NCBI RefSeq assembly: GCF_002007485.1
Contig: NZ_CP015820.1
Coordinates: 2,046,001-2,110,000, forward strand
DNA length: 64,000 bases
Source of the DNA: Ditibartonella apihabitans
GTDB lineage: Bacteria; Pseudomonadota; Alphaproteobacteria; Rhizobiales; Rhizobiaceae
Direction: 5' to 3'
A program made the translations under genes and the position numbers. The stretch's first letter is position 1; each line of letters opens with the position of its first letter. Below are positions 1-64,000 of the stretch, piece after piece. A model generated the notes under the pieces. That model searched no databases and was not told where the DNA came from. It was given only the letters and a program-made list of their open reading frames with translations.

Positions 1-297
1 AACCATCACCAGCGGCAATTTGGTTGCAACCTGCTCCATGCCGTCATTAATGTTTCCGTCCGACGACGGTTTATTTTGTTGTTTTTCTACCGTCTCACCG
101 AATTTCGAGGCAGCTTGCTTGGCACTCTGCTCGGCTTGCGATTTCTGATTGCCTGCCTGATCCTCCGGTCCGGCTATTTTCGAAGTTGCCACAATCACCT
201 GGAACAACATAGCCAGCAAAAGAAAAACCATCAACAGAACGGTGAGCATATCGGCATATGCAATCCAGATATTCTCGCCACCACGTTTTTGTGCCAT
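1..297 (-). CDS. MotB/SiiA-like proton-channel subunit (partial, runs off window)
   Basis: Ninety-nine codons are visible and the frame is open to the window edge. A short N-terminus (MAQKRGGENIW) leads into one membrane helix at about residues 10-34, containing AYADMLTVLLMVFLLL. This is the MotB/plug signature, and Asp16 sits where MotB has its proton-binding aspartate. A Gln/Lys/Ser-rich linker follows, and the periplasmic part lies outside the window. The start codon is 2 nt after the stop of the TolC-like gene, so the genes are co-transcribed with the MotA-like gene at 1775. Known families: MotB, ExbD, SiiA and ZorB share this architecture. The TolC gene between the MotA-like and MotB-like genes favours a secretion-coupled SiiA role (inference). 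Whether a peptidoglycan-binding OmpA domain follows cannot be seen. Confidence 0.8.
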   Translation of the reverse strand, partial: MAQKRGGENIWIAYADMLTVLLMVFLLLAMLFQVIVATSKIAGPEDQAGNQKSQAEQSAKQAASKFGETVEKQQNKPSSDGNINDGMEQVATKLPLVMV

Positions 298-299
298 TA

Positions 300-1769
300 T
301 CAACGCTCCACAAGCTGAAGAGCCACAAGTCCGTCATGAGGCTTGCCAGCAAGATAATAGATACTGAACACAGCGCGCATAAAGCCATAACGGGCGTCAA
401 TAGCATCTGTACGGGACGAAAAATATTCGGTCTCTGCCGTGATCAGATCGGAAAGTTTCCGATCACCAAGACGGAACTCTTCAAGGTAAAGACCGCGTGT
501 CTTATCAGCCTCTTTGGACGCCTCTTCACTGATTGTCCATTGCTGCGACGTAATATCAATATCACCAAGCAAAGCCCGCACCTCGTCATTCACTGTCGAG
601 CGCTCCTTGCCAAGCTGTGCCTCGTTGACATTCAATTGTGCATAGGCTTCACGAATTTTAGCCTTTTTCGAAAGGTCAAAAATATCGAATGTCAGTTTGA
701 GCTGAACGCCGCCATCAGTATCCGATACATTATAAAGATTGTCTACGTTTTCGAGCGTGCGCTTATAATCGATTGTCAAATCCAGCCTCGGTTTCAAGCT
801 CGCTTTGGCACCGACAACACTTTTCCGGCTTCCTTCCAGCGCCGCACCACGTGCAAGCACTGCCGGGTTCTGTTCTGCCGCATTGACAGCAACAGCATCA
901 AGATCCCTAACACGGGGAAGCGCCATACGCTTGGCGGGCAATGCCTCGACCTCTATCCCCACAAGAGCATTCAACTTCTGCTGGGCACGCGACAATTTGA
1001 GTTCGATATCCTTGCGGCGGTTAATCGCATTGCTTAAAGCGAGACGCCCGCGCACAGCATCCGATTGCGGCGAAATACCACCGGCAACACTTTCGCCGAT
1101 TGTTTTATTGAGAGATGTAATCTTGTCAACATAGGCCATCGCCGAGCGAAGCTGTTCTGTATAAGACTGGACAGCCATATAGGCATTTGCTGTATTATAC
1201 ATCACCGTCAGATCTTCGGCATGTTTTGCGTGACCGCTCGCACGCAAATTATAACTTGCGGCCTCTTTGTCAGCATCACGCCGCCCGAAATCATAGATAC
1301 TGTAGCTAACATCAATACCGGCGAAAGCTGTATCATCAAAATCTCTGTCGCGACTGGTGATACCACCATCGTAGCGCAAATTCGGAGCGGTCACTTCGGC
1401 ACCGACCGTCGGATAATATTTGGCTTTCGCCTGATCAAGCCGACTTTCAGCAATATCAAGCTGGCTTTTTGCAACTTTGATTGTCCACGAATAATCTGCA
1501 GCCTTCTTCAAAGCTTCATCCAGCGTCAGCCTTTGCTTTTCACGCTTGAAAAATTCTTTCGATTTTGCAGTTACCGGGTTGTTGGTGTTTGCAACCTTCG
1601 GGTCCTTACTGATTGCAGGCTGGTTATTTTTATCGATAGCCTGCGTTGTCATTGTATCGACGCCAGCACGAACTGTAGGTTTTTTATCGGATGCGCAGCC
1701 CGTTGAAACGACGCTACAGCTTACCAACAGGACAGACACCACACGCTTCAGATTGATTGAGCAATTCAT
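300..1769 (-). CDS. TolC-family outer-membrane lipoprotein (first copy, SiiC-like)
   Basis: This 489-residue protein has a signal peptide with lipobox VSTGC, giving a predicted lipidated Cys25. A duplicated outer-membrane-efflux-protein region follows: coiled-coil alpha-hairpins alternate with strand segments such as GIDVSYSIYDFGRRDAD and KLTFDIFDLSKKAKI. Such proteins trimerise into the outer-membrane and periplasmic tunnel of type I systems. It lies 5 nt after the MotA-like gene and 2 nt before the MotB-like gene, so it is the middle gene of a channel operon. A second TolC-like gene sits in the neighbouring exporter operon at 11693. Which one serves the giant adhesin is not clear from sequence. 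The role is inferred from family and context. Confidence 0.85.
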   Translation of the reverse strand: MNCSINLKRVVSVLLVSCSVVSTGCASDKKPTVRAGVDTMTTQAIDKNNQPAISKDPKVANTNNPVTAKSKEFFKREKQRLTLDEALKKAADYSWTIKVAKSQLDIAESRLDQAKAKYYPTVGAEVTAPNLRYDGGITSRDRDFDDTAFAGIDVSYSIYDFGRRDADKEAASYNLRASGHAKHAEDLTVMYNTANAYMAVQSYTEQLRSAMAYVDKITSLNKTIGESVAGGISPQSDAVRGRLALSNAINRRKDIELKLSRAQQKLNALVGIEVEALPAKRMALPRVRDLDAVAVNAAEQNPAVLARGAALEGSRKSVVGAKASLKPRLDLTIDYKRTLENVDNLYNVSDTDGGVQLKLTFDIFDLSKKAKIREAYAQLNVNEAQLGKERSTVNDEVRALLGDIDITSQQWTISEEASKEADKTRGLYLEEFRLGDRKLSDLITAETEYFSSRTDAIDARYGFMRAVFSIYYLAGKPHDGLVALQLVER

Positions 1770-1774
1770 TCGAA

Positions 1775-3142
1775 TTAGCCTTTCGTGGGTGGAACTTCAC
1801 TAACCTTTTGAGCTGCTCGCACAGCCGAGACAATGGAAACACGTGCTTCAGTTAAATCCCGCATCCCCTCCATCACAGCTTTTTGTTGTGCGCGCATAAC
1901 CTGCGTTGCGCTCTCCAAAGCTTCTTTTTGTTCGTCATTATGAGAAGTCAGCCGTCCGGTCGATTGATCAATCGAAGCAGCAAACCCTTGAATTTGTTTC
2001 AATTTTTCAAGAACTGCTTCGATTCCGGTCGTAATTTCGATCCGCATCTGGTTCAAACCGGCAATTGCCTGGGCAATAGTCTGGCTATTGTTTTCCTGAG
2101 CCTCGGTACCCCGTGCAATATAAGCACTATTGGTTTTAACCACGTCGCTCAGATGGGTGAGCATCTCGTAGCTATTCTGGATCACTTCGACAATTTGTCT
2201 TGTCGCTTCACCATTTGCCGTGACAGTCGACAACATTGCATCGACAGAACGCTTGTTGTTTTCCGATTGTTCGGACACAACCTCCAGCATTTTGTCCATG
2301 GTTTGCTGTTGGGCAGCCTGCCCTTCGACGAAGCTACTGGATATTTCAATAAATTTTCCGGTATCTTCATGAGAAAACTCGACATGACGGGAAAGAACTG
2401 CTGCCAATCTGTTGATCGCACGTGTTGTCGCGTCGATTGTGCCGGTCTCGCCAGCCATTTTGGAAGCTTCTTCACCGCTTGCAACAAACGACCATTTTTC
2501 GATATCGTAAACAATACCTTCTGTTGTACGTCCCATGAAATGGGCAATCAAACCGGTACAAATAGATGACCCCAGACCGAACATGGATGAAGAAAACGCG
2601 GTTGCCATACCACCGAGAGGTGCTGCCAGCGAATTGACCAGCGACTTCGCCTGGATTTCATCAGCCGACGACAAAACGTTGATAGACCCGCGAATACCTT
2701 CCATAGTAAATGTCAGACCGAAAAACGTACCGAGCAAGCCCATGGAAATAACAGCACCGGCTGCATAGAACAGAAAATCCACCCGCCACTCCAACGCCGA
2801 AGAAACCAGTGAGATTGCGGAATTTCTTTCATCTTCATTAAAGCTGATAAGATCGCGCAATCGACCGCGCAACAACCGCATATAGCCTTTTAAAACCGGC
2901 TCTTCACTATCGCGCGGAAAATTCCCTTTGAATTCTACCCACTGTTTCACCCCTGATTTGAGGTAGAACATTGTGTAAATTGCATAAACAAGGACGATCG
3001 CGTCGAATACAGCAATGATGCTATTAAAAATAATGTTATGCGCCACAAAATCGCCGTGAAACACCACGGTGTAAACAAGCGCAAAGAGCGACAGAAGCGC
3101 AAGCACCAATGAAAAATACAGTACAGAACGAGTAGATCTCAT
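1775..3142 (-). CDS. MotA/TolQ/ExbB-type proton-channel protein with long coiled-coil tail (SiiB-like)
   Basis: The protein has 455 residues from the ATG at 3142, preceded by AAGGGG at good spacing. An in-frame start 30 nt upstream lacks a ribosome site. Helices lie at about 7-29, 36-61, 121-147 and 173-204. The last two carry the family core GLLGTFFGLTFTMEGI and LGGMATAFSSSMFGLGSS. Residues 215-455 form a cytoplasmic tail rich in Gln, Glu, Ser and Ala with a coiled-coil look. Known: MotA-family pentamers around a MotB dimer couple proton flow to work at a distance, and Salmonella SiiB is of similar length. A long tail also occurs in Zorya ZorA, so a defence role is the main alternative. Co-transcription with a TolC gene favours secretion. 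Confidence 0.85.
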   Translation of the reverse strand: MRSTRSVLYFSLVLALLSLFALVYTVVFHGDFVAHNIIFNSIIAVFDAIVLVYAIYTMFYLKSGVKQWVEFKGNFPRDSEEPVLKGYMRLLRGRLRDLISFNEDERNSAISLVSSALEWRVDFLFYAAGAVISMGLLGTFFGLTFTMEGIRGSINVLSSADEIQAKSLVNSLAAPLGGMATAFSSSMFGLGSSICTGLIAHFMGRTTEGIVYDIEKWSFVASGEEASKMAGETGTIDATTRAINRLAAVLSRHVEFSHEDTGKFIEISSSFVEGQAAQQQTMDKMLEVVSEQSENNKRSVDAMLSTVTANGEATRQIVEVIQNSYEMLTHLSDVVKTNSAYIARGTEAQENNSQTIAQAIAGLNQMRIEITTGIEAVLEKLKQIQGFAASIDQSTGRLTSHNDEQKEALESATQVMRAQQKAVMEGMRDLTEARVSIVSAVRAAQKVSEVPPTKG

Positions 3143-4086
3143 AAATAACCCCTTTTGATGCAGCTCCTGCACCGAAAAAACATTCTACCCCCCACCGCTA
3201 CAAACGGCTTTTCCGCCAATTGACCATATTGACGAAATTTTTCCCATCTGCGCGCCCAAACTCCACAATTCAAGAATCATAGAACGTTTTAATGAGTTAA
3301 CAAATTTTTGCAAGATATGGTGAATTTTTAGTTAACAACAAAATTAATACGAAATATCAATTTGTTAAAAAGTTTTTCGCTTTATTTACAGTCATTCTAA
3401 ACTAAAATTGTGATTCACTTTCTGTTACAATCCCCATATCCCTGAACATGTAGGTGAAAATTTTTCTTTAAACATTTAATCGGCTATCTATCTTTATTTG
3501 GCAACCCGATCTGTTCACATTTTCGTATGTTAACGAGTTATATCGCACACAATAAATAATTATTTTAGTTGTAAAATATATTATATAAATTTGAATTATT
3601 AATTATGAACAGTATTATTTATATTTATTTTATAATAACTTTCGTTTTTTAACTTTTTTATTTTTATATTATAAATTATGTTTCTATAATATCAATTTTT
3701 CTACTAATTCGTGAAATGACAACTCGTATTTACATTGATTATTTATTTTACAGTCGCCTAAAGAGCTTTAATATGAAAATTTCATAGATGAATATAACGA
3801 TTGCCGACTTTGCTTCTGGCTGTTCATGAAGCGAGCTTAAGGGAGCATACGTTACAAAATGCTATGTTTCTTCCTGTCCTAAAAAGACGATTATGTCATT
3901 TTGCTATAACACGGGGTTATATGTTTCGCCCCTGAAGTCATCTTTTATCCTGATTAATCCCCTCTGTTCTTAGAGACAAAAGGCGAAAATGAATAAAAAG
4001 CGCCGCACCAGTTCGCTTGCGTGAATCAATGCGGTATAACACTTTCAAACCAGACAATTGAAACTTTATAGGCTACTCCGGATTTA
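3143..4086. other. Long AT-rich intergenic region upstream of the channel operon
   Basis: No credible gene is seen here. About 3240-3760 is extremely AT-rich, with runs of A, T and TA steps. It must hold the promoter of the minus-strand operon beginning at 3142. By analogy with AT-rich silencer targets, a MucR/Ros- or H-NS-type regulator could act here, but no defined site was recognised. Confidence 0.6.
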
Positions 4087-4495
4087 CTACCTGCGTTTCA
4101 GCGCCAGTTCCAAGTCCTTTTTAGTTCCTGTTCAAAGTCCCGCTTGAGCTGCTGGGACAAATCACGTTCGATTTGCTGTGGCAAATCCCGTTTCAGTTGT
4201 TCTGCCAAATCTCTTTTTAACTGCTGTGTCAGGTCCCGTTTGAGTTGCTGTAACAAATCCCGTTCGAGCGGCTGCACCAAATCCCGCTTGAGTTCCTCTG
4301 CCAAATCCTTTTTGAGCTGTTGGCTCACGTCCCATTTAAGGTCATGCGCCAAGTCGCGTCTGAGCTGCTCTGCCAAACCCCGCTTCAGTTGCTCGGACAA
4401 ATCCCGTTCGATCTGCTGCGCCAGATCTTTCTTGAGCTCCTGTGCCAACTCCTTTTCAGCACTTCCACCAAATCCCTTTTGAGCTGCTGGTCCAA
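4087..4495 (-). repeat. Seventeen-unit 24-bp tandem array coding octapeptides, broken by two 1-nt deletions
   Basis: The minus strand encodes 17 consecutive octads of the pattern LAEQLKRD, with Leu or Ile at positions 1 and 5 and alternating acidic and basic residues. The longest open frame (4098-4448, TTG start) covers 13 to 14 units. The unit at about 4448-4470 and the unit at about 4111-4133 are each 23 nt instead of 24. Restoring one G in each short G run rejoins all 17 octads into one frame that ends ALKRR and a TAG at 4087. Array length (406 nt plus stop) equals 17 x 24 minus 2. No start with a ribosome site is visible upstream. A separate small frame at 4456-4725 overlaps the array start in another phase and may be remnant 5' sequence. 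Function unknown; probably a decayed or phase-switching gene for a charged helical protein. Confidence 0.75.
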
Positions 4496-4765
4496 AGTCC
4501 CGTCTCCCCTGAATTTTGACAATTCGAATTAATTCGAATGGCCGGATTATATGTCAACTCAAGGGCTATATAAAGAACAATAAGGCGAAACGGCTTTGTC
4601 TTAAGCAAATAAATCTTTTTCTCGTCCCTAAAGACAAGAAAACCTGATTTCGACAATTGTACCGATGGGGAAAAACGATTTACGATCGGGACCCTTGAAT
4701 TGTTACTAGAGAACAAAATGGACAAGACGATCTAGTGAAAACGAAAACGGAAAAATTTTACTGAA

Positions 4766-7744
4766 TTACAAATACAAATTTAAATAAAACACAAATTGTG
4801 GAAAAAGCCGGTATCTAATGGGTATTTTCTCGTTGAATTTATCAAAGAGTTCCTGGTTTTGTGGACCTTTGTTCAGAACAAACAAGGCTGTTTTACCATC
4901 ATTAAAAGTAGCCGGAAAACCGAACACCGCGGCATGTCCGAGAAAATTTTCGTTATAGTCTTTATCATCGGGAACGAGCCGTAAAGACGCTATGAAATTA
5001 TTCTCAAAAAGATTGGCTACGGTTGTTGACGCCTGATTATTGAGGATATTGGTTTTGTCGCCAAAATAAATGCCGCGAACGCCGACAACCGAACTGCTAT
5101 CCACGCCTTCGAATTGGGTAAAAGACAAATCGATGAGATGCGTAGCGTCGAGGTTTTCACGATAATTTTTACGAATGCTCATACGCACGCCCATCTGGCC
5201 ATCCTGTGTTGTGAAATCTGCTACGAGAGCGGTTTCGTCATAAGGATTTTCCGAACTATGAGGCGGCCGGAGCGTCCATGCCACTGACCCCTCCAACTTG
5301 CGCTCTATGCCTTTTTTGTCTTTCAGCAACATACGAGCATCAGCGCGTTTCCTTGTCCGGATTTGCGCATCTTGCGGATCGACACCCTTCACGCCTTTTG
5401 TTTTCTGCGGTTCCGACATTGCTTGTTGATAAGGGTTTTGAACACCGTTCGCATTGACAGCCGCCGAGGGCAAATCAACGTCTTTTCTTGTTTCCTTGAG
5501 CGGGCTGAATGACATGTCAGAAACTGAAGCTTTTGAAAATGTTTTTCCGGCTTCAGAATTTGCAGCGCCATGATTTGCATCGGTCAAACTTAGCGCTTGC
5601 GCCGGCAGGTCGTCCGAAGCTGAAGGACTGATGGCCGAAGTAGCGGACAAATCGAAAGTACGGCTATCACCACCAATATTTATGGATGAGAAAACCGGTA
5701 CATTGCCCCGCCAGAAATAATAGACCCCGCTCGATAATACACACGCAGCCAGAATACCGGCAGCCAAACTCCCTTTGCCCTTGATATTTTCGCGTATCGC
5801 ATGCGATAACGCTTTGTAAGTCAGTTGTCTCCCGAACCTGTTTTGGCGGCGGTCATCAAAAGACAAGTCCTTCGGAAAAAGATCCTGTTCGAATTGCTTG
5901 GACTGCCTTTGATCTGCCTCTTTCGATTGTGACCGATTTTCGTCCGGAGCCTTGCGGCTCGTGTTTTCGCCCGATGTCGCTATATTATTCGTCTGTTGCT
6001 CGAAGAAATCGGCATCCCGCTTGTCATCATCGGCATCACGCTTTTCATATTTGACGATGAAATCGGGAATTGGCGGTTCATCTTCCAGCACATCCCTGTT
6101 ATTTCCAGAAAAACTCTGTCTTGTCTCCTCGTCAGGAATTTTGCGAGCAAGTTCTATCTCATTGAAAGCAAAAAGATTTCCGTTATCGAAAACAGTTTGT
6201 GGATATGTTGTCCGGTTGCGATTGGTGTCAGCTCCAACACCATTGGAGAAAGCATTTTTTGCGTCATTGTTCAAAGGCGCGATAAATATTTTCTGTTCCG
6301 GAGATTTGCCGTTCATGCCGGTAGTGGAGGCAGCAGCGTTTGATAGTCCTCTCCCTGACGGCGCCGATATTATCGGCCGCGGCAGAGGCGAGGCAGTAAC
6401 CACGGTTTCTCTTTTGAACAAACGTCGTTCCAATTCCTTGATTTGCTCATCGACCGATATTTTCCGGTCTGCCGCAGGATCCGGCTCATTTGACACGCTG
6501 AATTGTTCCACCGCGTCCGTTTCATCAAGAAAATAAATGTCGGGGGTGGCAGCATAACCGCCAACATTGCCGTATCCGGCTTGTTGAGGTTGTTGACCGG
6601 ATGGTGCGCGCTTGCCATTATTCTTCTTAACGCCGGATGTCGCTTGATAGGACTGTGACTGCATAGCATTTTCCCACGGCATTTGAGGCTGTCTTTTTGA
6701 AAACGCCCCATCCGGTCGAGACGATCTTGCCCCGTTCATCGGTGTCTCAGCATTACCCATTGACTGTCTATGCCCGTCGCGACCTCTTTGGATACCGGCT
6801 TCACGAAACCGGTTTATATTATTGACCGAAGGTCTGTTACCACGCTCGCCATTCAATGGAAAAGATTGCCCCCCTTGCATTGCGGCCTGACGGTTTGAAG
6901 AAGGAGTGCGGCCGGTATTAAATGAAGACTGTCGGAAACCATTCGTGATCGAACCGGAAAGACTATAATAAGGGCTATTTTCCTTTTGGAAATTCTGCTG
7001 CCATGGCATATATTGCCGAGTTTGCCCTTGCGAAATTTGCTGTGCTCCGGCATCCGGAAATAAAGTGTCATTGCGGGCATTGACCGATTGTAAATTCGCC
7101 TGCCGGCCAAGAGCCGGGATTACTGTTCTTTCTCTACCTTCGATCAATGCTTCGATTTCATTATCATCTTCCGCATTTAAATTCCGTTTATGGGATAAAT
7201 CACGATTGTTGATGACCGCCGGTTGGTCGCTGTCGCTTTGACGTGAAGCTCTGCGGGCGGCAAAATCGGTCAGATGCGGATTATCGGTTAAGCCTTGTGC
7301 GCCATTTGCCGCTGCTTTACGGCCTTTGAAATTGAAAAGGCCGATAACATCGGTCATTGACGGTTCATCGTTTTCAAATGACCAATATCTGAACATATTT
7401 CGGTTCGAAGCCAATTGCCGCAAGCGGCCATGATCAACCGCCACGTCGCGTTTTGTACCGAAATAATCCGGTAAATATGCCTGATAGGCAAAATGGCAGG
7501 GAACCCGATTTTCCTCCAACACGAAATATTCCGGCCTTAAAAGGTAAGAAGCCTCCACCTCGCATATCGCAGCCTCGAGCCTCAACATATATGAGCGCTG
7601 GACAATATCGGGCGCGTTCATCTCATTCAGCTTCGATTTGATAGCCAAACGCGTTTTTTCATAAATAAGCTGCCGACCGTCCGAATTCGGACGCGATTTT
7701 TGTCGTTCAATCAAATGCCTGAGCAGCTTTGGAATGTTGATCAT
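4766..7744 (-). CDS. Conserved Rhizobiales membrane protein of unknown function
   Basis: This 992-residue protein has three parts. Residues 1-125 form a conserved helical N-terminal domain beginning LLRHLIERQKSRPNSDGRQ. About residues 130-650 are low-complexity, rich in Gln, Asn, Arg and Ser. One membrane helix lies near 656-677, and the C-terminal domain at about 805-975 contains ATHLIDLSF and FNDGKTALFVLNKGPQN. I recall the N- and C-terminal domains from Rhizobiales hypothetical proteins whose C-terminus has the same layout and ends in an EKG.PG-type motif. Here about 15 residues (RLFPQFVFYLNLYL) follow that motif, so a frameshift at the extreme 3' end is possible. It begins 246 nt after the exporter operon on the same strand. 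The link to secretion is positional only. Confidence 0.7.
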   Translation of the reverse strand: MINIPKLLRHLIERQKSRPNSDGRQLIYEKTRLAIKSKLNEMNAPDIVQRSYMLRLEAAICEVEASYLLRPEYFVLEENRVPCHFAYQAYLPDYFGTKRDVAVDHGRLRQLASNRNMFRYWSFENDEPSMTDVIGLFNFKGRKAAANGAQGLTDNPHLTDFAARRASRQSDSDQPAVINNRDLSHKRNLNAEDDNEIEALIEGRERTVIPALGRQANLQSVNARNDTLFPDAGAQQISQGQTRQYMPWQQNFQKENSPYYSLSGSITNGFRQSSFNTGRTPSSNRQAAMQGGQSFPLNGERGNRPSVNNINRFREAGIQRGRDGHRQSMGNAETPMNGARSSRPDGAFSKRQPQMPWENAMQSQSYQATSGVKKNNGKRAPSGQQPQQAGYGNVGGYAATPDIYFLDETDAVEQFSVSNEPDPAADRKISVDEQIKELERRLFKRETVVTASPLPRPIISAPSGRGLSNAAASTTGMNGKSPEQKIFIAPLNNDAKNAFSNGVGADTNRNRTTYPQTVFDNGNLFAFNEIELARKIPDEETRQSFSGNNRDVLEDEPPIPDFIVKYEKRDADDDKRDADFFEQQTNNIATSGENTSRKAPDENRSQSKEADQRQSKQFEQDLFPKDLSFDDRRQNRFGRQLTYKALSHAIRENIKGKGSLAAGILAACVLSSGVYYFWRGNVPVFSSINIGGDSRTFDLSATSAISPSASDDLPAQALSLTDANHGAANSEAGKTFSKASVSDMSFSPLKETRKDVDLPSAAVNANGVQNPYQQAMSEPQKTKGVKGVDPQDAQIRTRKRADARMLLKDKKGIERKLEGSVAWTLRPPHSSENPYDETALVADFTTQDGQMGVRMSIRKNYRENLDATHLIDLSFTQFEGVDSSSVVGVRGIYFGDKTNILNNQASTTVANLFENNFIASLRLVPDDKDYNENFLGHAAVFGFPATFNDGKTALFVLNKGPQNQELFDKFNEKIPIRYRLFPQFVFYLNLYL

Positions 7745-7990
7745 TGTAGCGCGCTATTTCCATCTTTATAACAATAGAAGCCGTTTAATTTGCACTAGAA
7801 CTGTTTTTTCATTACCCCATAATTTGATAAGTTAAACTAAAACTATCATCTACTCTATATTTTTCACATAGAAAATTATGAAAACTTACCATATAACCCT
7901 CTTATTATGTTGTTATTACAGTGTAACAACTCGTTTTTTATAAAAATATTTAGTCGGCTTATTATTAATATCAAATATTTAATTCACGCG

Positions 7991-9160
7991 TCACCGTTCC
8001 CGCAACGCTTCTTTTGCGCGATTGAGCGGCTTTATCAAATAATCCATTACGGTTTTTTGACCGGTACTGATTTCTGCGGTTGCAACCATTCCCGGAATAA
8101 TCTGATGACGTTTTCCGTCCTTGGTCTCAAGATAGCTGTGATCGGTCAGAATATAGGCCCGATAATAATAAATCCGCTTGTCGACATCATCTTCAATTGA
8201 ATCGGGCGAGACCATCTGCACATGACCGGGAAGCGAACCGTAAATTGCTGAATCATAGGCAGTGATTTTGACATTCGCCGGCTGGTCTTTGTGAATAAAA
8301 GCAATATCGCGCGGGTTCAATTTTGCCTCGATAAGAAGCTGGTCACCCAAAGGCACAATTTCCATCAATGTTCCGCCAGGGGCAACAACCCCGCCAATTG
8401 TTGTAACGCGGATATCTTTGACAATTCCATTGGTGGGAGAACGGATGACTGTGCGCGTCAACTGGTCGGCCAATCCTTCTCTGGTTTTCAATAGCGGCTC
8501 GAGATCGGCCATTGTTTTGGTATAATCACCGCGTAAGGCGACAAAATATTCATTTTTTGTCGCCGCAAGTTTTGATGACAATTCGGCCGCATTCTGCTGC
8601 AATTTCAACACCTCGACCTCGCTTGCGGCACCTGTTTTCAGCAAAGGTTTGGCAATTTCCACTTCGTCTTGCGCAAGTTTCAACTGCTCCGTCAGATTAA
8701 GCACATTTTCCTTGAAGGCCCGACGATTGGTGAAAAAAAGCTCGGTTTCGCGGTCAATAACATCTTTTTTATCCCGAATTTCCTCGGGATAGTTGACACT
8801 GTTCTGATAATTCATTTCGGCAAAAAGACGTGCCGCCCTTGCTTGAAGGGCAACAATCTTGGCCAGAGTTTCATCGACATTGGACTTTGCCTTTGCCGGA
8901 TCAAGAGCGGCAAGAACCTGCCCTTCGCGAACCTCGTCGCCCTCTCTTACCGAAAGTTCTGCAAGAATGCCACCTTCGAGATTCTGGATAATCTGGCCTT
9001 TGGAAGCAGGCATCACTTTCCCTTCGCCGATTGCGACTTCGTTTAAAACAGCGAAATAGGACCAGATCATGAAAATGACAATCATCGCGATGATGATCCA
9101 GAGGATCAGCCTTGCTCTCTCATTGATACCATGGATCTTTACCAGTGAATCGACATTCAT
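7991..9160 (-). CDS. HlyD-family type I secretion periplasmic adaptor (SiiD/LapC-like)
   Basis: The protein has 389 residues: a short cytoplasmic N-terminus, one membrane helix at about 18-40, and the first half of a lipoyl-like barrel (GGILAELSVREGDEVREGQ). A long coiled-coil hairpin at about 95-220 and a closing barrel with RSPTNGIVKDIRV and ISTGQKTVMDYLIKPL complete it. It bridges the inner-membrane ABC exporter and the TolC tunnel. The start codon follows the stop of the ABC gene directly, so the two are translationally coupled. It is the last gene of the operon that starts with the giant adhesin. No paralogue is visible nearby, so one adaptor would serve both TolC candidates. Confidence 0.93.
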   Translation of the reverse strand: MNVDSLVKIHGINERARLILWIIIAMIVIFMIWSYFAVLNEVAIGEGKVMPASKGQIIQNLEGGILAELSVREGDEVREGQVLAALDPAKAKSNVDETLAKIVALQARAARLFAEMNYQNSVNYPEEIRDKKDVIDRETELFFTNRRAFKENVLNLTEQLKLAQDEVEIAKPLLKTGAASEVEVLKLQQNAAELSSKLAATKNEYFVALRGDYTKTMADLEPLLKTREGLADQLTRTVIRSPTNGIVKDIRVTTIGGVVAPGGTLMEIVPLGDQLLIEAKLNPRDIAFIHKDQPANVKITAYDSAIYGSLPGHVQMVSPDSIEDDVDKRIYYYRAYILTDHSYLETKDGKRHQIIPGMVATAEISTGQKTVMDYLIKPLNRAKEALRER

Positions 9161-9162
9161 TG

Positions 9163-11682
9163 TCAGCCCCTCGCCTGATTATCATTGGGAGCACTTGCGG
9201 TCGCAAAAGCGGCGCTGTCGAGACCGAGCATCTCGTCCTTCGAGCCGTCTCTGACAATGCGGCCATTATCGACAACGATGATGCGGTCAACGAGCTTCAA
9301 AACCGGATAGCGGTGGGTTGCCACAATGAATGTCTTATTGCCAATCCAGGATTTCATGCGTTCAAGGACTGCAACCTCGGTTGCTTCATCAAGCGAAGCA
9401 GTCGGTTCATCAAGCAACATAATATGTGGCGAGCGTAAAAATAAACGGGCAAGCATCAATGTCTGTTTTTGCCCGCCAGAGAGGCCCACCCCGCTTTCGC
9501 GTAATTTGAGATCAAGCCCGTGCGGCTGGTTGAGCAACAACTGGTCGGCACAGGAAAGATGCATGGCTTTCAAAATATCTTCGTCTGTTGCCAAAGGATT
9601 GGCCGCCAGAAGATTATCGCGCAATGTGCCGTAAAATAGACTGGATTCCTGAAACATTGCCCCGACATCCCGCCTTATATCGGCAATATCGATCATCCCG
9701 ATCGGGGTATCATCAAGAAGAACACGTCCCTGAACAGGTGCCGAAAGGCCTGCAAAGAGGCGCAGCAGCGTTGATTTTCCAGCCCCCACACGCCCGAGGA
9801 TCGCTATTTTTTCTCCCGGTTTTATATGAAGACGCGGTACGATCAAAGCCGGTTTTTCCTGCGGCCCGTAAAGATAGACCAAATCCTGCAAGTCGTATTT
9901 TCCCCGCAAGACGGGTTTATGATAATAGTCTTTGTCACTGTCGTGATCGACCGGCAAAGTGAGTAAACCATCAAGCCCTTTTTTCCCCACACGGGCATTT
10001 TGTAATTTACTCAAGATTGCCGGTATTTGTGAAAGTGGTGCAATTGTCCGGCTTGTGAGAATGGAACAGGCAAGAACCGCACCGAAAGACAATTTGGCGT
10101 CGAGTATGCCGTAAACACCGGCAATCACCACACCGACATAGGCAATTTGCTGCATCGTTTGGGAAAAATTCATCAGCATGGAAGCAATTTCACGCTGTTT
10201 CAGGCTGATATTGCCGCTTACTTTATTGACCTCGCCCCATAAACGGCGAAAACGCGGTTCGGCCTGAAGCAATTTGATATCTTCGGCACGATAAATCGAC
10301 TCCATCAAAATAGCATTGCGCATGGCGGATTCTTCCAACCCCTGATTGGAAAGTTTCGCAAGCGGGATTTGGGCAAAAATTCCAGGCAGCACGATGAAAG
10401 GAATGGCCGCAATGGGAACCAACACGACATAGCCGCCAATGAGCCAGATAATAAAGAGAAATGATACGACGAAGGGAAGGTCGATGAGCACACCCAGCGT
10501 TGTCGACGTTAAAAGTTCCCGCATCTGGTCGAGATCGCGCAATTGCGAAATCAATGTTCCGGGAGAACGCGGTCTTGCATCATTGCGAATATTCAAAACC
10601 CGCGCGTAAAACATTGCCGATAATTTGAGATCGGCCTGTTTGCCGAAATGGTCGGTCACGGCGACACGTGTTGTCTTCAAAATGAATTCGAGAAGCAATG
10701 CCAAGGCCACACCGGAAGCCAGAACCCATAATGTATTGGTGGATCTTCCAGGTACAACGCGGTCCCAAACCTGCATAGCAAACAAGGATGTTCCGATTGC
10801 AAGCAAATTACCGATGAGTGAACCGAGACCCAGTTGCAAAAATATCGGCCAATTGGCCACAAATAACCCTTTGAACCATGATTTTGGTTTTTTTTGCAGA
10901 TATTCGTCAAGCCGGTCGTCATGGACACTCAAATGACGTTCGAGAACGAGAAGCTCTATCTTTTGTTTGCCACGCGTGAGTGTATCAAAAGCAATGCGTT
11001 TTCTGAAAACATTGTTGTCGACAACAAAATCGACAATGCCGGATGCCCCTTCTTTGGCTGTGATCAAACCAAGCTCGCCATCAATCTGAAGAATAGCGGG
11101 CATCATAACCGAAGAAATTGCTGTCGGCGCGACTTCGACAAATGTTGCAGCCAGACCGCAGCTAAGGGCAATATCGACAATTGTTTCGTGTTTTTGTGCA
11201 CCACTGCTCCATTTTGCAGCATTCCGCACAAGTTCGTTTGAAACCGGTATATTGAGTTGGCGGGCAGCAAGCAGCAGCACATCAACCCATTTTCCCATGA
11301 ACAATGCATTGTTTCTGTTTTCATTATTTTCGCGGGCAGAATTTGCAGTTTTTCTTTGTTTTTGCGATGTATCGCGTTCTGCATGGGATGGCTTCGGGCC
11401 TGTTTTCCTGCCTTCACCTTTTGCTCCGAGAGCTTCGCGAGCACCATTCAATTTCTGCTGTTTTCCGGCACTTTCAGCCGACATTTCTCCGCTATTTTCG
11501 AGCGATGTCCCATATGGTTCACGGCGTCCGTTTTCGAGTTTGTCATTGATTTTAGATTGCGCCGACCTTCCGTTTGCAATTGTGTTTTTCTGTTCGTCAT
11601 TTTCTTCGTCGGCAGGCGAAAACGCATTTATTCCACGAGGAGAAAAAGCAAATTTACCGGTAAAATGATCAAAACTTGTCAT
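9163..11682 (-). CDS. Type I secretion ABC exporter, LapB/HlyB/SiiF type
   Basis: The ATG at 11682 gives 839 residues and has a GAGAG ribosome site. An in-frame GTG at 11706 would overlap the preceding gene by 14 nt and has no clear site. An unusual 120-residue hydrophilic, Asn/Lys/Glu-rich N-terminus comes first. A C39-peptidase-like domain follows at about 125-260; it lacks the catalytic cysteine motif, so it is a substrate-docking domain as in HlyB and LapB. Six membrane helices span about 270-560 and the ATPase lies at about 600-839. The ATPase shows Walker A GRVGAGKST, signature LSGGQKQ, Walker B IMLLDEPTAS and the H-loop THR. It should energise export of the giant adhesin through HlyD and TolC. 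Confidence 0.93.
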   Translation of the reverse strand: MTSFDHFTGKFAFSPRGINAFSPADEENDEQKNTIANGRSAQSKINDKLENGRREPYGTSLENSGEMSAESAGKQQKLNGAREALGAKGEGRKTGPKPSHAERDTSQKQRKTANSARENNENRNNALFMGKWVDVLLLAARQLNIPVSNELVRNAAKWSSGAQKHETIVDIALSCGLAATFVEVAPTAISSVMMPAILQIDGELGLITAKEGASGIVDFVVDNNVFRKRIAFDTLTRGKQKIELLVLERHLSVHDDRLDEYLQKKPKSWFKGLFVANWPIFLQLGLGSLIGNLLAIGTSLFAMQVWDRVVPGRSTNTLWVLASGVALALLLEFILKTTRVAVTDHFGKQADLKLSAMFYARVLNIRNDARPRSPGTLISQLRDLDQMRELLTSTTLGVLIDLPFVVSFLFIIWLIGGYVVLVPIAAIPFIVLPGIFAQIPLAKLSNQGLEESAMRNAILMESIYRAEDIKLLQAEPRFRRLWGEVNKVSGNISLKQREIASMLMNFSQTMQQIAYVGVVIAGVYGILDAKLSFGAVLACSILTSRTIAPLSQIPAILSKLQNARVGKKGLDGLLTLPVDHDSDKDYYHKPVLRGKYDLQDLVYLYGPQEKPALIVPRLHIKPGEKIAILGRVGAGKSTLLRLFAGLSAPVQGRVLLDDTPIGMIDIADIRRDVGAMFQESSLFYGTLRDNLLAANPLATDEDILKAMHLSCADQLLLNQPHGLDLKLRESGVGLSGGQKQTLMLARLFLRSPHIMLLDEPTASLDEATEVAVLERMKSWIGNKTFIVATHRYPVLKLVDRIIVVDNGRIVRDGSKDEMLGLDSAAFATASAPNDNQARG

Positions 11683-11692
11683 GGCAAAACTC

Positions 11693-13183
11693 TCAACTAT
11701 GCTCACGCAAACGACTGACCAACTGCCCTACCGCATAATAGGCTTTGATTTTTGCATAGAGGCGATCGGATAAAGCTGTAATCTGGTCACTTTCAGCAAC
11801 GAACGCATCACGTTCGGCATTGATGACGTCGGTTAATGGACGCTTGTTCAACGTATATTGCTGCCAATAGAGATCGCGCGAAGAAAGCGACAAATTCATC
11901 ATCTGGCGGGCATTATCCATACGCTCGGTGGCTCCCCTTTCTTCCGTTTCAGCCGCACCTCTGGTTGTGCGCGAAACAAGCTTTTCGTTTTCGGCCGCCT
12001 GACGGGCAGCCCGCAATTCTGCTTCTGCTGCTTCTATCTGGTATTTTTCGCGCTTTCCGGAAGAAAATTGTCCACTCAATTGCAGGCCGACAAAAGTGCT
12101 ATCATTCGTCGCATTACGCTGTCCGGTAGCACCGGACTGGCTCACGCCGAGACTGACGGCGGGAAACCGTTCGGCTTTGGCCAAACGTAGCCGCTGTTGG
12201 GATGCTTTGACTTCCGCCTCTGCGGCAAGCACTGCCGGCGTATGGTCAATGTCGTTTTCGCCATTGCTCAGACTGTCCATAAAGCGCGTTGTTTCAGCAA
12301 GAGTTTTCACTTTTTGCGGGCGAAAACCGGTAATTTGCGAAAATTTTCCGGCTGCTACATCAAAGCGCGTTGTTGCCTGTAAAAGATCGGACCTTGCGCG
12401 TTGCATTCCGACCTCGGCCTGATTGAGATCGGAGGCATCCGACAGGCCGGCACGAACGCGTTGGCTAATCTTGTTATGGGTATCGCTCAAAAGGTGGGTT
12501 TCACGTTCTGCCGCGCCGATCAATTCCTGTGCGGCAGAAAGTTCAACAAAAATATTGGCAATATTCTCCGCCACATCTTCCATTGTGCTATTCAATTGAT
12601 GGGTCTGTTTTTCGTTTGTGGCTTGGGCTGCGCCTATGCGACTTGACGTTCTGCCAAAATCATAGATGAGTTGTGAAGCGCCAACAGTGCCGCGCACATT
12701 GCCGGCATCATTATTATTATTACCGGAATTATAATAACGGTTATAACCGGGGTTGAGGCTATATTGGAATGTCGGGTACCAGGCTGCCTTTTCAATCGCA
12801 ATTTGCGCTTTACTCTGCGCAACAATTGCATTTGCCCTTCCGATATCCGGATGGCGGGCCAAAGCAATACCGACAGCATCTTTCAAGCCTATCCGGTCAG
12901 TCGAAATTGTTGTCACAGCATCATCGGGTTTTGTCGATGATGGCGCATGTGTCAATTTCCGATTTTCGGAACCCGATTCCTTATAACTTACGTTTTTCGC
13001 CTTTTGATAATCGGGGAGAGGTGCTGTTCCGGCTTGTTGATGACGCACAATACGGGATTGGTGAGGGCGTGGTGTCGTGCAACCGGTAACCCCGATCAAT
13101 ACAAAACACAAAAGCGCACTGCTTGCCAAAGCCATTTTCCGCTGCACGCCGGAATGACGATCGTGATAGAGGCTAACCGGCAT
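11693..13183 (-). CDS. TolC-family outer-membrane lipoprotein (second copy, exporter operon)
   Basis: The protein has 496 residues from the ATG at 13183, which has a strong GGGGGG-type ribosome site. A longer frame to 13303 lies inside the preceding gene. Signal peptide with lipobox GVTGC, predicted lipidated Cys35. After a linker, the two outer-membrane-efflux repeats are visible, with barrel strands such as VGASQLIYDFGRTSSRIG and VGLQLSGQFSSGKREKYQ between helical hairpins. It overlaps the flavoprotein stop by 11 nt and the long form of the ABC gene by 14 nt, so it is embedded in the exporter operon. This makes it the more likely tunnel for the adhesin. It is clearly diverged from the first TolC-like protein. 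Confidence 0.9.
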   Translation of the reverse strand: MPVSLYHDRHSGVQRKMALASSALLCFVLIGVTGCTTPRPHQSRIVRHQQAGTAPLPDYQKAKNVSYKESGSENRKLTHAPSSTKPDDAVTTISTDRIGLKDAVGIALARHPDIGRANAIVAQSKAQIAIEKAAWYPTFQYSLNPGYNRYYNSGNNNNDAGNVRGTVGASQLIYDFGRTSSRIGAAQATNEKQTHQLNSTMEDVAENIANIFVELSAAQELIGAAERETHLLSDTHNKISQRVRAGLSDASDLNQAEVGMQRARSDLLQATTRFDVAAGKFSQITGFRPQKVKTLAETTRFMDSLSNGENDIDHTPAVLAAEAEVKASQQRLRLAKAERFPAVSLGVSQSGATGQRNATNDSTFVGLQLSGQFSSGKREKYQIEAAEAELRAARQAAENEKLVSRTTRGAAETEERGATERMDNARQMMNLSLSSRDLYWQQYTLNKRPLTDVINAERDAFVAESDQITALSDRLYAKIKAYYAVGQLVSRLREHS

Positions 13184-15068
13184 GAACACCCCCCTTATCC
13201 TGTTCCGTTCGCGCTTGGGAAAACCGCGCATGATTGGCAAATTGAAACTGGTAACCACCCCGTTGCCAATTTTGTCCGGCTTCCTTGATTTCCTCCCCCT
13301 CATGAAGCGGTTCCTGCCCGAAAGAGTGTCCGGAAACAGGTGGCAAGTTTTTCTGTGCGCTCAATTTACTTTGCGCACCCAACCCGTTTTGCGGGCTTAA
13401 TTCGCCTTCTGCACCCAAACCGTTTTGTAGAGGTAATTCACTTTGTGCCCCTAAATCACTTTGTGCCCCTAAATCACTTTGTACATTGCCGCGTACCAAA
13501 ATGTCTCGTCCATAGCGTTCCATTTTATCGCGGATATTGGGGGGGAGTCCCTCAAGCTCGTTCAAAGCAGCGGCTTTACTCACAATTCCAAGTGAAGAAG
13601 CAATAAAAAGCCAATCAAGCACATGATATAAAGGAGGAAAACCGGCGCCATAATTTTCAAAATCAATGACGCGTGGTAAGCGTTCGGCAAAACAGGCAAG
13701 CATTTGCTGATAGTGTGAAGAACGCCGTGCCGATGCGGCATCGCGCCAGAATGCTGTGTCGCGTCGCCCGCCATCAAAATGCATCCTTAAAAAATCGGCA
13801 TTGGCTTTGAAAGCCCCGTTATTGGATTTGTTGTAGTCTTCAATAATATGCTCGCCAATAACGCCGTTACATTCCAATAATATGCGCTCCAGTCGTGCAA
13901 TTTGATGAATTGTGGTTTCCGTAGCACTTGCTTGCAAAGGTCCGAGATACCCAGAGGAAACACCGATGGCTATAGCATTTCCCATCCATGTTTTTTCAAA
14001 ATTTCCCGGATCGAATGTAATGACCGGCCGCGCTGCGACAGGTGACCGGAAAAGCAATTCCACCTCTCTTTTAGCGCGTAACCAGTCGGTATGATTATTT
14101 GAAAAAACATGAATTCCGCTATAATGGTCGCTTAACGGTATCCGGCAGATATATCCGGCCGGGGTTGCAAAATATTCGCTAACGAGGTCAACTTTAGCCC
14201 CGCTATTTGCAAGCCTGAAATCAATTGCGCTATTGGTGAGCAGACTATCGGAAAAAGAATGCCATTTTCCATTCAATTTTTGTCCGACGAGCAAATGTCT
14301 AAGACCTGAAGCGTCGATAACGAAATCGACGTTGAAAATATCTCCGCCAGAGAGTTTAAGGGCGTCTACATGACCATCCGGTGAAATCCCGAAGTCGACG
14401 ACTTTTCTCGCGAATGTACGGATCTTCCGTTCCATGCCGATTTTTTTGAGATAGTCGACAACCAGACGACAATCAAAATGCAAAGTCGGTTCCACACCGC
14501 TTCTATGTGTATTGAAAACGGCAGTGGCTTCGATCTGGTTAGCCTTCTGTTCAATCAATGCGAAAGCGGGAAAAATTGTTTCGAGCGGAACGCCCGAAGC
14601 AATGGCAGTGGCAAGATAAGGCCAAAAACCGTAGAGGGAAAAATCAAGTTCTTCAAGATGATCGTTCATGCCCGGATGAAGATTGTAGAAAATGTCGCTC
14701 GCACTGCCATTGCGCCAGCCGCGAAAGACATTGCCCATCTTGAATGTCGGCTTTGTCGTGTGGACAAAATGCTGAAGATCAATGTTCAGACGGCGAACCA
14801 TTGCGATAAAATGGTGAAGCCCGCCTTCGCCCCCTTTGAAACAGGGCAAATTCGGGTCTTCGAAAACGGCAATATCGACATTGGCACTGAATACGCGCCG
14901 CAACATCAGAGCGGAGAGCCAGCCGGATAGCCCCCCACCGATAATTGCAATTTTTTCACGCGTCTGACATCCAGCACTTTTTCTCTCCACGCTATAGAGC
15001 GATTTTTGAAGACCCGAGCTTGGTTTCGGAAAAGATGGCGAAGTTGATCCGCCATCAATGGGGATCAT
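13173..15068 (-). CDS. FAD-dependent tryptophan-halogenase-family protein in the adhesin operon
   Basis: This 631-residue flavoprotein belongs to the tryptophan halogenase family. The FAD dinucleotide motif IIGGGLSGW is at 42-50, with a second flavin motif DFVIDASGLR at 248-257. The halogenase lysine motif is conserved as TFKMG (Lys110), followed by FRGWRNG. Two hallmarks are altered. The WxWxIP motif reads YICRIP (306-311). The PLES/T segment carrying the catalytic glutamate reads GPLQAS (376-381), so that Glu appears to be Gln. Residues from about 545 are a tail of hexapeptide repeats (SDLGAQ-like) absent from typical halogenases. Its ATG overlaps the adhesin stop (ATGA), so it is made with the adhesin. 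It may halogenate or hydroxylate the adhesin or a small molecule, or act as a plain oxidoreductase; this is inference. Confidence 0.8.
   Translation of the reverse strand: MIPIDGGSTSPSFPKPSSGLQKSLYSVERKSAGCQTREKIAIIGGGLSGWLSALMLRRVFSANVDIAVFEDPNLPCFKGGEGGLHHFIAMVRRLNIDLQHFVHTTKPTFKMGNVFRGWRNGSASDIFYNLHPGMNDHLEELDFSLYGFWPYLATAIASGVPLETIFPAFALIEQKANQIEATAVFNTHRSGVEPTLHFDCRLVVDYLKKIGMERKIRTFARKVVDFGISPDGHVDALKLSGGDIFNVDFVIDASGLRHLLVGQKLNGKWHSFSDSLLTNSAIDFRLANSGAKVDLVSEYFATPAGYICRIPLSDHYSGIHVFSNNHTDWLRAKREVELLFRSPVAARPVITFDPGNFEKTWMGNAIAIGVSSGYLGPLQASATETTIHQIARLERILLECNGVIGEHIIEDYNKSNNGAFKANADFLRMHFDGGRRDTAFWRDAASARRSSHYQQMLACFAERLPRVIDFENYGAGFPPLYHVLDWLFIASSLGIVSKAAALNELEGLPPNIRDKMERYGRDILVRGNVQSDLGAQSDLGAQSELPLQNGLGAEGELSPQNGLGAQSKLSAQKNLPPVSGHSFGQEPLHEGEEIKEAGQNWQRGGYQFQFANHARFSQARTEQDKGGVHAG
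13438..13475 (-). repeat. 18-bp tandem repeat coding the hexapeptide SDLGAQ in the flavoprotein tail
   Basis: Two exact 18-nt units and part of a third encode SDLGAQ copies. Diverged copies (SELPLQ, NGLGAE, GELSPQ, NGLGAQ, SKLSAQ) continue to about 13350. The identity of the first copies points to recent slippage or expansion in a disordered, Gly/Ser/Gln-rich tail. Confidence 0.8.
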
Positions 15069-18000
15069 CCGATGATGATCTGGTGGTTCGCCAACAATGT
15101 TTCCAAATCGGTTTGGACATTGTTCAAAGTCAGAAGGTCGGTCGACTGGAAGGCGTTCCCCTTGCCATCACGGTCAATACTCAAAATCGTATTGCCGTTT
15201 TCAACGCGGGTCGAAAGGTAGTCCTTGATATTATCACCCCAGTCGATCTGGGCTTTGCCTTTGTCGTCGTAATGGGCAGCGCCACCGGCATCGGCACGGT
15301 AGCCTTGCAACAGGTCCTTGACATCAATGCGGTCGGCATTGGCATCAATCTTGGATTTGTCGGCGTCGATATAGGTGCCAACCGTGAAGCCATAGGCTGT
15401 ATCATGGCCGTTGCCACCGGTTGCGTCATTCTGCTGGATCAGGCGATAAAGCAGAAGATCGTGACCCCCGGCTTCAAGGTGATAGGTGTCGTCACCAGCG
15501 CGACCGTCAAAGAAATTGTCGCCTTTACTACCGGTGAAAGTATCGTTGAATTTACTGCCGTAGATACCTTCAATGTCATTGAACTTGGCATTGTTGAAGC
15601 CCGTCGACTGATAGCCGCTATTACCCAAATCGACAGTGACACCGACAGTCGATTTTCCAAAGTCGACAATGTCTTCACCACCGCTCGCCTGCCAATATTT
15701 TTCACCGGCATCATTCCTCCAGCCACCGCCACCGGAATAGCTCTGGCTACCGGCTTCGGCGGTGAAGACATCATTATAACCGGTGCCGACAAGTCCCGGA
15801 CGATAGCCTTGGGTTGCCGGATCATTGTTTCCCGCACCGGTCGTGACTGTTTCGCCATCCTTATTGGCATTCAGGATATAGGCATGGTCGGCTTCAACAG
15901 CTTTAAGACCTGTCCACGAGGAGTTGACATTTTCTATCGTATTGTCTTTTCCGTAACCGTTTGCATCTTTCGTATGGGTGTGGGCAATACCGCCAACATC
16001 ATTCGATTGCCCCTCGGTATTGCGCAAGACAACAACCGAATAGGTTTCATTTTCTTTCAAGCCATAGAAATGGACAAGGCCTGTATTGTCGGAAACACCC
16101 ATGCCACCTTGTGCATTGATAACCTGCACGGCGACGAGGTTTCCCGAAGAGTCAAAAAGTTGGACGGTATTGTTATAGAACACATTGGCGCCATCCTTGT
16201 CGGTGATGCGAAGATGCAACGACGTTCCATAACCGACCTTGTTTTTGTTTGACAAAATGAGCGATGAATGGGCGTTGTCACGCTGCATGGTGACATCAAG
16301 TGCACCATCCCAATCATAGTCTACAAGCCCGATACCATAAATGTAGTTATAACCACTGCCGGTAATGCTCCTTGGATCGACATCGCCATTGGCACTGGAA
16401 AGACGGCCACCCTGTGCACCGAAAATATCCCAATTATCCCATTTGACCGCACCATCAAGTCCAACGCCGCCATTATGCCAGAGCTTCGTTCCCGCAGCAC
16501 TCTGGCCGTAGCCCGGAACCTCCAGAATATCCATTTTGCCATCGTGATCCCAGTCGATTGCAACCGACCAGCGACCGTCAAGGTCGTCGCCCAAGCCGAC
16601 AGCATTACGCAATTGCCCGGTCCCGTCACCTTTATTATAAAAGATCTGGCTTTCCCTGTTGGAATGCCAACCGTGATGATTTTTGGCAAGGAATAAATCC
16701 ATATAACCATCACCATTATAATCGGCCCATGTCATGGAAATGGTATTCTTATAAGTATCCTGACCAATAAAATCATCATAGCCATTACCGAAACTCGGCA
16801 ATGAATCGTCAAAATGCTGGTTGACAGACCAGTTGGCGCCATAAACTCCGTTAGGGGCAGAAACGCCACTGTTCATGAGCGTCATCAATTGATACCAGTT
16901 GTTGCCATAACCGGAAACGCCTGTCGTATCATTAATCAGCCCGTTACCGGCAAAATCAATCGTCCCGTTATTGTCAAGGTCGATTGCCGACACATGGTGA
17001 TCGGTCATAAAATTGCTGGTGAGCGGAGATTGGTTACCACCGAATTGCCGCCCCATGCCGATAAACTGGCTGCCGTTCAGGCTTGACGATGTCGCTCCCT
17101 TGTTCAAGAAGACAGATCCTGAATCAATACCGGAATCACCCTGAATGACATCAAGATAGCCGTCGCCATTCATATCGAACGTGGCAATACCGCCGAGGTG
17201 ATTTTCAATAGAAGCCCCATTGAACATGTCGCCATATTTCACATCGACATAATTCCATTGATTATCTCCCGTCCCGACATAGGCGGCTGTCGTGTAATAG
17301 GCGTAACAGGCTTTCGTTGTCCACACGTCGATATAACCGTCGTGGTTATAATCGGCCATTGTATAGGAGCCGAAAAGTGCTTTCTCGCCCGCCCACCAGA
17401 ACTGGTCAACTGTTTTTGCGGCAACACCCGGACTGTAATCAAGATAATAACCGTCAGCCTTGCCGTTGCTATTGTTACGGAATACCCAGACATTCGAATT
17501 GGAAATAACCTGCCACTCGCCATTATTATTGAGAGCGACGGCCTGGGTATAACTTAGATCACCATCCGTATCTGTAGGTTTATTCCTGTTCGATTTGCCA
17601 TAATCGGGAACATTGGCAGCACCGGTTGTGTCAACGCGCACTTCGACATTGTGCATCTCTCCGACATAGCCGGAATTCGACACAATCGCCGTTGTGAAGA
17701 TATAGCTGTGATGGTCGGTCAAGCTGCCATCGGGCAGCTTGAAACTGAATGTACCATCCGATTTGATCTGGCTTTTGTCAACATAGCCCAACAGCACGTG
17801 ATCGCGATAAATGCCGATTTTCGCGCCATCTTCAAGGTCGGCAAGATTGCCACTGATTTTACCCTGCAGAACAGGATTTGTAACATCGACATATTCACCA
17901 TTCTGGAAGACTTTACCGCCTTTGCCGGTAAAGCCCGTAAATTCGGAATGTTGAGCCGAACCATCGCTATCAATAACAACAGTTTTTGCCGACCTGTCGG

Positions 18001-21000
18001 TTGCATCATGATCGTATTCGCCGGTACTCGAAATAACGCGCGTCTTGATGACATAACTTCCGTCAGCAAGGGCAGGCTTGTTTCGCCAATCAAGTTCCCA
18101 CTTTCCATTGGCGGAATTATAGGTAAGGTCATACCATTGATTATTGATGAGGGCTTGTACCTTGTCGGTATCTTTTAGCGTTCCATCCACTTTGAAGCTG
18201 AAGAGGAGTGTATTATCCTGTGTGGTGAAGTCGCTGCTCTCGAAGCCCGTATCGTCGGTAATGCTGTCGAGTGTTGCCTTGGCACCGGGAACTGTTTTAT
18301 CAACAATAAATGCATGCGCTTCTGATGCCGGTCCTTCGTTGCCGGCAGCGTCCACCGGACGGGCTGTCAGCGAGTGTGAACCGTTGGCAAGCTTGGCATC
18401 GGAGTTTCTGTTACCCGCTTCCCAGAACCAAGTATGATCGCTATCCACATCCACTTCGGCAATTAATTTATTATTGTCATAGATGCGCACTTTCTTGGCG
18501 TCACTTGGTGCCGTTCCGCTAAAGATCGGGCTATCATCATTGGTGTGATCATTTTGGTTGACCTTGATAATGGCCGGGCCATCTTCACCATTGGCACTAT
18601 TCGGCAAAACATTATCCTGAACAGTCTCGCCGGTTATCTGCTTGGGCGCGGTAATGTCGACCGTAACAACATATTCGTTTGAAACGCCGCTGGTCTTTCC
18701 CTCGGCATTTTGCGAAACGGCCGTAAACTTGTGGTCATCTTCGGTGAGCATTGCTCCGGTTGTATAAGACCATTTGCCCTCGCCATCGGCATAAACGCGG
18801 CCGATTTCCTTGCCATTATCATAGATGATAACAAGGCTGTTCTTCGGTGCGGTGCCTTTAATCGTCGGATTGGTATCGTCGGTCGTGCCATTGTCAACAC
18901 GGGAGCCACCATTTGCAACTGCACCCTGAATAAGGCCGACATCATCAGTAACCTCGGTAATTGTCGGCCGGTCAGGTTCACCATTATCAATATTCAGTTT
19001 GAAATCCTGTCCGGCAAGAACAGTGCCATCGGTGCCTGTTGCCTCGACATAATAATTATGTTCGCCGGCGGCCTGTTCCGTCAAACCGATAGACCATTTG
19101 CCATCCGAACCGACAATGCACGGGTCGCCAACTTTCGTTTGTTTTGTAGCATCGCTATAAACGGTGACAGTCGAGCCTGCCGGTGCCGTGCCGTGAAGTT
19201 CGGGCGTTGTATCATCGGTATGACCGCCATTGGCAATCGGGCCTTTAATCGGATCCACATTGTCAACGGCATAATCAACCGTTACGGTATTTCCATTATC
19301 GGCTATTGTAATATCGGTTGCAAAACCACGATCGCTTTCATTACCGGCCGCATCTTTTACCGTGGTGGTAAAATGATGTTCGCCTTTATCAAGCGGCGTT
19401 GTCGGAGTGAACGACCACGAACCATCCGGATTAACTTTCGTCTCGCCGATTGCTTTGTCACCATCATAAATGGTCACAACATCACCCGGTTGCGCTTTAT
19501 CTATCTTGCCCGAGAAGGTGGGCGTTGTGTCGTTTGTTGTTCCGTGATCGGTGCTGTCATCGGAGATCACCGACTTATTAGGGGCAACATCGCTTGTAAT
19601 TGTCGGACGTCCGGGACTAGCCGGTGGAGTTGTATCCACCACAAACGGATAAGGTGCGGTTGCCGCACTCTTGTTGCCGCCGGCATCTGTTGCCTGAACC
19701 CAGATTTTATGGGTCCCGTCGTCAAGTCCCTGCAAACTCGTTTCCCAATGGCCGTCATTATCGACTTTTACGGTCTCGAGCAACCTGTCTTCGCCATTGA
19801 ACTGGTCGTAAATTTTAACATAAGAGCCTTTTGTACCGGTTCCTTTGATAAACGGCGTATTGTCGCGCGTGATCCCGTTTTGCTGAATCTGGTTATCCGG
19901 AAAAACAACATTCGGATCATCATCATGGCCAATCTGGGTAATCGACGGAGTACCGGGCGCATGCCCGATAAGATCGAACTCGAAAACATCGGATTTTGTT
20001 TTGCCCACCACGCCGGCATGGTTGACCGGAACCACCCAGAAACGGTGATGTCCCGGCATCAACGGACTATCCGGTTCAACCTCCCACGAACCGTCACTAT
20101 TGATAGTCTTCTTGCCAATCGGCTTGGCGTTCGGGTCTGAAGGGTCGCTATCATAAAGAAGCACAGAATCGACCTCGGCAGGATCAAGGGAACCCGCTTT
20201 GCCTTTGACTGTCGGCCGATTGTCATCGGTGACGTGCGGTTTATTATTTTCCCCGATAATGCCGATATCGGGAGCCTGATCGTCATAGACATCAAAATCC
20301 TTCGAGCCGGACCAATCAGGACCTTCAGTCGTCAGAGACAAGCCCAAAGGTGGTGATTTCGGTCCCTGATTACCGGCCTTATCCTCAAGCACAGCTACAA
20401 AATAATAATCCTTATTATCCGGATAATGGGCTTCATCAAGATTAGGGGTAAATTTCCAATTGGTGCCATCCGGATGGATAGAACCAAGCTTGATCGGCTT
20501 GCCATTCTCGTCTTTTAGAATATTGCCGTCTTTATCGGCAAGATAAATGACAACATAATCGCCGGACTTCGCACCCGTAACTGTTCCATGCAATTCGGGT
20601 GTGCGATCATCGGTATAATTTTTTTCGGTATGGCTGCTGAAATCTTGTTCAACGCCGACATTATCAACGAATTTATCAAGCGTTATCGTGCCATCCGGAC
20701 CTTGATTATCAAGCGTCATTGTTTTTTCATCGATATCCGATGTCCGGCCGGCATTGTCGATAATGCGGGTTTTGATGATATAATTTGTGCCATTGGCACT
20801 CGCCGGCAAAGCTGTTACCGGACGGAAGAAATAACGGCCGCTTGCTTCATCAAATTCTGTGTCGTACCACTGCCCGCCAATATTGATCTGGACTTTTTCA
20901 CCATTTGCGGCATTGAGCTTTTCCGAGGTCGTGATGTAGATTGTCGGCTGTGTATCACTGGTAACATAGTCGTTCGTATCAAAACCGGTATCCTGTGAAA

Positions 21001-24000
21001 TACCGACAATTGTCGGTTTGGTGGCAATCGTTCCGGTGAGAACCTTAAAATTCCATGCACCGGTTGGAATACCGATATTGCCAACAGCATCAACGGGCTT
21101 GGCCTGAAACGAATGGTCGCCATTTGCCAAGGCAGTATCGGGTGTATAGCTCCATGTATATTGCCCGTTATTGTTGACAACCTTGGCTTCCCCGATTTTG
21201 ACGCCATGGTCATAGATAAAGACCTTGTCGATGTCGGCTGTGGCCGAACCGCTATAGGTCGGCCTGTCGTCATTCGTCATGCCATTATTGCTGATCGTAC
21301 CGGTGGTTTCCGGTACGTCGTCGGTCAAGTTGACAGACTGCAAAGCATCCGGCGCAGTCAAATCGATCGTATATTTGAACTCGGGTGATTTGTCGCTTTC
21401 ATTGCCGGCTGCATCAACAGATGTCGCCTGAAAGTGATGTTCCCCTTCCGGTAACGGGCTTTGAACCGAATATTCCCAATTGCCGTTGGAATCGGCTTTC
21501 ACGCTATCAACCAGATGCGTCTCGCCATTCACCGTATCATAAATATTGACTATGCCGTTCGGTTCGGCACCATGGCCTTTCAAAGTCGGCGTGGTGTCGT
21601 CGCTTGCCGCACCGGAGGCAAGATCATCCGACTGGTTCGCACCAACATCATCGCTGGCGCTGGCAATCTCTGGAACGTGGTCATTTTGCGTGTCGACAAC
21701 AAGCTTGAAGCTGTCAGACTTCGTCGAATTATTCGGAAGCGTTGCCTCGGCAACAATCGTGTAACTACCATCGGGAAGTTGCTTGTCTTGCGGCCAGACA
21801 AATGCCCAGTCGCCATTGGAATCGGCATAGACTTTGCCGTATTCTGTTCTCACTCCGCCAACATCAGTATAGATAGTGACAGCCGAGTTGGGCGTTGCAC
21901 GTCCATGCAAATCCGGCGTTGCGTCATTGGTGAGCCCTCCGTCGGAAATCTTTCCGGTGTAATCTTCGGTGGATTTCTTTTGGTCATCAACAGCGTAAAG
22001 GATGCTGACATCGACATTTGTCGGATCAACAGTGACTGTTGTTGATTGGCTTTTTGCACTTTCATTTCCTGCCGCATCGGTAACCGATGTTGCAAATTCG
22101 TAATCACCTTTAGCAAGCGGATTTTCCGGTGTCCATGACCATTTGCCCGATGACGGGTCGACCGTTGTCTCGCCAATTTTGACATATTGACCGTCGACTT
22201 TGTTGTAAATAGTAACTTTGTCGCCCACTTGCGGGTTTTGAACAGTGCCGCTGAATGTCGGGGTTTGATCGGGTGTCGTGCCATTATTTTCAATCGTACC
22301 GATACCGGGTTCCTGATCGGATTGAAGAGAAGGAACATCCGGCTGGTTTGGCGCATGATTATCATAAACAATCGGATATTCGCCGGTTTTTGAACTCGGC
22401 ACACCCGTCTGGTCAACCGCTTGAACGGCAAAGTTATAATGCGTTCCAAGACCATCGGTCGAAGTATCTTTCAAGGCATAAGCAGCCGGAAGTTTGAAAG
22501 TCCATGTGCCATCATCGCCGACAATAACCGGATTGTCATCGGTATTGATTTCCTGGCCGTTTTTAAAAATGTGAATGCGTGTGCCTTTGGTTCCCATACC
22601 ATGAAGGGTCGGCGTCGCATCGTCTGTCGACTGGCCTTTTTGCAGGTAAACGGATTTGCCTTCCGGATTGTTATAATCATCAATAATATTGGTGATCGAT
22701 GGCGTCCCCGGAGCATGTCCGGCAAAATTGAAGTTCCATTCGACATCTTGAAGCGGCGTGCGGTTCCCTGCCGGATCGACAGCAACCAGATGGAAACGGT
22801 GTTGGCCGGGGGTAATGGCTTTATTCGGAACGATTTTGAATGATCCATCCGCCTCGATAAGCCCCTCACCGATTTTGGTGTTTCCGTCGTAGAGTTCTAC
22901 GATTCCACCGGCTGCCCCTGTAACAGTTCCCGCTCCCGCCTGAACTTCCGGATAATTGTCATCGGTGACGCCACCCGAATGCGGTATATCGCCGATATCC
23001 GGTTGCTGGTCGTCCACCAGTTTTATAGAATTGGCATTGCCCCATAGAGGGCCTGTCACATCGACAGTCAAAAGGAAGTCGTTGCTTGAAGCACCTTCAT
23101 TTCCGGCTGCATCCTTGACCACTGCAACATATTGGTAATTGCCTTCGGCAAGTTCGGAAAACTGGTACTGCCAGCTATAACTGCCATCACCGTTTGATGT
23201 GAGGTGAATATTGTCGGCAACACTATGGAGATTGCCTTGGGAATCACGATAATAGAGATGAACAACATCGCCCTCATGTGCACCTTTCACGGTGCCTTTA
23301 AGAAGTGGCGTCTTGTCATTGGTTGCCGTTCCTGACGGATAATCGCCAACATTGTTTTCGACATCGTCATGGAATTTGTCAATCGTAACTGTATAACCGT
23401 CTAAAGGCGGGGTGGTGTCAACCGTCATATCCCGTGCTGTATCATGACCGACATTGCCTGCCGCATCGACCACACGCGCTTTGACGTGATAGACCTGATC
23501 GGTCAGTTCATGGCCCACCGCATAATAATATTTTCCGGTGTCCTTATTATAGCTTGCTGTAACCCATGTCAGCCCGTCATCAAGCGAAATCTCGACATGT
23601 TCGTTATCAGCAAGCGGCTGATTGACGCTCACAAAAATCGTCGGATTTTTGTCCTGCGTGATAAAGTCGTCGTCTTTTGGTCCGGTATCGTTCGACACGC
23701 CGCTGATTGTCGGCACTGCACCTGGTGCAATTGTATCGACAATAAATTCCGAACCCTGGCAATCTGTGCCTTCATTACCGGCACTATCCACCGGACGAGC
23801 AGTCAATGTATGTTGACCTTCGGAAAGCTTGTGGGTTTCGTCAGGCGTAAATGACCATGTCCCGTCTTCCTTGACTTTTGTCGAACCGATCAGCTTGCCA
23901 TTGTCATAAATATTGACAGTTTTTGCGTCCGAAGGTGCTTTTCCTGAATATTCGGGTTGATTGTCATTGGTATACTGGTCTTTTTTAAGTTGACCGGTAA

Positions 24001-27000
24001 AATCATTGGCATCGTTTTTGACATCATCGGTCACCGAAACTGTATCATTGGCGATCGGTGTAGGTGGTTCAATATCGACAATCACATTATAATCGGGAGA
24101 GTGCTGGCTTTCATTGCCAACCTCGTCGACAGTGGTCGCGCTTAAATGATGTGTTGTGTCTCCTCCAAGCGGAGAAGGTGGTGTGAAACTCCATTTTCCT
24201 TCACCATCGGCTATGGCCGAACCGATCAGCTTGCTTTCGCCTTTTTCGCCATTACTATTTTCTTCCTGGTCATAGATATTGACTTTCTGATATGGCTTTG
24301 CACCACTTCCGATAATTGTCGGAGTTGTATCATCGGTGCTCTCACCACTTCCAACATCATTCTGAATAGCGCCGACATCATCGGTTACTCTATCAATCGA
24401 CGGCTTTTGATTGTTGGTTATATCAACATCGAAATTGAAATCGGCTGTCGATTTTACATTCGACGGGCTCGTGGTTTCAGCATGAATGATATAATGGCCT
24501 TCGCCGAATTTTTCACTATCCTTGACCTGATAAGACCAATTGCCTTCACCATCGGCCTTGACCTTTGCAAGCTCATGAACCTGATTATTGGCATCGGTAT
24601 ATGTCAGAACAACATCGGAGTTCGGTGTTGCTTTACCGACAATAAGCGGCGTTCTGTCATCGGTCTTACTATTGTTTGTGATGTGTGATTCAAGCGGTGC
24701 CTGATCATCAACAAGATAGTCAATGCTGACATTGACCGTACTTGTGTCAACCGTGATATTGGTCGCCGTCCCCTTGCCGCTTTCATTACCGGCCGCATCA
24801 CTTAAAGACGTCTGGAACTGGTGATTGCCTTTCCCTAACGGATCCTTCGGTGTCCATGACCACTCTCCCTGATCGTTCACCTTTGCCTCCCCGACTTTCA
24901 CACCATCCTGATAGATATTGACCTTGTCACCGGGTTGATGCCCGTTGACCTTGCCGCTTAAAGTCGGTGTTGAATCGGCCGTTGTTCCGGTAATTGTATT
25001 GCCCTGATCATCTTTGGCCGTCGGTGCATCGGGTGCATCCGGCGCTTGTCTGTCAACAACAACCGGATACTCGCCCGTTTCATGGCTCCATGTTTTGCCT
25101 TCCTTATCCAATGCTTTGGCTGTAATGACATGGCGGGTACCATTCGGGTCTGTTGCCGGATTGGCAAGCGCCGGAAGCGTGGTTTCCCAGGTTCCATCCT
25201 CCTTCACAGCAACTTGGGCAACGTCCACCCCGTCAACGTAAATATGAACAGTCGAACCGGTTGTGCCTGTGCCCTTGATAAGCGGTGTGGAATCGTTTGT
25301 AACGGCATTTTTCTGGATGGTATCGCCATTGTCATCAAGAACATTGATAATCGAAGGTGTAGCCGGTGCATGGCCAACAAAGTTGAAATCCCATGCCGTT
25401 GTTCCCTGCGGTTGCTCGTTTCCGGCGTAATCAACCGGTTTTGCAACAAAACTGTGATTACCCTGACGCAACGGTACAGTCGGCTCGACACTCCATGACC
25501 CGTCACTATTGACCTTACCCGTTCCGATCAATGTGCCATTGTCATAAAGGTTGATTGAACCAACTTTTGTCGGGTCAACCGAATTGGCAGCCCCTTTTAA
25601 TGTCGGACGGCTGTCATCAGTGGTTGTACCCTTCAAAATTGTGCCGGTTGTCGGCAACTGGTCGTCAAAAAGATCAAGGCCGCTTTCGTTGATTGCAGGT
25701 GGCGGTGTTGTTGCAACGTCGAGGCCAAAGCCTGAAGAAGCTTGTCCGAGATTACCCGCTTCATCGGTGATAACGCCTCTGAACTCGTGATAGCCATCAT
25801 CGAGATGGTCTTTTGCCGTACCACCGGGAATACCTTTGACGTCGAACTTCCAATTGCCTGACTCATCAACTGTTGCCGTGCCGATTGTTACCCAGTCATT
25901 ACCGATTTTGACCTGCACAGTGACATAATCACCGGCCTTCATACCCGATGTATGACCGTTCAAAGTCGGCGTATTATCATTGGTTGCTTCACCATTGGAA
26001 CGGCTCTTCGACCCGCCTTCCTCATTGACATTATCGGTATAGCTGTCAATCACAATCTGATAGTCGCCACCGATTGGCGCAGTCTTGTCGATAACAACGT
26101 CCTGAGCCGGACCTTCTTTGACATTGCCTGCATCGTCAACAACGCGCCCGTAAACCTTGTGGACACCTTCAGAAAGATGAGTGTTGGAATGGTCATAATA
26201 CCAATAACCGTCAGTCGCGTCATAGGTGGCATCATACCATTTGCCGTCAATATTGACCTGAACCTTGTAGCCGGCCGGCAATTTTTCATTAACACCGAAT
26301 TTGAAAACAAGGCTGTCATCGCCGGTCTTGAAATCGCTATCGCTTAAACCCCGATCTTCATTAATCGAAACAAGTCTTGTCGTCTCGGTCGGTGCATCTG
26401 TTTTCACCGTCAGATCATATTCGGTATATTTTTCGCTATCGACACCAAGCTTGTTGGTTGTCTGGAGCTTGAAATGATGGGCACCGGGAAGAAGCTCGTC
26501 AACCGTGCATACCCATTGATGATCATTACCGATAGTGGCCGTGCCGATCTTGACAAGTTTGCCATCAATCTCGTCATAAATGGTTATTGTATCGCCGGGA
26601 TTGCCCTCGCCATAGAATGTCGGCTTGGTATCATTGGTTTTGCCACCCGAAACTAGATCATCCGTTTTTAACGGTACGTCATCCTGAACACGCGTAATGT
26701 CCGGTGCTTCAGGTGGCGTATTATCAATATCAAGGGCAAAATCGGAATGGGCATTGTTGCCGTTTTGAGCTGTCACAACAGCGGTATAAACATGGTGCCC
26801 GTTTGTTTGTTTTGGAAGTTCGAACGACCAATTGCCATGCCCGTCGGACGTAACCGTGCCAATAACCTTGTCACCTTCTTTGATGGTGACAACAGTGTTG
26901 GGACTGGTTGAACCGAAAAGCGTCGGTGTCGTGTCATCCGTTGTCTCACCATTTGCAAGGTCTTTGACAATATGGCCTGCATTATCTGCAGCATAATTGA

Positions 27001-30000
27001 TCGAAACGAGAATTGACGAACTATCTATGATAAAGCCGAATGCCGGACTCTTGTCACTGATATTGCCAGCCTTATCGGTGTAAGTCGTGGTAATCGAATG
27101 GTTGCCCTGACCGAGGTCGGTTGGCGTATAGCTCCAGTTTCCCTCGGCATCGGACATAACAGTCTGAACAAGTTTTGTCTTGCCATCAACTGTATCATAA
27201 ATATTGACAACAACACTGCCCTCGGCAGCTTTTCCGTGAATAGTCGGTGCCTTGTCATCAATTGTCGTGTTTGGCTCGACATCTCCCTTTTTATCACCGA
27301 CATGGTCGTCCAACTTCGGCAGATCCGGTGTTGTCGGTTTTAATGTATCGACATTGATCGGCCAGAACCCTGTCTTGTCGGATTCCTGTCCGGCGCTGTC
27401 ACTTGCAGAAGCGCGAATTTGCCAGCTCTCGCCATTTGGCAAAATACCGGCCAATGAAGGATCAATCTCGACCGCCCAATGGCCGTCACCGCCGACCTTA
27501 ACACCCTTGGCGACAAGTTTATCGCCAATATAGATATTGATAAACGAACCGGCATCACCGGTTCCTTTGATGAGCGGTGTGGCATCATTGGTAAACTGGT
27601 TTTTATCAATGAACTTGCCATCCGGATGGGATGCATCAATCTCTTTTCCATCATTGTTGTAAATACCGGTAATGGCTGGCATTCCCGGGGCTGCCCCCGC
27701 AATGTCGAAATCCCAGGTCTTGGCCTCACCTTCATTGCCCGCATCATCGGACGGACGGGCTTCGATTTTATGCGAGCCCGAACTTAAATGCGGCGTATAG
27801 GACCATGTGCCATCAGCTGCAACATCGACAATACCGGCAAGCGTACCATCAATATAGATATGGACTTTCGTGACATCGCTTCCTGCCGGAAGTTTGCCCT
27901 TGATCTCAGGCGTTTTGTCGTCGGTTACTTTATGACCGGCATCGTTTATGTTCCATGCCGTGGTGCCATTGGCGCCATCAAATTCGCCAGTCTGTGGTCC
28001 CTCGTCATCCCACAAACCGATGTCACTGCCAAGTGTCCCTGTCGGTCCCTTGGTATCAACCTCGAATTTATAGGCCGGTGTTGGCTGACCTTCATTACCG
28101 GCTTTATCAACCGGACGCGCTATCCATTCATGCACGCCATCGGCAAGACCGTGTTCTGTTGACGGCGTGAAACTCCAGTCGCCATTTTTGTCAACTTTTG
28201 CAGAACCGATCAGCTTGCCATTGTCATAAATATTGACCGATTGGGTATCGCTTGAAATCGCGCGTCCGCTCATTGTCGGCGTATCATCATTGGTAAGCTT
28301 GATCTTTCCACCCTTACCGTCATCCTTCTCGAGCCAGCTCGGGAAGTCACCGACATTTGTTTCCTTGTTATCGACAAGCTTGATGGTGCTGTCGTCGAGA
28401 ACCGGCGCTGTACGATCAATGAAAAGATCATAGCCGTCTGTCGGATTGCTTTCATTGCCGACACTATCTGTCTCTGTCACAACAAATGTATATTTTGTCG
28501 GACTATGATTTGGATCATCGGTCAAAGCGACCGTTGGCGTAACCGACCATGTTCCATCCTCACGAACCACTGTCTGGCCGATAAGCGTACGCTCGCCCTT
28601 ATCATTAACGGTATAAAGCTTGATAATATCTCCCGCGACACCTTTACCATTAAAGGTCGGCGTGGTGTCGTCGGTAACATAATTATCATTCAATGGACGG
28701 TTGCCATCCGGATAGATTGCCGGATCGTTGCCGACATTGTCGATAACCTCGACAAGCTGAGGTGTTGCCGGTGCTGTTGTATCGATATGCAGGCTGAAAT
28801 GATGTTCGACTTTATTGCCCGCACTATTTGTCAAAGAGGCAATATATTCATGGATTTTGTCTTCACCGGCATTCTGTTGGGCCGGCAACTGGAATTCCCA
28901 TGTCCCGTCGGCCTTGACCGTCGTTTCATAGGTTGAACCGGTTGTCTTATCAAGAATCGTCACCTTTTGTCCGGGTGTGCCACGCCCGACAAGCTTCGGC
29001 GTGGCATCATTGGTGGCACCGCCATTGACAATCGTTTTTGCGTCTTTCTGGTAGTCATCAACAGCGTGATCGATTTTGACTTCCGGTGGTGTCAAATCAA
29101 GATTGAACCCTAACGGGTCACTTTTATCACTCACATTGCCGGCCGCATCGGTCAAAGTGGTTGTTATACTGTGTGCACCGGCTTTGAGAGGCGTGGTGGG
29201 CGTCCATGACCAAGTGCCATCCTCATGGACGGTCGTCTCTCCTATAACCTTGCCATTGTCATAAATGGTGACAATTGAATTCTTTTCACCTTTTCCCGAA
29301 AGGATCGGCATATCCTCGTCATAGGTCTTGCCTTCTTCAATGCTTCCATGCTGATCGCCGGAATTATCTTCCGCTTTGACAATATCGGGCTTTGCCGGTG
29401 CCGTCGTATCACGATTGATCCAGCTATCACCCGATGGTGCCCCGACCGCTCCCGCATCGTTCCTGGCATCGGCTACAAAACTATAACGACCATCGGTAAT
29501 GGCTTTGCGTGTCTCTGCTGAAACTGTGCTCAAATCCACTGTCTGCGACCAGCTACCGGAGCCATTGCTTGTCGTGGTTTCAAACGTATGAATGACCTTG
29601 CCGCTATCATCTTTCAGATAAACAGTAATGATCGAATTGGCCGGCGCACTTCCCTGAAGATGGAATATGTTTTCCTTCGTCGGATTATCCCATGTATAGG
29701 GTGCATTATTGTCACCTGTTGTCGCCGAATCGATCGACGTCTGGCCAACGGTTGCCATATCAAGAACAAACGGAAATGATGTACGTGCTCCCTCGACACC
29801 TGCCTTGTTTTCATAAGCAACTTCGAACTTATGATTATTACCGGCGTTGAGTGTCGGCGTATATTCCCAACTTCCGTCTTCGCTTACCGGAATTTTGGTC
29901 AGTAATTTGCCATTGTCATATATATTGATTGTCGAAATCCGGCCGGAATTCAATAAATCTGTCGGCAAATGCCCTTTAAGGGTGGGCGTTGTATCGTCGG

Positions 30001-33000
30001 TGATAACAACTTTCTCGCCATGCTGGCCTTGCCGCGTCGCCCACTCACCATCACGATAGGAGCCCACAATCGAACCGGCATCGTCAATGAGATCAACTTC
30101 ATCCTTGCTGTTCCCCATCGCCGGAACCGGCTCGGTGTCGAAACCTAACAGGAACTTGTCCGAATGGTTGCTTTCGTTACCCGCCGGATCGGTTGCCGTC
30201 GTGGTAAATTCATGCATTCCTTTTGTATTGCTAATCGGGCTTGTCGGCGAAACACTCCATGTGCCATCGTCTTTTACAACCGATTGGCCAACAAGCTTGT
30301 CACCATCGTATAATTTTATAACGTCTCCGACAGTACCTTTGCCGGAAAATGTCGGCGTTGTATCATCTGTCGTATCACCACTATGAAGTACTTTATCTCC
30401 ATTCGTATTGTTGGTGGCATTGTCTTTATTGCCAACATTGTCGATGACTTTATCAATGGCCGGTGCATCCGGTGCTTTTGTATCAATCGTCAAATGGAAA
30501 TCGGCAGTCTGGGTATTGCCTGCCGCATTGGTGATTTTTGCGTGATAGCTATGGGTGACTTCCTGATTATCGCCTGCCTGGTTTGGAAGCTCGAACTGCC
30601 AATTTCCTGCGCCATCGACTTTGGTCCGGCCAATTTCCTTGCCATTCTCGTCGGTGATCACGACTGTCTGATTAGGCGTGCCACGCCCGTAAAGGGTCGG
30701 CGTGCGATCATCCGTGACACCATTATCCGCGACATCCTTACGGATTGACCCTTCATCATCATGAGCACCATCGACAAAAATATTTACACCCGATTTGTCG
30801 ACAGTCACTTTGACAGCGCCACTCTTTTCACTTTCATTGCCGGCAGCATCCGTCAATGTCGTCGTCAAACTGTGGTCGCCACCTTTAAGCGGCGGATTGG
30901 GCGTGAAACTCCATGTTCCATCATCACCGACAACTGTCTCGCCAATCGGCGTTTTCCCGTCATTGTCATAAATCTTGACGACTTCGCCCTTTTTCCCCTT
31001 GCCCGATAAGGTTGGCGTATCATCATCTGTTGTCGAACCCGCAGTAATTTCGCCTTGCTTTTCGCCAACATTATCCATCGCCTTCGGCGCATCCGGCGCA
31101 TCCGGCGCTGTCGTATCGCGTTCCAGCCAATGCGAGCCGGACGCATCGGTTGGCGCACCTTTACTATCGACTGCACTTGCTTTGAAACTATATTCCCCAT
31201 CCTTCAAAGGCGGATTAAGATGCGACAGATCTCCCGTATTGACCGACCATGACCCGTCTTTCGAAACGTCAGCCGTCCATTCCAATGGCTCGCCTTTATA
31301 ATTTTTGACAGGATTACCATCCTTGTCATAAAGCCGGAGCGTTACTTTCCCTGAAGACGGTCCGCCACCTGTCACAAAGAAGCTGTTGGAATTGGTCGGA
31401 TAACCGGATTCATGATAGTGCCCCTGATCGTCCTGTACCTGCTGGATAGAAGGCGGTCCTGCACGGTTCAGATCAACCCAGAAATCATAATCATCAGGAT
31501 TTGACTGTTCGCCAACTGTGCCGAATTTATTGACAATAGCCGCACTTAAGCGATGGTCACCCTGCAACCATTCCTGCTTATATTCCCAACTCCCGTCACC
31601 TTTGACCTTGGCTTCGCCAATCTTCTTGCCATTGTCATAAATATTGACGTGATCGACATTCGAAACGTCGTAGCCTGAAGGAATTTTGCCTTTGAACACC
31701 GCATGGTTATCGTCGGTAACCTTCTTATGGTCGCTGTCACGCTCTGCCCAATCTTTGTAAGATCCGGTAACAGCCCCGACATTATCAATGACATCAAGAT
31801 TTTCCTCGCCAATTGCAGGAGGAAGCGTCCGGTCAAAAGCAAAGTTGCCGTTGATGTGATCGCTTTCATTGCCAACTTTGTTCTTGGCGTAAATCTCGTA
31901 ATTATAATTGCCTTTGGTAAGCTTATAAGCTTCAGGCAAACGGAAGGCGAATGTGCCATCATCACGAATAACTTTTTCGCCCGCCCCTCTTTGGGACCCC
32001 GCTTCATTCACCGTATTGCGATCAATAACAAATTCATGCCCATTGAGTTTGATGATGATATGGGTAACATCTTTACCGATGCGCCCACAAAATACCGGTG
32101 TCTCGTCATCGGTCGTGCCACCCGTTAACGGCAATGCTCCGGTCACTTCCGGATGATTGTCTTCAACACGGAAATCTTCAATGCCATACGGCCTGCTCGA
32201 GTCAATATTAACATTAAAATCGGTTCCCGCACTTTCATTGCCGGCAGCATCCGTCAATGTCGTGGTGAGTTTATGGTGACCTTCACTTAAAGCTTTGTTC
32301 GTTTCAACCGACCAGTTGCCATCTTTATCGACAGTGCCCTGTCCAACAAGCGTTTTGTTGCCTTTGTCATCGGTATCATAAATCTTGACCGTGCTTCCAG
32401 GCTCTCCCTTACCTGTCAAAGTCGGCGTCTTGTCATTGGTATAATCACCATCCTTCAATGTTCCGTCGGAACCAACCGGATTAGGCGAGACATCGTCAAT
32501 ACCACGAGCAACACTCGGCGCATCGGGTGCATGCGTATCCACATTGAACTCGTAATTTGCCTCTGTACTGACATGACCGTTAGCGTCAATCTGGGTTACT
32601 TTGGCGATGTATTTTCCATCGTTAAGCTTCGGTAATTCGAAACTCCACGTACCGTCCGAATTGACCTTTGTGGTCATATCCGGATAACCGTCAATGTGAA
32701 TCCTGATTGTATTGCCAGGCGTGCCCTTACCCGACAATAGCGGCGTGGTATCATTGAGATAACCGCCATTTCTGACAGCCAGAAGATTCTTCGGATCATT
32801 GTTGTTTATCACCGTATAGACGGGTGCAGGCGGTGGTGTACTGTTACCATCGTCATGATGGTTACCATCATTGGCATGTTCTGCCGCAATACCACTACCC
32901 GCGCCAACAGCCCCCAGAATTCCGAGAAGAACAGCGTTCGAATAACCGCTCTTGTCGGTTATTTCTTCATAGAGCACATTGCTATCAACAACACCGTCAC

Positions 33001-33286
33001 CATTCGTGCTCAAAGCCTGACTGAAGTCGGTCAGCCAGGTTGCCCCGTCATCGATGAAAATGAGATTGCAGATCGGATGGCCCGCATTGAAGAAATTCTT
33101 GATGCGAACAGTTTTCCCGTCTGCAAAATTGATGATCAGGTCATTGCCGGCACGGCTATAATTGGAAATACTTTCCTTATCTGCCGTAAGAACGAAATTC
33201 AGCGGCTTGCCACCACTGTCAACCGCACCACTCTTTTCTGTCAATTTAACAACGGGATGTTGTTTTATAATATCCGACTTCGTCAT
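15065..33286 (-). CDS. Giant BapA/SiiE-like type I secreted adhesin with about 45 Ig-like domains
   Basis: The protein has 6073 residues; AGGTAGCGAG precedes the ATG. Residues 1-90 match the Bap/BapA/LapF prefix domain (SNYSRAGNDLIINFADGKTV). A hydrophobic Gly/Ala-rich stretch lies at about 117-135. From about 160 to 5220 come roughly 45 Ig-like domains of about 110 residues, most with TDDTTPTLSGKG, IYDNG, DGTWSFTP and TDAAGNES motifs. About 5220-5700 is an FG-GAP/VCBS-type region with at least six DxDxDG-like loops (DYNHDGYID, DMNGDGYLD, DWDHDGKMD). About 5790-6073 holds an RTX-like segment (GSKGDNFFDGRAGDD) and a VCA0849-type type I secretion signal ending in DLETLLANHQIIIG. It should be exported without a signal peptide and stay at the surface to bind host or neighbours. 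It heads the operon with the flavoprotein, TolC, ABC and HlyD genes. Confidence 0.95.
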   Translation of the reverse strand: MTKSDIIKQHPVVKLTEKSGAVDSGGKPLNFVLTADKESISNYSRAGNDLIINFADGKTVRIKNFFNAGHPICNLIFIDDGATWLTDFSQALSTNGDGVVDSNVLYEEITDKSGYSNAVLLGILGAVGAGSGIAAEHANDGNHHDDGNSTPPPAPVYTVINNNDPKNLLAVRNGGYLNDTTPLLSGKGTPGNTIRIHIDGYPDMTTKVNSDGTWSFELPKLNDGKYIAKVTQIDANGHVSTEANYEFNVDTHAPDAPSVARGIDDVSPNPVGSDGTLKDGDYTNDKTPTLTGKGEPGSTVKIYDTDDKGNKTLVGQGTVDKDGNWSVETNKALSEGHHKLTTTLTDAAGNESAGTDFNVNIDSSRPYGIEDFRVEDNHPEVTGALPLTGGTTDDETPVFCGRIGKDVTHIIIKLNGHEFVIDRNTVNEAGSQRGAGEKVIRDDGTFAFRLPEAYKLTKGNYNYEIYAKNKVGNESDHINGNFAFDRTLPPAIGEENLDVIDNVGAVTGSYKDWAERDSDHKKVTDDNHAVFKGKIPSGYDVSNVDHVNIYDNGKKIGEAKVKGDGSWEYKQEWLQGDHRLSAAIVNKFGTVGEQSNPDDYDFWVDLNRAGPPSIQQVQDDQGHYHESGYPTNSNSFFVTGGGPSSGKVTLRLYDKDGNPVKNYKGEPLEWTADVSKDGSWSVNTGDLSHLNPPLKDGEYSFKASAVDSKGAPTDASGSHWLERDTTAPDAPDAPKAMDNVGEKQGEITAGSTTDDDTPTLSGKGKKGEVVKIYDNDGKTPIGETVVGDDGTWSFTPNPPLKGGDHSLTTTLTDAAGNESEKSGAVKVTVDKSGVNIFVDGAHDDEGSIRKDVADNGVTDDRTPTLYGRGTPNQTVVITDENGKEIGRTKVDGAGNWQFELPNQAGDNQEVTHSYHAKITNAAGNTQTADFHLTIDTKAPDAPAIDKVIDNVGNKDNATNNTNGDKVLHSGDTTDDTTPTFSGKGTVGDVIKLYDGDKLVGQSVVKDDGTWSVSPTSPISNTKGMHEFTTTATDPAGNESNHSDKFLLGFDTEPVPAMGNSKDEVDLIDDAGSIVGSYRDGEWATRQGQHGEKVVITDDTTPTLKGHLPTDLLNSGRISTINIYDNGKLLTKIPVSEDGSWEYTPTLNAGNNHKFEVAYENKAGVEGARTSFPFVLDMATVGQTSIDSATTGDNNAPYTWDNPTKENIFHLQGSAPANSIITVYLKDDSGKVIHTFETTTSNGSGSWSQTVDLSTVSAETRKAITDGRYSFVADARNDAGAVGAPSGDSWINRDTTAPAKPDIVKAEDNSGDQHGSIEEGKTYDEDMPILSGKGEKNSIVTIYDNGKVIGETTVHEDGTWSWTPTTPLKAGAHSITTTLTDAAGNVSDKSDPLGFNLDLTPPEVKIDHAVDDYQKDAKTIVNGGATNDATPKLVGRGTPGQKVTILDKTTGSTYETTVKADGTWEFQLPAQQNAGEDKIHEYIASLTNSAGNKVEHHFSLHIDTTAPATPQLVEVIDNVGNDPAIYPDGNRPLNDNYVTDDTTPTFNGKGVAGDIIKLYTVNDKGERTLIGQTVVREDGTWSVTPTVALTDDPNHSPTKYTFVVTETDSVGNESNPTDGYDLFIDRTAPVLDDSTIKLVDNKETNVGDFPSWLEKDDGKGGKIKLTNDDTPTMSGRAISSDTQSVNIYDNGKLIGSAKVDKNGDWSFTPSTEHGLADGVHEWIARPVDKAGNEGQPTPAYKFEVDTKGPTGTLGSDIGLWDDEGPQTGEFDGANGTTAWNINDAGHKVTDDKTPEIKGKLPAGSDVTKVHIYIDGTLAGIVDVAADGTWSYTPHLSSGSHKIEARPSDDAGNEGEAKTWDFDIAGAAPGMPAITGIYNNDGKEIDASHPDGKFIDKNQFTNDATPLIKGTGDAGSFINIYIGDKLVAKGVKVGGDGHWAVEIDPSLAGILPNGESWQIRASASDSAGQESDKTGFWPINVDTLKPTTPDLPKLDDHVGDKKGDVEPNTTIDDKAPTIHGKAAEGSVVVNIYDTVDGKTKLVQTVMSDAEGNWSYTPTDLGQGNHSITTTYTDKAGNISDKSPAFGFIIDSSSILVSINYAADNAGHIVKDLANGETTDDTTPTLFGSTSPNTVVTIKEGDKVIGTVTSDGHGNWSFELPKQTNGHHVYTAVVTAQNGNNAHSDFALDIDNTPPEAPDITRVQDDVPLKTDDLVSGGKTNDTKPTFYGEGNPGDTITIYDEIDGKLVKIGTATIGNDHQWVCTVDELLPGAHHFKLQTTNKLGVDSEKYTEYDLTVKTDAPTETTRLVSINEDRGLSDSDFKTGDDSLVFKFGVNEKLPAGYKVQVNIDGKWYDATYDATDGYWYYDHSNTHLSEGVHKVYGRVVDDAGNVKEGPAQDVVIDKTAPIGGDYQIVIDSYTDNVNEEGGSKSRSNGEATNDNTPTLNGHTSGMKAGDYVTVQVKIGNDWVTIGTATVDESGNWKFDVKGIPGGTAKDHLDDGYHEFRGVITDEAGNLGQASSGFGLDVATTPPPAINESGLDLFDDQLPTTGTILKGTTTDDSRPTLKGAANSVDPTKVGSINLYDNGTLIGTGKVNSDGSWSVEPTVPLRQGNHSFVAKPVDYAGNEQPQGTTAWDFNFVGHAPATPSIINVLDDNGDTIQKNAVTNDSTPLIKGTGTTGSTVHIYVDGVDVAQVAVKEDGTWETTLPALANPATDPNGTRHVITAKALDKEGKTWSHETGEYPVVVDRQAPDAPDAPTAKDDQGNTITGTTADSTPTLSGKVNGHQPGDKVNIYQDGVKVGEAKVNDQGEWSWTPKDPLGKGNHQFQTSLSDAAGNESGKGTATNITVDTSTVNVSIDYLVDDQAPLESHITNNSKTDDRTPLIVGKATPNSDVVLTYTDANNQVHELAKVKADGEGNWSYQVKDSEKFGEGHYIIHAETTSPSNVKSTADFNFDVDITNNQKPSIDRVTDDVGAIQNDVGSGESTDDTTPTIIGSGAKPYQKVNIYDQEENSNGEKGESKLIGSAIADGEGKWSFTPPSPLGGDTTHHLSATTVDEVGNESQHSPDYNVIVDIEPPTPIANDTVSVTDDVKNDANDFTGQLKKDQYTNDNQPEYSGKAPSDAKTVNIYDNGKLIGSTKVKEDGTWSFTPDETHKLSEGQHTLTARPVDSAGNEGTDCQGSEFIVDTIAPGAVPTISGVSNDTGPKDDDFITQDKNPTIFVSVNQPLADNEHVEISLDDGLTWVTASYNKDTGKYYYAVGHELTDQVYHVKARVVDAAGNVGHDTARDMTVDTTPPLDGYTVTIDKFHDDVENNVGDYPSGTATNDKTPLLKGTVKGAHEGDVVHLYYRDSQGNLHSVADNIHLTSNGDGSYSWQYQFSELAEGNYQYVAVVKDAAGNEGASSNDFLLTVDVTGPLWGNANSIKLVDDQQPDIGDIPHSGGVTDDNYPEVQAGAGTVTGAAGGIVELYDGNTKIGEGLIEADGSFKIVPNKAITPGQHRFHLVAVDPAGNRTPLQDVEWNFNFAGHAPGTPSITNIIDDYNNPEGKSVYLQKGQSTDDATPTLHGMGTKGTRIHIFKNGQEINTDDNPVIVGDDGTWTFKLPAAYALKDTSTDGLGTHYNFAVQAVDQTGVPSSKTGEYPIVYDNHAPNQPDVPSLQSDQEPGIGTIENNGTTPDQTPTFSGTVQNPQVGDKVTIYNKVDGQYVKIGETTVDPSSGKWSWTPENPLAKGDYEFATSVTDAAGNESAKSQSTTVTVDPTNVDVSILYAVDDQKKSTEDYTGKISDGGLTNDATPDLHGRATPNSAVTIYTDVGGVRTEYGKVYADSNGDWAFVWPQDKQLPDGSYTIVAEATLPNNSTKSDSFKLVVDTQNDHVPEIASASDDVGANQSDDLASGAASDDTTPTLKGHGAEPNGIVNIYDTVNGETHLVDSVKADSNGNWEYSVQSPLPEGEHHFQATSVDAAGNESDKSPEFKYTIDLTAPDALQSVNLTDDVPETTGTISNNGMTNDDRPTYSGSATADIDKVFIYDHGVKIGEAKVVNNNGQYTWSYTPDTALANGDHSFQAKPVDAVGNIGIPTGAWNFKVLTGTIATKPTIVGISQDTGFDTNDYVTSDTQPTIYITTSEKLNAANGEKVQINIGGQWYDTEFDEASGRYFFRPVTALPASANGTNYIIKTRIIDNAGRTSDIDEKTMTLDNQGPDGTITLDKFVDNVGVEQDFSSHTEKNYTDDRTPELHGTVTGAKSGDYVVIYLADKDGNILKDENGKPIKLGSIHPDGTNWKFTPNLDEAHYPDNKDYYFVAVLEDKAGNQGPKSPPLGLSLTTEGPDWSGSKDFDVYDDQAPDIGIIGENNKPHVTDDNRPTVKGKAGSLDPAEVDSVLLYDSDPSDPNAKPIGKKTINSDGSWEVEPDSPLMPGHHRFWVVPVNHAGVVGKTKSDVFEFDLIGHAPGTPSITQIGHDDDPNVVFPDNQIQQNGITRDNTPFIKGTGTKGSYVKIYDQFNGEDRLLETVKVDNDGHWETSLQGLDDGTHKIWVQATDAGGNKSAATAPYPFVVDTTPPASPGRPTITSDVAPNKSVISDDSTDHGTTNDTTPTFSGKIDKAQPGDVVTIYDGDKAIGETKVNPDGSWSFTPTTPLDKGEHHFTTTVKDAAGNESDRGFATDITIADNGNTVTVDYAVDNVDPIKGPIANGGHTDDTTPELHGTAPAGSTVTVYSDATKQTKVGDPCIVGSDGKWSIGLTEQAAGEHNYYVEATGTDGTVLAGQDFKLNIDNGEPDRPTITEVTDDVGLIQGAVANGGSRVDNGTTDDTNPTIKGTAPKNSLVIIYDNGKEIGRVYADGEGKWSYTTGAMLTEDDHKFTAVSQNAEGKTSGVSNEYVVTVDITAPKQITGETVQDNVLPNSANGEDGPAIIKVNQNDHTNDDSPIFSGTAPSDAKKVRIYDNNKLIAEVDVDSDHTWFWEAGNRNSDAKLANGSHSLTARPVDAAGNEGPASEAHAFIVDKTVPGAKATLDSITDDTGFESSDFTTQDNTLLFSFKVDGTLKDTDKVQALINNQWYDLTYNSANGKWELDWRNKPALADGSYVIKTRVISSTGEYDHDATDRSAKTVVIDSDGSAQHSEFTGFTGKGGKVFQNGEYVDVTNPVLQGKISGNLADLEDGAKIGIYRDHVLLGYVDKSQIKSDGTFSFKLPDGSLTDHHSYIFTTAIVSNSGYVGEMHNVEVRVDTTGAANVPDYGKSNRNKPTDTDGDLSYTQAVALNNNGEWQVISNSNVWVFRNNSNGKADGYYLDYSPGVAAKTVDQFWWAGEKALFGSYTMADYNHDGYIDVWTTKACYAYYTTAAYVGTGDNQWNYVDVKYGDMFNGASIENHLGGIATFDMNGDGYLDVIQGDSGIDSGSVFLNKGATSSSLNGSQFIGMGRQFGGNQSPLTSNFMTDHHVSAIDLDNNGTIDFAGNGLINDTTGVSGYGNNWYQLMTLMNSGVSAPNGVYGANWSVNQHFDDSLPSFGNGYDDFIGQDTYKNTISMTWADYNGDGYMDLFLAKNHHGWHSNRESQIFYNKGDGTGQLRNAVGLGDDLDGRWSVAIDWDHDGKMDILEVPGYGQSAAGTKLWHNGGVGLDGAVKWDNWDIFGAQGGRLSSANGDVDPRSITGSGYNYIYGIGLVDYDWDGALDVTMQRDNAHSSLILSNKNKVGYGTSLHLRITDKDGANVFYNNTVQLFDSSGNLVAVQVINAQGGMGVSDNTGLVHFYGLKENETYSVVVLRNTEGQSNDVGGIAHTHTKDANGYGKDNTIENVNSSWTGLKAVEADHAYILNANKDGETVTTGAGNNDPATQGYRPGLVGTGYNDVFTAEAGSQSYSGGGGWRNDAGEKYWQASGGEDIVDFGKSTVGVTVDLGNSGYQSTGFNNAKFNDIEGIYGSKFNDTFTGSKGDNFFDGRAGDDTYHLEAGGHDLLLYRLIQQNDATGGNGHDTAYGFTVGTYIDADKSKIDANADRIDVKDLLQGYRADAGGAAHYDDKGKAQIDWGDNIKDYLSTRVENGNTILSIDRDGKGNAFQSTDLLTLNNVQTDLETLLANHQIIIG

Positions 33287-33902
33287 ATCTCGCTACCTGG
33301 GTCACTCATAGAAATATCGATGTGGTTTCAATCACCACATGCTCAGCACCCAATAGTCGCGATTTCCCCCAAAACACCCACCGAAGCATGTGCTTGCGAA
33401 CGACACATTGTCTTATACCTAACGCGGGAAAGACAATAGACAATACTACTTATAGTTGTTTTATGTTTTTTGCAACTTAAAAATATATTTTTACAGCGCG
33501 AATTCCGGTCATCTATCATCAAAAACGGATTTTAATTCCAATAAAACAAAATATGGAAAAAATTTTTTATCGCTATCCCTTCATAACGCTTTTACGAGTT
33601 TATTTTTTGTTTTCGTCAGTCAATATTTTACAAATTAATATTTGCGCAACACATTGAAACACCAACAGTTTTTTAAAAAACTACAATTGAAAGAGGCTGT
33701 AAAAAATCTCATAGTTCAGTTTTTTTAAATATATATTTATTATTATTACGAATTATAATATGGTTAATTTAAGGTTAATTATAGTTTTATACATATACTT
33801 TGTTTTAAACAAATAACATTCATCAATGTATAATAAGTTAAACAATAATTATAATAAAATTAAATTCACTCTATTCATAACCACTCCTTTTTGGAAAACA
33901 AA
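33287..33902. other. AT-rich promoter region upstream of the adhesin operon
   Basis: No convincing gene is seen. The stretch 33450-33890 is very AT-rich with poly-T and TA-rich runs. It should contain the promoter of the 25-kb minus-strand operon. Its composition resembles that at 3143-4086 upstream of the channel operon, which suggests shared control (inference). No operator was identified. Confidence 0.55.
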
Positions 33903-33925
33903 AAGGCCGTTTTAAAAACGGCCTT
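33898..33925 (-). terminator. Rho-independent terminator of the acetoin reductase gene
   Basis: A perfect 11-bp stem (AAGGCCGTTTT with its complement) at 33903-33925, with almost no loop, is followed on the minus strand by TTTTTGTTTT. It lies about 35 nt after the reductase stop codon. Confidence 0.85.
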
Positions 33926-33958
33926 AATGCTCGAAAATAATGTAAAAAGTTTTTTTTA

Positions 33959-34732
33959 TCAACGGTAAACCATACCGCCATCTGTCAAAATGGATTGACC
34001 GGTTATGTAATCGGAAGCCGGACTTGCAAGGAACGAAACGAGATTTGCCACATCATCGGGTGTTTCGGCACGACCAAGCGCAATGCCGCCAACAAATTTC
34101 TTGTAGGTTTCACCAAGCGGTGCACCTGTGGTCTCATGGAAGCGTTTGTCGATTTCCACCCACATATCTGTTCCCACAACACCCGGGCAATAGGCATTGA
34201 CTGTAATCCCGTGGGAAGCATATTCCTTGGCAGCAGCTTGTGTCAAACCGCGCACGGCAAATTTTGTTGCCGAATAGATGCCAAGCATTGCATAACCTTC
34301 CTGTCCGGCAATTGAACACGCACTGACAATCTTGCCCTTCTGTTTTCTGGCAATGAACTTCTTGGCAGCAGCCTGAATACCCCACAAGGCACCCTGAACA
34401 TTGATCTTGAAAATTTTCTCGACTTCTTCAGGCGTCACATCGGTCAAAGCGTTGACCTGTGCAATGCCGGCATTATTGACCATCACATCAAAACCACCGA
34501 GGTCTTTTTCGGCTTGCTCGATCGCTCCATAAACCTCTTCACGCACAGAAATATCACCGGTGATGGTTGTGGCTTTCTGCCCCAAAGCTTCGATTTCTTT
34601 TTTAACAGCAGCAATCTTGTCTTTCTTGACATCGACAAGACCGATATTGAAGCCGTCTTTTGCCAGATGCAAAGCAATAGCGCGACCAATTCCCTGACCT
34701 GAACCCGTGACTACAGCTACTTTATTCGTCAT
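33959..34732 (-). CDS. budC: (S)-acetoin-forming diacetyl reductase / acetoin reductase (SDR family)
   Basis: This 257-residue short-chain dehydrogenase has the NAD(H) motif TGSGQGIG (10-16 region), NNAG at 86-89 and catalytic Ser140, Tyr153 and Lys157 in YSATK. Its sequence closely follows BudC as I recall it, including [38 protein letters not shown] and the [10 protein letters not shown] ending. It would interconvert diacetyl, acetoin and 2,3-butanediol in the cytoplasm and help balance NADH. It is monocistronic: a long AT-rich leader lies upstream and a strong terminator downstream. A different SDR substrate cannot be excluded. Confidence 0.85.
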
Positions 34733-35150
34733 GAAAATTCTCCCTTTTCAACAGAGGTGTTTTTTTGAGTTAGTGTTTACAATGGAACAAAACAAGAGGC
34801 AAAAATGACGCAGTAAAAAAAACGATATTTTTGTTTTAAAGGTGTTTTTATTCAATAAATTACATGCTTGCCAAAGAAGTAACATTGCAAGTTCATACAA
34901 TAAATTTCATTTAATCCGTTCAAACAACTTGAACATCAATATTCCTATCATAAATCTCTTCAAAAGCAAAGCCGGAACATAATTTGTTTTACTCTTTTAT
35001 CCGTTTAAAACACCATTTTTGTGAAACAAAAGGTCACTTGCTTGCATAAGCTAAAAAGAAAGCCAAAAAGCCATACCAAACTTGCTCGCTTTTTAATTGT
35101 AACCCGCGGAAACGACAATCGGATGCGGATTTCATAACAAAATCGACGAG
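34733..35150. other. Intergenic region between budC and the DUF3088 operon
   Basis: AT-rich, with no open frame worth calling on either strand. It should contain the minus-strand budC promoter. No riboswitch or tRNA was recognised. Confidence 0.5.
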
Positions 35151-35193
35151 AAAATCGAAAAACCGGAAACGCTGTTATGCCGCGTCCGGTTTT
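35150..35193 (-). terminator. Terminator of the DUF3088 operon
   Basis: A 9-bp inverted repeat (AAAACCGGA at 35159-35167 and TCCGGTTTT at 35185-35193) is followed on the minus strand by TTTTTCGATTTTC. It sits just beyond the stop of the small minus-strand frame at 35203, which supports that frame being transcribed. Confidence 0.65.
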
Positions 35194-35202
35194 CTTTGAC
35201 GA

Positions 35203-35469
35203 TTACGCCTGTTTTTCAAGCAATTCTTTTAAAAAAGATAAGGGCAAAATTCCTTCGAAGAACCAAACATTATCCGATTGCCACAGGAGACAGGAAAAGC
35301 AATTTTCTATATTTCTCTTCACTGCATATTTGCCCAAGGCGATGCCTTTATTGTTTGGCGCTTTTATTTTTGCCAATTTTTCAGCAGAAATTAGTTTGAA
35401 GGCAGAATTGTCGAGCCTTGGCGTGAATAGCAATCGGACGTTATTTGATAAACAATTCCGATTGCACAC
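35203..35469 (-). CDS. Small protein of unknown function
   Basis: An 88-residue minus-strand frame with a GTG start and no clear ribosome site; a later start is possible. The C-terminal half (KRNIENCFSCLLWQSDNVW, then FFEGILPLSFLKELL) reads like a folded, conserved protein with a CxxC-like pair of cysteines. It starts 30 nt after the DUF3088 gene, and a terminator follows its stop, both consistent with a two-gene operon. A plus-strand frame at 35177-35482 overlaps it and looks like its shadow. I do not recognise the family. Confidence 0.45.
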   Translation of the reverse strand: MCNRNCLSNNVRLLFTPRLDNSAFKLISAEKLAKIKAPNNKGIALGKYAVKRNIENCFSCLLWQSDNVWFFEGILPLSFLKELLEKQA

Positions 35470-35498
35470 TATCGACTACTAAATTCTCGAACCCCCAA

Positions 35499-35843
35499 TT
35501 AATGACTGACCGGAATGCCGTAAAGCTCCGCCAAGGCCGCCAATATCGGTTTTGCTCCTGCCACGAGTTGATGACCATTATAGTCACCGGTTTTATGCGC
35601 TGTTTTACGCCCTTCGCCAAGGATCAGAAGTGGCAGAGACTGATTGTCTTCACCGGCAAGCGCAATAACGTTTTGGCGCGGGCGGGTGAATTCGGCATAG
35701 CGCACATCAAGATCTTTAAGCTTGTCTTTAAAGGAGGCAAGTGCCCCTTCGATCGGCAAGCAATGAGGACAATAAAACAATTTATCAGGCTGGTTTGGAT
35801 CTTTAAAAGCCTTCGGCAATAGAAAAAGAATATCTTTGGCCAT
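35499..35843 (-). CDS. DUF3088 family protein, thioredoxin-like
   Basis: The protein has 114 residues from the ATG at 35843, chosen for its AGAGG ribosome site; the frame extends 28 codons further with none. It follows the DUF3088 pattern: KDILFLLPKAFKDP at the start, FYCPHCLPIEGALASF with a CPHC pair at 25-28, PRQNVIALAGEDNQSLPLL, and a C-terminal AALAELYGIP. The fold is probably glutaredoxin-like, but no enzyme activity is known to me. It is transcribed away from the sulfur operon at 36104, and the two share a 260-nt divergent region. Confidence 0.85.
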   Translation of the reverse strand: MAKDILFLLPKAFKDPNQPDKLFYCPHCLPIEGALASFKDKLKDLDVRYAEFTRPRQNVIALAGEDNQSLPLLILGEGRKTAHKTGDYNGHQLVAGAKPILAALAELYGIPVSH

Positions 35844-35964
35844 CGTTACCTCTTTTCTGAATGATACAGATTTGAACTTCTCTAAATAATGTTGGTTTGA
35901 AATTTTATACGCCTTTCTGACGCTCATTGACCATTATCCCAATTTAAAAACCCGAGAAAAGCAG

Positions 35965-35984
35965 GAAATGTTTTTTAACATTTC
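35965..35984. promoter_or_regulatory. Candidate operator between DUF3088 and the organosulfur operon
   Basis: Perfect 8-bp inverted repeat GAAATGTT-TTTT-AACATTTC in the divergent intergenic region, 120 nt before the first monooxygenase gene. It has no T-tract position typical of a terminator, so a dimeric regulator site is plausible. The regulator is not in the window. Confidence 0.4.
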
Positions 35985-36103
35985 GAAAAACTATAGAATG
36001 GATAGGCTATCAAAATCCGAATTCTCCGCCGATTATAAAAAACGAGACGGTGTCCGGAAGGAATAAGGACGAAACAACCGTTTAACCGGCAGGAGATTTT
36101 GTA

Positions 36104-37108
36104 ATGGTCTATGACTTGAGCCTTTTGGATAAATGCCCGCTTGATATCAACCGCAATGCAGGGCAAGCGTTACGGAATGCAGTAGAAACAGCCCGTGCAG
36201 CAGAAGCGGCTGGTTTTCGTCGTTTTTGGGTAGCTGAACATCATCATTCCAAAGAATTTGCGTCGAGCGCACCGGAAATACTTGTTGCCTATCTGTTGGC
36301 AGCAACGCGCAAAATCCGCATCGGTTCGGGTGGCGTCATGTTGCAACATTATAGCCCGTATAAAATAGCTGAGGTCTTCAATGTGCTCTCGGCTATCGAA
36401 CCGGGACGCGTAGACCTCGGCATCGGCAAAACACCGGGTGGTTTGCCACATACAACAGCAGCACTTCAGGCGGAATTTTCGGATGAAAACCGCATCGGTT
36501 TCGAAGAGAAACTGGAACTTCTCGATAAGCTCCTCGGCGGAGAGGAAATCAAGGACGGGCGATTTGCCGGATTGGCCGCAACACCCAAGCCGGAAGTCCG
36601 TGCAAGTACCTTCCTGCTTGGAGCAAGTGCCGAAAGCGCAAAACTCGCTGCACGCCTCGGCTGGCAATTCAGCTATGCCGGACATTTGAATGGCAGCGAA
36701 GAGAAGTTGAAAAATACTGTTTCCACTTTTCGTCGGGCAACTTCGGGTGGCGTTCCGCAATTGGCGCTTGCCGCCGTCATTGATAAATCCGACAAGCGGG
36801 CAAAAGAACGCGCCAATGCAATTGCCATTTATAAAATCCATTTTTCCGATGGCAAAACATTTTCGCTCACCACTTTGGAAGCAGCAGAAGATTTCGGCCG
36901 TCTTTCCGGTCGTTCCGATTACACCATCGAAGAACATCGCACACAGATTATTGCCGGCACTGCCGCAACGGTCAACAAGGAGCTGCAAGCTCTTCATCAC
37001 CAGTTTGGCATTGGTGAATTCATGTTGGAATTGCCTGCAAGCAGTGTCGAAGAACGCATCAATGCAATTGGCGCCCTTGCTTTCGAGCAAGAAAAACTCG
37101 CCGCCTGA
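36104..37108 (+). CDS. LLM-class (luciferase-like) flavin-dependent monooxygenase, YtmO/MsnO8 type
   Basis: The protein has 334 residues with AGGAG before the ATG. It shows the bacterial-luciferase-like TIM-barrel pattern: an N-terminal DLSLLDKCPL, FWVAEHHHSKEFASSAPEI at about 43-61, RKIRIGSGGVMLQHYSPYKIAE, and a VDLGIGKTPG loop. This is the MsnO8-family arrangement also found in Bacillus YtmO. Such enzymes use FMNH2 and O2 to oxidise sulfur or carbon next to sulfur. It is the first gene of the plus-strand operon that continues with a second monooxygenase and an FMN reductase, which would supply reduced FMN. The substrate is inferred to be an N-acetylated S-substituted cysteine; alkanesulfonates are an alternative. 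Confidence 0.88.
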   Translation: MVYDLSLLDKCPLDINRNAGQALRNAVETARAAEAAGFRRFWVAEHHHSKEFASSAPEILVAYLLAATRKIRIGSGGVMLQHYSPYKIAEVFNVLSAIEPGRVDLGIGKTPGGLPHTTAALQAEFSDENRIGFEEKLELLDKLLGGEEIKDGRFAGLAATPKPEVRASTFLLGASAESAKLAARLGWQFSYAGHLNGSEEKLKNTVSTFRRATSGGVPQLALAAVIDKSDKRAKERANAIAIYKIHFSDGKTFSLTTLEAAEDFGRLSGRSDYTIEEHRTQIIAGTAATVNKELQALHHQFGIGEFMLELPASSVEERINAIGALAFEQEKLAA

Positions 37109-37129
37109 CCTATATCAAGGAGATTAAAG

Positions 37130-38461
37130 ATGACGCATAATAAAATCAATTTCGGCATCATGCTTCATGGTGCAGGCGGCCATATGAATTCATGGCGCCA
37201 CACTTCTGTTCCGGCAGATGCGAGTGTCAACATTGCTTACAATGTCAATCTTGCCAAACGAGCTGAAGCCGAGGGGCTCGCTTTCGTTTTTGTTGCCGAC
37301 GGGCTTTACATCAATGAAAAATCAATTCCGCATTTTCTAAACCGCTTCGAACCGCTCACTCTTCTATCGTTTCTTGCCGCACATACGTCGAAAATCGGTT
37401 TGGGTGGCACAGTTTCAACTTCTTACAGCGACCCGTTTACAGTTGCGCGCCAATTTGCTTCGCTCGACCTTTTAAGTGGCGGGCGGGCTGCATGGAACAT
37501 TGTAACAACTCCGCTTGAAGGGACCGCCAAAAATTATGGCCGTCCTCATCCCGACCATACATTGCGTTATGAAATCGCCAGCGAATATATCGAAGTGGTG
37601 AAAGGGCTATGGTCTTCATGGGAAGAAGATGCGTTTATTCGTAACCGCGAAACCGGCCAGTTTTTCGACCCGAAGAAAATGCACCGCGTCAATCATCACG
37701 GAAAGTTTTTCTCGGTAGAAGGGCCGCTCAATATCCAGCGTTCCAAACAAGGCGAACCGGTCATTTTCCAGGCTGGCGCATCCGAGTCCGGCATCCATTT
37801 TGCTTCCAAATATGCCGAGGCGGTCTTTACTCACATCAGAGATATTGACGAGGCCAGAAACTATGCCAAGCGCATCAGGGATGGAGCGGTTGCACATGGT
37901 CGCTCGCTCAATGATGTGAAAATTTTCCCAGGTATCAACCCGATTGTAGGGCGAACCAAAGAAGAGGCGGAAGAAAAATTCCGCGAAATCCGCAATCTCG
38001 TCAATATTGAAGATGCACTTGCCTATCTTGGCCGCTATTTCGATCATCACGACTTTGCGCAATATGATCTCGACAAACCTTTCCCCGAAATTGGCGATAT
38101 CGGGAAAAACAGTTTCCGTTCAACGAGCGACCACATCAAGCAAGAGGCAAAAGAAAAAGGCCTGACTTTACGTGAAGTGGCACTCAAGGTAACCACACAA
38201 CGTGGCGATTTTATCGGCAGTTATGACGACGTTACAAATCGCATCATCGAATGGTTTGACAGCGGCGCTGCCGACGGCTTCATCCTCACTATGCAGGTGA
38301 GCGGCCAAGGCTTTGACGATTTTTCTGCCGAAATTCTGCCTCGCCTTGAAGAACGCGGCTATTTTGATCGCAAACTCCATCACAACACATTGCGTGAAAA
38401 TCTGGGTCTTTCCATTCCCTCGAACCGTTATGCCGAAAAACAGCAAATCGTTGCTGCTTGA
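37130..38461 (+). CDS. FMN-dependent monooxygenase of the NtaA/SnaA/DszA family (YtnJ-like)
   Basis: The protein has 443 residues with an AAGGAG ribosome site. Family hallmarks include an N-terminal INFGIMLHGAGGHMNSWRH, LNRFEPLTLLSFLAAHTSKIG, the core SYSDPFTVARQFASLDLLS with GGRAAWNIVTTP, and FQAGASESG. The length equals that of Bacillus YtnJ as I recall it (about 442). Family members oxidise nitrilotriacetate, dibenzothiophene sulfone or S-alkylcysteine derivatives with FMNH2 and O2. It lies 21 nt after the first monooxygenase gene and 17 nt before the reductase gene. It probably carries out an oxidation that releases sulfur or an alkyl group. Confidence 0.9.
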   Translation: MTHNKINFGIMLHGAGGHMNSWRHTSVPADASVNIAYNVNLAKRAEAEGLAFVFVADGLYINEKSIPHFLNRFEPLTLLSFLAAHTSKIGLGGTVSTSYSDPFTVARQFASLDLLSGGRAAWNIVTTPLEGTAKNYGRPHPDHTLRYEIASEYIEVVKGLWSSWEEDAFIRNRETGQFFDPKKMHRVNHHGKFFSVEGPLNIQRSKQGEPVIFQAGASESGIHFASKYAEAVFTHIRDIDEARNYAKRIRDGAVAHGRSLNDVKIFPGINPIVGRTKEEAEEKFREIRNLVNIEDALAYLGRYFDHHDFAQYDLDKPFPEIGDIGKNSFRSTSDHIKQEAKEKGLTLREVALKVTTQRGDFIGSYDDVTNRIIEWFDSGAADGFILTMQVSGQGFDDFSAEILPRLEERGYFDRKLHHNTLRENLGLSIPSNRYAEKQQIVAA

Positions 38462-38478
38462 AGCCGAAAGGACAAAAC

Positions 38479-39093
38479 ATGAGCAAAGTGATCGCTTTTT
38501 CCGGCAGTTTCAACCGGCCATCAAAAACCACCGCTCTCGTCAATTATATTGGTGAAAAAGTGGCCAAAAAATTCGGCACAGAGGTTGTGACCTATGATCT
38601 TCTGGATATCGGAACCACGCTGGGACTTGCCCAGCGTGCCGACAAGCTTGAGCCGAAAGGGCAAAAAATTATTGAAGAACTGACATTGGCAGACGCCATT
38701 ATTATCGGCAGTCCGGTCTATAAAGGCAGTTATCCGGGATTGTTCAAACATTTCATTGATCTCATCGAGCCTGAAAGACTTTATGGAAAACCTGTGCTTC
38801 TTTCAGCAACTGGTGGTGGCGACCGTCATGCTTTGATGGTTGAACATCAGCTACGCCCGCTTTTCGGTTTCTTCATGGCGCACAGCCTGCCAACCGCTAT
38901 TTATGCTTCGTCACGTGATTTCGGACCGGATAATACAATCCAGTCACAAGATCTCGTTTCCCGCATTGATAAGGCTGTAAATCAATTCCTTCCCTTTCTC
39001 AAAAGCCAACCGGTCGATGGTGCCGGTCAAAAAACCACCATTCAACTGACAAGGGAAAATAATGATGTTCTCCCCCTTGCGGCCAATTCTTGA
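38479..39093 (+). CDS. NAD(P)H-dependent FMN reductase (SsuE/MsuE-like)
   Basis: The protein has 204 residues from the ATG at 38479, which has an AAAGGA site; the frame extends 7 codons upstream without one. It has a flavodoxin-like fold: FSGSFNRPSKTTALV phosphate loop near the N-terminus, IIGSPVYKGSYPGLFKHFIDL at about 75-95, and the LSATGGGDRHALMVEHQLRPL segment typical of SsuE/MsuE. It should reduce FMN for the two monooxygenases encoded just upstream. It replaces the RibR-type flavin function found in the Bacillus operon. Confidence 0.9.
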   Translation: MSKVIAFSGSFNRPSKTTALVNYIGEKVAKKFGTEVVTYDLLDIGTTLGLAQRADKLEPKGQKIIEELTLADAIIIGSPVYKGSYPGLFKHFIDLIEPERLYGKPVLLSATGGGDRHALMVEHQLRPLFGFFMAHSLPTAIYASSRDFGPDNTIQSQDLVSRIDKAVNQFLPFLKSQPVDGAGQKTTIQLTRENNDVLPLAANS

Positions 39094-39107
39094 GGGAGGA
39101 AACGCCC

Positions 39108-39692
39108 ATGAAACAATTTGTTTTCACCAGCCTCAAGGATCCGCGAGCAGCGCGGCTTCGCGCCGCCTTGATAGAAGAATACGATCGCCGTTACGGCACC
39201 TTCTATGATGAAGAAGGCGCTAAAGCCGAGCTTGACCGTTATCCGGCTGAAGATTTCGCCCCGCCACGGGGAAATTTTCTTCTCCTGATTGACGGAGAAG
39301 AGACGATCGGCGGCGGTGCTTTCAAATTTTATGATGACACAACAGCCGAATTCAAACGCATCTGGATTGATAATGGTTATCGTCGTCAGGGGCTTGCGGC
39401 CCTCATTCTCGACAAACTCGAACGACAAGCGCAATTGCAAGGTTACAAACGCGTTTATCTCACCACAGGCTTTCGCCAGCCCGAGGCTGTCAATCTCTAT
39501 CTGAAAAATGGCTATACCAATCTTTTTGATTTGAATGGCGATTGGGAAGCTTATCGCCATTTGCCATTTGAAAAAGACATCCGCAATAAAACGCACGAAC
39601 ACAATCCTGACCGGGAAAATGACCTCGATCATCATTTGCAGCCATTCTCACCTGTCAAAGCTGAAAGCGCATTGCCGCCAACAAGCCTTTGA
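39108..39692 (+). CDS. GNAT N-acetyltransferase (YtmI/SnaA-like role proposed)
   Basis: The protein has 194 residues from the ATG at 39108 with a GGAGG site. GNAT features: FLLLIDGEETIGGGAFKFY, the beta4 strand AEFKRIWI, the acetyl-CoA loop GYRRQGLAALIL and the C-terminal YLKNGYTNLFD. The last 35 residues are polar and histidine-rich (HEHNPDRENDLDHHL), an unusual tail. It lies 14 nt after the reductase gene and 12 nt before the transporter gene. In the Bacillus pathway an acetyltransferase N-acetylates S-substituted cysteine before oxidation. The same role here is inferred from context, and detoxification of an amino compound is the alternative. Confidence 0.85.
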   Translation: MKQFVFTSLKDPRAARLRAALIEEYDRRYGTFYDEEGAKAELDRYPAEDFAPPRGNFLLLIDGEETIGGGAFKFYDDTTAEFKRIWIDNGYRRQGLAALILDKLERQAQLQGYKRVYLTTGFRQPEAVNLYLKNGYTNLFDLNGDWEAYRHLPFEKDIRNKTHEHNPDRENDLDHHLQPFSPVKAESALPPTSL

Positions 39693-39704
39693 GAAGGAGC
39701 CCCC

Positions 39705-41564
39705 ATGTCATCACTAACAGATATTCATACTCCCGAACTGTCCGCAAAATTCGATTCTGAAACAAATCAATATTCGGATTGCAAGGTCATACCTGCGCGC
39801 TATCCGTTGCGAATGTTCGGCACGGTTTTTTCTGTTCTTGTGATTGCGGTTATTTTATATTCGGTTTTAACAAACGAAAAATGGGGATGGCCGGTTTTCG
39901 CAACATGGTTTTTATCCGAACCGGTTCTCGCCGGCCTTGGACGCACAATTTTGCTGACCATCCTTGCAACGATATCTGGCTCGTTACTTGGAACATGTCT
40001 GGCATTGGCCCGTGTTTCAAAATCGCCACTGCTTTCCGGCCTGTCATGGAGCTATATCTGGTTATTGCGCTCCGTGCCGCTTATTGTGCTTTTGCTCATT
40101 CTCAACAATCTGGGCTATCTTTATGAAAGCATCCGCCTCACAAATCCGTTGAATGGCGAAATACTCGTCAATTACCCGATGGTATCTTTGTTGACACCTT
40201 TTCTTGCTGCTTTCATCGGCTTGACCCTCAACCAGTCGGCATTTTTTGCCGAAATCGTACGAGGCGGCATTTTATCGGTCGATAACGGACAACATGAAGC
40301 TGCCGCTTCGCTCGGATTGTCGAAAAAACGGCAAGTCTTGCGCATAGTCTTGCCGCAAGCCATGCGCACTATTCTTCCCACCGGCTTTAACGAAATTATT
40401 GGCCTCGCCAAAGGCACTTCTATGGTTTACGTTTTGGCATTGCCGGAATTGTTTTACACCGTTCAGGTTATCTATCGGCGCAATCTCGAAGTGATACCGC
40501 TTTTGATGGTTGCAACCGTCTGGTATCTTGTCATTATGACAGTGCTTTCGATCGCCCAATATTATATTGAAAGCATCTATGCAAAAGGCGCAGTACGCAA
40601 CCCTTCGGAACTCGCTTTCTCACGCATTGGCCGCCGTGTACGCAATCTTGCCGGACAGTTGTCATTTTTCAAAACGCCGTCAACTACAGAGTCGAACGAC
40701 AAATTGACCTTCAAGGAAGATGTCGAGGCATTAACCGATGACGAGGCCTTTTCACTTGACGAGTGCCAGCATCAGGGCTTCGGCAATCTCTATTCAGGTG
40801 ATGGTGCAGAAGTCAATGTTCACAACGTGTCGAAATATTTCGGTGCTAATAAGGTGTTGGACAATGTCAGCCTTACAGTGCCGGCAGGGAGTGTAACCGT
40901 TATTCTTGGACCATCCGGTTCCGGAAAATCGACGCTCCTTAGAACAATCAACCACCTTGAACGTGTTGATAGCGGCTTTATTGATGTAGATGGCGAATTG
41001 ATCGGCTATCGCAGAGAAGCAAATACGCTTTATGAACTCAAAGAAAAAGACATTTTGAAACAGCGCGCCGACATTGCCATGGTGTTCCAGAATTTCAATT
41101 TGTTTCCGCATTTGACTGTTCTCGAAAACATTATCGAAGCGCCGACACAAGTGAAAAAACTTCCCCATAAAAAGGCAGTTGAAGAAGCGCTTGATCTGTT
41201 GTCCCGTGTCGGTTTGAAAGACAAAGCCAATGTTTATCCCCGCCAGCTTTCCGGCGGGCAACAACAACGTGTCGCCATTGCCCGCGCATTGGCGCTTCGC
41301 CCCAAAGTTCTGCTTTTTGATGAACCGACTTCCGCCCTTGATCCGGAACTTGTCGGAGAGGTTCTCGATGTTATCAAAGAGCTCGCCCGTACCGGTTCGA
41401 CACTTATCGTCGTCACCCATGAAATCGGGTTTGCCCGCGAAGTTGCTGATACGATCATATTTATGGAAAGCGGAAAAATAGTTGAAACAGGAAGTCCCGA
41501 AGAGGTCTTCAACCATACAAAACAACAGAGAACCAAAGCTTTTCTGAACAAGGTTTTTAAATAA
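39705..41564 (+). CDS. Amino-acid ABC importer, permease fused to ATPase
   Basis: This 619-residue fusion carries the polar-amino-acid permease domain at about 25-300. Its helices include the EAA-loop region [20 protein letters not shown], and the binding-protein-dependent signature is near 190-215. A linker of about 65 residues joins it to an ATPase at about 368-619. The ATPase shows Walker [14 protein letters not shown]-loop [12 protein letters not shown], signature LSGGQQQR, Walker [13 protein letters not shown] and the H-loop THE. HisMP/GlnPQ-type importers usually encode these parts separately, so the fusion is notable though not unique. Two binding-protein genes follow directly. The likely cargo is cystine or an S-modified cysteine (inference from the operon). 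Confidence 0.93.
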
Positions 41565-41613
41565 TCCAACATTTCCAGATGAGGCTATTTGCCCAACACC
41601 GGGAGGTTTCTTG

Positions 41614-42564
41614 ATGAGTTTCTTTAATAAAAATACCTATGCCAAAATAGCGCTTGTCGTCATTGGCATCACCTATTCACAGCTCTCCCGGTCTGAAACG
41701 GTGCCGATCGATTTTTCACCCGAACAACCCGGTCGCCCTCATATAGCGGCGAGCCAGCAGCGTATTGATGAAGTTGCCAATGTCCCTTTTGTCAAAAAAG
41801 ATACATTAACGATTGCAATCAATACCAATAGTAGTTTGCCTTTGCATGATTATGCAAGCGACGCAAAAACTCCAATCGGACTGGATGCCGATCTCGCTTC
41901 TGCACTTGCCGAACGCTTGGGCAAAAAGCTGGAATTTGTTGAAATTGTCTGGGCAGATTGGCCATTGGGTTTATCGAGCGGCAAATATGACGCTGTTATC
42001 GCCAATTTGACGGTTACCGAAGAGCGCAAAGAAAAATTCGATTTTGCCACTTATCGTCATGATATTATCGGTATCTATGTCAAGAAATCGAGCCCCATAA
42101 AAGAAGTCAAAGAAGCAAAAGATATTGCCGGTTTGCGGGTAATTACCGATGCCGGTACAAATCAGGAAAAACTGCTTTTGCAATGGAACGACCAGAATGT
42201 AAAAGCCGGTTTAAAACCGGTTGAAGTCCAATATTATGACGACCGCGCCCTGCAAACGCTAGCGCTTGATAGTGACCGCGCAGATGCAATTTTCAGCGTT
42301 AACGCCATGCAGTCCTATATTTCTGCCACAACCGGAAAAACAAGGCTGGTTGGCACTATCAATGGTGGTTGGCCATTAACCGCCGATATTGCCGTTGGTT
42401 TGCCGAAAAACAGCCCGCTCACCAAACCCGTTTCGGATTCAATCAATGATATGATTGCCGACGGGACATATGAAAAAATCCTGAAACGTTGGAATTTGTG
42501 GGAAGAAGCTGTTTCGCAATCGCTAATCAATCCCCCCGGCCTGCCAAAACCTAAAGCCCAGTAA
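41614..42564 (+). CDS. Amino-acid ABC transporter substrate-binding protein (first)
   Basis: The protein has 316 residues from ATG 41614, preceded by GGGAGG; a TTG directly before it is less likely. An N-terminal secretion helix (about 6-25) is followed by a type II periplasmic-binding fold (SBP family 3): DTLTIAINTNSSLPLHDYAS, TPIGLDADLASALAERLGKK, SSGKYDAVIANLTVTEERK and AGTNQEKLLLQW. It would deliver cargo to the fused transporter encoded upstream. It is clearly paralogous to the next gene, sharing the WPLGLSSGKYDA block. Confidence 0.92.
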   Translation: MSFFNKNTYAKIALVVIGITYSQLSRSETVPIDFSPEQPGRPHIAASQQRIDEVANVPFVKKDTLTIAINTNSSLPLHDYASDAKTPIGLDADLASALAERLGKKLEFVEIVWADWPLGLSSGKYDAVIANLTVTEERKEKFDFATYRHDIIGIYVKKSSPIKEVKEAKDIAGLRVITDAGTNQEKLLLQWNDQNVKAGLKPVEVQYYDDRALQTLALDSDRADAIFSVNAMQSYISATTGKTRLVGTINGGWPLTADIAVGLPKNSPLTKPVSDSINDMIADGTYEKILKRWNLWEEAVSQSLINPPGLPKPKAQ

Positions 42565-42645
42565 AACCACCATTTTAACATCAATCCAATATTTACCGGT
42601 AACCACAAGATCTATCGGCAAATCCAACATCCAAATGTCGGCAAG

Positions 42646-43596
42646 ATGACTACAATGAAGAAATCAATAATTATATTGCCATTATTGGTCATTGTTATTC
42701 TGTTCAGAATGACGATGACCGTATGGGGGCTTGACCAGAAGCCCTTTTTTGACACCACTTCGGAACAGAAGGGACGCATTCACGTCGAAAAAAACGAAGA
42801 TGCAATCAAAGCAATTCCGCCAGACTATCATTTCGTCAAACAGGACACATTTACTGTTGCTGTTGCCCCGAGCGATCCGCCGTTATTGTTTTATGCAAAT
42901 GATGCCAAAACGCCTATCGGTTCGGAAGCGGATTTTGCCTCTGCAATCGCCGAAAGTTTAGGTAAAAAGCTCGAGCTTGTTCCCATTCCGTGGGTCGACT
43001 GGCCACTCGGTTTATCTTCCGGCAAGTATGACGCGGTGCTAGCAAATGTCGGCGTTACCGAAGCACGCAAAAAGAAGTTCGATTTTTCCAGCTATCGTCA
43101 GGGTATCCATGGATTTTACGTAAGAACCGACAGCCCGATCAAGAAGGTCGAAAAACCCGAGGACCTCGCCGGATATCGGGTTGTCGTCGGTAGCGGGACC
43201 AATCAAGAACGCATTATGTTGCGTTGGAATGATATTGTTACTCGTGAAAATCTGAAGCCGATCGCACTTCAGGACTATGATGATAGTGCTGCAAGACTTC
43301 TTGCCATACAGTCCGGGCGGGCTGATGTGATTGTCGCTCCACATGCAAAACTGGCTTACATGGCATTGCGTGATGGCAATTTGCGCAAAGTCGGGACACT
43401 TCTTGCCGGTTGGCCCGATCGTTCCGACGTTTCGGTCGCGACGAGAAAATCAAGTGGTCTTGCCGAACCGGTTACGATTGCAATCAACGGACTTATAAAG
43501 TCGGGAGTTTACAGAAAAATTCTCGAGAAATGGCATCAGGAAGATGAAGCGCTCGACGTTTCAGAAACCAATCCCCAAGGCATGGCAGAAGAATAG
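42646..43596 (+). CDS. Amino-acid ABC transporter substrate-binding protein (second)
   Basis: The protein has 316 residues; an alternative ATG lies three codons in (42655). A hydrophobic export signal spans about 5-25. SBP family 3 features parallel the first copy: FTVAVAPSDPPLLFYANDAK, TPIGSEADFASAIAESLGKK, WPLGLSSGKYDAVLANVGV and SGTNQERIMLRW. The two binding proteins probably broaden the ligand range of one importer. It ends 15 nt before cysK. Confidence 0.92.
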   Translation: MTTMKKSIIILPLLVIVILFRMTMTVWGLDQKPFFDTTSEQKGRIHVEKNEDAIKAIPPDYHFVKQDTFTVAVAPSDPPLLFYANDAKTPIGSEADFASAIAESLGKKLELVPIPWVDWPLGLSSGKYDAVLANVGVTEARKKKFDFSSYRQGIHGFYVRTDSPIKKVEKPEDLAGYRVVVGSGTNQERIMLRWNDIVTRENLKPIALQDYDDSAARLLAIQSGRADVIVAPHAKLAYMALRDGNLRKVGTLLAGWPDRSDVSVATRKSSGLAEPVTIAINGLIKSGVYRKILEKWHQEDEALDVSETNPQGMAEE

Positions 43597-43611
43597 CGGA
43601 GAATTATCCCC

Positions 43612-44562
43612 ATGAAAATCCATCACAATATTACTGAACTTATCGGCAAGACACCACTTGTCGAGCTTCATCATTACGGCAAAAAACATCATTTGAAATC
43701 ACGTATTATTGCCAAACTGGAATATCTTAATCCGGCAGGCAGTATAAAAGACCGTGCCGCTTTGAATATGATTAATGAAGCGGAAAAATCCGGCAAACTG
43801 AAAAAGGGCGATACCATTGTCGATGTTACAAGCGGCAATACGGGCATTGCGCTTGCCGCTGTGGCAGCGGCCAAAGGCTATAAAACGAAATTCTATGTGA
43901 GCGATAATATCAGCGCCGACAAAATAAAACTTCTCAAGCTTTATGGTGCGGAAGTGGTTGCGGTTGAAAACGCTTTTTTCATGGATCCGGAAGCATTGGA
44001 AAAAATGGCTGCCCGCATCGTTTCGGAAAATCCGGACGCCTTTTTTATCGACCAATTGGCCAATCCCGATAATCCGAAGGTTCATATTGTCTCGACCGGT
44101 CCTGAAATCTGGGAAGATACAGATGGTCAGGTGGATATTCTGGTGTGTGCCATGGGCACAGGCGGAACGGTTTCGGGAACCGGAAAATATTTGAAATCGA
44201 AAAATCCAAAAATCAAAGTTGTTATTGCAGAACCGGCAGAAACCTCGCTTCCAAGTGAAGAAAATCCCTATCCCGATGAAATTGACGGCGTGCACAAGGT
44301 AAGTGAAGTGCCCGCAGAGTCTCTGCCAAAGAACTATGCCGCAGAAGTGGTTGATGAAATTTTTTCACTCGACACTGCTGATGCTCTTAATGTTCAACGT
44401 GATCTCTTAACCACAGAGGGAATATTCCCCGGTGTTTCGGCCGCTGCCATTTTATGGACAGCAACCCGCCTTGCCGAACGGGAAGAAAATAAAGGCAAAA
44501 TGATTGTGGCAATTTTCCCTGATAGTGGCGAACGTTATTTGAGTGCTGCAACAAAGAACTAA
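43612..44562 (+). CDS. cysK: Cysteine synthase (O-acetylserine sulfhydrylase)
   Basis: This 316-residue PLP enzyme has the Schiff-base lysine in NPAGSIKDRAA (Lys46), the substrate loop TSGNTGIALA, the phosphate-binding GTGGTVSGTG and the C-terminal PDSGERYLS. It makes cysteine from O-acetylserine and sulfide. As the last gene of the monooxygenase and importer operon, it would capture sulfur released from organosulfur compounds. A terminator follows 13 nt after the stop. A related PLP role such as cystathionine synthesis is less likely. Confidence 0.93.
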   Translation: MKIHHNITELIGKTPLVELHHYGKKHHLKSRIIAKLEYLNPAGSIKDRAALNMINEAEKSGKLKKGDTIVDVTSGNTGIALAAVAAAKGYKTKFYVSDNISADKIKLLKLYGAEVVAVENAFFMDPEALEKMAARIVSENPDAFFIDQLANPDNPKVHIVSTGPEIWEDTDGQVDILVCAMGTGGTVSGTGKYLKSKNPKIKVVIAEPAETSLPSEENPYPDEIDGVHKVSEVPAESLPKNYAAEVVDEIFSLDTADALNVQRDLLTTEGIFPGVSAAAILWTATRLAEREENKGKMIVAIFPDSGERYLSAATKN

Positions 44563-44575
44563 AACAATTGCATAT

Positions 44576-44612
44576 TTGCGGGCAGATGAGCTTCTGCCCG
44601 CAACCCTTTTTG
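44576..44612 (+). terminator. Terminator of the organosulfur operon
   Basis: Perfect 11-bp GC-rich stem TTGCGGGCAGA (44576-44586) pairs with TCTGCCCGCAA (44593-44603), loop TGAGCT, followed by CCCTTTTT. Confidence 0.92.
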
Positions 44613-45101
44613 TGCGAAAATTTGCCGGCTAACTTTTTCTTTCTTCCCCAGCCCTATTTTGTTTTTTCGTCACACTTCCTATAGTAAAAAGCACAAGGTC
44701 CTAAATCGCAAAAAAGGGCTTTGACTGCTGGTGTTTATGAATGACGCTAAACAGCTTCCCCCCCTTTTCTTCAACTCAACGAAGATCGGCCTTTTCAAGG
44801 TATTATTGCCATGTGTTTAAATTTTTTTGTAAAATTTCGGGGGAAATTTTTTCGCAAAATTGACGGGTGTTTTTAAGTACTCATCATCAGGGCGAACACA
44901 CCCCTTTGCCAAATTTGAATATTGAAAGCTTAAAAGACATCAAGCCGAAATGCGCCACCGCTATTTTGTTTAGCAGCCCACGTGGCAACGCTCCCTCTTT
45001 GAAATAATAAAACCAACATACCACTTTAAGGAAAATCCGTTTTCCTTTACGACTTTAAGCTGTCTATAGTAATATATAAAAAACAAAATGGAGACCTTGC
45101 A
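44613..45101. other. Intergenic region upstream of the SIR2 gene with a small palindrome
   Basis: No gene is recognised. At 45028-45047 an 8-bp inverted repeat (AAGGAAAA, loop TCCG, TTTTCCTT) is flanked by two ACTTTAAG copies at 45023 and 45052. It lies about 55 nt before the SIR2 start and could be an operator or mRNA leader hairpin. Confidence 0.45.
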
Positions 45102-48100
45102 GTGCGATTCTTTGCCAACGGACCATCTATTCCCGATGAATTATTGTGGGAGAGAGATGAAGGCAAAGTGGTCTTTTTCTGTGGTGCAGGCGTATCAAGG
45201 GCATATGCAGGCTTGCCTGATTTTTTTGGCCTCGCAAATGTTGTAGCCAAACATCTTGGAATTGGTAAGGATAGCGATGCTTATAGGCTTATCCACTCGG
45301 CGCATGAAATAGAAAAAAATGCAGGCATTAGCGGCTTGATCTCGGCTGATCGTATTTTTGGCCTGTTAGAAAGAGATTTTCGTGCCGGAGATATTGAAGA
45401 GGCTGTTGCATCAGCTCTGAATCCCGAAAAACAAGATTCTCCAAAAAAGCCGGACTACTTGGAAGCACATCAAATTTTACTTGATCTCGCAACCGGAGTA
45501 GATGGGAAAGTCAGGTTGGTTACGACGAATTTTGACCGCTTGTTTGAACAATGCCGGAAAAAAGTCAAAATTTGGCAGCCGCCGAAATTGCCTGATCCTT
45601 CACGCGTCGACGAGATGGACGGGATTGTTTATCTCCACGGACTTGCAACAAAAGATTATAAAGGCGCAGAAGGTGACGGATTCATTCTTTCGACATCCCA
45701 GTTCGGGAAAGCTTATCTTGCCGAAGGTTGGGCAACGCAGTTCATTCGCCAAATTCTCGACAATTACACAATCGTCTTTGTCGGCTACAGTGCTGACGAC
45801 CCGCCGGTGCAATATTTGCTTGAAGCTTTATTCAAAATGAAAGCAACGCATAATAAAATTTATGCTTTCCAGTCGAATGATGGTGACGATGTCATCAATC
45901 GCTGGAAATACAAAGGTGTTATGCCAATTTGTTTTCCTGCGGGCGGTTATGATATTTTATGGAAAACGCTTGAAGCCTGGGCGAAAAGAGCGCGCAATCC
46001 CGACAAGTGGTATGAACAGGTCATAAAAAAATTTGCGAGTAACCCTCGCGCGCTACAACCATTTGAACGCGGACAAATTGCACATATTGTTTCATCGAGT
46101 GAAGGGGCAAAAAAATTTGCACATACAAAACCGGTTCCTTCTGCGGAATGGCTTTTTGTTTTTGATAAGTTTTGTCGCTATGCCCCCCCTGATCAATTAA
46201 TTCCATTCTTCCCGGAAGAGCATTTTGTTGATCCATTTTCTCTATACAGCCTTGATTCAGATGTGTTGCTCCTTGCTCCTAAGGATGAGAACCTAGAGCG
46301 AGAACCTCCATCGGACGCATGGGATGCTTTAAATATTAGTAAACGCGATCCAACGTCAGTAAACGCTCAAAATAACATTGCGTTATGTAGAAAAACTTCG
46401 CAACTCGTCAATTGTTTTGAACAATTAGCGCTATGGATTACCGAGGTCATTGATCATCCAGCTACAATTTGTTGGGCAATTAAACAAAAATCCCTTAACA
46501 GCATCATCATAAATAATATTTCCAAAAAATTGGCAAGCAATTCTTCTGGAATCAACATGTCCATTCAAGAAAAATGGAAATTGTTGATAGAAATTTCAAA
46601 GAATACGACAAATGTCAAAGTTTCCGATTTGCTTTTCAAGCTTCGAAGAAAAAAATGGAGATGGACCGCAACAGATCTCACCCAATTTGCAAAAATAACG
46701 TGTCCTCATCTTTCTGTAGAATTTAGTAATTTCCTACAACTACAATTGCTAAAATCCCAACGAAACAAAGAAATTACCAACGAATCTGCGATATTCGCAA
46801 TTGATTACCCAAAATACCAATCATGGTATACAATTATCCCTGATGATTGTTTGGCGTCAGTAATTAAAGTATTGCGAACGAATTTGGAATTAACAAACTC
46901 GCTCAGAAAAGCATTCGATCTCCAAATCACCATAGGGTTCAAACGTCCTAATTGGCACGACACTCAAATCAGCAACTTGAATGCAATAACTGGCCTCGCT
47001 GATATGATCATGTATTTTTCATTACTTTTTAATAAACTATGTAATGTAGATCTAGAAGCTGCAAAATCAGAATTTTTAACGTGGCCAAAGAACGATGATA
47101 TTATATTTGCAAATTTAAGAATAATGGCTGCTGGCAAACGGGAACTAGTTCCCGATGATGAATTCGAACATTTTATCGCGTCACTTTCAGACGAAACATT
47201 CAAGAATTGCGAACATGAGGACGACTTGTTGTCAATGTTGGCAACGCGTTGGGTAAATTTAAATATTTCCACCCGCTCTATGATTGAAAAGAGGTTACTT
47301 GAAAATACACCTCATTTTACTGAAAAAGATCAACTCATCCGAAGAAAACGGCGGGCTTGGCGAAGCTTAAATCGTTTGCAGCGCTTAATAGACGCGGGAT
47401 GTGAATTATCAGCTGCAACACAAAAAAAAGCCCAAAAACTTCGTTTCATCGTGCCCGAATGGAGTGAAGAAAAAGCACGTGAACAAGATCAAGTCGCACC
47501 TAGCGATTTTGAATCCACCAATATTGATTACACTGTTTTATTAAACATTCCACTTTCAGAACTATTGCCTGAAGCAGAAAGAATTCAACAAAGTCCGGAT
47601 AAATTCAGTCTTGCCAATATGCCATTCGCGGGATTGGTAGAAAATAAGCCGGTACTTGCTTTTTCTGCATTATGTCTTGAAGCAAAAAAAGGCATTTTTC
47701 GGCCATGGGCATGGCCCATATTTTTTAACTCGGTAGCTCGCAAAGCCAATCGAAACCGCTTCAATCTTTTAATTGCCAATCGTCTTCTCAATTATCCGGA
47801 TAAGCAAATAGAAAAATTTATCAAGCAAGTTGTTCGTTGGTTATCGGATATAAATTCGACACTTGAAAAAACGTGTGTTCCAGTCTTTTTTAATCTTGTA
47901 AGAAAACTCGTTGGAATTTTGCAAAAGCAGTCTCATAAACGGCAATCAATTTTTACGAAAACTTCTAACGATACTGTTAACTGGTATTCTGAAGCAATCA
48001 ATGCACCTGCCGGAATACTCTCGGAAACCCTTTTAGAAAAACCTTTTAAACAAAACCTTAGTGATGAATATTTTTATAAAGAATGGTTCGATTTGATCGA

Positions 48101-48941
48101 ATCTCTCTTGAAGCTGCCAGATAGTTCCCGCCAATATGTTCTGGTTATTTTATTCTCTAAAATTGATTGGTTTTTTCTAATCAATAAAGATTGGACCCAA
48201 AAACATTTGCTACCAATTTTCCACAGCCGCAAATCTATCGACCGCGACGCTGCATGGTCAGGTTTTTTTAATACTTACTATCTTCCGCGTCCAGAAATTT
48301 TTAGTGTCATTAAAGATGATCTGTTTACAATAAACAAAACTCGTCCGTATTTTTATTTAAAATATATCGATCGTTACGCAGGACTTATTCTGGCATTATG
48401 GAGTAAAACGGATAATGCTACGGGCGTAACGTGTATCACAGATGAAGAATTACGTGGATTATTACTAAAATCCGATGATAATTTACGGATGAAAATTTTA
48501 AAACAAATTGAAATCTGGATTAGCGGCCTAACTACGTACAATTCGTCCGATGAATGGAAATCACGCTTGCCTGAATTTTTTTCTACTTGGCCAAAGCAGA
48601 TAGACGCCTGGTCACCTAAAGTATCAATCGGTTTTTTCAACTTACTTATATGGAGTGGTGAGCAATTTCCTTTTCTGTTGAAATCAATGATACATCACTT
48701 GAATAAAATATATGATATAGGCCAATTGAAACTTGATGACGTGATAACGCCTGATTTTGGCAATAGAATTATTCGGGATTATCCAAGAGAACTGTTGGAA
48801 TTACTATTTACAGTTTTGCCGAATGATACTCGTCAACGACCTTTCAAAATAGATGAAATTCTTCAAAAAATAGTCGAATCTGATAGCAGCCTTAAAAAGG
48901 ATGCGCGTTATATAGAATTGAAACGACGTTATTCTACCTGA
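45102..48941 (+). CDS. Large SIR2-domain protein, probable anti-phage NAD-depleting effector
   Basis: The protein has 1279 residues with a GTG start; GGAG lies upstream. The SIR2-like domain covers about 1-300. It shows FFCGAGVSRAYAGLPDF (GAG at 28-30), TTNFD at 141-145 with the catalytic-type Asn143, YLHG at 177-180 with His179, and VFVGYSADDPPVQYLLE at 225-241. About 980 residues follow, largely helical-looking, Lys/Asn/Ile-rich and without a family I recognise. Known: SIR2 domains at the N-terminus of large proteins act in defence (DSR1/DSR2, Thoeris ThsA) by cleaving NAD during infection, with the C-terminal part sensing the phage. The gene is flanked by terminators and shows no partner, so a single-gene system is inferred. 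It is more AT-rich than its neighbours from about 46300 on. Confidence 0.85.
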   Translation: MRFFANGPSIPDELLWERDEGKVVFFCGAGVSRAYAGLPDFFGLANVVAKHLGIGKDSDAYRLIHSAHEIEKNAGISGLISADRIFGLLERDFRAGDIEEAVASALNPEKQDSPKKPDYLEAHQILLDLATGVDGKVRLVTTNFDRLFEQCRKKVKIWQPPKLPDPSRVDEMDGIVYLHGLATKDYKGAEGDGFILSTSQFGKAYLAEGWATQFIRQILDNYTIVFVGYSADDPPVQYLLEALFKMKATHNKIYAFQSNDGDDVINRWKYKGVMPICFPAGGYDILWKTLEAWAKRARNPDKWYEQVIKKFASNPRALQPFERGQIAHIVSSSEGAKKFAHTKPVPSAEWLFVFDKFCRYAPPDQLIPFFPEEHFVDPFSLYSLDSDVLLLAPKDENLEREPPSDAWDALNISKRDPTSVNAQNNIALCRKTSQLVNCFEQLALWITEVIDHPATICWAIKQKSLNSIIINNISKKLASNSSGINMSIQEKWKLLIEISKNTTNVKVSDLLFKLRRKKWRWTATDLTQFAKITCPHLSVEFSNFLQLQLLKSQRNKEITNESAIFAIDYPKYQSWYTIIPDDCLASVIKVLRTNLELTNSLRKAFDLQITIGFKRPNWHDTQISNLNAITGLADMIMYFSLLFNKLCNVDLEAAKSEFLTWPKNDDIIFANLRIMAAGKRELVPDDEFEHFIASLSDETFKNCEHEDDLLSMLATRWVNLNISTRSMIEKRLLENTPHFTEKDQLIRRKRRAWRSLNRLQRLIDAGCELSAATQKKAQKLRFIVPEWSEEKAREQDQVAPSDFESTNIDYTVLLNIPLSELLPEAERIQQSPDKFSLANMPFAGLVENKPVLAFSALCLEAKKGIFRPWAWPIFFNSVARKANRNRFNLLIANRLLNYPDKQIEKFIKQVVRWLSDINSTLEKTCVPVFFNLVRKLVGILQKQSHKRQSIFTKTSNDTVNWYSEAINAPAGILSETLLEKPFKQNLSDEYFYKEWFDLIESLLKLPDSSRQYVLVILFSKIDWFFLINKDWTQKHLLPIFHSRKSIDRDAAWSGFFNTYYLPRPEIFSVIKDDLFTINKTRPYFYLKYIDRYAGLILALWSKTDNATGVTCITDEELRGLLLKSDDNLRMKILKQIEIWISGLTTYNSSDEWKSRLPEFFSTWPKQIDAWSPKVSIGFFNLLIWSGEQFPFLLKSMIHHLNKIYDIGQLKLDDVITPDFGNRIIRDYPRELLELLFTVLPNDTRQRPFKIDEILQKIVESDSSLKKDARYIELKRRYST

Positions 48942-48953
48942 CAACTATAAATG

Positions 48954-49032
48954 ATGAGAGATCGGAGGGATGGGTTTAAAGCTTCATCTGGTTAGAAACA
49001 AAGCTTAATCCGGCATCATCTCTCATTTTTTT
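48954..49032 (+). terminator. Probable terminator after the SIR2 gene
   Basis: ATGAGAGAT (48954-48962) can pair with ATCTCTCAT (49018-49026), followed by a T run. The enclosed 55 nt contain AAGCTT copies able to pair internally. The loop is long for a simple terminator. The next 300 nt to 49331 hold no recognised gene. Confidence 0.5.
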
Positions 49033-49331
49033 GGTTATTCGACTGGATTTGATTTTGAAAGTTGAAGCAAAGCGAATAACTATCACTTCGCTCTGGACAG
49101 AGATCGCAATGAATGATCAAACGGCAGAAGGTTTGAAATATGAATTGGCATTTTAAGCCGCGCATTTTCCAGCTCTGCATATTTGCAGGTAACACGCGCA
49201 TTGGCTTTTTAAACTGAACCCTCTGCCCGTCAAGTTTGAAAAAACAAATGCCTAAAGAAAACATAACTAAACCATTTTAAAAAGTGTCAAGCTTTTCGAG
49301 TGGTTTCAAGTGCGCCTAGAAAATGAACTGT

Positions 49332-49889
49332 TTATTTGCCGTTACAAAATTGTTTGGTAATTTCTGCCACATGATGTCCGAGATATTTGGCTGTGTTTAA
49401 ATCTTCTATTTTTCGTGTGACCTCCGGTGACGCATTATCAGACTGCGCCATAGCGCCGAGCCAACTTCCGATACCATTAAGATCATTGCGTGTTTTACCG
49501 GAAAGCAGACCGGGATTGCCCCATATCATCGCATGTTGGGCGGCAAAAAGGCTCATTGTCATCAAACTGTTGAGCTTGTCGCCATGTTCGGCTCCCGAAT
49601 TGGTAAAACCTGCCGCAATCTTGTTGCGCCATTTCTGTTCGACAAAAGCCGGACCGGGTGAATCTTCCATGAATTGTTTGAAACGTGCACTAACGGTTCC
49701 ATTATAGGTGGGCGAGCCGAAAATAATCGCATCGACTTTTTCAAGCAGGTTCCAATCGGCCATTTTTTCATCAAGCCCGATCAAAAATGTTTCGGCATTT
49801 TGTACGTCTCTCGCTCCCTCTTCGACATAATGTGCCAATTTTTCCGTGTGCCCGAAGCCACCATGATAAACAATTGCTATTTTCTTGTT
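49332..49889 (-). CDS. Flavodoxin/WrbA-like flavoprotein without a recognisable start codon
   Basis: The reading frame encodes a flavodoxin fold from KKIAIVYHGGFGHTEKLAHY onward. The FMN phosphate loop is HGGFGHTEK, followed by AIIFGSPTYNGTVSARFKQF and FTNSGAEHGDK, as in the WrbA/NADPH-dependent FMN reductase superfamily. The first standard start codon in frame is a TTG at 49838, which would remove the first strand and phosphate loop and so is unlikely. Upstream, the frame runs through GCG AAC AAG AAA ATA with no ATG, GTG or TTG before 49901 and into a run of seven G (49891-49897). A slip in that run would join a TTG-started frame. It is either phase-variable, started at a rare codon, or a recent pseudogene. 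Downstream coding is intact. Confidence 0.7.
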   Translation of the reverse strand, partial: NKKIAIVYHGGFGHTEKLAHYVEEGARDVQNAETFLIGLDEKMADWNLLEKVDAIIFGSPTYNGTVSARFKQFMEDSPGPAFVEQKWRNKIAAGFTNSGAEHGDKLNSLMTMSLFAAQHAMIWGNPGLLSGKTRNDLNGIGSWLGAMAQSDNASPEVTRKIEDLNTAKYLGHHVAEITKQFCNGK

Positions 49890-50159
49890 CGCCCCCCCTA
49901 AAAAACCGCAACTGATAGGGAAAGAAAAACGCTATCTTCCAGTCATCGAAAATCTAATTCAAACAATATTTTATCGTTGTGTTTTCTTTTTTTGTTAAAG
50001 ATATGATTGATATTCATGAATAGTGAAAGTGACGTTTTCATAAACGGGAAAAATCTGGAGAACGACACAAGCAAAATCGCCGACGCAAATGGGTCTCTAT
50101 GAACGATCTGTTTTCCCGCTCAGGCTGCACAAAACGAGCAATCGGAATTGATCTGTCAA

Positions 50160-50714
50160 TCATTCCATATTTGATGGAAACAATGAAATTTTCGAATGAT
50201 CGTGACGTTTTACAAATTTTATAGATGTGAGCGGAGCAATATCAATTTTGAACAAAGATGCAAGTGGTGCTTTCAACACATCAAGCATAACCATTCGCAA
50301 AAAATTGGCATCGGCCACAATCAATGTCGGTTCGGCATAATTCGCATGTTCAAGCCATTCTGCGGTCTTGTCATAAAGGTTTTTGAAAGACGTTCCCCCA
50401 TGCGGGGCAGAATAAGGGTCGCTCAACCATTGCTCAAGCTCGTCTTCCTCTTCATTTGCGAGTTCTTTCAAAGCTTTTCTTTGCCAATGCCCGTAATCGA
50501 TAACAGGAATTGAAAAATCTATTTTGAAATTAAGCCCCAATAACTCGACCGTGCGGATAGACGAGGTAAGATTGGCGCAAACAATATTCATGCTCTTTTG
50601 AATTGAAAAATTTTCGGGCAAAAGGACATCGCTATCAAGACTTTCATTTCCGGGAAAAATGCCGCGCTGTTCGGCGCGTGTCATGCCATGAGTCATAATA
50701 ATAATTTCCGCCAT
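50160..50714 (-). CDS. Histidine phosphatase family protein
   Basis: The protein has 184 residues from the ATG at 50714; ten upstream codons in frame have no ribosome site. It resembles the phosphoglycerate-mutase/histidine-phosphatase superfamily: EIIIMTHGMTRAEQRGIFPG at the N-terminus, where the usual RHG catalytic motif reads THG, then ANLTSSIRTVELLG and a late ADANFLRM where a GH motif normally lies. Loss of the Arg of RHG and of the second His suggests weak or no phosphatase activity. It is divergent from the cobalamin riboswitch and cbtBA. I recall histidine phosphatases near cobalt genes in Rhizobiales, so a link to corrinoid metabolism is possible but not shown. Confidence 0.65.
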   Translation of the reverse strand: MAEIIIMTHGMTRAEQRGIFPGNESLDSDVLLPENFSIQKSMNIVCANLTSSIRTVELLGLNFKIDFSIPVIDYGHWQRKALKELANEEEDELEQWLSDPYSAPHGGTSFKNLYDKTAEWLEHANYAEPTLIVADANFLRMVMLDVLKAPLASLFKIDIAPLTSIKFVKRHDHSKISLFPSNME

Positions 50715-50814
50715 TTCGCTTCCCGATCTTTTTATTTCATCCAAACACTATGAATTTTTAAATTGTCACAGACAGTAATCTAGTATTTTCAAACAGAGTT
50801 TGACAGGGATTTTG

Positions 50815-50945
50815 CTTGAGACTATGGTGAGCCTCACATTCAACTTCGTGGAACCCGGTGTCAATCCGGGGCGGTCGCGCCACTGTGACTGTCTACCAAT
50901 CATGGGACAGAAGCCAGAACTTCGATTTGGATGCTTTTCCCTTAA
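50815..50945 (+). promoter_or_regulatory. Cobalamin riboswitch
   Basis: The conserved core GGAACCCGGTG-TCAATCCGGGGCGG is followed by the B12 box CGCGCCACTGTGA, then GGGACAGAAGCCAGAAC matching the 3' closing helix. It lies 30-160 nt before cbtB. Known: cobalamin riboswitches repress cobalt import and B12 genes when the cofactor is plentiful. Outer boundaries are approximate. Confidence 0.9.
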
Positions 50946-50977
50946 ACTCAAGGACGCGTTATCCTGAAGGAGGTTTC

Positions 50978-51199
50978 ATGTCTATTAAAACGGCGCATGC
51001 GCCGCAAACCATATTTGTTCCGGCAAAAACCATTCCGGTCAAAGCCATTTTGCCATGGGCTATTTTTGGCGGTCTTATTTGCCTCATCGCACTTTATTTC
51101 ATCACCACAGAGCAAGGTGCATTGTCGCTTTTCAGCGGCACCACCATTCATGAATTTGTTCATGATGGGCGCCATCTTCTCGGTTTTCCATGTCACTGA
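50978..51199 (+). CDS. cbtB: CbtB, small subunit of the cobalt transporter
   Basis: The protein has 73 residues from the ATG at 50978, preceded by AAGGAGG; the longer frame runs back into the riboswitch and is discarded. One membrane helix lies at about 24-44. The C-terminal metal-binding segment IHEFVHDGRHLLGFPCH is the CbtB hallmark, with His and Cys residues. It works with CbtA, encoded 12 nt downstream, in riboswitch-controlled cobalt uptake for cobalamin. Confidence 0.92.
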   Translation: MSIKTAHAPQTIFVPAKTIPVKAILPWAIFGGLICLIALYFITTEQGALSLFSGTTIHEFVHDGRHLLGFPCH

Positions 51200-51211
51200 G
51201 GAGATAGAAAA

Positions 51212-51937
51212 ATGGGTTCACTCCTTTATCGGGGCATGCTTGTCGGCCTCGTTGCCGGTCTTATTGCGTTCGGATTTGCCCGCCTTTACGGCGAGCCTTA
51301 TGTTGATCGTGCCATTGCTTTTGAAGAATCCCATGAAGCGGCAGAGGAAGCACAAAGTGGTCATTCCCATGAAGCTGAAGAAGAAGTTGTCAGCAGAAAA
51401 ACACAAGCCGGTTTTGGCCTTTTGACTGCACTTGTGGTTTTTGGTGCGGGTGCCGGCGGGCTTTTTTCCTGTTTTTGCAGCTATGCCTTCGGCCGTTTGG
51501 GAAAATTGAACATCATGGCCACAAGTCTCGTCATTTCGGCTTCTGCCTTTATTTCGGTGGTATTGGTGCCGCAGTTGAAATATCCATCCAACCCGCCAGC
51601 GGTCGGCCAACCCGAAACAATTGTTTCCCGTACCGAAGACTATTTTGCGCTTATTCTGGTGTCACTTCTTGCCATGGTTCTGGTTTATGTTGTGGCAAAC
51701 CGGCTTAAAGCGAAATTCGGCGGGCTTAATGCGGCGATTATTGCCATGATCGGCTATGCCGTATTCATGGGGATCGTCTATTTCATTATGCCGGTTGTCA
51801 ACGAAGTTCCAGCCGATTTTTCAGCGGATGTTTTGTGGCATTTCCGCATTGCGACTTTCGGTATTCAAGCCATATTGTGGCTGATACTCGGTGTCGGCTT
51901 CGGTTATCTCGCCGAAAGACATATGAACAAACTTTAG
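51212..51937 (+). CDS. cbtA: CbtA, cobalt transporter membrane subunit
   Basis: The protein has 241 residues. It has about five membrane helices (near 7-25, 70-95, 105-125, 147-165, 172-195) and a final one near 215-232. A His/Glu-rich loop between helices 1 and 2 (ESHEAAEEAQSGHSHEAEEE) is the expected metal-binding region of CbtA. Translation is probably coupled to cbtB, and both lie downstream of the cobalamin riboswitch. Predicted role: cobalt import across the inner membrane. Confidence 0.92.
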   Translation: MGSLLYRGMLVGLVAGLIAFGFARLYGEPYVDRAIAFEESHEAAEEAQSGHSHEAEEEVVSRKTQAGFGLLTALVVFGAGAGGLFSCFCSYAFGRLGKLNIMATSLVISASAFISVVLVPQLKYPSNPPAVGQPETIVSRTEDYFALILVSLLAMVLVYVVANRLKAKFGGLNAAIIAMIGYAVFMGIVYFIMPVVNEVPADFSADVLWHFRIATFGIQAILWLILGVGFGYLAERHMNKL

Positions 51938-51980
51938 CGGGGGATCGCAAGGAATAGTTAAAGCGGAAATTTTCACGAAA

Positions 51981-52072
51981 AACTTTTATCTTCGACAAGA
52001 TACTTTTGTCTTCAACGGGGAACTTTCTGTCTTCAACAATGAACTTTCTGTCTTGGACAGGAATTTGTCCAG
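51981..52072. repeat. Imperfect 20-21 bp tandem repeats downstream of cbtA
   Basis: Four to five copies of an ACTTTCTGTCTTCAACAATG-like unit: starts near 51981, 52002, 52022, 52043 and a partial at 52063. No frame is conserved across them. They lie between the cbtA stop and its terminator, in the 3' untranslated region. Confidence 0.7.
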
Positions 52073-52131
52073 GTTTCCGCTTCTATTCCTTGCATCACCA
52101 ATTCACTTTCTGTCATACTCTTTGTCTCTAT

Positions 52132-52160
52132 AACAGAAGGTTCTAACCTTCTGTTTGTTT
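52132..52160 (+). terminator. Terminator downstream of cbtBA
   Basis: AACAGAAGGT (52132-52141) and ACCTTCTGTT (52146-52155) form a 10-bp stem with a 4-nt loop, followed by TGTTTT. Confidence 0.75.
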
Positions 52161-52215
52161 TGGCGCGGCTTTCGACCGGTCGCGGATTTATAAAAAACAG
52201 GATAATGAGAATTTT

Positions 52216-53037
52216 ATGAAAATTTACATTTCAGCCGATATAGAGGGGGTGGCCGGTGTGGTTATCCCTCAGCAATGTTCATCCGGCAATGCCGAATATG
52301 AGCGGGCGCGCCGCCTAATGACCAACGAAGTCAATGCTGCTGTTACCGGTGCATTTGAAGCCGGTGCAAAAGAGGTTGTTGTGAACGATTCCCACGGTGC
52401 AATGGTCAATCTCGTTCCCGAACTCCTCCATCCCGATGCCGAGCTTATTCAGGGAAAACCGAAACCGCAAAATATGGCTTGCGGCCTTGCCGATGGCGGT
52501 TTCGATATGGTTTTTCTTGTTGGCCACCACGCCGGTGCAAGTCTTGAAGGTGTGCTCGCCCACACCACCAACAGCCGCGCTTTCCGTGCTGTCTATCTTG
52601 GCGATAAACGATTGGGAGAACCCGGCATTTATGGCGCCTATGCGGGCGAACTCGGTATCCCTGTCGGACTTTTAACCGGCGACAATTGCCTTGAAGAACA
52701 AAACAGGGAATTTTTCCCCAAAGCGAGATTTGCAACAGTCAAACATGCTTATGCCAATCGTGCTGCGCGTTCTCTTTCGCCCACAAAATCGTGCGAAAAA
52801 ATAAAAGCGGCCGCCTTCGAAGCTGTCAAAAACAAGCATGAAATGAAGCCCTTTATTATACGCCCACCTTTTATGGTGAAATTCGAGGTTCTTTGGCCAG
52901 CCCTTGCCGATCAGGCCGCACATCTACCTCCTGCCAAGCGTATTGATGCCGTAACAATCGGCTTTGACTGCAATTCGGTTCGTGATGCAATCGGCTGGAT
53001 GAGCGCTGTTTCTGCACTTGCCACTTCAGTCATGTGA
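52216..53037 (+). CDS. dppA: D-aminopeptidase DppA-like, M55 family metallopeptidase
   Basis: The protein has 273 residues. M55 hallmarks: MKIYISADIEGVAG at the start with the zinc-binding Asp and Glu, NDSHG near 57-61, and FLVGHHA near 101-107, which together supply the di-zinc ligands and catalytic residues. GIPVGLLTGD follows. Known: Bacillus DppA cleaves D-Ala-D-Ala and other D-amino dipeptides. It is transcribed toward the oppositely oriented gsi/iaaA cluster, with a terminator between. With the importer it may recycle peptidoglycan-derived D-peptides (inference). Confidence 0.92.
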   Translation: MKIYISADIEGVAGVVIPQQCSSGNAEYERARRLMTNEVNAAVTGAFEAGAKEVVVNDSHGAMVNLVPELLHPDAELIQGKPKPQNMACGLADGGFDMVFLVGHHAGASLEGVLAHTTNSRAFRAVYLGDKRLGEPGIYGAYAGELGIPVGLLTGDNCLEEQNREFFPKARFATVKHAYANRAARSLSPTKSCEKIKAAAFEAVKNKHEMKPFIIRPPFMVKFEVLWPALADQAAHLPPAKRIDAVTIGFDCNSVRDAIGWMSAVSALATSVM

Positions 53038-53068
53038 GACAAGGCTTAAACTTTTTTTTAAAAATATG

Positions 53069-53093
53069 AAAGCGGGCTTTAGCCCGCTTTTTC
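53069..53093 (+). terminator. Terminator of dppA
   Basis: AAAGCGGGCT and AGCCCGCTTT form a GC-rich stem with a 2-nt loop followed by T residues. The converse strand also ends in a T run a few bases later, so it may act for iaaA too. Confidence 0.85.
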
Positions 53094-53367
53094 TTATTTT
53101 TGAGGCAACCGGTTTCACATTCAAAACGATGATGGAATAGGCCGGCTTTTCGATTGTGAAGCTTCAAATTTCTGTGCCGATCTTGGCACATTTTACAAAA
53201 GCGGGCTTATAACTTTTCCGGCTTAAAAATGATCCGGAAAAGAAAGCTGACAAACCGATATTGAAATAAAATTCTGAAACCGCCTTCAAAGCAGCGATGC
53301 CAAGCAAAGGGAAACAGTTTCCCCTTCATTTAACAAACTTAACGAACAATCACCGATTGCCGGAAAA

Positions 53368-54297
53368 TCAATAGATGCCAGTATGGATTTCACCATCTTG
53401 GCCCATCCATGCGCGATACATTCCCTCGCTATTGAAAGGCAGACAGACTTCGCCCTTGGTATTAACGGCGATAAGCCCGCCCTCGCCGCCAATTTTTGCG
53501 AGATCTTTGACAACCGATTGCGCGGCTTCTTCAAGTGTTTCTTTTCCCCAGCGGATACGGGCGTCAATTTCGTGCGCTGCGGCATAGCGGATAAAATATT
53601 CGCCATGTCCGGTTGCCGAAACTGCACAGGTTTTGTCATCTGCCCATGTTCCGGCACCGATAACCGGACTATCGCCGACACGACCGGGGAACTTGGCAGT
53701 CATTCCGCCGGTCGATGTTGCCGCCGCCACATGGCCGAAAACATCACAGGCAACCGCGCCGACTGTGCCATGGCGCCGTGAGGGATCATTTTCTTCCCCA
53801 CCACTCCGGCGCCGCTCCATTTCCTGTTCAAGCGCTTTCATGCGCCGTTCGGTATAAAACCATTCGGCCGGTTTGATCTCGAGCCCGATCTCGCGGCAAA
53901 ATTCGTTAGCTCCTTCACCGGCAAGAAAAACATGTTCGGTTTTTTCCATAACAGCGCGGGCTGCAAGAACCGGATGACGCGGCCCGAAAATTCCGGCAAC
54001 GGCACCGGCATTCCTGTCGCGCCCGTCCATAATGGCCGCATCCATTTCCTGTGTACGGTTGGTGGTATAAACGGCACCACGACCGGCATTGAAAAGCGGA
54101 TCGTCTTCCAGTGCCATAACGGAAGCGGTGACCGCATCAATGGCCGAGCCATTTGCTTTAAGCACTGCCCGCCCTGCCTCAAGTGCCAATGTCAATCCAT
54201 GACGATAGGCTTTTTCTTTTTCTTCCGTCATATCTTTCGAGCGCATTGTGCCGGCGCCACCATGAATGGCGATAACCGGTTTTACAGGAGACGACAT
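53368..54297 (-). CDS. iaaA: Isoaspartyl peptidase / L-asparaginase (plant-type, Ntn hydrolase)
   Basis: The protein has 309 residues with an AAAGGA site. Family features: IAIHGGAGTM at the start, DDPLFNAGRGAVYT at about 65-78, and the autocleavage site HGTVGAVACD with nucleophile Thr178, close to Thr179 of the E. coli enzyme. GDSPVIGAGTWAD and SATGHGE complete the active site. The precursor cleaves itself into alpha and beta chains and removes beta-aspartyl residues from peptides. It lies 60 nt after gsiD; in E. coli iaaA also sits with gsiABCD. It would hydrolyse peptides brought in by that importer. Confidence 0.95.
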   Translation of the reverse strand: MSSPVKPVIAIHGGAGTMRSKDMTEEKEKAYRHGLTLALEAGRAVLKANGSAIDAVTASVMALEDDPLFNAGRGAVYTTNRTQEMDAAIMDGRDRNAGAVAGIFGPRHPVLAARAVMEKTEHVFLAGEGANEFCREIGLEIKPAEWFYTERRMKALEQEMERRRSGGEENDPSRRHGTVGAVACDVFGHVAAATSTGGMTAKFPGRVGDSPVIGAGTWADDKTCAVSATGHGEYFIRYAAAHEIDARIRWGKETLEEAAQSVVKDLAKIGGEGGLIAVNTKGEVCLPFNSEGMYRAWMGQDGEIHTGIY

Positions 54298-54357
54298 TTC
54301 AAAGTCCTTTCAAAAAACATTTCAGGCTATTTTAAAAAAATAGCGTTCCGACGCCGG

Positions 54358-55245
54358 TCAGTTGACGTCGATTTTCGGATCAAGCGCGTCACGCAAGCCA
54401 TCGCCGAAAACATTGAAGGCCAAAACAGTGACGAAAATTGCAATACCCGGATAAAGCGTGAGGTGATCGGCAACGCCCATATAGCTGCGGCCTGCGGCAA
54501 GCATTGCCCCCCATTCGGAGCTTGGTGGCTGGGCACCAAGGCCGATAAAGGAAAGGCTTGCGGCAGTCAGAATAGACGTGCCGATACGCATGGAAAAATA
54601 GACAATCACATTGGGCAATGTTCCCGGCAGCAAATGGCGCAATACGATCATATGATCGGAAACACCGATGGCACGCGCCGCATCAATATAGACAGCCTTT
54701 TTCATCGAAAGCGTGGTACCGCGCGAAAGGCGGGCAAAAACCGGTACGGAAAACACTGCAACCGCATAAATCACATTATCAATTCCCGGTCCCAGAATGG
54801 CGATGACGGCAATGGCAAGCAAAATGCCGGGAAAAGCAAACAGCACATCGGAAATGCGCATAATGAGCGAGTCGAGAAAGCCGCCATAAAAGCCTGCGAG
54901 AATTCCCAGAAACACACCGATAAGACCGCCAAGCGTAACAGACAGGAAACCGACAGCGAGAGAGATACGCCCACCATAAATGATGCGGGTAAATATATCG
55001 CGTCCGTATTCATCGGTTCCCGCCCAGTGGGCAGCAGATGACCCCTGCAAAATGGCATTATAATCGGCACTATTGGGATCAAGCGTCATGAATAAAGGAG
55101 CGAAAATAGCCGAGCCGATCAACAGAAGCAGAAAAACAAGTGCCACAATTGCCGCTTTCTGGCGCGCGAAACGGCGCAAAAATTCGCCGAAGGGCTTGCG
55201 CGTTGCCTCGGCAACAAGTGTATCGGATGAAGTGTTCGCACTCAT
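54358..55245 (-). CDS. gsiD: Glutathione/dipeptide ABC transporter permease GsiD
   Basis: The protein has 295 residues of the DppC/OppC type: N-terminal [20 protein letters not shown] with helix 1, the ligand-proximal [21 protein letters not shown], several further helices, and the EAA-type loop [20 protein letters not shown]. The start overlaps the gsiC stop by 4 nt (ATGA), showing translational coupling. It forms the permease pair with GsiC for import of glutathione or small peptides across the inner membrane. Confidence 0.9.
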
Positions 55246-56162
55246 GAGTAACGGATCTCCGGATTAACAAAAGCATAGAGAACATCAACCAGAAGATTGA
55301 TAAGGATGAACTCTAGTGAAAAGAGCAATATCAGCGCCTGAAGAACCGGATAGTCACGATAGGAGACTGAATCGATCAACAGTCGTCCAAGACCCGGCCA
55401 CGAAAACACTGTTTCGACAACAATCGAACCACCAAGCAAAAAGCCGAATTGCAGACCCACCATGGTGATGACCGGAATAAGCGCGTTGCGCAATGTGTGT
55501 TTCCATGTCACCAGACGTTCAGGAACCCCCTTGGCGCGCGCAGTGCGGATATAATCCTCACGCGATATTTCGATAAAGGCCGAACGCGAAAAGCGCGCCA
55601 TAACAGCAGCAACCCCGACGCCAAGTGTAAAAGACGGCATGATAAAATGAAGTGCCGTTCCATAACCGCCGGTTGGAAGAAGGCCAAGACGCACAGAAAA
55701 GAGATTGATCAAGAGAAGGCCAAGCCAGAACACCGGAAATGAAATGCCGGAAACGGCCACAACCATACCGGTATAATCCTGCCAACGCCCTCTTTTGACC
55801 GCCGAAAAAACACCGATGAGTAGCCCCAATATGGTTGACCAGATCATTGAAAAAACGGTGAGCCAGACAGTTGGCATAAAACGTTCGGCGATTTCCGAGG
55901 AAACGGGTTTGCGGGTTTTTAAGGATTCGCCAAAATCACCATGAATAGCATTTTCCACAAAGGTCACATATTGCGCCCAGATCGGCTGATCAAGCCCAAG
56001 TTGCGAGCGCATGGCTTCCACTGTTTCGGCATCGGCATCAACACCGGCTGCAAGACGGGCAGGATCGCCCGGCAAAAGCCGCACAAAACCGAATACGATC
56101 AGTGATATGACAAAAATCACCGGTATGATGGAAAGCAGGCGTTTGATAATAAAAGCAAACAT
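55242..56162 (-). CDS. gsiC: Glutathione/dipeptide ABC transporter permease GsiC
   Basis: The protein has 306 residues of the DppB/OppB type. It begins [20 protein letters not shown], continues with [14 protein letters not shown] and [11 protein letters not shown], and has the EAA loop [20 protein letters not shown] and the C-terminal [16 protein letters not shown]. It pairs with GsiD. A hairpin separates it from the upstream binding-protein gene, which suggests lower expression of the permease than of the binding protein. Confidence 0.92.
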
Positions 56163-56223
56163 CGAAAATCCCGAAATTTAGAGTGAACGGCGCGAACACG
56201 CGCCTATTCTCCGTTATTATCCA

Positions 56224-56260
56224 GTTTAAAAACCCGTGTTCTAATGGATAACCACGGGTT
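56224..56260 (-). terminator. Intercistronic hairpin between gsiB and gsiC
   Basis: AACCCGTG (56231-56238) and CACGGGTT (56253-56260) form an 8-bp stem; on the minus strand GGGTTTTTAAA follows. In binding-protein operons such hairpins act as partial terminators or 3' stabilisers, so more binding protein than permease is expected. Confidence 0.6.
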
Positions 56261-56279
56261 CAATTTAAAAAACTCCGTT

Positions 56280-57809
56280 TCAATCGGTAAACTTTGCATC
56301 TTTCAAAAGAAAACCGCCATCCGGCAATGCGTAAACACCTTCAAGGTTCTTTGTTTTGCCGGAAAGCACGTCTTTCTGTCCAAGGAATATCCATGGTGCA
56401 TCCTGAAAGATGATCTTTTGCACTTTTCCGTAAAGTTCGGCGCGTTTTGTGTCATCTGCCGTTTTAACCGCATCTGAAAGATCCTTGTCGACCTCGGCAT
56501 TTTTATAATAGGCAACATTGAACAGATTGGGCGGGAAGCTTTCGCTGGAAAAAAGCGGGCGCATTCCGTAATCGGCATCGGCGGTTGATGCCGACCAGCC
56601 GCCAAACTGCATTTGCACCGTCGATTCTTCAGGTGTTCTTGCCCCCCATACGCGGTCAGCCTCGACACCGGCTTCAAGCGGTGTAACATTGACCTTGATA
56701 TTCACCGCCGCCAGTTGCTGTTGCAAAAATTGCAAACCACGAATGACCATCGTGCTGTTTTTGCCGAAAATTTCGGTATTGAAACCATTCGGGTAACCGG
56801 CTTCTGTCAAAAGCTGTTTGGCTTTTTCGATATTATATTCATACTCTCCGACATTGGTGTAATATTTCAGGAGTGGCGGAATAGGTGATGTGGCCGGTTC
56901 ACAAAAACCGTTCATCACGACTTTGCAGAAGGCATTTTTATCAACCGCATAGTTCATAGCCTGACGCACACGCACATCGTCAAACGGCTTTTTCATTGTG
57001 TTGATTGCCACATAATATTCGGAAATAGACGGTTCTTTGGTCACAACCAGATTGGGCATTTTTTGCGCAACGGCAAAAAGTTCCGGCGGAAAATCGGGAA
57101 CAAATTGCACTTCTTGCGCCTGCAACATGGCAAAACGGGCACCATTTTCCGGTACCGAACGGATGGTGACACCATCAACGCCGACAGTGCCATTCCAGTA
57201 GTGGTCGTTTTTTATGACTTCAAATGTGTCGCTTGAACGGTTTTTGAAAACAAATGGCCCGGTGCCGACAGGGTGGCGGTCAATATCGCGACCATATTTT
57301 TCTATAGCCGCCGGCGAAATCATCATGGTTCCGGTATGAGCCATGGAAGAAGGAAAAGCACCATAGGGTTCTTTAAGGATAACCTTGACGGTATAATCAT
57401 CCACGACTTCCACATGGTCGAGCATGGAGACAAGAACGCGACGCGACAATTTGTTTTCCGGATTTGCGAGCCGTTCAAGATTGATTTTGACTGCTTCTGC
57501 GTTAAAGTCTGTCCCGTCATGGAACTTCACGCCTTTGCGCAAATAGAAGGTAAATTCTTTGGCGTCGCTCGAAGCTTCATAACGTTCGGCCAGAAGCGGT
57601 ACAATTTTCAAATCCTTGTCGAACCCCAACAGGCCTTCATAAATCGTCCTGAGCGAAGTCATGGTCAATGTATCATTGATATTGGTCGGGTCGAGTTTTG
57701 TCAGATTGACAGGAACGGCAACCGTCAACGTTTTGGCTTCTGACAGAGCCGGCATCAACATGGTGGTAGAGATCAGCCCCGCAGCAAGCAATCGTTTCAC
57801 ATTCAACAT
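56280..57809 (-). CDS. gsiB: Glutathione/peptide-binding protein GsiB (copy adjacent to gsiC)
   Basis: The protein has 509 residues from the ATG at 57809; a TTG just before it is less likely. A signal peptide ends near ALSEA, followed by KTLTVAVPVNLTKLDPTNIN. SBP family 5 features: LLAERYEASSDAKEFTFYLR, GVKFHDGTDFNAEAVK, DDVRVRQAMNYAVDKNAFC and a C-terminal FQDAPWIFLGQKDV. Length matches GsiB (about 512). It is highly similar to the next gene upstream in the operon (57898-59430), clearly from tandem duplication. Confidence 0.92.
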   Translation of the reverse strand: MLNVKRLLAAGLISTTMLMPALSEAKTLTVAVPVNLTKLDPTNINDTLTMTSLRTIYEGLLGFDKDLKIVPLLAERYEASSDAKEFTFYLRKGVKFHDGTDFNAEAVKINLERLANPENKLSRRVLVSMLDHVEVVDDYTVKVILKEPYGAFPSSMAHTGTMMISPAAIEKYGRDIDRHPVGTGPFVFKNRSSDTFEVIKNDHYWNGTVGVDGVTIRSVPENGARFAMLQAQEVQFVPDFPPELFAVAQKMPNLVVTKEPSISEYYVAINTMKKPFDDVRVRQAMNYAVDKNAFCKVVMNGFCEPATSPIPPLLKYYTNVGEYEYNIEKAKQLLTEAGYPNGFNTEIFGKNSTMVIRGLQFLQQQLAAVNIKVNVTPLEAGVEADRVWGARTPEESTVQMQFGGWSASTADADYGMRPLFSSESFPPNLFNVAYYKNAEVDKDLSDAVKTADDTKRAELYGKVQKIIFQDAPWIFLGQKDVLSGKTKNLEGVYALPDGGFLLKDAKFTD

Positions 57810-57865
57810 CAATCATCCATTTCGTTGGTTTGTCGAGATTTATCGGTTTGTTGATAAAAGTTTTC

Positions 57866-57887
57866 AAAAAGCGGCAGCAAGGCTGCC
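57866..57887 (-). terminator. Intercistronic hairpin between the two gsiB copies
   Basis: GGCAGC (57873-57878) and GCTGCC (57882-57887) form a short GC-rich stem with a 3-nt loop; on the minus strand GCTTTTTG follows. Likely a partial terminator or mRNA-stability element. Confidence 0.55.
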
Positions 57888-57897
57888 ACCCTTATTG

Positions 57898-59430
57898 TCA
57901 TTCACCGGTAAATTTGGCGCCATCAAGCGAGAAACCGCCATCGGGCAGCATATAAACGCCTGACAATTTCTTGGTTTTTACAGAAATATTCTGCTTTTCA
58001 CCAAGAAAAATCCACGGAGCATCTTCAAACACCGTTTGCTGGACAATTTTATAAGCTTCTGCCCGTTTTGTATCATCAGCCGTCTTTACCCCTTCGGCGA
58101 GAGCCTGATCGACCTTTTCATTTTTGTAATAGGAGGTGTTATAAAGATTGGGCGGAAAGCTTTCGCTGGCAAAAAGCGGACGAAGGCCATAATCGGCATC
58201 CCCCGTTGAAGCCGACCAGCCGCTATAAAGCAATTGCACGTCGGATTTTTCAGGTGTCTCGGCGCCCCAGACGCGGTCAGCCTCCACACCGGCTTCAAGC
58301 GGGGTTACCGTAACCTTGACATTGACCTTGGCAAGTTCCTGTTGCAAAAACTGCATGGCACGAATAACAGCCGTGCTGTTTCTTGAAAAAACTTCTGTTT
58401 CAAAACCGTTTGCATAGCCTGCGTCAGCCAGCAATTGTTTGGCTTTTTCAGGGTTATATTCATATTGTCCGACATTGGTATAAAAGCGCAATAGCGGCGG
58501 AATGGACGATGTTGCCGGTTCACAATAACCGTTCAGGACAACCTTGCAGAAAGCTTCCTTGTTCACGGCATAGTTCAGGGCTTTGCGAACCCTGATGTCG
58601 TCAAAAGGTTTTTTCATGACATTCATCGACGTATAGAATTCATAGATCGACGGGGCTGTTGTCACGTCAAGTGTCGGTATTTTTTTGGCAACTTCAACAA
58701 GTTCGGAAGGAAAATCGGGAACAAATTGCAATTCACCGGCCTGAAGCATGGCAAAACGGGCGCCACTTTCGGGAACCGAGCGGATGACAACGCCATCGAC
58801 ATCGGCAACTTTGCCCCAATAATTCTCGTTTTTTGTCACCTCGAAAATATCGCCGCTCCAGTTTTTGAATTTGAACGGTCCGGTTCCCACAGGATGACGG
58901 TCAATATCCTTGCCATATTTCTTGATCGCTGCCGGAGAAATCATCATTGTACCGGGGTGGGCAAGCGAAGAAGGCAGCGCCCCGTAAGGCTCTTTGAGAT
59001 AAATTTTGATTGTATAATCATCAACAATGTCGACATGATCGAGCATCGAGATCAACACCCGCCGCGACAATTTGTTTTCCGGATTGGCCAAACGGTCAAG
59101 ATTGAATTTCACTGCCTCGGCGTTAAAATCCGTGCCATCATGGAACTTGACGCCTTTTCTGAGATAAAAGGTAAATTCCTTGGCATCACTGGAAGCTTCA
59201 TAACGTTCGGCCAGAAGCGGAATAATCTTGTAATCCTTGTCGAAACCCAACAGCCCCTGATAGACTGTGCGCAGCGATGTCATTGTCAATGTGTCATTGA
59301 TATTGGTGGGGTCAAGTTTGGTGAGGTTGAATTCGACACCGACAGCCAACGGTTTGGCTTCTGCCCAAACCGGCATTGCTGCCAATACCGAAACCAGTCC
59401 GGCTGCAAAATATCGTTTAACAAATCTCAT
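57898..59430 (-). CDS. gsiB: Glutathione/peptide-binding protein GsiB (copy adjacent to gsiA)
   Basis: The protein has 510 residues with a strong GAAGGAGAGG site. A signal peptide ends near PVWAEA. SBP family 5 motifs match those of the neighbouring copy almost throughout (FNLTKLDPTNINDTLTMTSL, then RYEASSDAKEFTFYLRKG). Differences cluster at ligand-facing positions such as APSIYEFYTSMNVM against PSISEYYVAINTM in the other copy, so specificity may have diverged. Its ATG overlaps the gsiA stop by 4 nt. Confidence 0.92.
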   Translation of the reverse strand: MRFVKRYFAAGLVSVLAAMPVWAEAKPLAVGVEFNLTKLDPTNINDTLTMTSLRTVYQGLLGFDKDYKIIPLLAERYEASSDAKEFTFYLRKGVKFHDGTDFNAEAVKFNLDRLANPENKLSRRVLISMLDHVDIVDDYTIKIYLKEPYGALPSSLAHPGTMMISPAAIKKYGKDIDRHPVGTGPFKFKNWSGDIFEVTKNENYWGKVADVDGVVIRSVPESGARFAMLQAGELQFVPDFPSELVEVAKKIPTLDVTTAPSIYEFYTSMNVMKKPFDDIRVRKALNYAVNKEAFCKVVLNGYCEPATSSIPPLLRFYTNVGQYEYNPEKAKQLLADAGYANGFETEVFSRNSTAVIRAMQFLQQELAKVNVKVTVTPLEAGVEADRVWGAETPEKSDVQLLYSGWSASTGDADYGLRPLFASESFPPNLYNTSYYKNEKVDQALAEGVKTADDTKRAEAYKIVQQTVFEDAPWIFLGEKQNISVKTKKLSGVYMLPDGGFSLDGAKFTGE

Positions 59431-61328
59431 TTTCCCTCTCCTTCAAACAATAGACCCGATTGTTCAACACGTTCAAAAATGCCCACCGGATGACAGGCAA
59501 CAAAATGTTCCGGCTCCACTTCAACGAGCGGCTCGACCAAAGGTTCATCACCGGGTACCCGTACAGGGCTTGGCACTTCCCCTTCAATGAGCGGCCGCTT
59601 GATAAAACGGCGCGCCGGATCGGCTATCGGTACGGCGGCAAGCAAACGCTGCGTATAAGGGTGAAGCGGATGATTAAACACTGCCTGCCTTGGACCGATT
59701 TCGACAATTTGGCCAAGATACATCACCGCCACACGGTGACTAATGCGCTCCACCACAGCCATATCATGGCTGATGAAAAGATAGGATAGACCCAATTTTC
59801 TTTGCAAGTCCATCAATAGATTGACGATTTGCGCCTGAATGGAAACATCAAGGGCTGCCACTGCCTCGTCGGCAATGAGGAGTTCCGGCCCGCAGGCCAA
59901 TGCGCGGGCAATACAGAGACGCTGGCGCTGACCGCCGGAAAATTCATGCGGGTAACGGCGCGCCACATGCGGCGGAAGGCCTACCGCCTGCAACAATTCC
60001 TGCACACGCTCGTCAACCTTGTTTGCCGGAACGAGTTTGTGCGTCAATAAAGGTTCGGCAATCGAAAAGCCGACAGTCAATCGTGGATCAAGCGAGGCAA
60101 ACGGATCCTGAAACACATATTGTATGTTCTGGCGTATCTTGTGGCGCTCGGCATTATCCATTTTTAAAATGTCGCGCCCGTGAAGCAGAATTTCGCCACT
60201 CCGCGGTTCGGTCAATTGCATGATCGTGCGCCCGACAGTGGATTTGCCGCAACCGCTTTCTCCGACAAGTGCCAGCGTTTCACCGGCTTTAATGGAAAAG
60301 CTCACCTGCTCGGCAGCATGAACCCGCCCTGTCACTTTGCCGAAAAAGTTCTTTTTGACATCGTAACGGGTTACGAGTTTCTTGACATCAAGCACAATAT
60401 CATCAAGCTTTACTGTATCCTGCGGCAGTGCTTCGACCTTATCTTTACCGGTTGAGCGTATATCGAAAGGACGTGGCAATTTTTCATTGGCGAGTGCGCC
60501 AAGCTGCGGAACTGCGGCAAGCAAAGCTTGCGTATAAGGTGCTTGCGGGTGCTTGAAAATTTCGTTCGACGTGCCTTCTTCGATCTTGTCGCCACGGCAC
60601 ATTACTAGCACGCGATCGGCAACCTCGGCAACGACCCCCATATCATGGGTGATAAAGACCACGCCCATACCAAGCTCGTCCTGCAACATGCGGATAAGGC
60701 GCAAAATCTGCGCCTGAATTGTTACATCAAGGGCAGTTGTCGGTTCGTCGGCAATGAGAAGCTGCGGGCGACAGGCAAGTGCCATTGCAATCATCACCCT
60801 TTGACGCATACCACCGGAAAGCTGGTGCGGGTGGCGATCAAGCAGGCCTTTGGCATCGGGAATACGCACTTTTTCAAGCATGGCAAGCGCTTCCTGACGC
60901 ACTTCCTTGTGCGTACCCCCCTGATGAAGACGGATCGCCTCGCCAATCTGGTCACCTATGGTGAAAACAGGATTGAGCGATGTCATCGGTTCCTGAAAAA
61001 TCATCGCAATATTTTTGCCGCGAACGCTATTCATTTGCGATTGCGTAAGCTTTGTGAGATCGCGCACAGCGCTCTTGTCGTTGAAGAGCACCTCGCCGGA
61101 AGAAATTTTACCACCGCCGAATTCGATAAGACGCATAATAGAGAGCGATGTTACCGATTTTCCCGAGCCGCTTTCGCCCACTATCGCCAATGTTTCACCG
61201 GCATTGACCGAAAAATCAAGCGACTTCACCGCACGGAAATTGCCGTCTTCGGTTTTGAAATCGACATCAAGGCCTTTTACGTTTAATAGCGGTGCATCCA
61301 AATTGACCAACCTCTTTTCTTCCGACAT
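59427..61328 (-). CDS. gsiA: Glutathione/peptide ABC transporter dual ATPase GsiA
   Basis: The protein has 633 residues from the ATG at 61328, which has a GGAAAG site; a TTG at 61391 would add 21 residues without one. Two complete ATPase domains are present. The first (about 10-265) has Walker A GESGSGKSV, signature LSGGMRQR and Walker B LLIADEPTTALD. The second (about 315-560) has GESGCGKST, FSGGQRQR and LLIADEAVAALD; Walker B there reads DEAVAALD, as in GsiA/DppD-F fusions. Each ends in an oligopeptide-transporter tail. Length fits E. coli GsiA (623). It powers the GsiCD permease and heads the gsi operon. Confidence 0.94.
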   Translation of the reverse strand: MSEEKRLVNLDAPLLNVKGLDVDFKTEDGNFRAVKSLDFSVNAGETLAIVGESGSGKSVTSLSIMRLIEFGGGKISSGEVLFNDKSAVRDLTKLTQSQMNSVRGKNIAMIFQEPMTSLNPVFTIGDQIGEAIRLHQGGTHKEVRQEALAMLEKVRIPDAKGLLDRHPHQLSGGMRQRVMIAMALACRPQLLIADEPTTALDVTIQAQILRLIRMLQDELGMGVVFITHDMGVVAEVADRVLVMCRGDKIEEGTSNEIFKHPQAPYTQALLAAVPQLGALANEKLPRPFDIRSTGKDKVEALPQDTVKLDDIVLDVKKLVTRYDVKKNFFGKVTGRVHAAEQVSFSIKAGETLALVGESGCGKSTVGRTIMQLTEPRSGEILLHGRDILKMDNAERHKIRQNIQYVFQDPFASLDPRLTVGFSIAEPLLTHKLVPANKVDERVQELLQAVGLPPHVARRYPHEFSGGQRQRLCIARALACGPELLIADEAVAALDVSIQAQIVNLLMDLQRKLGLSYLFISHDMAVVERISHRVAVMYLGQIVEIGPRQAVFNHPLHPYTQRLLAAVPIADPARRFIKRPLIEGEVPSPVRVPGDEPLVEPLVEVEPEHFVACHPVGIFERVEQSGLLFEGEGK

Positions 61329-61739
61329 TTCAACCGCTTTCCGGAACGCGTTTGAAAAAGCTGACTCCACCCGCTTTTTTAACGTACTCAAAATTCAACG
61401 AAAGGTTTTTTCTCAAATTCTTTCTACCCACTATGGTTGTTTTAGGCAAAACCAAGGACAGAGCACCCCGTTGTCACGGACAACGCCTTTAAACTGTCTT
61501 GCTATGACACACTCGCCAGACTCTTGCTGTCTTGACCCTTCAGACACAAGAAAAGATTGCTCACAATTAAAAATGCCGCCGAATATATCTTTTGCGGACG
61601 CATTCCTGCTTTACCTTTTTTTAAAACCGTCAAAGCCGGTTTTATTCACTAAATCGTGCTTGTCGTTCAAGTGTTTTTTTCAAAAACTTTTAAAACTGGC
61701 ATATAAATTGCTTTGGGGCTTGCTGTTTTCCTTTAAAAA
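61329..61739. other. Intergenic region between dmpA and gsiA, with a weak hairpin
   Basis: No gene is recognised. AAAACCG (61623-61629) and CGGTTTT (61637-61643) form a 7-bp stem flanked by T and A runs, about 100 nt after the dmpA stop; it may end that transcript. The gsi promoter should lie nearer 61400. Confidence 0.4.
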
Positions 61740-62816
61740 TCAGTCTGTTGCGGCACTGTTGATAAGTGTGGCAAGCGAGGTAAAATGCGAAGGTTTCATG
61801 GTTGCGGCATTAACACCCGACATATCATGCGCCATCCATAAAGACCGTAAAATGCTTTCTTCGGTTGCTTCTATGACCGCCTCGAACATGGGCGAGAGGG
61901 CACGGTCGTCAATATGGGGAACATCAACCATGTGCGATTCTTCTTCCCTATGGCGAAGTTCTTTTGCGGTGGAAAAAGCAAGCGCAAAATCGCCCGAACC
62001 ATTGCTCAAAGCTGCTCCACTTTTGGCAAGCCCCCCGAATGTCCGGTTGGCTAGCCGTTTCAATTGCCTTGAATCAAGGGGCGCATCGGTTGCAACAATC
62101 ATAATAATCGACCCGTCTTTATCAGCACTCGGTACGGGGTAATTTATGTCGCTCTTTTCGAGAATTCCAAGATGCCCGCCAAAATTCGACTGCACGAGAA
62201 TGCCGATTGTATAGGTTTTGTCACCAATTTCGATAAGGCGCGATGCCGTGCCGATACCGCCTTTAAGACCGAAGGCCACTGTGCCGGTGCCGGCTCCCAC
62301 TGCCCCTTCTTCAAACCGGCCGGTTCGGGCATTTTTCAAAGCTTCGAGCATTTCATCAAAGCTCGGGCGCAAAGCCCGTATATTATTCAGCCGTGAATCA
62401 TTGGTTTCACCGACAACAGCATTGATGGATGTTGCGTTTTCATTGCCCTTTTCATGCAAAGTGTAATAGATCAGTGCTTCAATCGCGCGACCGGTTGCAA
62501 GTGTATTGGTAAGCAATATTGGTGTTTCAAGCTCGCCAAGTTCTTCCACCTGAACAGAGCCTGCAAATTTTCCATAACCGTTAAATGCACTGAAACCGGC
62601 CGGTATCCTGTTTTGAAAAATATTGTCGGAATGCGGCACAATTGCCGTGACGCCGGTGCGGGTTGCGTCCCCTTCCTTGATCGTGACATGGCCTACTTTG
62701 ACACCGGCAACATCGGTGAGCGCATTGAGCGGGCCGCTTTTATAGTAACGGGTGACATAATGTTCCGGCAAAGGTTTCGAACAATCATTTTGAAATGACA
62801 ATGCTAACCCTTTCAT
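61740..62816 (-). CDS. dmpA: P1-family (DmpA-type) aminopeptidase
   Basis: The protein has 358 residues from the ATG at 62816, with a GAAGGA site; seven upstream codons are discarded. DmpA features: LTDVAGVKVGHVTI near 33-46, AIVPHSDNIFQNRIPAG, NGYGKFAGSVQVEELG, GAVGAGTGTVAFGLKGGIGT, and the autocleavage site KDGSIIMIVATDAPL with nucleophile Ser236. NGSGDFALAFST follows. Known: Ochrobactrum DmpA is a self-processing aminopeptidase that releases L- and D-alanyl or beta-amino residues. With iaaA and dppA it makes three peptidases for unusual peptide bonds next to one importer. Confidence 0.92.
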   Translation of the reverse strand: MKGLALSFQNDCSKPLPEHYVTRYYKSGPLNALTDVAGVKVGHVTIKEGDATRTGVTAIVPHSDNIFQNRIPAGFSAFNGYGKFAGSVQVEELGELETPILLTNTLATGRAIEALIYYTLHEKGNENATSINAVVGETNDSRLNNIRALRPSFDEMLEALKNARTGRFEEGAVGAGTGTVAFGLKGGIGTASRLIEIGDKTYTIGILVQSNFGGHLGILEKSDINYPVPSADKDGSIIMIVATDAPLDSRQLKRLANRTFGGLAKSGAALSNGSGDFALAFSTAKELRHREEESHMVDVPHIDDRALSPMFEAVIEATEESILRSLWMAHDMSGVNAATMKPSHFTSLATLINSAATD

Positions 62817-62883
62817 TTTTTCCTTCAGGCATGCCAACCCGAAGGATTTACAAATTATATAACAATTTCAATGACGAGTAAGC

Positions 62884-63240
62884 TTAAACATTATCCCGCG
62901 TCGCGTCCGGCTTTCTCGCAGTCACGAGATAATCATTATCTTCCATGGGTGCAACAGCGAATGTACCCTGTTTTTTAAATTTTGAATGATCGGCAAGAAC
63001 GATTATCTTTTCTCAAGTTTGCACTCATAGCGCGCACAACTTTAGTCATTGCCAGATCAAAATCCGCCCCCTATTACAAATCGCACTGACAGCTATGAAA
63101 GCATAACGGGCGTGGACTTTTTTGATCTCTCGAGAGGAAAGCCACCGATATTTTGAGACGACACCCGACGTCTAACGAACAGCTCACAACACACATCAGG
63201 GTGGGCACTCGAAATATCGGGAACACTGCTTGAATTTTTA
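62884..63240 (-). pseudogene. Decayed DeoR/GlpR-family transcription regulator (C-terminal part)
   Basis: Pieces of the DeoR sensor domain lie in order on the minus strand in different frames. They are SSVPDISSAHPDVCCELFV and SSQNIGGFPL (63240 to about 63135), HARYAFIAVSAI (about 63115 to 63080), ADFDLAMTKVVRAMSANLRK (about 63072 to 63010), and IIVLADHSKFKKQGTFAV, continuing with APMEDNDYLV to a TAA at 62884. At least two or three frameshifts and a short deletion separate them. The N-terminal helix-turn-helix is missing, and the remnant abuts the terminator at 63255. The target genes are unknown. Confidence 0.8.
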
Positions 63241-63253
63241 ACAATTAACATTC

Positions 63254-63285
63254 TTAAAAAAACCAGCCTCTTTCTACAGGCTGGT
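63254..63285 (-). terminator. Terminator of the biotin-carboxylase gene
   Basis: ACCAGCCT (63262-63269) and AGGCTGGT (63278-63285) form an 8-bp stem with an 8-nt loop; on the minus strand it is followed by TTTTTTT. It lies about 115 nt after the carboxylase stop. Confidence 0.85.
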
Positions 63286-63399
63286 CTTTCTTTCAGCACG
63301 CTTGCCTTAACTGCCTAACCGGTAGTTTATCCGTTCTTGGCTTCTCCGGTTTAAAAACCGTTTTAAGTTCCGGATGGCGATTTTTAAAGCGCCCGATTC

Positions 63400-64000
63400 C
63401 TAGCGGATACGGGCAATCACTTCCCCGACATTGGCGATACTGCCCGCCGGTTTTACAATTTCCAGTGTTCCGCTTGTTTCGGCTTTAATTTCAGTCTCCA
63501 TTTTCATGGCCTCCATTACGGCTACAGTCGAACCTTCTTCGACTTTTTTGCCGTTCTCGACGAGCCATGCTTTGATCGTTCCGGGAATTGGTGCGGCAAT
63601 ATCACCAGCGCCCTTATTGGCCGTCATTTGTTTCCCATCATCGGAATGCGGAATTTCTTTGCCATTCAACGCACTTCCCGCCCCTTCAAGCAATTTCAAA
63701 AACCGGAATGGCAAACCGAGTTCCACCCGCTTTCCATCAATTTCAATATCGAAACGCTCAATTTGCGGGTCAATTTTATCGGCTTTGGTTTCCATAGCCA
63801 ATTTTTCGGCAAAATCGGTCTCGATCCAGCGTGTATAAACTTTAAAGCCGTTTTCTCCAATAAAATCCGGATGTTGAACAACAAGCCGGTCAAATGGCAA
63901 GACCGTTGCAACCCCTTCAATTTCAAATTCTTTCAAAGCCCGTGCCGCACGCTTTAACGTTTCTTCGCGGGTTCTTCCGGTAATAATCAATTTTGCAATC
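63400..64000 (-). CDS. Acyl-CoA carboxylase biotin-containing alpha subunit (3' end, partial)
   Basis: About 199 C-terminal residues are visible and the frame stays open to the window edge. The start of the visible part, IAKLIITGRTREETLKRA, is the end of the biotin-carboxylase domain. A short linker domain with FDIEIDGKRVELGLP and then the biotinyl carrier domain GAGDIAAPIPGTIKAWLV, VMEAMKMETEI follow; the Lys in EAMKME is biotinylated. This domain order fits acetyl-, propionyl- or methylcrotonyl-CoA carboxylase alpha chains. Which acyl-CoA is used cannot be told without the partner gene outside the window. Confidence 0.9.
   Translation of the reverse strand, partial: IAKLIITGRTREETLKRAARALKEFEIEGVATVLPFDRLVVQHPDFIGENGFKVYTRWIETDFAEKLAMETKADKIDPQIERFDIEIDGKRVELGLPFRFLKLLEGAGSALNGKEIPHSDDGKQMTANKGAGDIAAPIPGTIKAWLVENGKKVEEGSTVAVMEAMKMETEIKAETSGTLEIVKPAGSIANVGEVIARIR

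Follow-up and report, generated by a model that had tools for sequence, protein, structure and literature searches.

Type I secretion is described as an ATP-driven process. The locus analysed here, a 64,000-nucleotide stretch of the Ditibartonella apihabitans genome (contig NZ_CP015820.1, positions 2,046,001 to 2,110,000; hereafter the window), raises the question of which protein is served by a putative MotAB-type proton channel that is encoded beside a type I secretion operon for a giant adhesin. The genome is a single contig of 2.6 Mb, and strains of this Bartonella group come from bees. A first-pass annotation of the window had described two same-strand operons, one for the adhesin with TolC, ABC and HlyD proteins and one for MotA-like, TolC and MotB-like proteins, and had proposed that the channel energises or gates secretion of the adhesin. 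All of the genes that it named are present, on the minus strand (Table 1) and in an order that is conserved among Bartonella genomes; it overlooked the halogenase-like gene and the gene for the 992-residue protein of the adhesin operon.

Table 1. Features of the two operons and their surroundings. Positions are those of the window, or of locus L002 where marked.
Feature	Position	Strand	Remarks
BapA-type Ig-repeat adhesin, 6,073 aa	33286-15065	-	Presumed operon 1 substrate
Tryptophan-halogenase-like flavoprotein	15068-13173	-	PF04820, E 1.2e-74; between adhesin and TolC1
TolC1	13303-11693	-	Operon 1
ABC1, LssB-type exporter	11706-9163	-	Operon 1; LSGGQ, DEPT and THR motifs intact
HlyD1 adaptor	9160-7991	-	Operon 1
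992-aa protein	7744-4766	-	Final operon 1 gene; one hydrophobic stretch by eye
Tandem array of 24-bp-based units	4110-4503	.	Between operon 1 and operon 2
MotA/SiiB-like protein, 465 aa	3172-1775	-	Opens operon 2; long C-terminal tail; Pfam MotA_ExbB
TolC2, outer-membrane channel, 489 aa	1769-300	-	Operon 2
MotB/SiiA-like protein, 219 aa	303-1, runs on to contig position 2045644	-	Operon 2; 101 aa inside window; Pfam MotB_plug
HlyD2	L002 13720-12380, outside window	-	Operon 2
2,343-aa repeat protein	L002 12294-5263, outside window	-	Operon 2 substrate, presumed cargo
ABC2	L002 5207-2934, outside window	-	Operon 2
1,279-aa protein	45102-48941		SIR2_2 domain (E 8.7e-17); a possible role in defence

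The second operon extends beyond the window. The MotA, TolC and MotB genes seen in the first pass are real but do not make up the full set, which continues outside the window and reads MotA-TolC2-MotB-HlyD2-substrate-ABC2. The MotA, TolC2 and MotB genes either overlap or are separated by 5 bases, and the gaps between HlyD2 and the substrate and between the substrate and ABC2 are shorter than 100 bases. By its gene content, operon 2 is predicted to encode a self-contained type I secretion system (T1SS), MotAB-assisted like that of SPI-4 and supplied with a presumed cargo of its own. As MotAB, HlyD2, the 2,343-residue substrate and ABC2 are encoded in one operon, the MotAB pair would belong with this substrate rather than with the operon 1 adhesin of 6,073 residues.

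The same gene order occurs outside Bartonella. When plasmids were searched with ABC2, pKeioCLMIC23 of Enterobacter asburiae came to light, where an operon annotated as MotA/TolQ/ExbB, TolC, hypothetical protein, HlyD, calcium-binding protein and ABC shares with operon 2 its gene order and an ABC protein devoid of LSGGQ and the switch His (the Walker B Glu is gone too). The ABC, HlyD and TolC proteins are 27% (E 2.8e-58), 30% (E 1.7e-61) and 23% (E 3e-29) identical, respectively, to those of operon 2. The plasmid system differs in its MotA, which is 20-27% identical (27% over 212 residues, with E 0.010 and 2e-4 in two comparisons), in its MotB, which is about 25% identical (16 residues only by BLAST, E 0.021), and in its substrate of 1,905 residues. 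The operon is annotated, and the literature searched yielded no description of it. This plasmid also has an FRI-5 carbapenemase gene (L121 4370-5260).

A search with a MotA alignment matched 16 of 362 Enterobacteriaceae genomes, seven of which have the MotA-TolC-MotB-HlyD-substrate-ABC order, hereafter class I, in a sample that covers only part of enterobacterial diversity. An order like that of SPI-4 (class II, MotB-MotA-TolC-HlyD-giant protein) was found in five of the 16 (G1034, G888, G967, G993 and G759); the contigs of G993 and G759 end before the ABC gene, the gene preceding MotA in G759 has no MotB match, and G1034 contains L175 as a further SPI-4-like locus. Class III, a third arrangement, is carried by G941 (twice), G1067, G888 and G759. 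The systems of G858 and G883 look partial. Class III loci (L169, L170, L172, L176 and L178) comprise MotA, a ~410-aa gene where TolC would stand, HlyD, a small protein and ABC, and the ~410-aa gene has a TolC match in one of the five. Among 297 genomes of the order, a MotB profile matched the window genome alone; among 398 genomes of the phylum it gave matches in 26 others, all short and mostly to the membrane segment. Nine of these genomes were viewed, and four have the Zorya protein ZorA (L130 and L132-L134, PADLOC), two of them also ZorB. In another of the nine (L115, G500:C30) a MotA/MotB-like pair, its MotA 29% identical to that of the window over 225 residues, has no T1SS match in 36 kb. 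An ABC profile run against the 398 phylum genomes, with only two candidates scored in each, provides a weak negative. Nothing was found when plasmids were searched with the Bartonella MotA and MotB proteins or E. coli genomes with the Enterobacter ABC gene, viral contigs yielded no relative, and all that a Providencia rettgeri plasmid has is a TolC fragment and a MotA whose annotation is split in two.

The class I systems have an unusual ABC protein in common. In an alignment anchored on ABC1, LSGGQ is absent from 14 of 14 class I proteins (six from Bartonella, that of the E. asburiae plasmid and those of seven enterobacterial genomes), as is the H-loop histidine, which is replaced by Asp in 12, Asn in one and Arg in one. 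The six Bartonella rows leave out G044 and G045, in which ABC2 is 98-99% identical to the window's, and G061 and G062. The C-loop reads FYPNPAHRQ in Bartonella ABC2 and LSLQKKQ, LTALQKQ, LTALQRQ, LTSLQKQ, LRADRVQ, LSAAQKS or LSEDKLQ in the other class I proteins. Walker A, the Q-loop and the Walker B Glu are retained in 6/6 Bartonella rows; the Walker B Glu is also absent from five of the eight others, with LDNPS in four genomes, and the E. asburiae protein has altered Walker motifs (GNSDWGKTS and LFDSPT). In control T1SS exporters (ABC1 and five encoded on plasmids) LSGGQ is present in 6/6 and the His in 5/6, the Arcobacter one having Gln, while SiiF reads LSSGQ, DEPT and THR in 3/3 rows. Class II proteins have LSSGQ or FSSGQ together with the His (4/4), and class III proteins LSNGE or FSAGE with the His (5/5); for these two classes only the C-loop, Walker B and H-loop were used, as Gln is missing from their Q-loop column, perhaps as a result of the alignment. 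Classes II and III, which also contain MotAB, thus keep near-normal C-loops and the His, indicating that MotAB and decay of the ABC are not tightly linked. When the best 30 ABC loci of nine class I genomes were considered, SGG and the His were absent from all six class I ABCs, and the other full-length ABCs among the same loci had SGG[Q/E] and the His in 23 of 23; the remaining locus was truncated. Class I forms a single branch in the trees of both ABC (SH-aLRT 100) and HlyD (95); these trees carry long-branch warnings that make the order among the classes unsure, and only class I as a group is used here.

Loss of LSGGQ and of the switch His usually cripples ABC turnover. Judged by these motifs, the ABC2 branch has lost residues predicted to close and fire the ATP sites, and a motif-degraded ABC protein that is common to all class I systems examined is the new observation of this study. 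As Walker A, the Q-loop and the Walker B Glu are kept in Bartonella ABC2, ATP binding and slow hydrolysis may be possible. The dN/dS of ABC2 relative to the window (0.090-0.123 in five comparisons) is close to that of ABC1 (0.075-0.211 in three, a fourth being saturated), which indicates that ABC2 is maintained by purifying selection and is not decaying.

The substrate of operon 2 is rich in Asp and Asn, contains weak RTX repeats that fall below the Pfam cut-off, and has no BIg domains. Over the C-terminal 500 residues, the substrates of G003, G013, G043, G057 and G061 share only 52-56% identity with that of the window, and ABC2 of these five genomes 79-93%; the corresponding values in G056 are 77% and 83%, and in G044 and G045 the substrate end is 100% identical. 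Such fast divergence fits a protein predicted to be surface-exposed. A domain of ~75 residues, nine of them invariant, is common to 14 class I substrate N-termini (two from Bartonella and 12 from E. asburiae and the seven enterobacterial genomes), and no member has a Pfam match better than E 0.016. Four of the seven enterobacterial operons (L160, L161, L163 and L164) encode two tandem substrates of ~1,360 residues, each with this domain. In profile comparison the domain scores 84.1% over 47 columns against the N-terminus of SiiE, a weak match to an alignment of two SiiE rows only, and 27.6% against the prefix of the operon 1 adhesin. In the accessible text of one study, the SiiE N-terminus governs retention and release together with SiiAB (PMC6272769).

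Our leading reading, to which we give close to an even chance, is that operon 2 encodes an SPI-4-like system with a crippled ABC protein, which relies on the proton gradient, via MotAB, for its energy or its gating. By analogy with SiiAB, MotA and MotB would form an inner-membrane proton channel. ABC2, HlyD2 and TolC2 would be the conduit through which the cargo is threaded, ABC2 binding ATP mainly as a switch, and proton flow through MotAB would supply the work to hold, and perhaps to move, the surface protein; the machine would hold the substrate by its conserved N-terminal domain. The assignment to MotAB of control or power over holding, and perhaps movement, would follow from the lack in ABC2 of what ATP cycling needs. 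The sequences show the gene content and order, their conservation, the loss of motifs, purifying selection and the relatedness to SiiAB; we infer that protons are conducted, that ATP cycling is lost and that retention or export is driven by the proton motive force (PMF). SiiAB is presented as a PMF-dependent controller of SiiE retention in the accessible parts of two papers (PMC6272769, PMC12607715), CCCP lowers the surface retention of SiiE in the first of these (PMC6272769), and a passage elsewhere counts SiiAB among PMF motors (PMC12204202). One of these sources states that the way in which SiiAB exploits the PMF ‘remains unclear’ (PMC12607715). The occurrence in some enterobacteria of the same pairing of MotAB with an ABC that has lost these motifs suggests, at the level of sequence, that proton flow may do part of ATP's work. 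It is possible, if doubtful, that class I constitutes a proton-powered branch of T1SS in which a MotAB motor replaced ATP hydrolysis and the ABC protein survives as a nucleotide-sensing conduit. If true, this would be a protein exporter run by the kind of motor that serves flagella, Tol-Pal and TonB. The combination of degraded ATP sites with conserved proton-channel residues makes it testable whether proton flow holds or drives a T1SS substrate.

It could be argued that the role of MotAB is confined to the control of retention and release. ABC2 would then bind ATP once, opening the conduit for a single molecule that stays plugged in it, and Ca2+-dependent folding outside the cell would pull the export. 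The Walker A and Walker B motifs of Bartonella ABC2 are in keeping with such one-shot gating, as are the weak RTX repeats and the Asp/Asn-rich composition of the substrate. In SPI-4, SiiE is still secreted after deletion of siiA and siiB, with reduced invasion, in the portion available of a recent report (PMC12607715); thus, a MotAB pair need not drive export. In addition, Ca2+ has been proposed, in the accessible text of another paper, to pull SiiE out (PMC6272769). In some relatives, however, Walker A or Walker B is altered, which would weaken the binding switch too, and we regard one-shot gating as a serious but unlikely alternative to a system energised or gated by the proton gradient.

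A further explanation, in our view improbable, is that ABC2 forms mixed dimers, as the inactive partner of an exporter with a competent ATPase such as ABC1. Known exporters include heterodimers in which one site is degenerate (PMC8277102, in the accessible part of the review). ABC1 has intact motifs and operon 1 adjoins operon 2 in seven of the eight genomes with both that were inspected (G062, with short contigs, was left out). An exporter 39-80% identical to ABC1 is present in seven of the nine class I genomes searched, an eighth (G827) has one at 34%, and class I genomes only were counted. A partner ABC of at least 34% identity is thus usually at hand (8/9). Against this, loss of both the C-loop and the H-loop on one subunit should, by reasoning, harm both sites, and G057, although only 86% complete, has no ABC1-like gene, its best other ABC being 26% identical.

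The adjacency of the operons also speaks for the original proposal that MotAB energises secretion of the 6,073-residue adhesin, which we nonetheless consider very unlikely. The adhesin contains a BapA_N prefix (E 4.8e-9), many Big_13 repeats, FG-GAP and one weak RTX match, and ABC1 scores 736 bits against TIGR03375 (cut-off 693). From the adhesin through HlyD1, neighbouring genes are no more than 2 bases apart or overlap, and 246 bases separate HlyD1 from the gene for the 992-residue protein. With its BapA prefix, Ig repeats, LssB-type ABC, TolC and HlyD, operon 1 resembles, and on sequence fits, a BapA/LapA-type T1SS; it differs from such systems in the addition of the halogenase-like gene and the 992-residue protein, and it has no MotAB. 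The 992-residue protein has no match in Pfam or NCBIfam. Its gene is poorly conserved, with only short stretches matched in G058 and G063; in most relatives the N-terminal ~110 and C-terminal ~360 residues are conserved and the middle is variable. Among 71 Bartonella genomes, 10 have a MotA match, 13 the halogenase and nine both. The full operon 2 order is found in 9/9 genomes inspected and the order adhesin-halogenase-TolC1-ABC1-HlyD1 in 12/12, and these arrangements are thus not due to chance. Co-occurrence of the two operons in related genomes, on which the first-pass annotation had partly staked its proposal, holds as adjacency in most cases but is not general: four of the 13 halogenase-bearing genomes (G058, G059, G060 and G063) carry operon 1 with no MotA match, and in G056 the two operons lie on separate contigs. 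Conversely, G057, an 86% complete genome, has MotA and operon 2 and no halogenase match. The systems are therefore separable and the coupling of MotAB to the adhesin fails, since the MotAB operon also has its own HlyD, substrate and ABC. The ORF that covers the 24-bp-unit array between the operons is matched only in G000 (the window genome), G043, G044 and G045 among the genomes compared.

The suggestion that such a system may be little described outside enterics stands for operon 2, within the literature searched, and does not for operon 1, as the pair of giant protein and halogenase was reported in 2016 in the ant symbiont Tokpelaia and in B. tamiae (PMC5156944, accessible text). The halogenase-like protein might modify the adhesin. 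Among solved chains, tryptophan halogenases are its nearest matches (best E 1.7e-56), and all nine proteins aligned have the Lys of a conserved FKxG stretch. At the position of what we take to be the usual tryptophan-halogenase box, WxWxIP, these proteins read YICRIP, YLWQVP, YLWQVT or WMSQIP. The initial ~38 codons of the window gene are in a different frame from those of G043, G044, G045 and G062, and in G045 the halogenase, the 992-residue protein and the operon 2 substrate are each split between frames. A genome scan with the halogenase returned two loci, in Bartonella sp. M0177 (90%) and an uncultured Bartonella MAG (88%). A general partnership of such halogenases with T1SS was rejected: halogenase relatives at E 1e-20 were present in 18 other genomes of 297 from the Rhizobiales, and 15 neighbourhoods from these had no adhesin or TolC1 match, ABC hits being common and a distant HlyD hit occurring in one.

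The MotA/MotB pair itself is SiiB/SiiA-like, as the first-pass annotation had supposed, this being the best profile match among the families compared. In hhalign, MotA matches the SiiB-like profile at 98.9% (E 2.1e-17, 413 columns), and MotB matches SiiA at 95.2% (E 2.8e-8) over 73 periplasmic columns; the E-values are for single comparisons, and three unrelated control profiles scored 0.1-0.6%. The SiiB-like set comes from enterobacterial genomes, one of them tied to Salmonella SiiA. The SiiA yardstick, a class II MotB-like protein, matches solved chain 6qvp (E 4.3e-61), and the giant protein of the same genome matches 2yn3 (E 5e-53), chains that we take to be SiiA and SiiE, respectively. Matches to Pfam fall below the cut-offs (MotA_ExbB, E 6.5e-4 and 19.9 bits against 22.9; MotB_plug, E 1.2e-4 and 22.1 bits against 24). 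The MotB-like protein has a single membrane helix that carries the proton-site Asp (AYADM), which is kept in 10/10 rows, and a Pro and a Thr of MotA, presumably channel residues after MotA/ExbB, are kept in 11/11; an AlphaFold model of MotA (pLDDT 44.7) was too low in confidence to use. Flagellar MotAB was rejected, the profile match being near absent (6.8% for MotA and 11.9% for MotB against the E. coli proteins, single sequences that lower the scores). MotA also matches the ZorA profile at 93.8% (E 1.7e-7, 111 columns) and MotB the ZorB profile at 61.6% over 23 membrane columns; true Zorya proteins in the search genomes, confirmed by PADLOC, gave E 1e-82 to 0. That the pair belongs to anti-phage Zorya, to which weak ZorA and ZorB profile hits (E 7e-10 and 8e-7) point, is almost certainly wrong, as the scores lie far under the NCBIfam cut-offs (35.1 bits against 500 for ZorA, 23.6 against 400 for ZorB), SiiB/SiiA match better, and downstream, where the first-pass annotation would have looked for zorC and zorD, there are HlyD, the substrate and ABC.

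The literature searched, which lay largely outside subscription journals, contained nothing on the class I gene order or on any T1SS whose ABC is degraded. The accessible text of a 2021 T1SS review mentions SiiF once and neither SiiA nor SiiB (PMC8277102), and the terms ‘type I secretion’, ‘SiiA’, ‘SiiB’ and ‘secretion system’ are absent from the main text of a 2025 survey of MotAB homologues (PMC12505986). Systems of this kind are filed under names like ‘ATP-binding cassette domain-containing protein’ or ‘hypothetical protein’; gene order, loss of ABC motifs and the substrate N-terminal domain provide a search signature for them. With ZorAB and flagellar MotAB the operon 2 pair has in common MotA/MotB-type membrane segments and the proton-site Asp; it differs from ZorAB in the shortness of the profile match and the lack of zorCD neighbours, and from flagellar MotAB in that a match is near absent. 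The closest likeness is to SiiABCDEF of Salmonella SPI-4, in which MotB-like, MotA-like, TolC, HlyD, large surface and ABC proteins are likewise encoded in one operon with the order HlyD-substrate-ABC, and whose substrate N-terminus is weakly matched. In contrast with the siiABCDEF order, however, operon 2 reads MotA-TolC-MotB-HlyD-substrate-ABC; its substrate is a protein of 2,343 residues with weak RTX repeats instead of a BIg-domain giant; and, where SiiF keeps LSSGQ and the His, the class I ABC has neither LSGGQ nor the switch His and occupies a separate branch in the ABC and HlyD trees.
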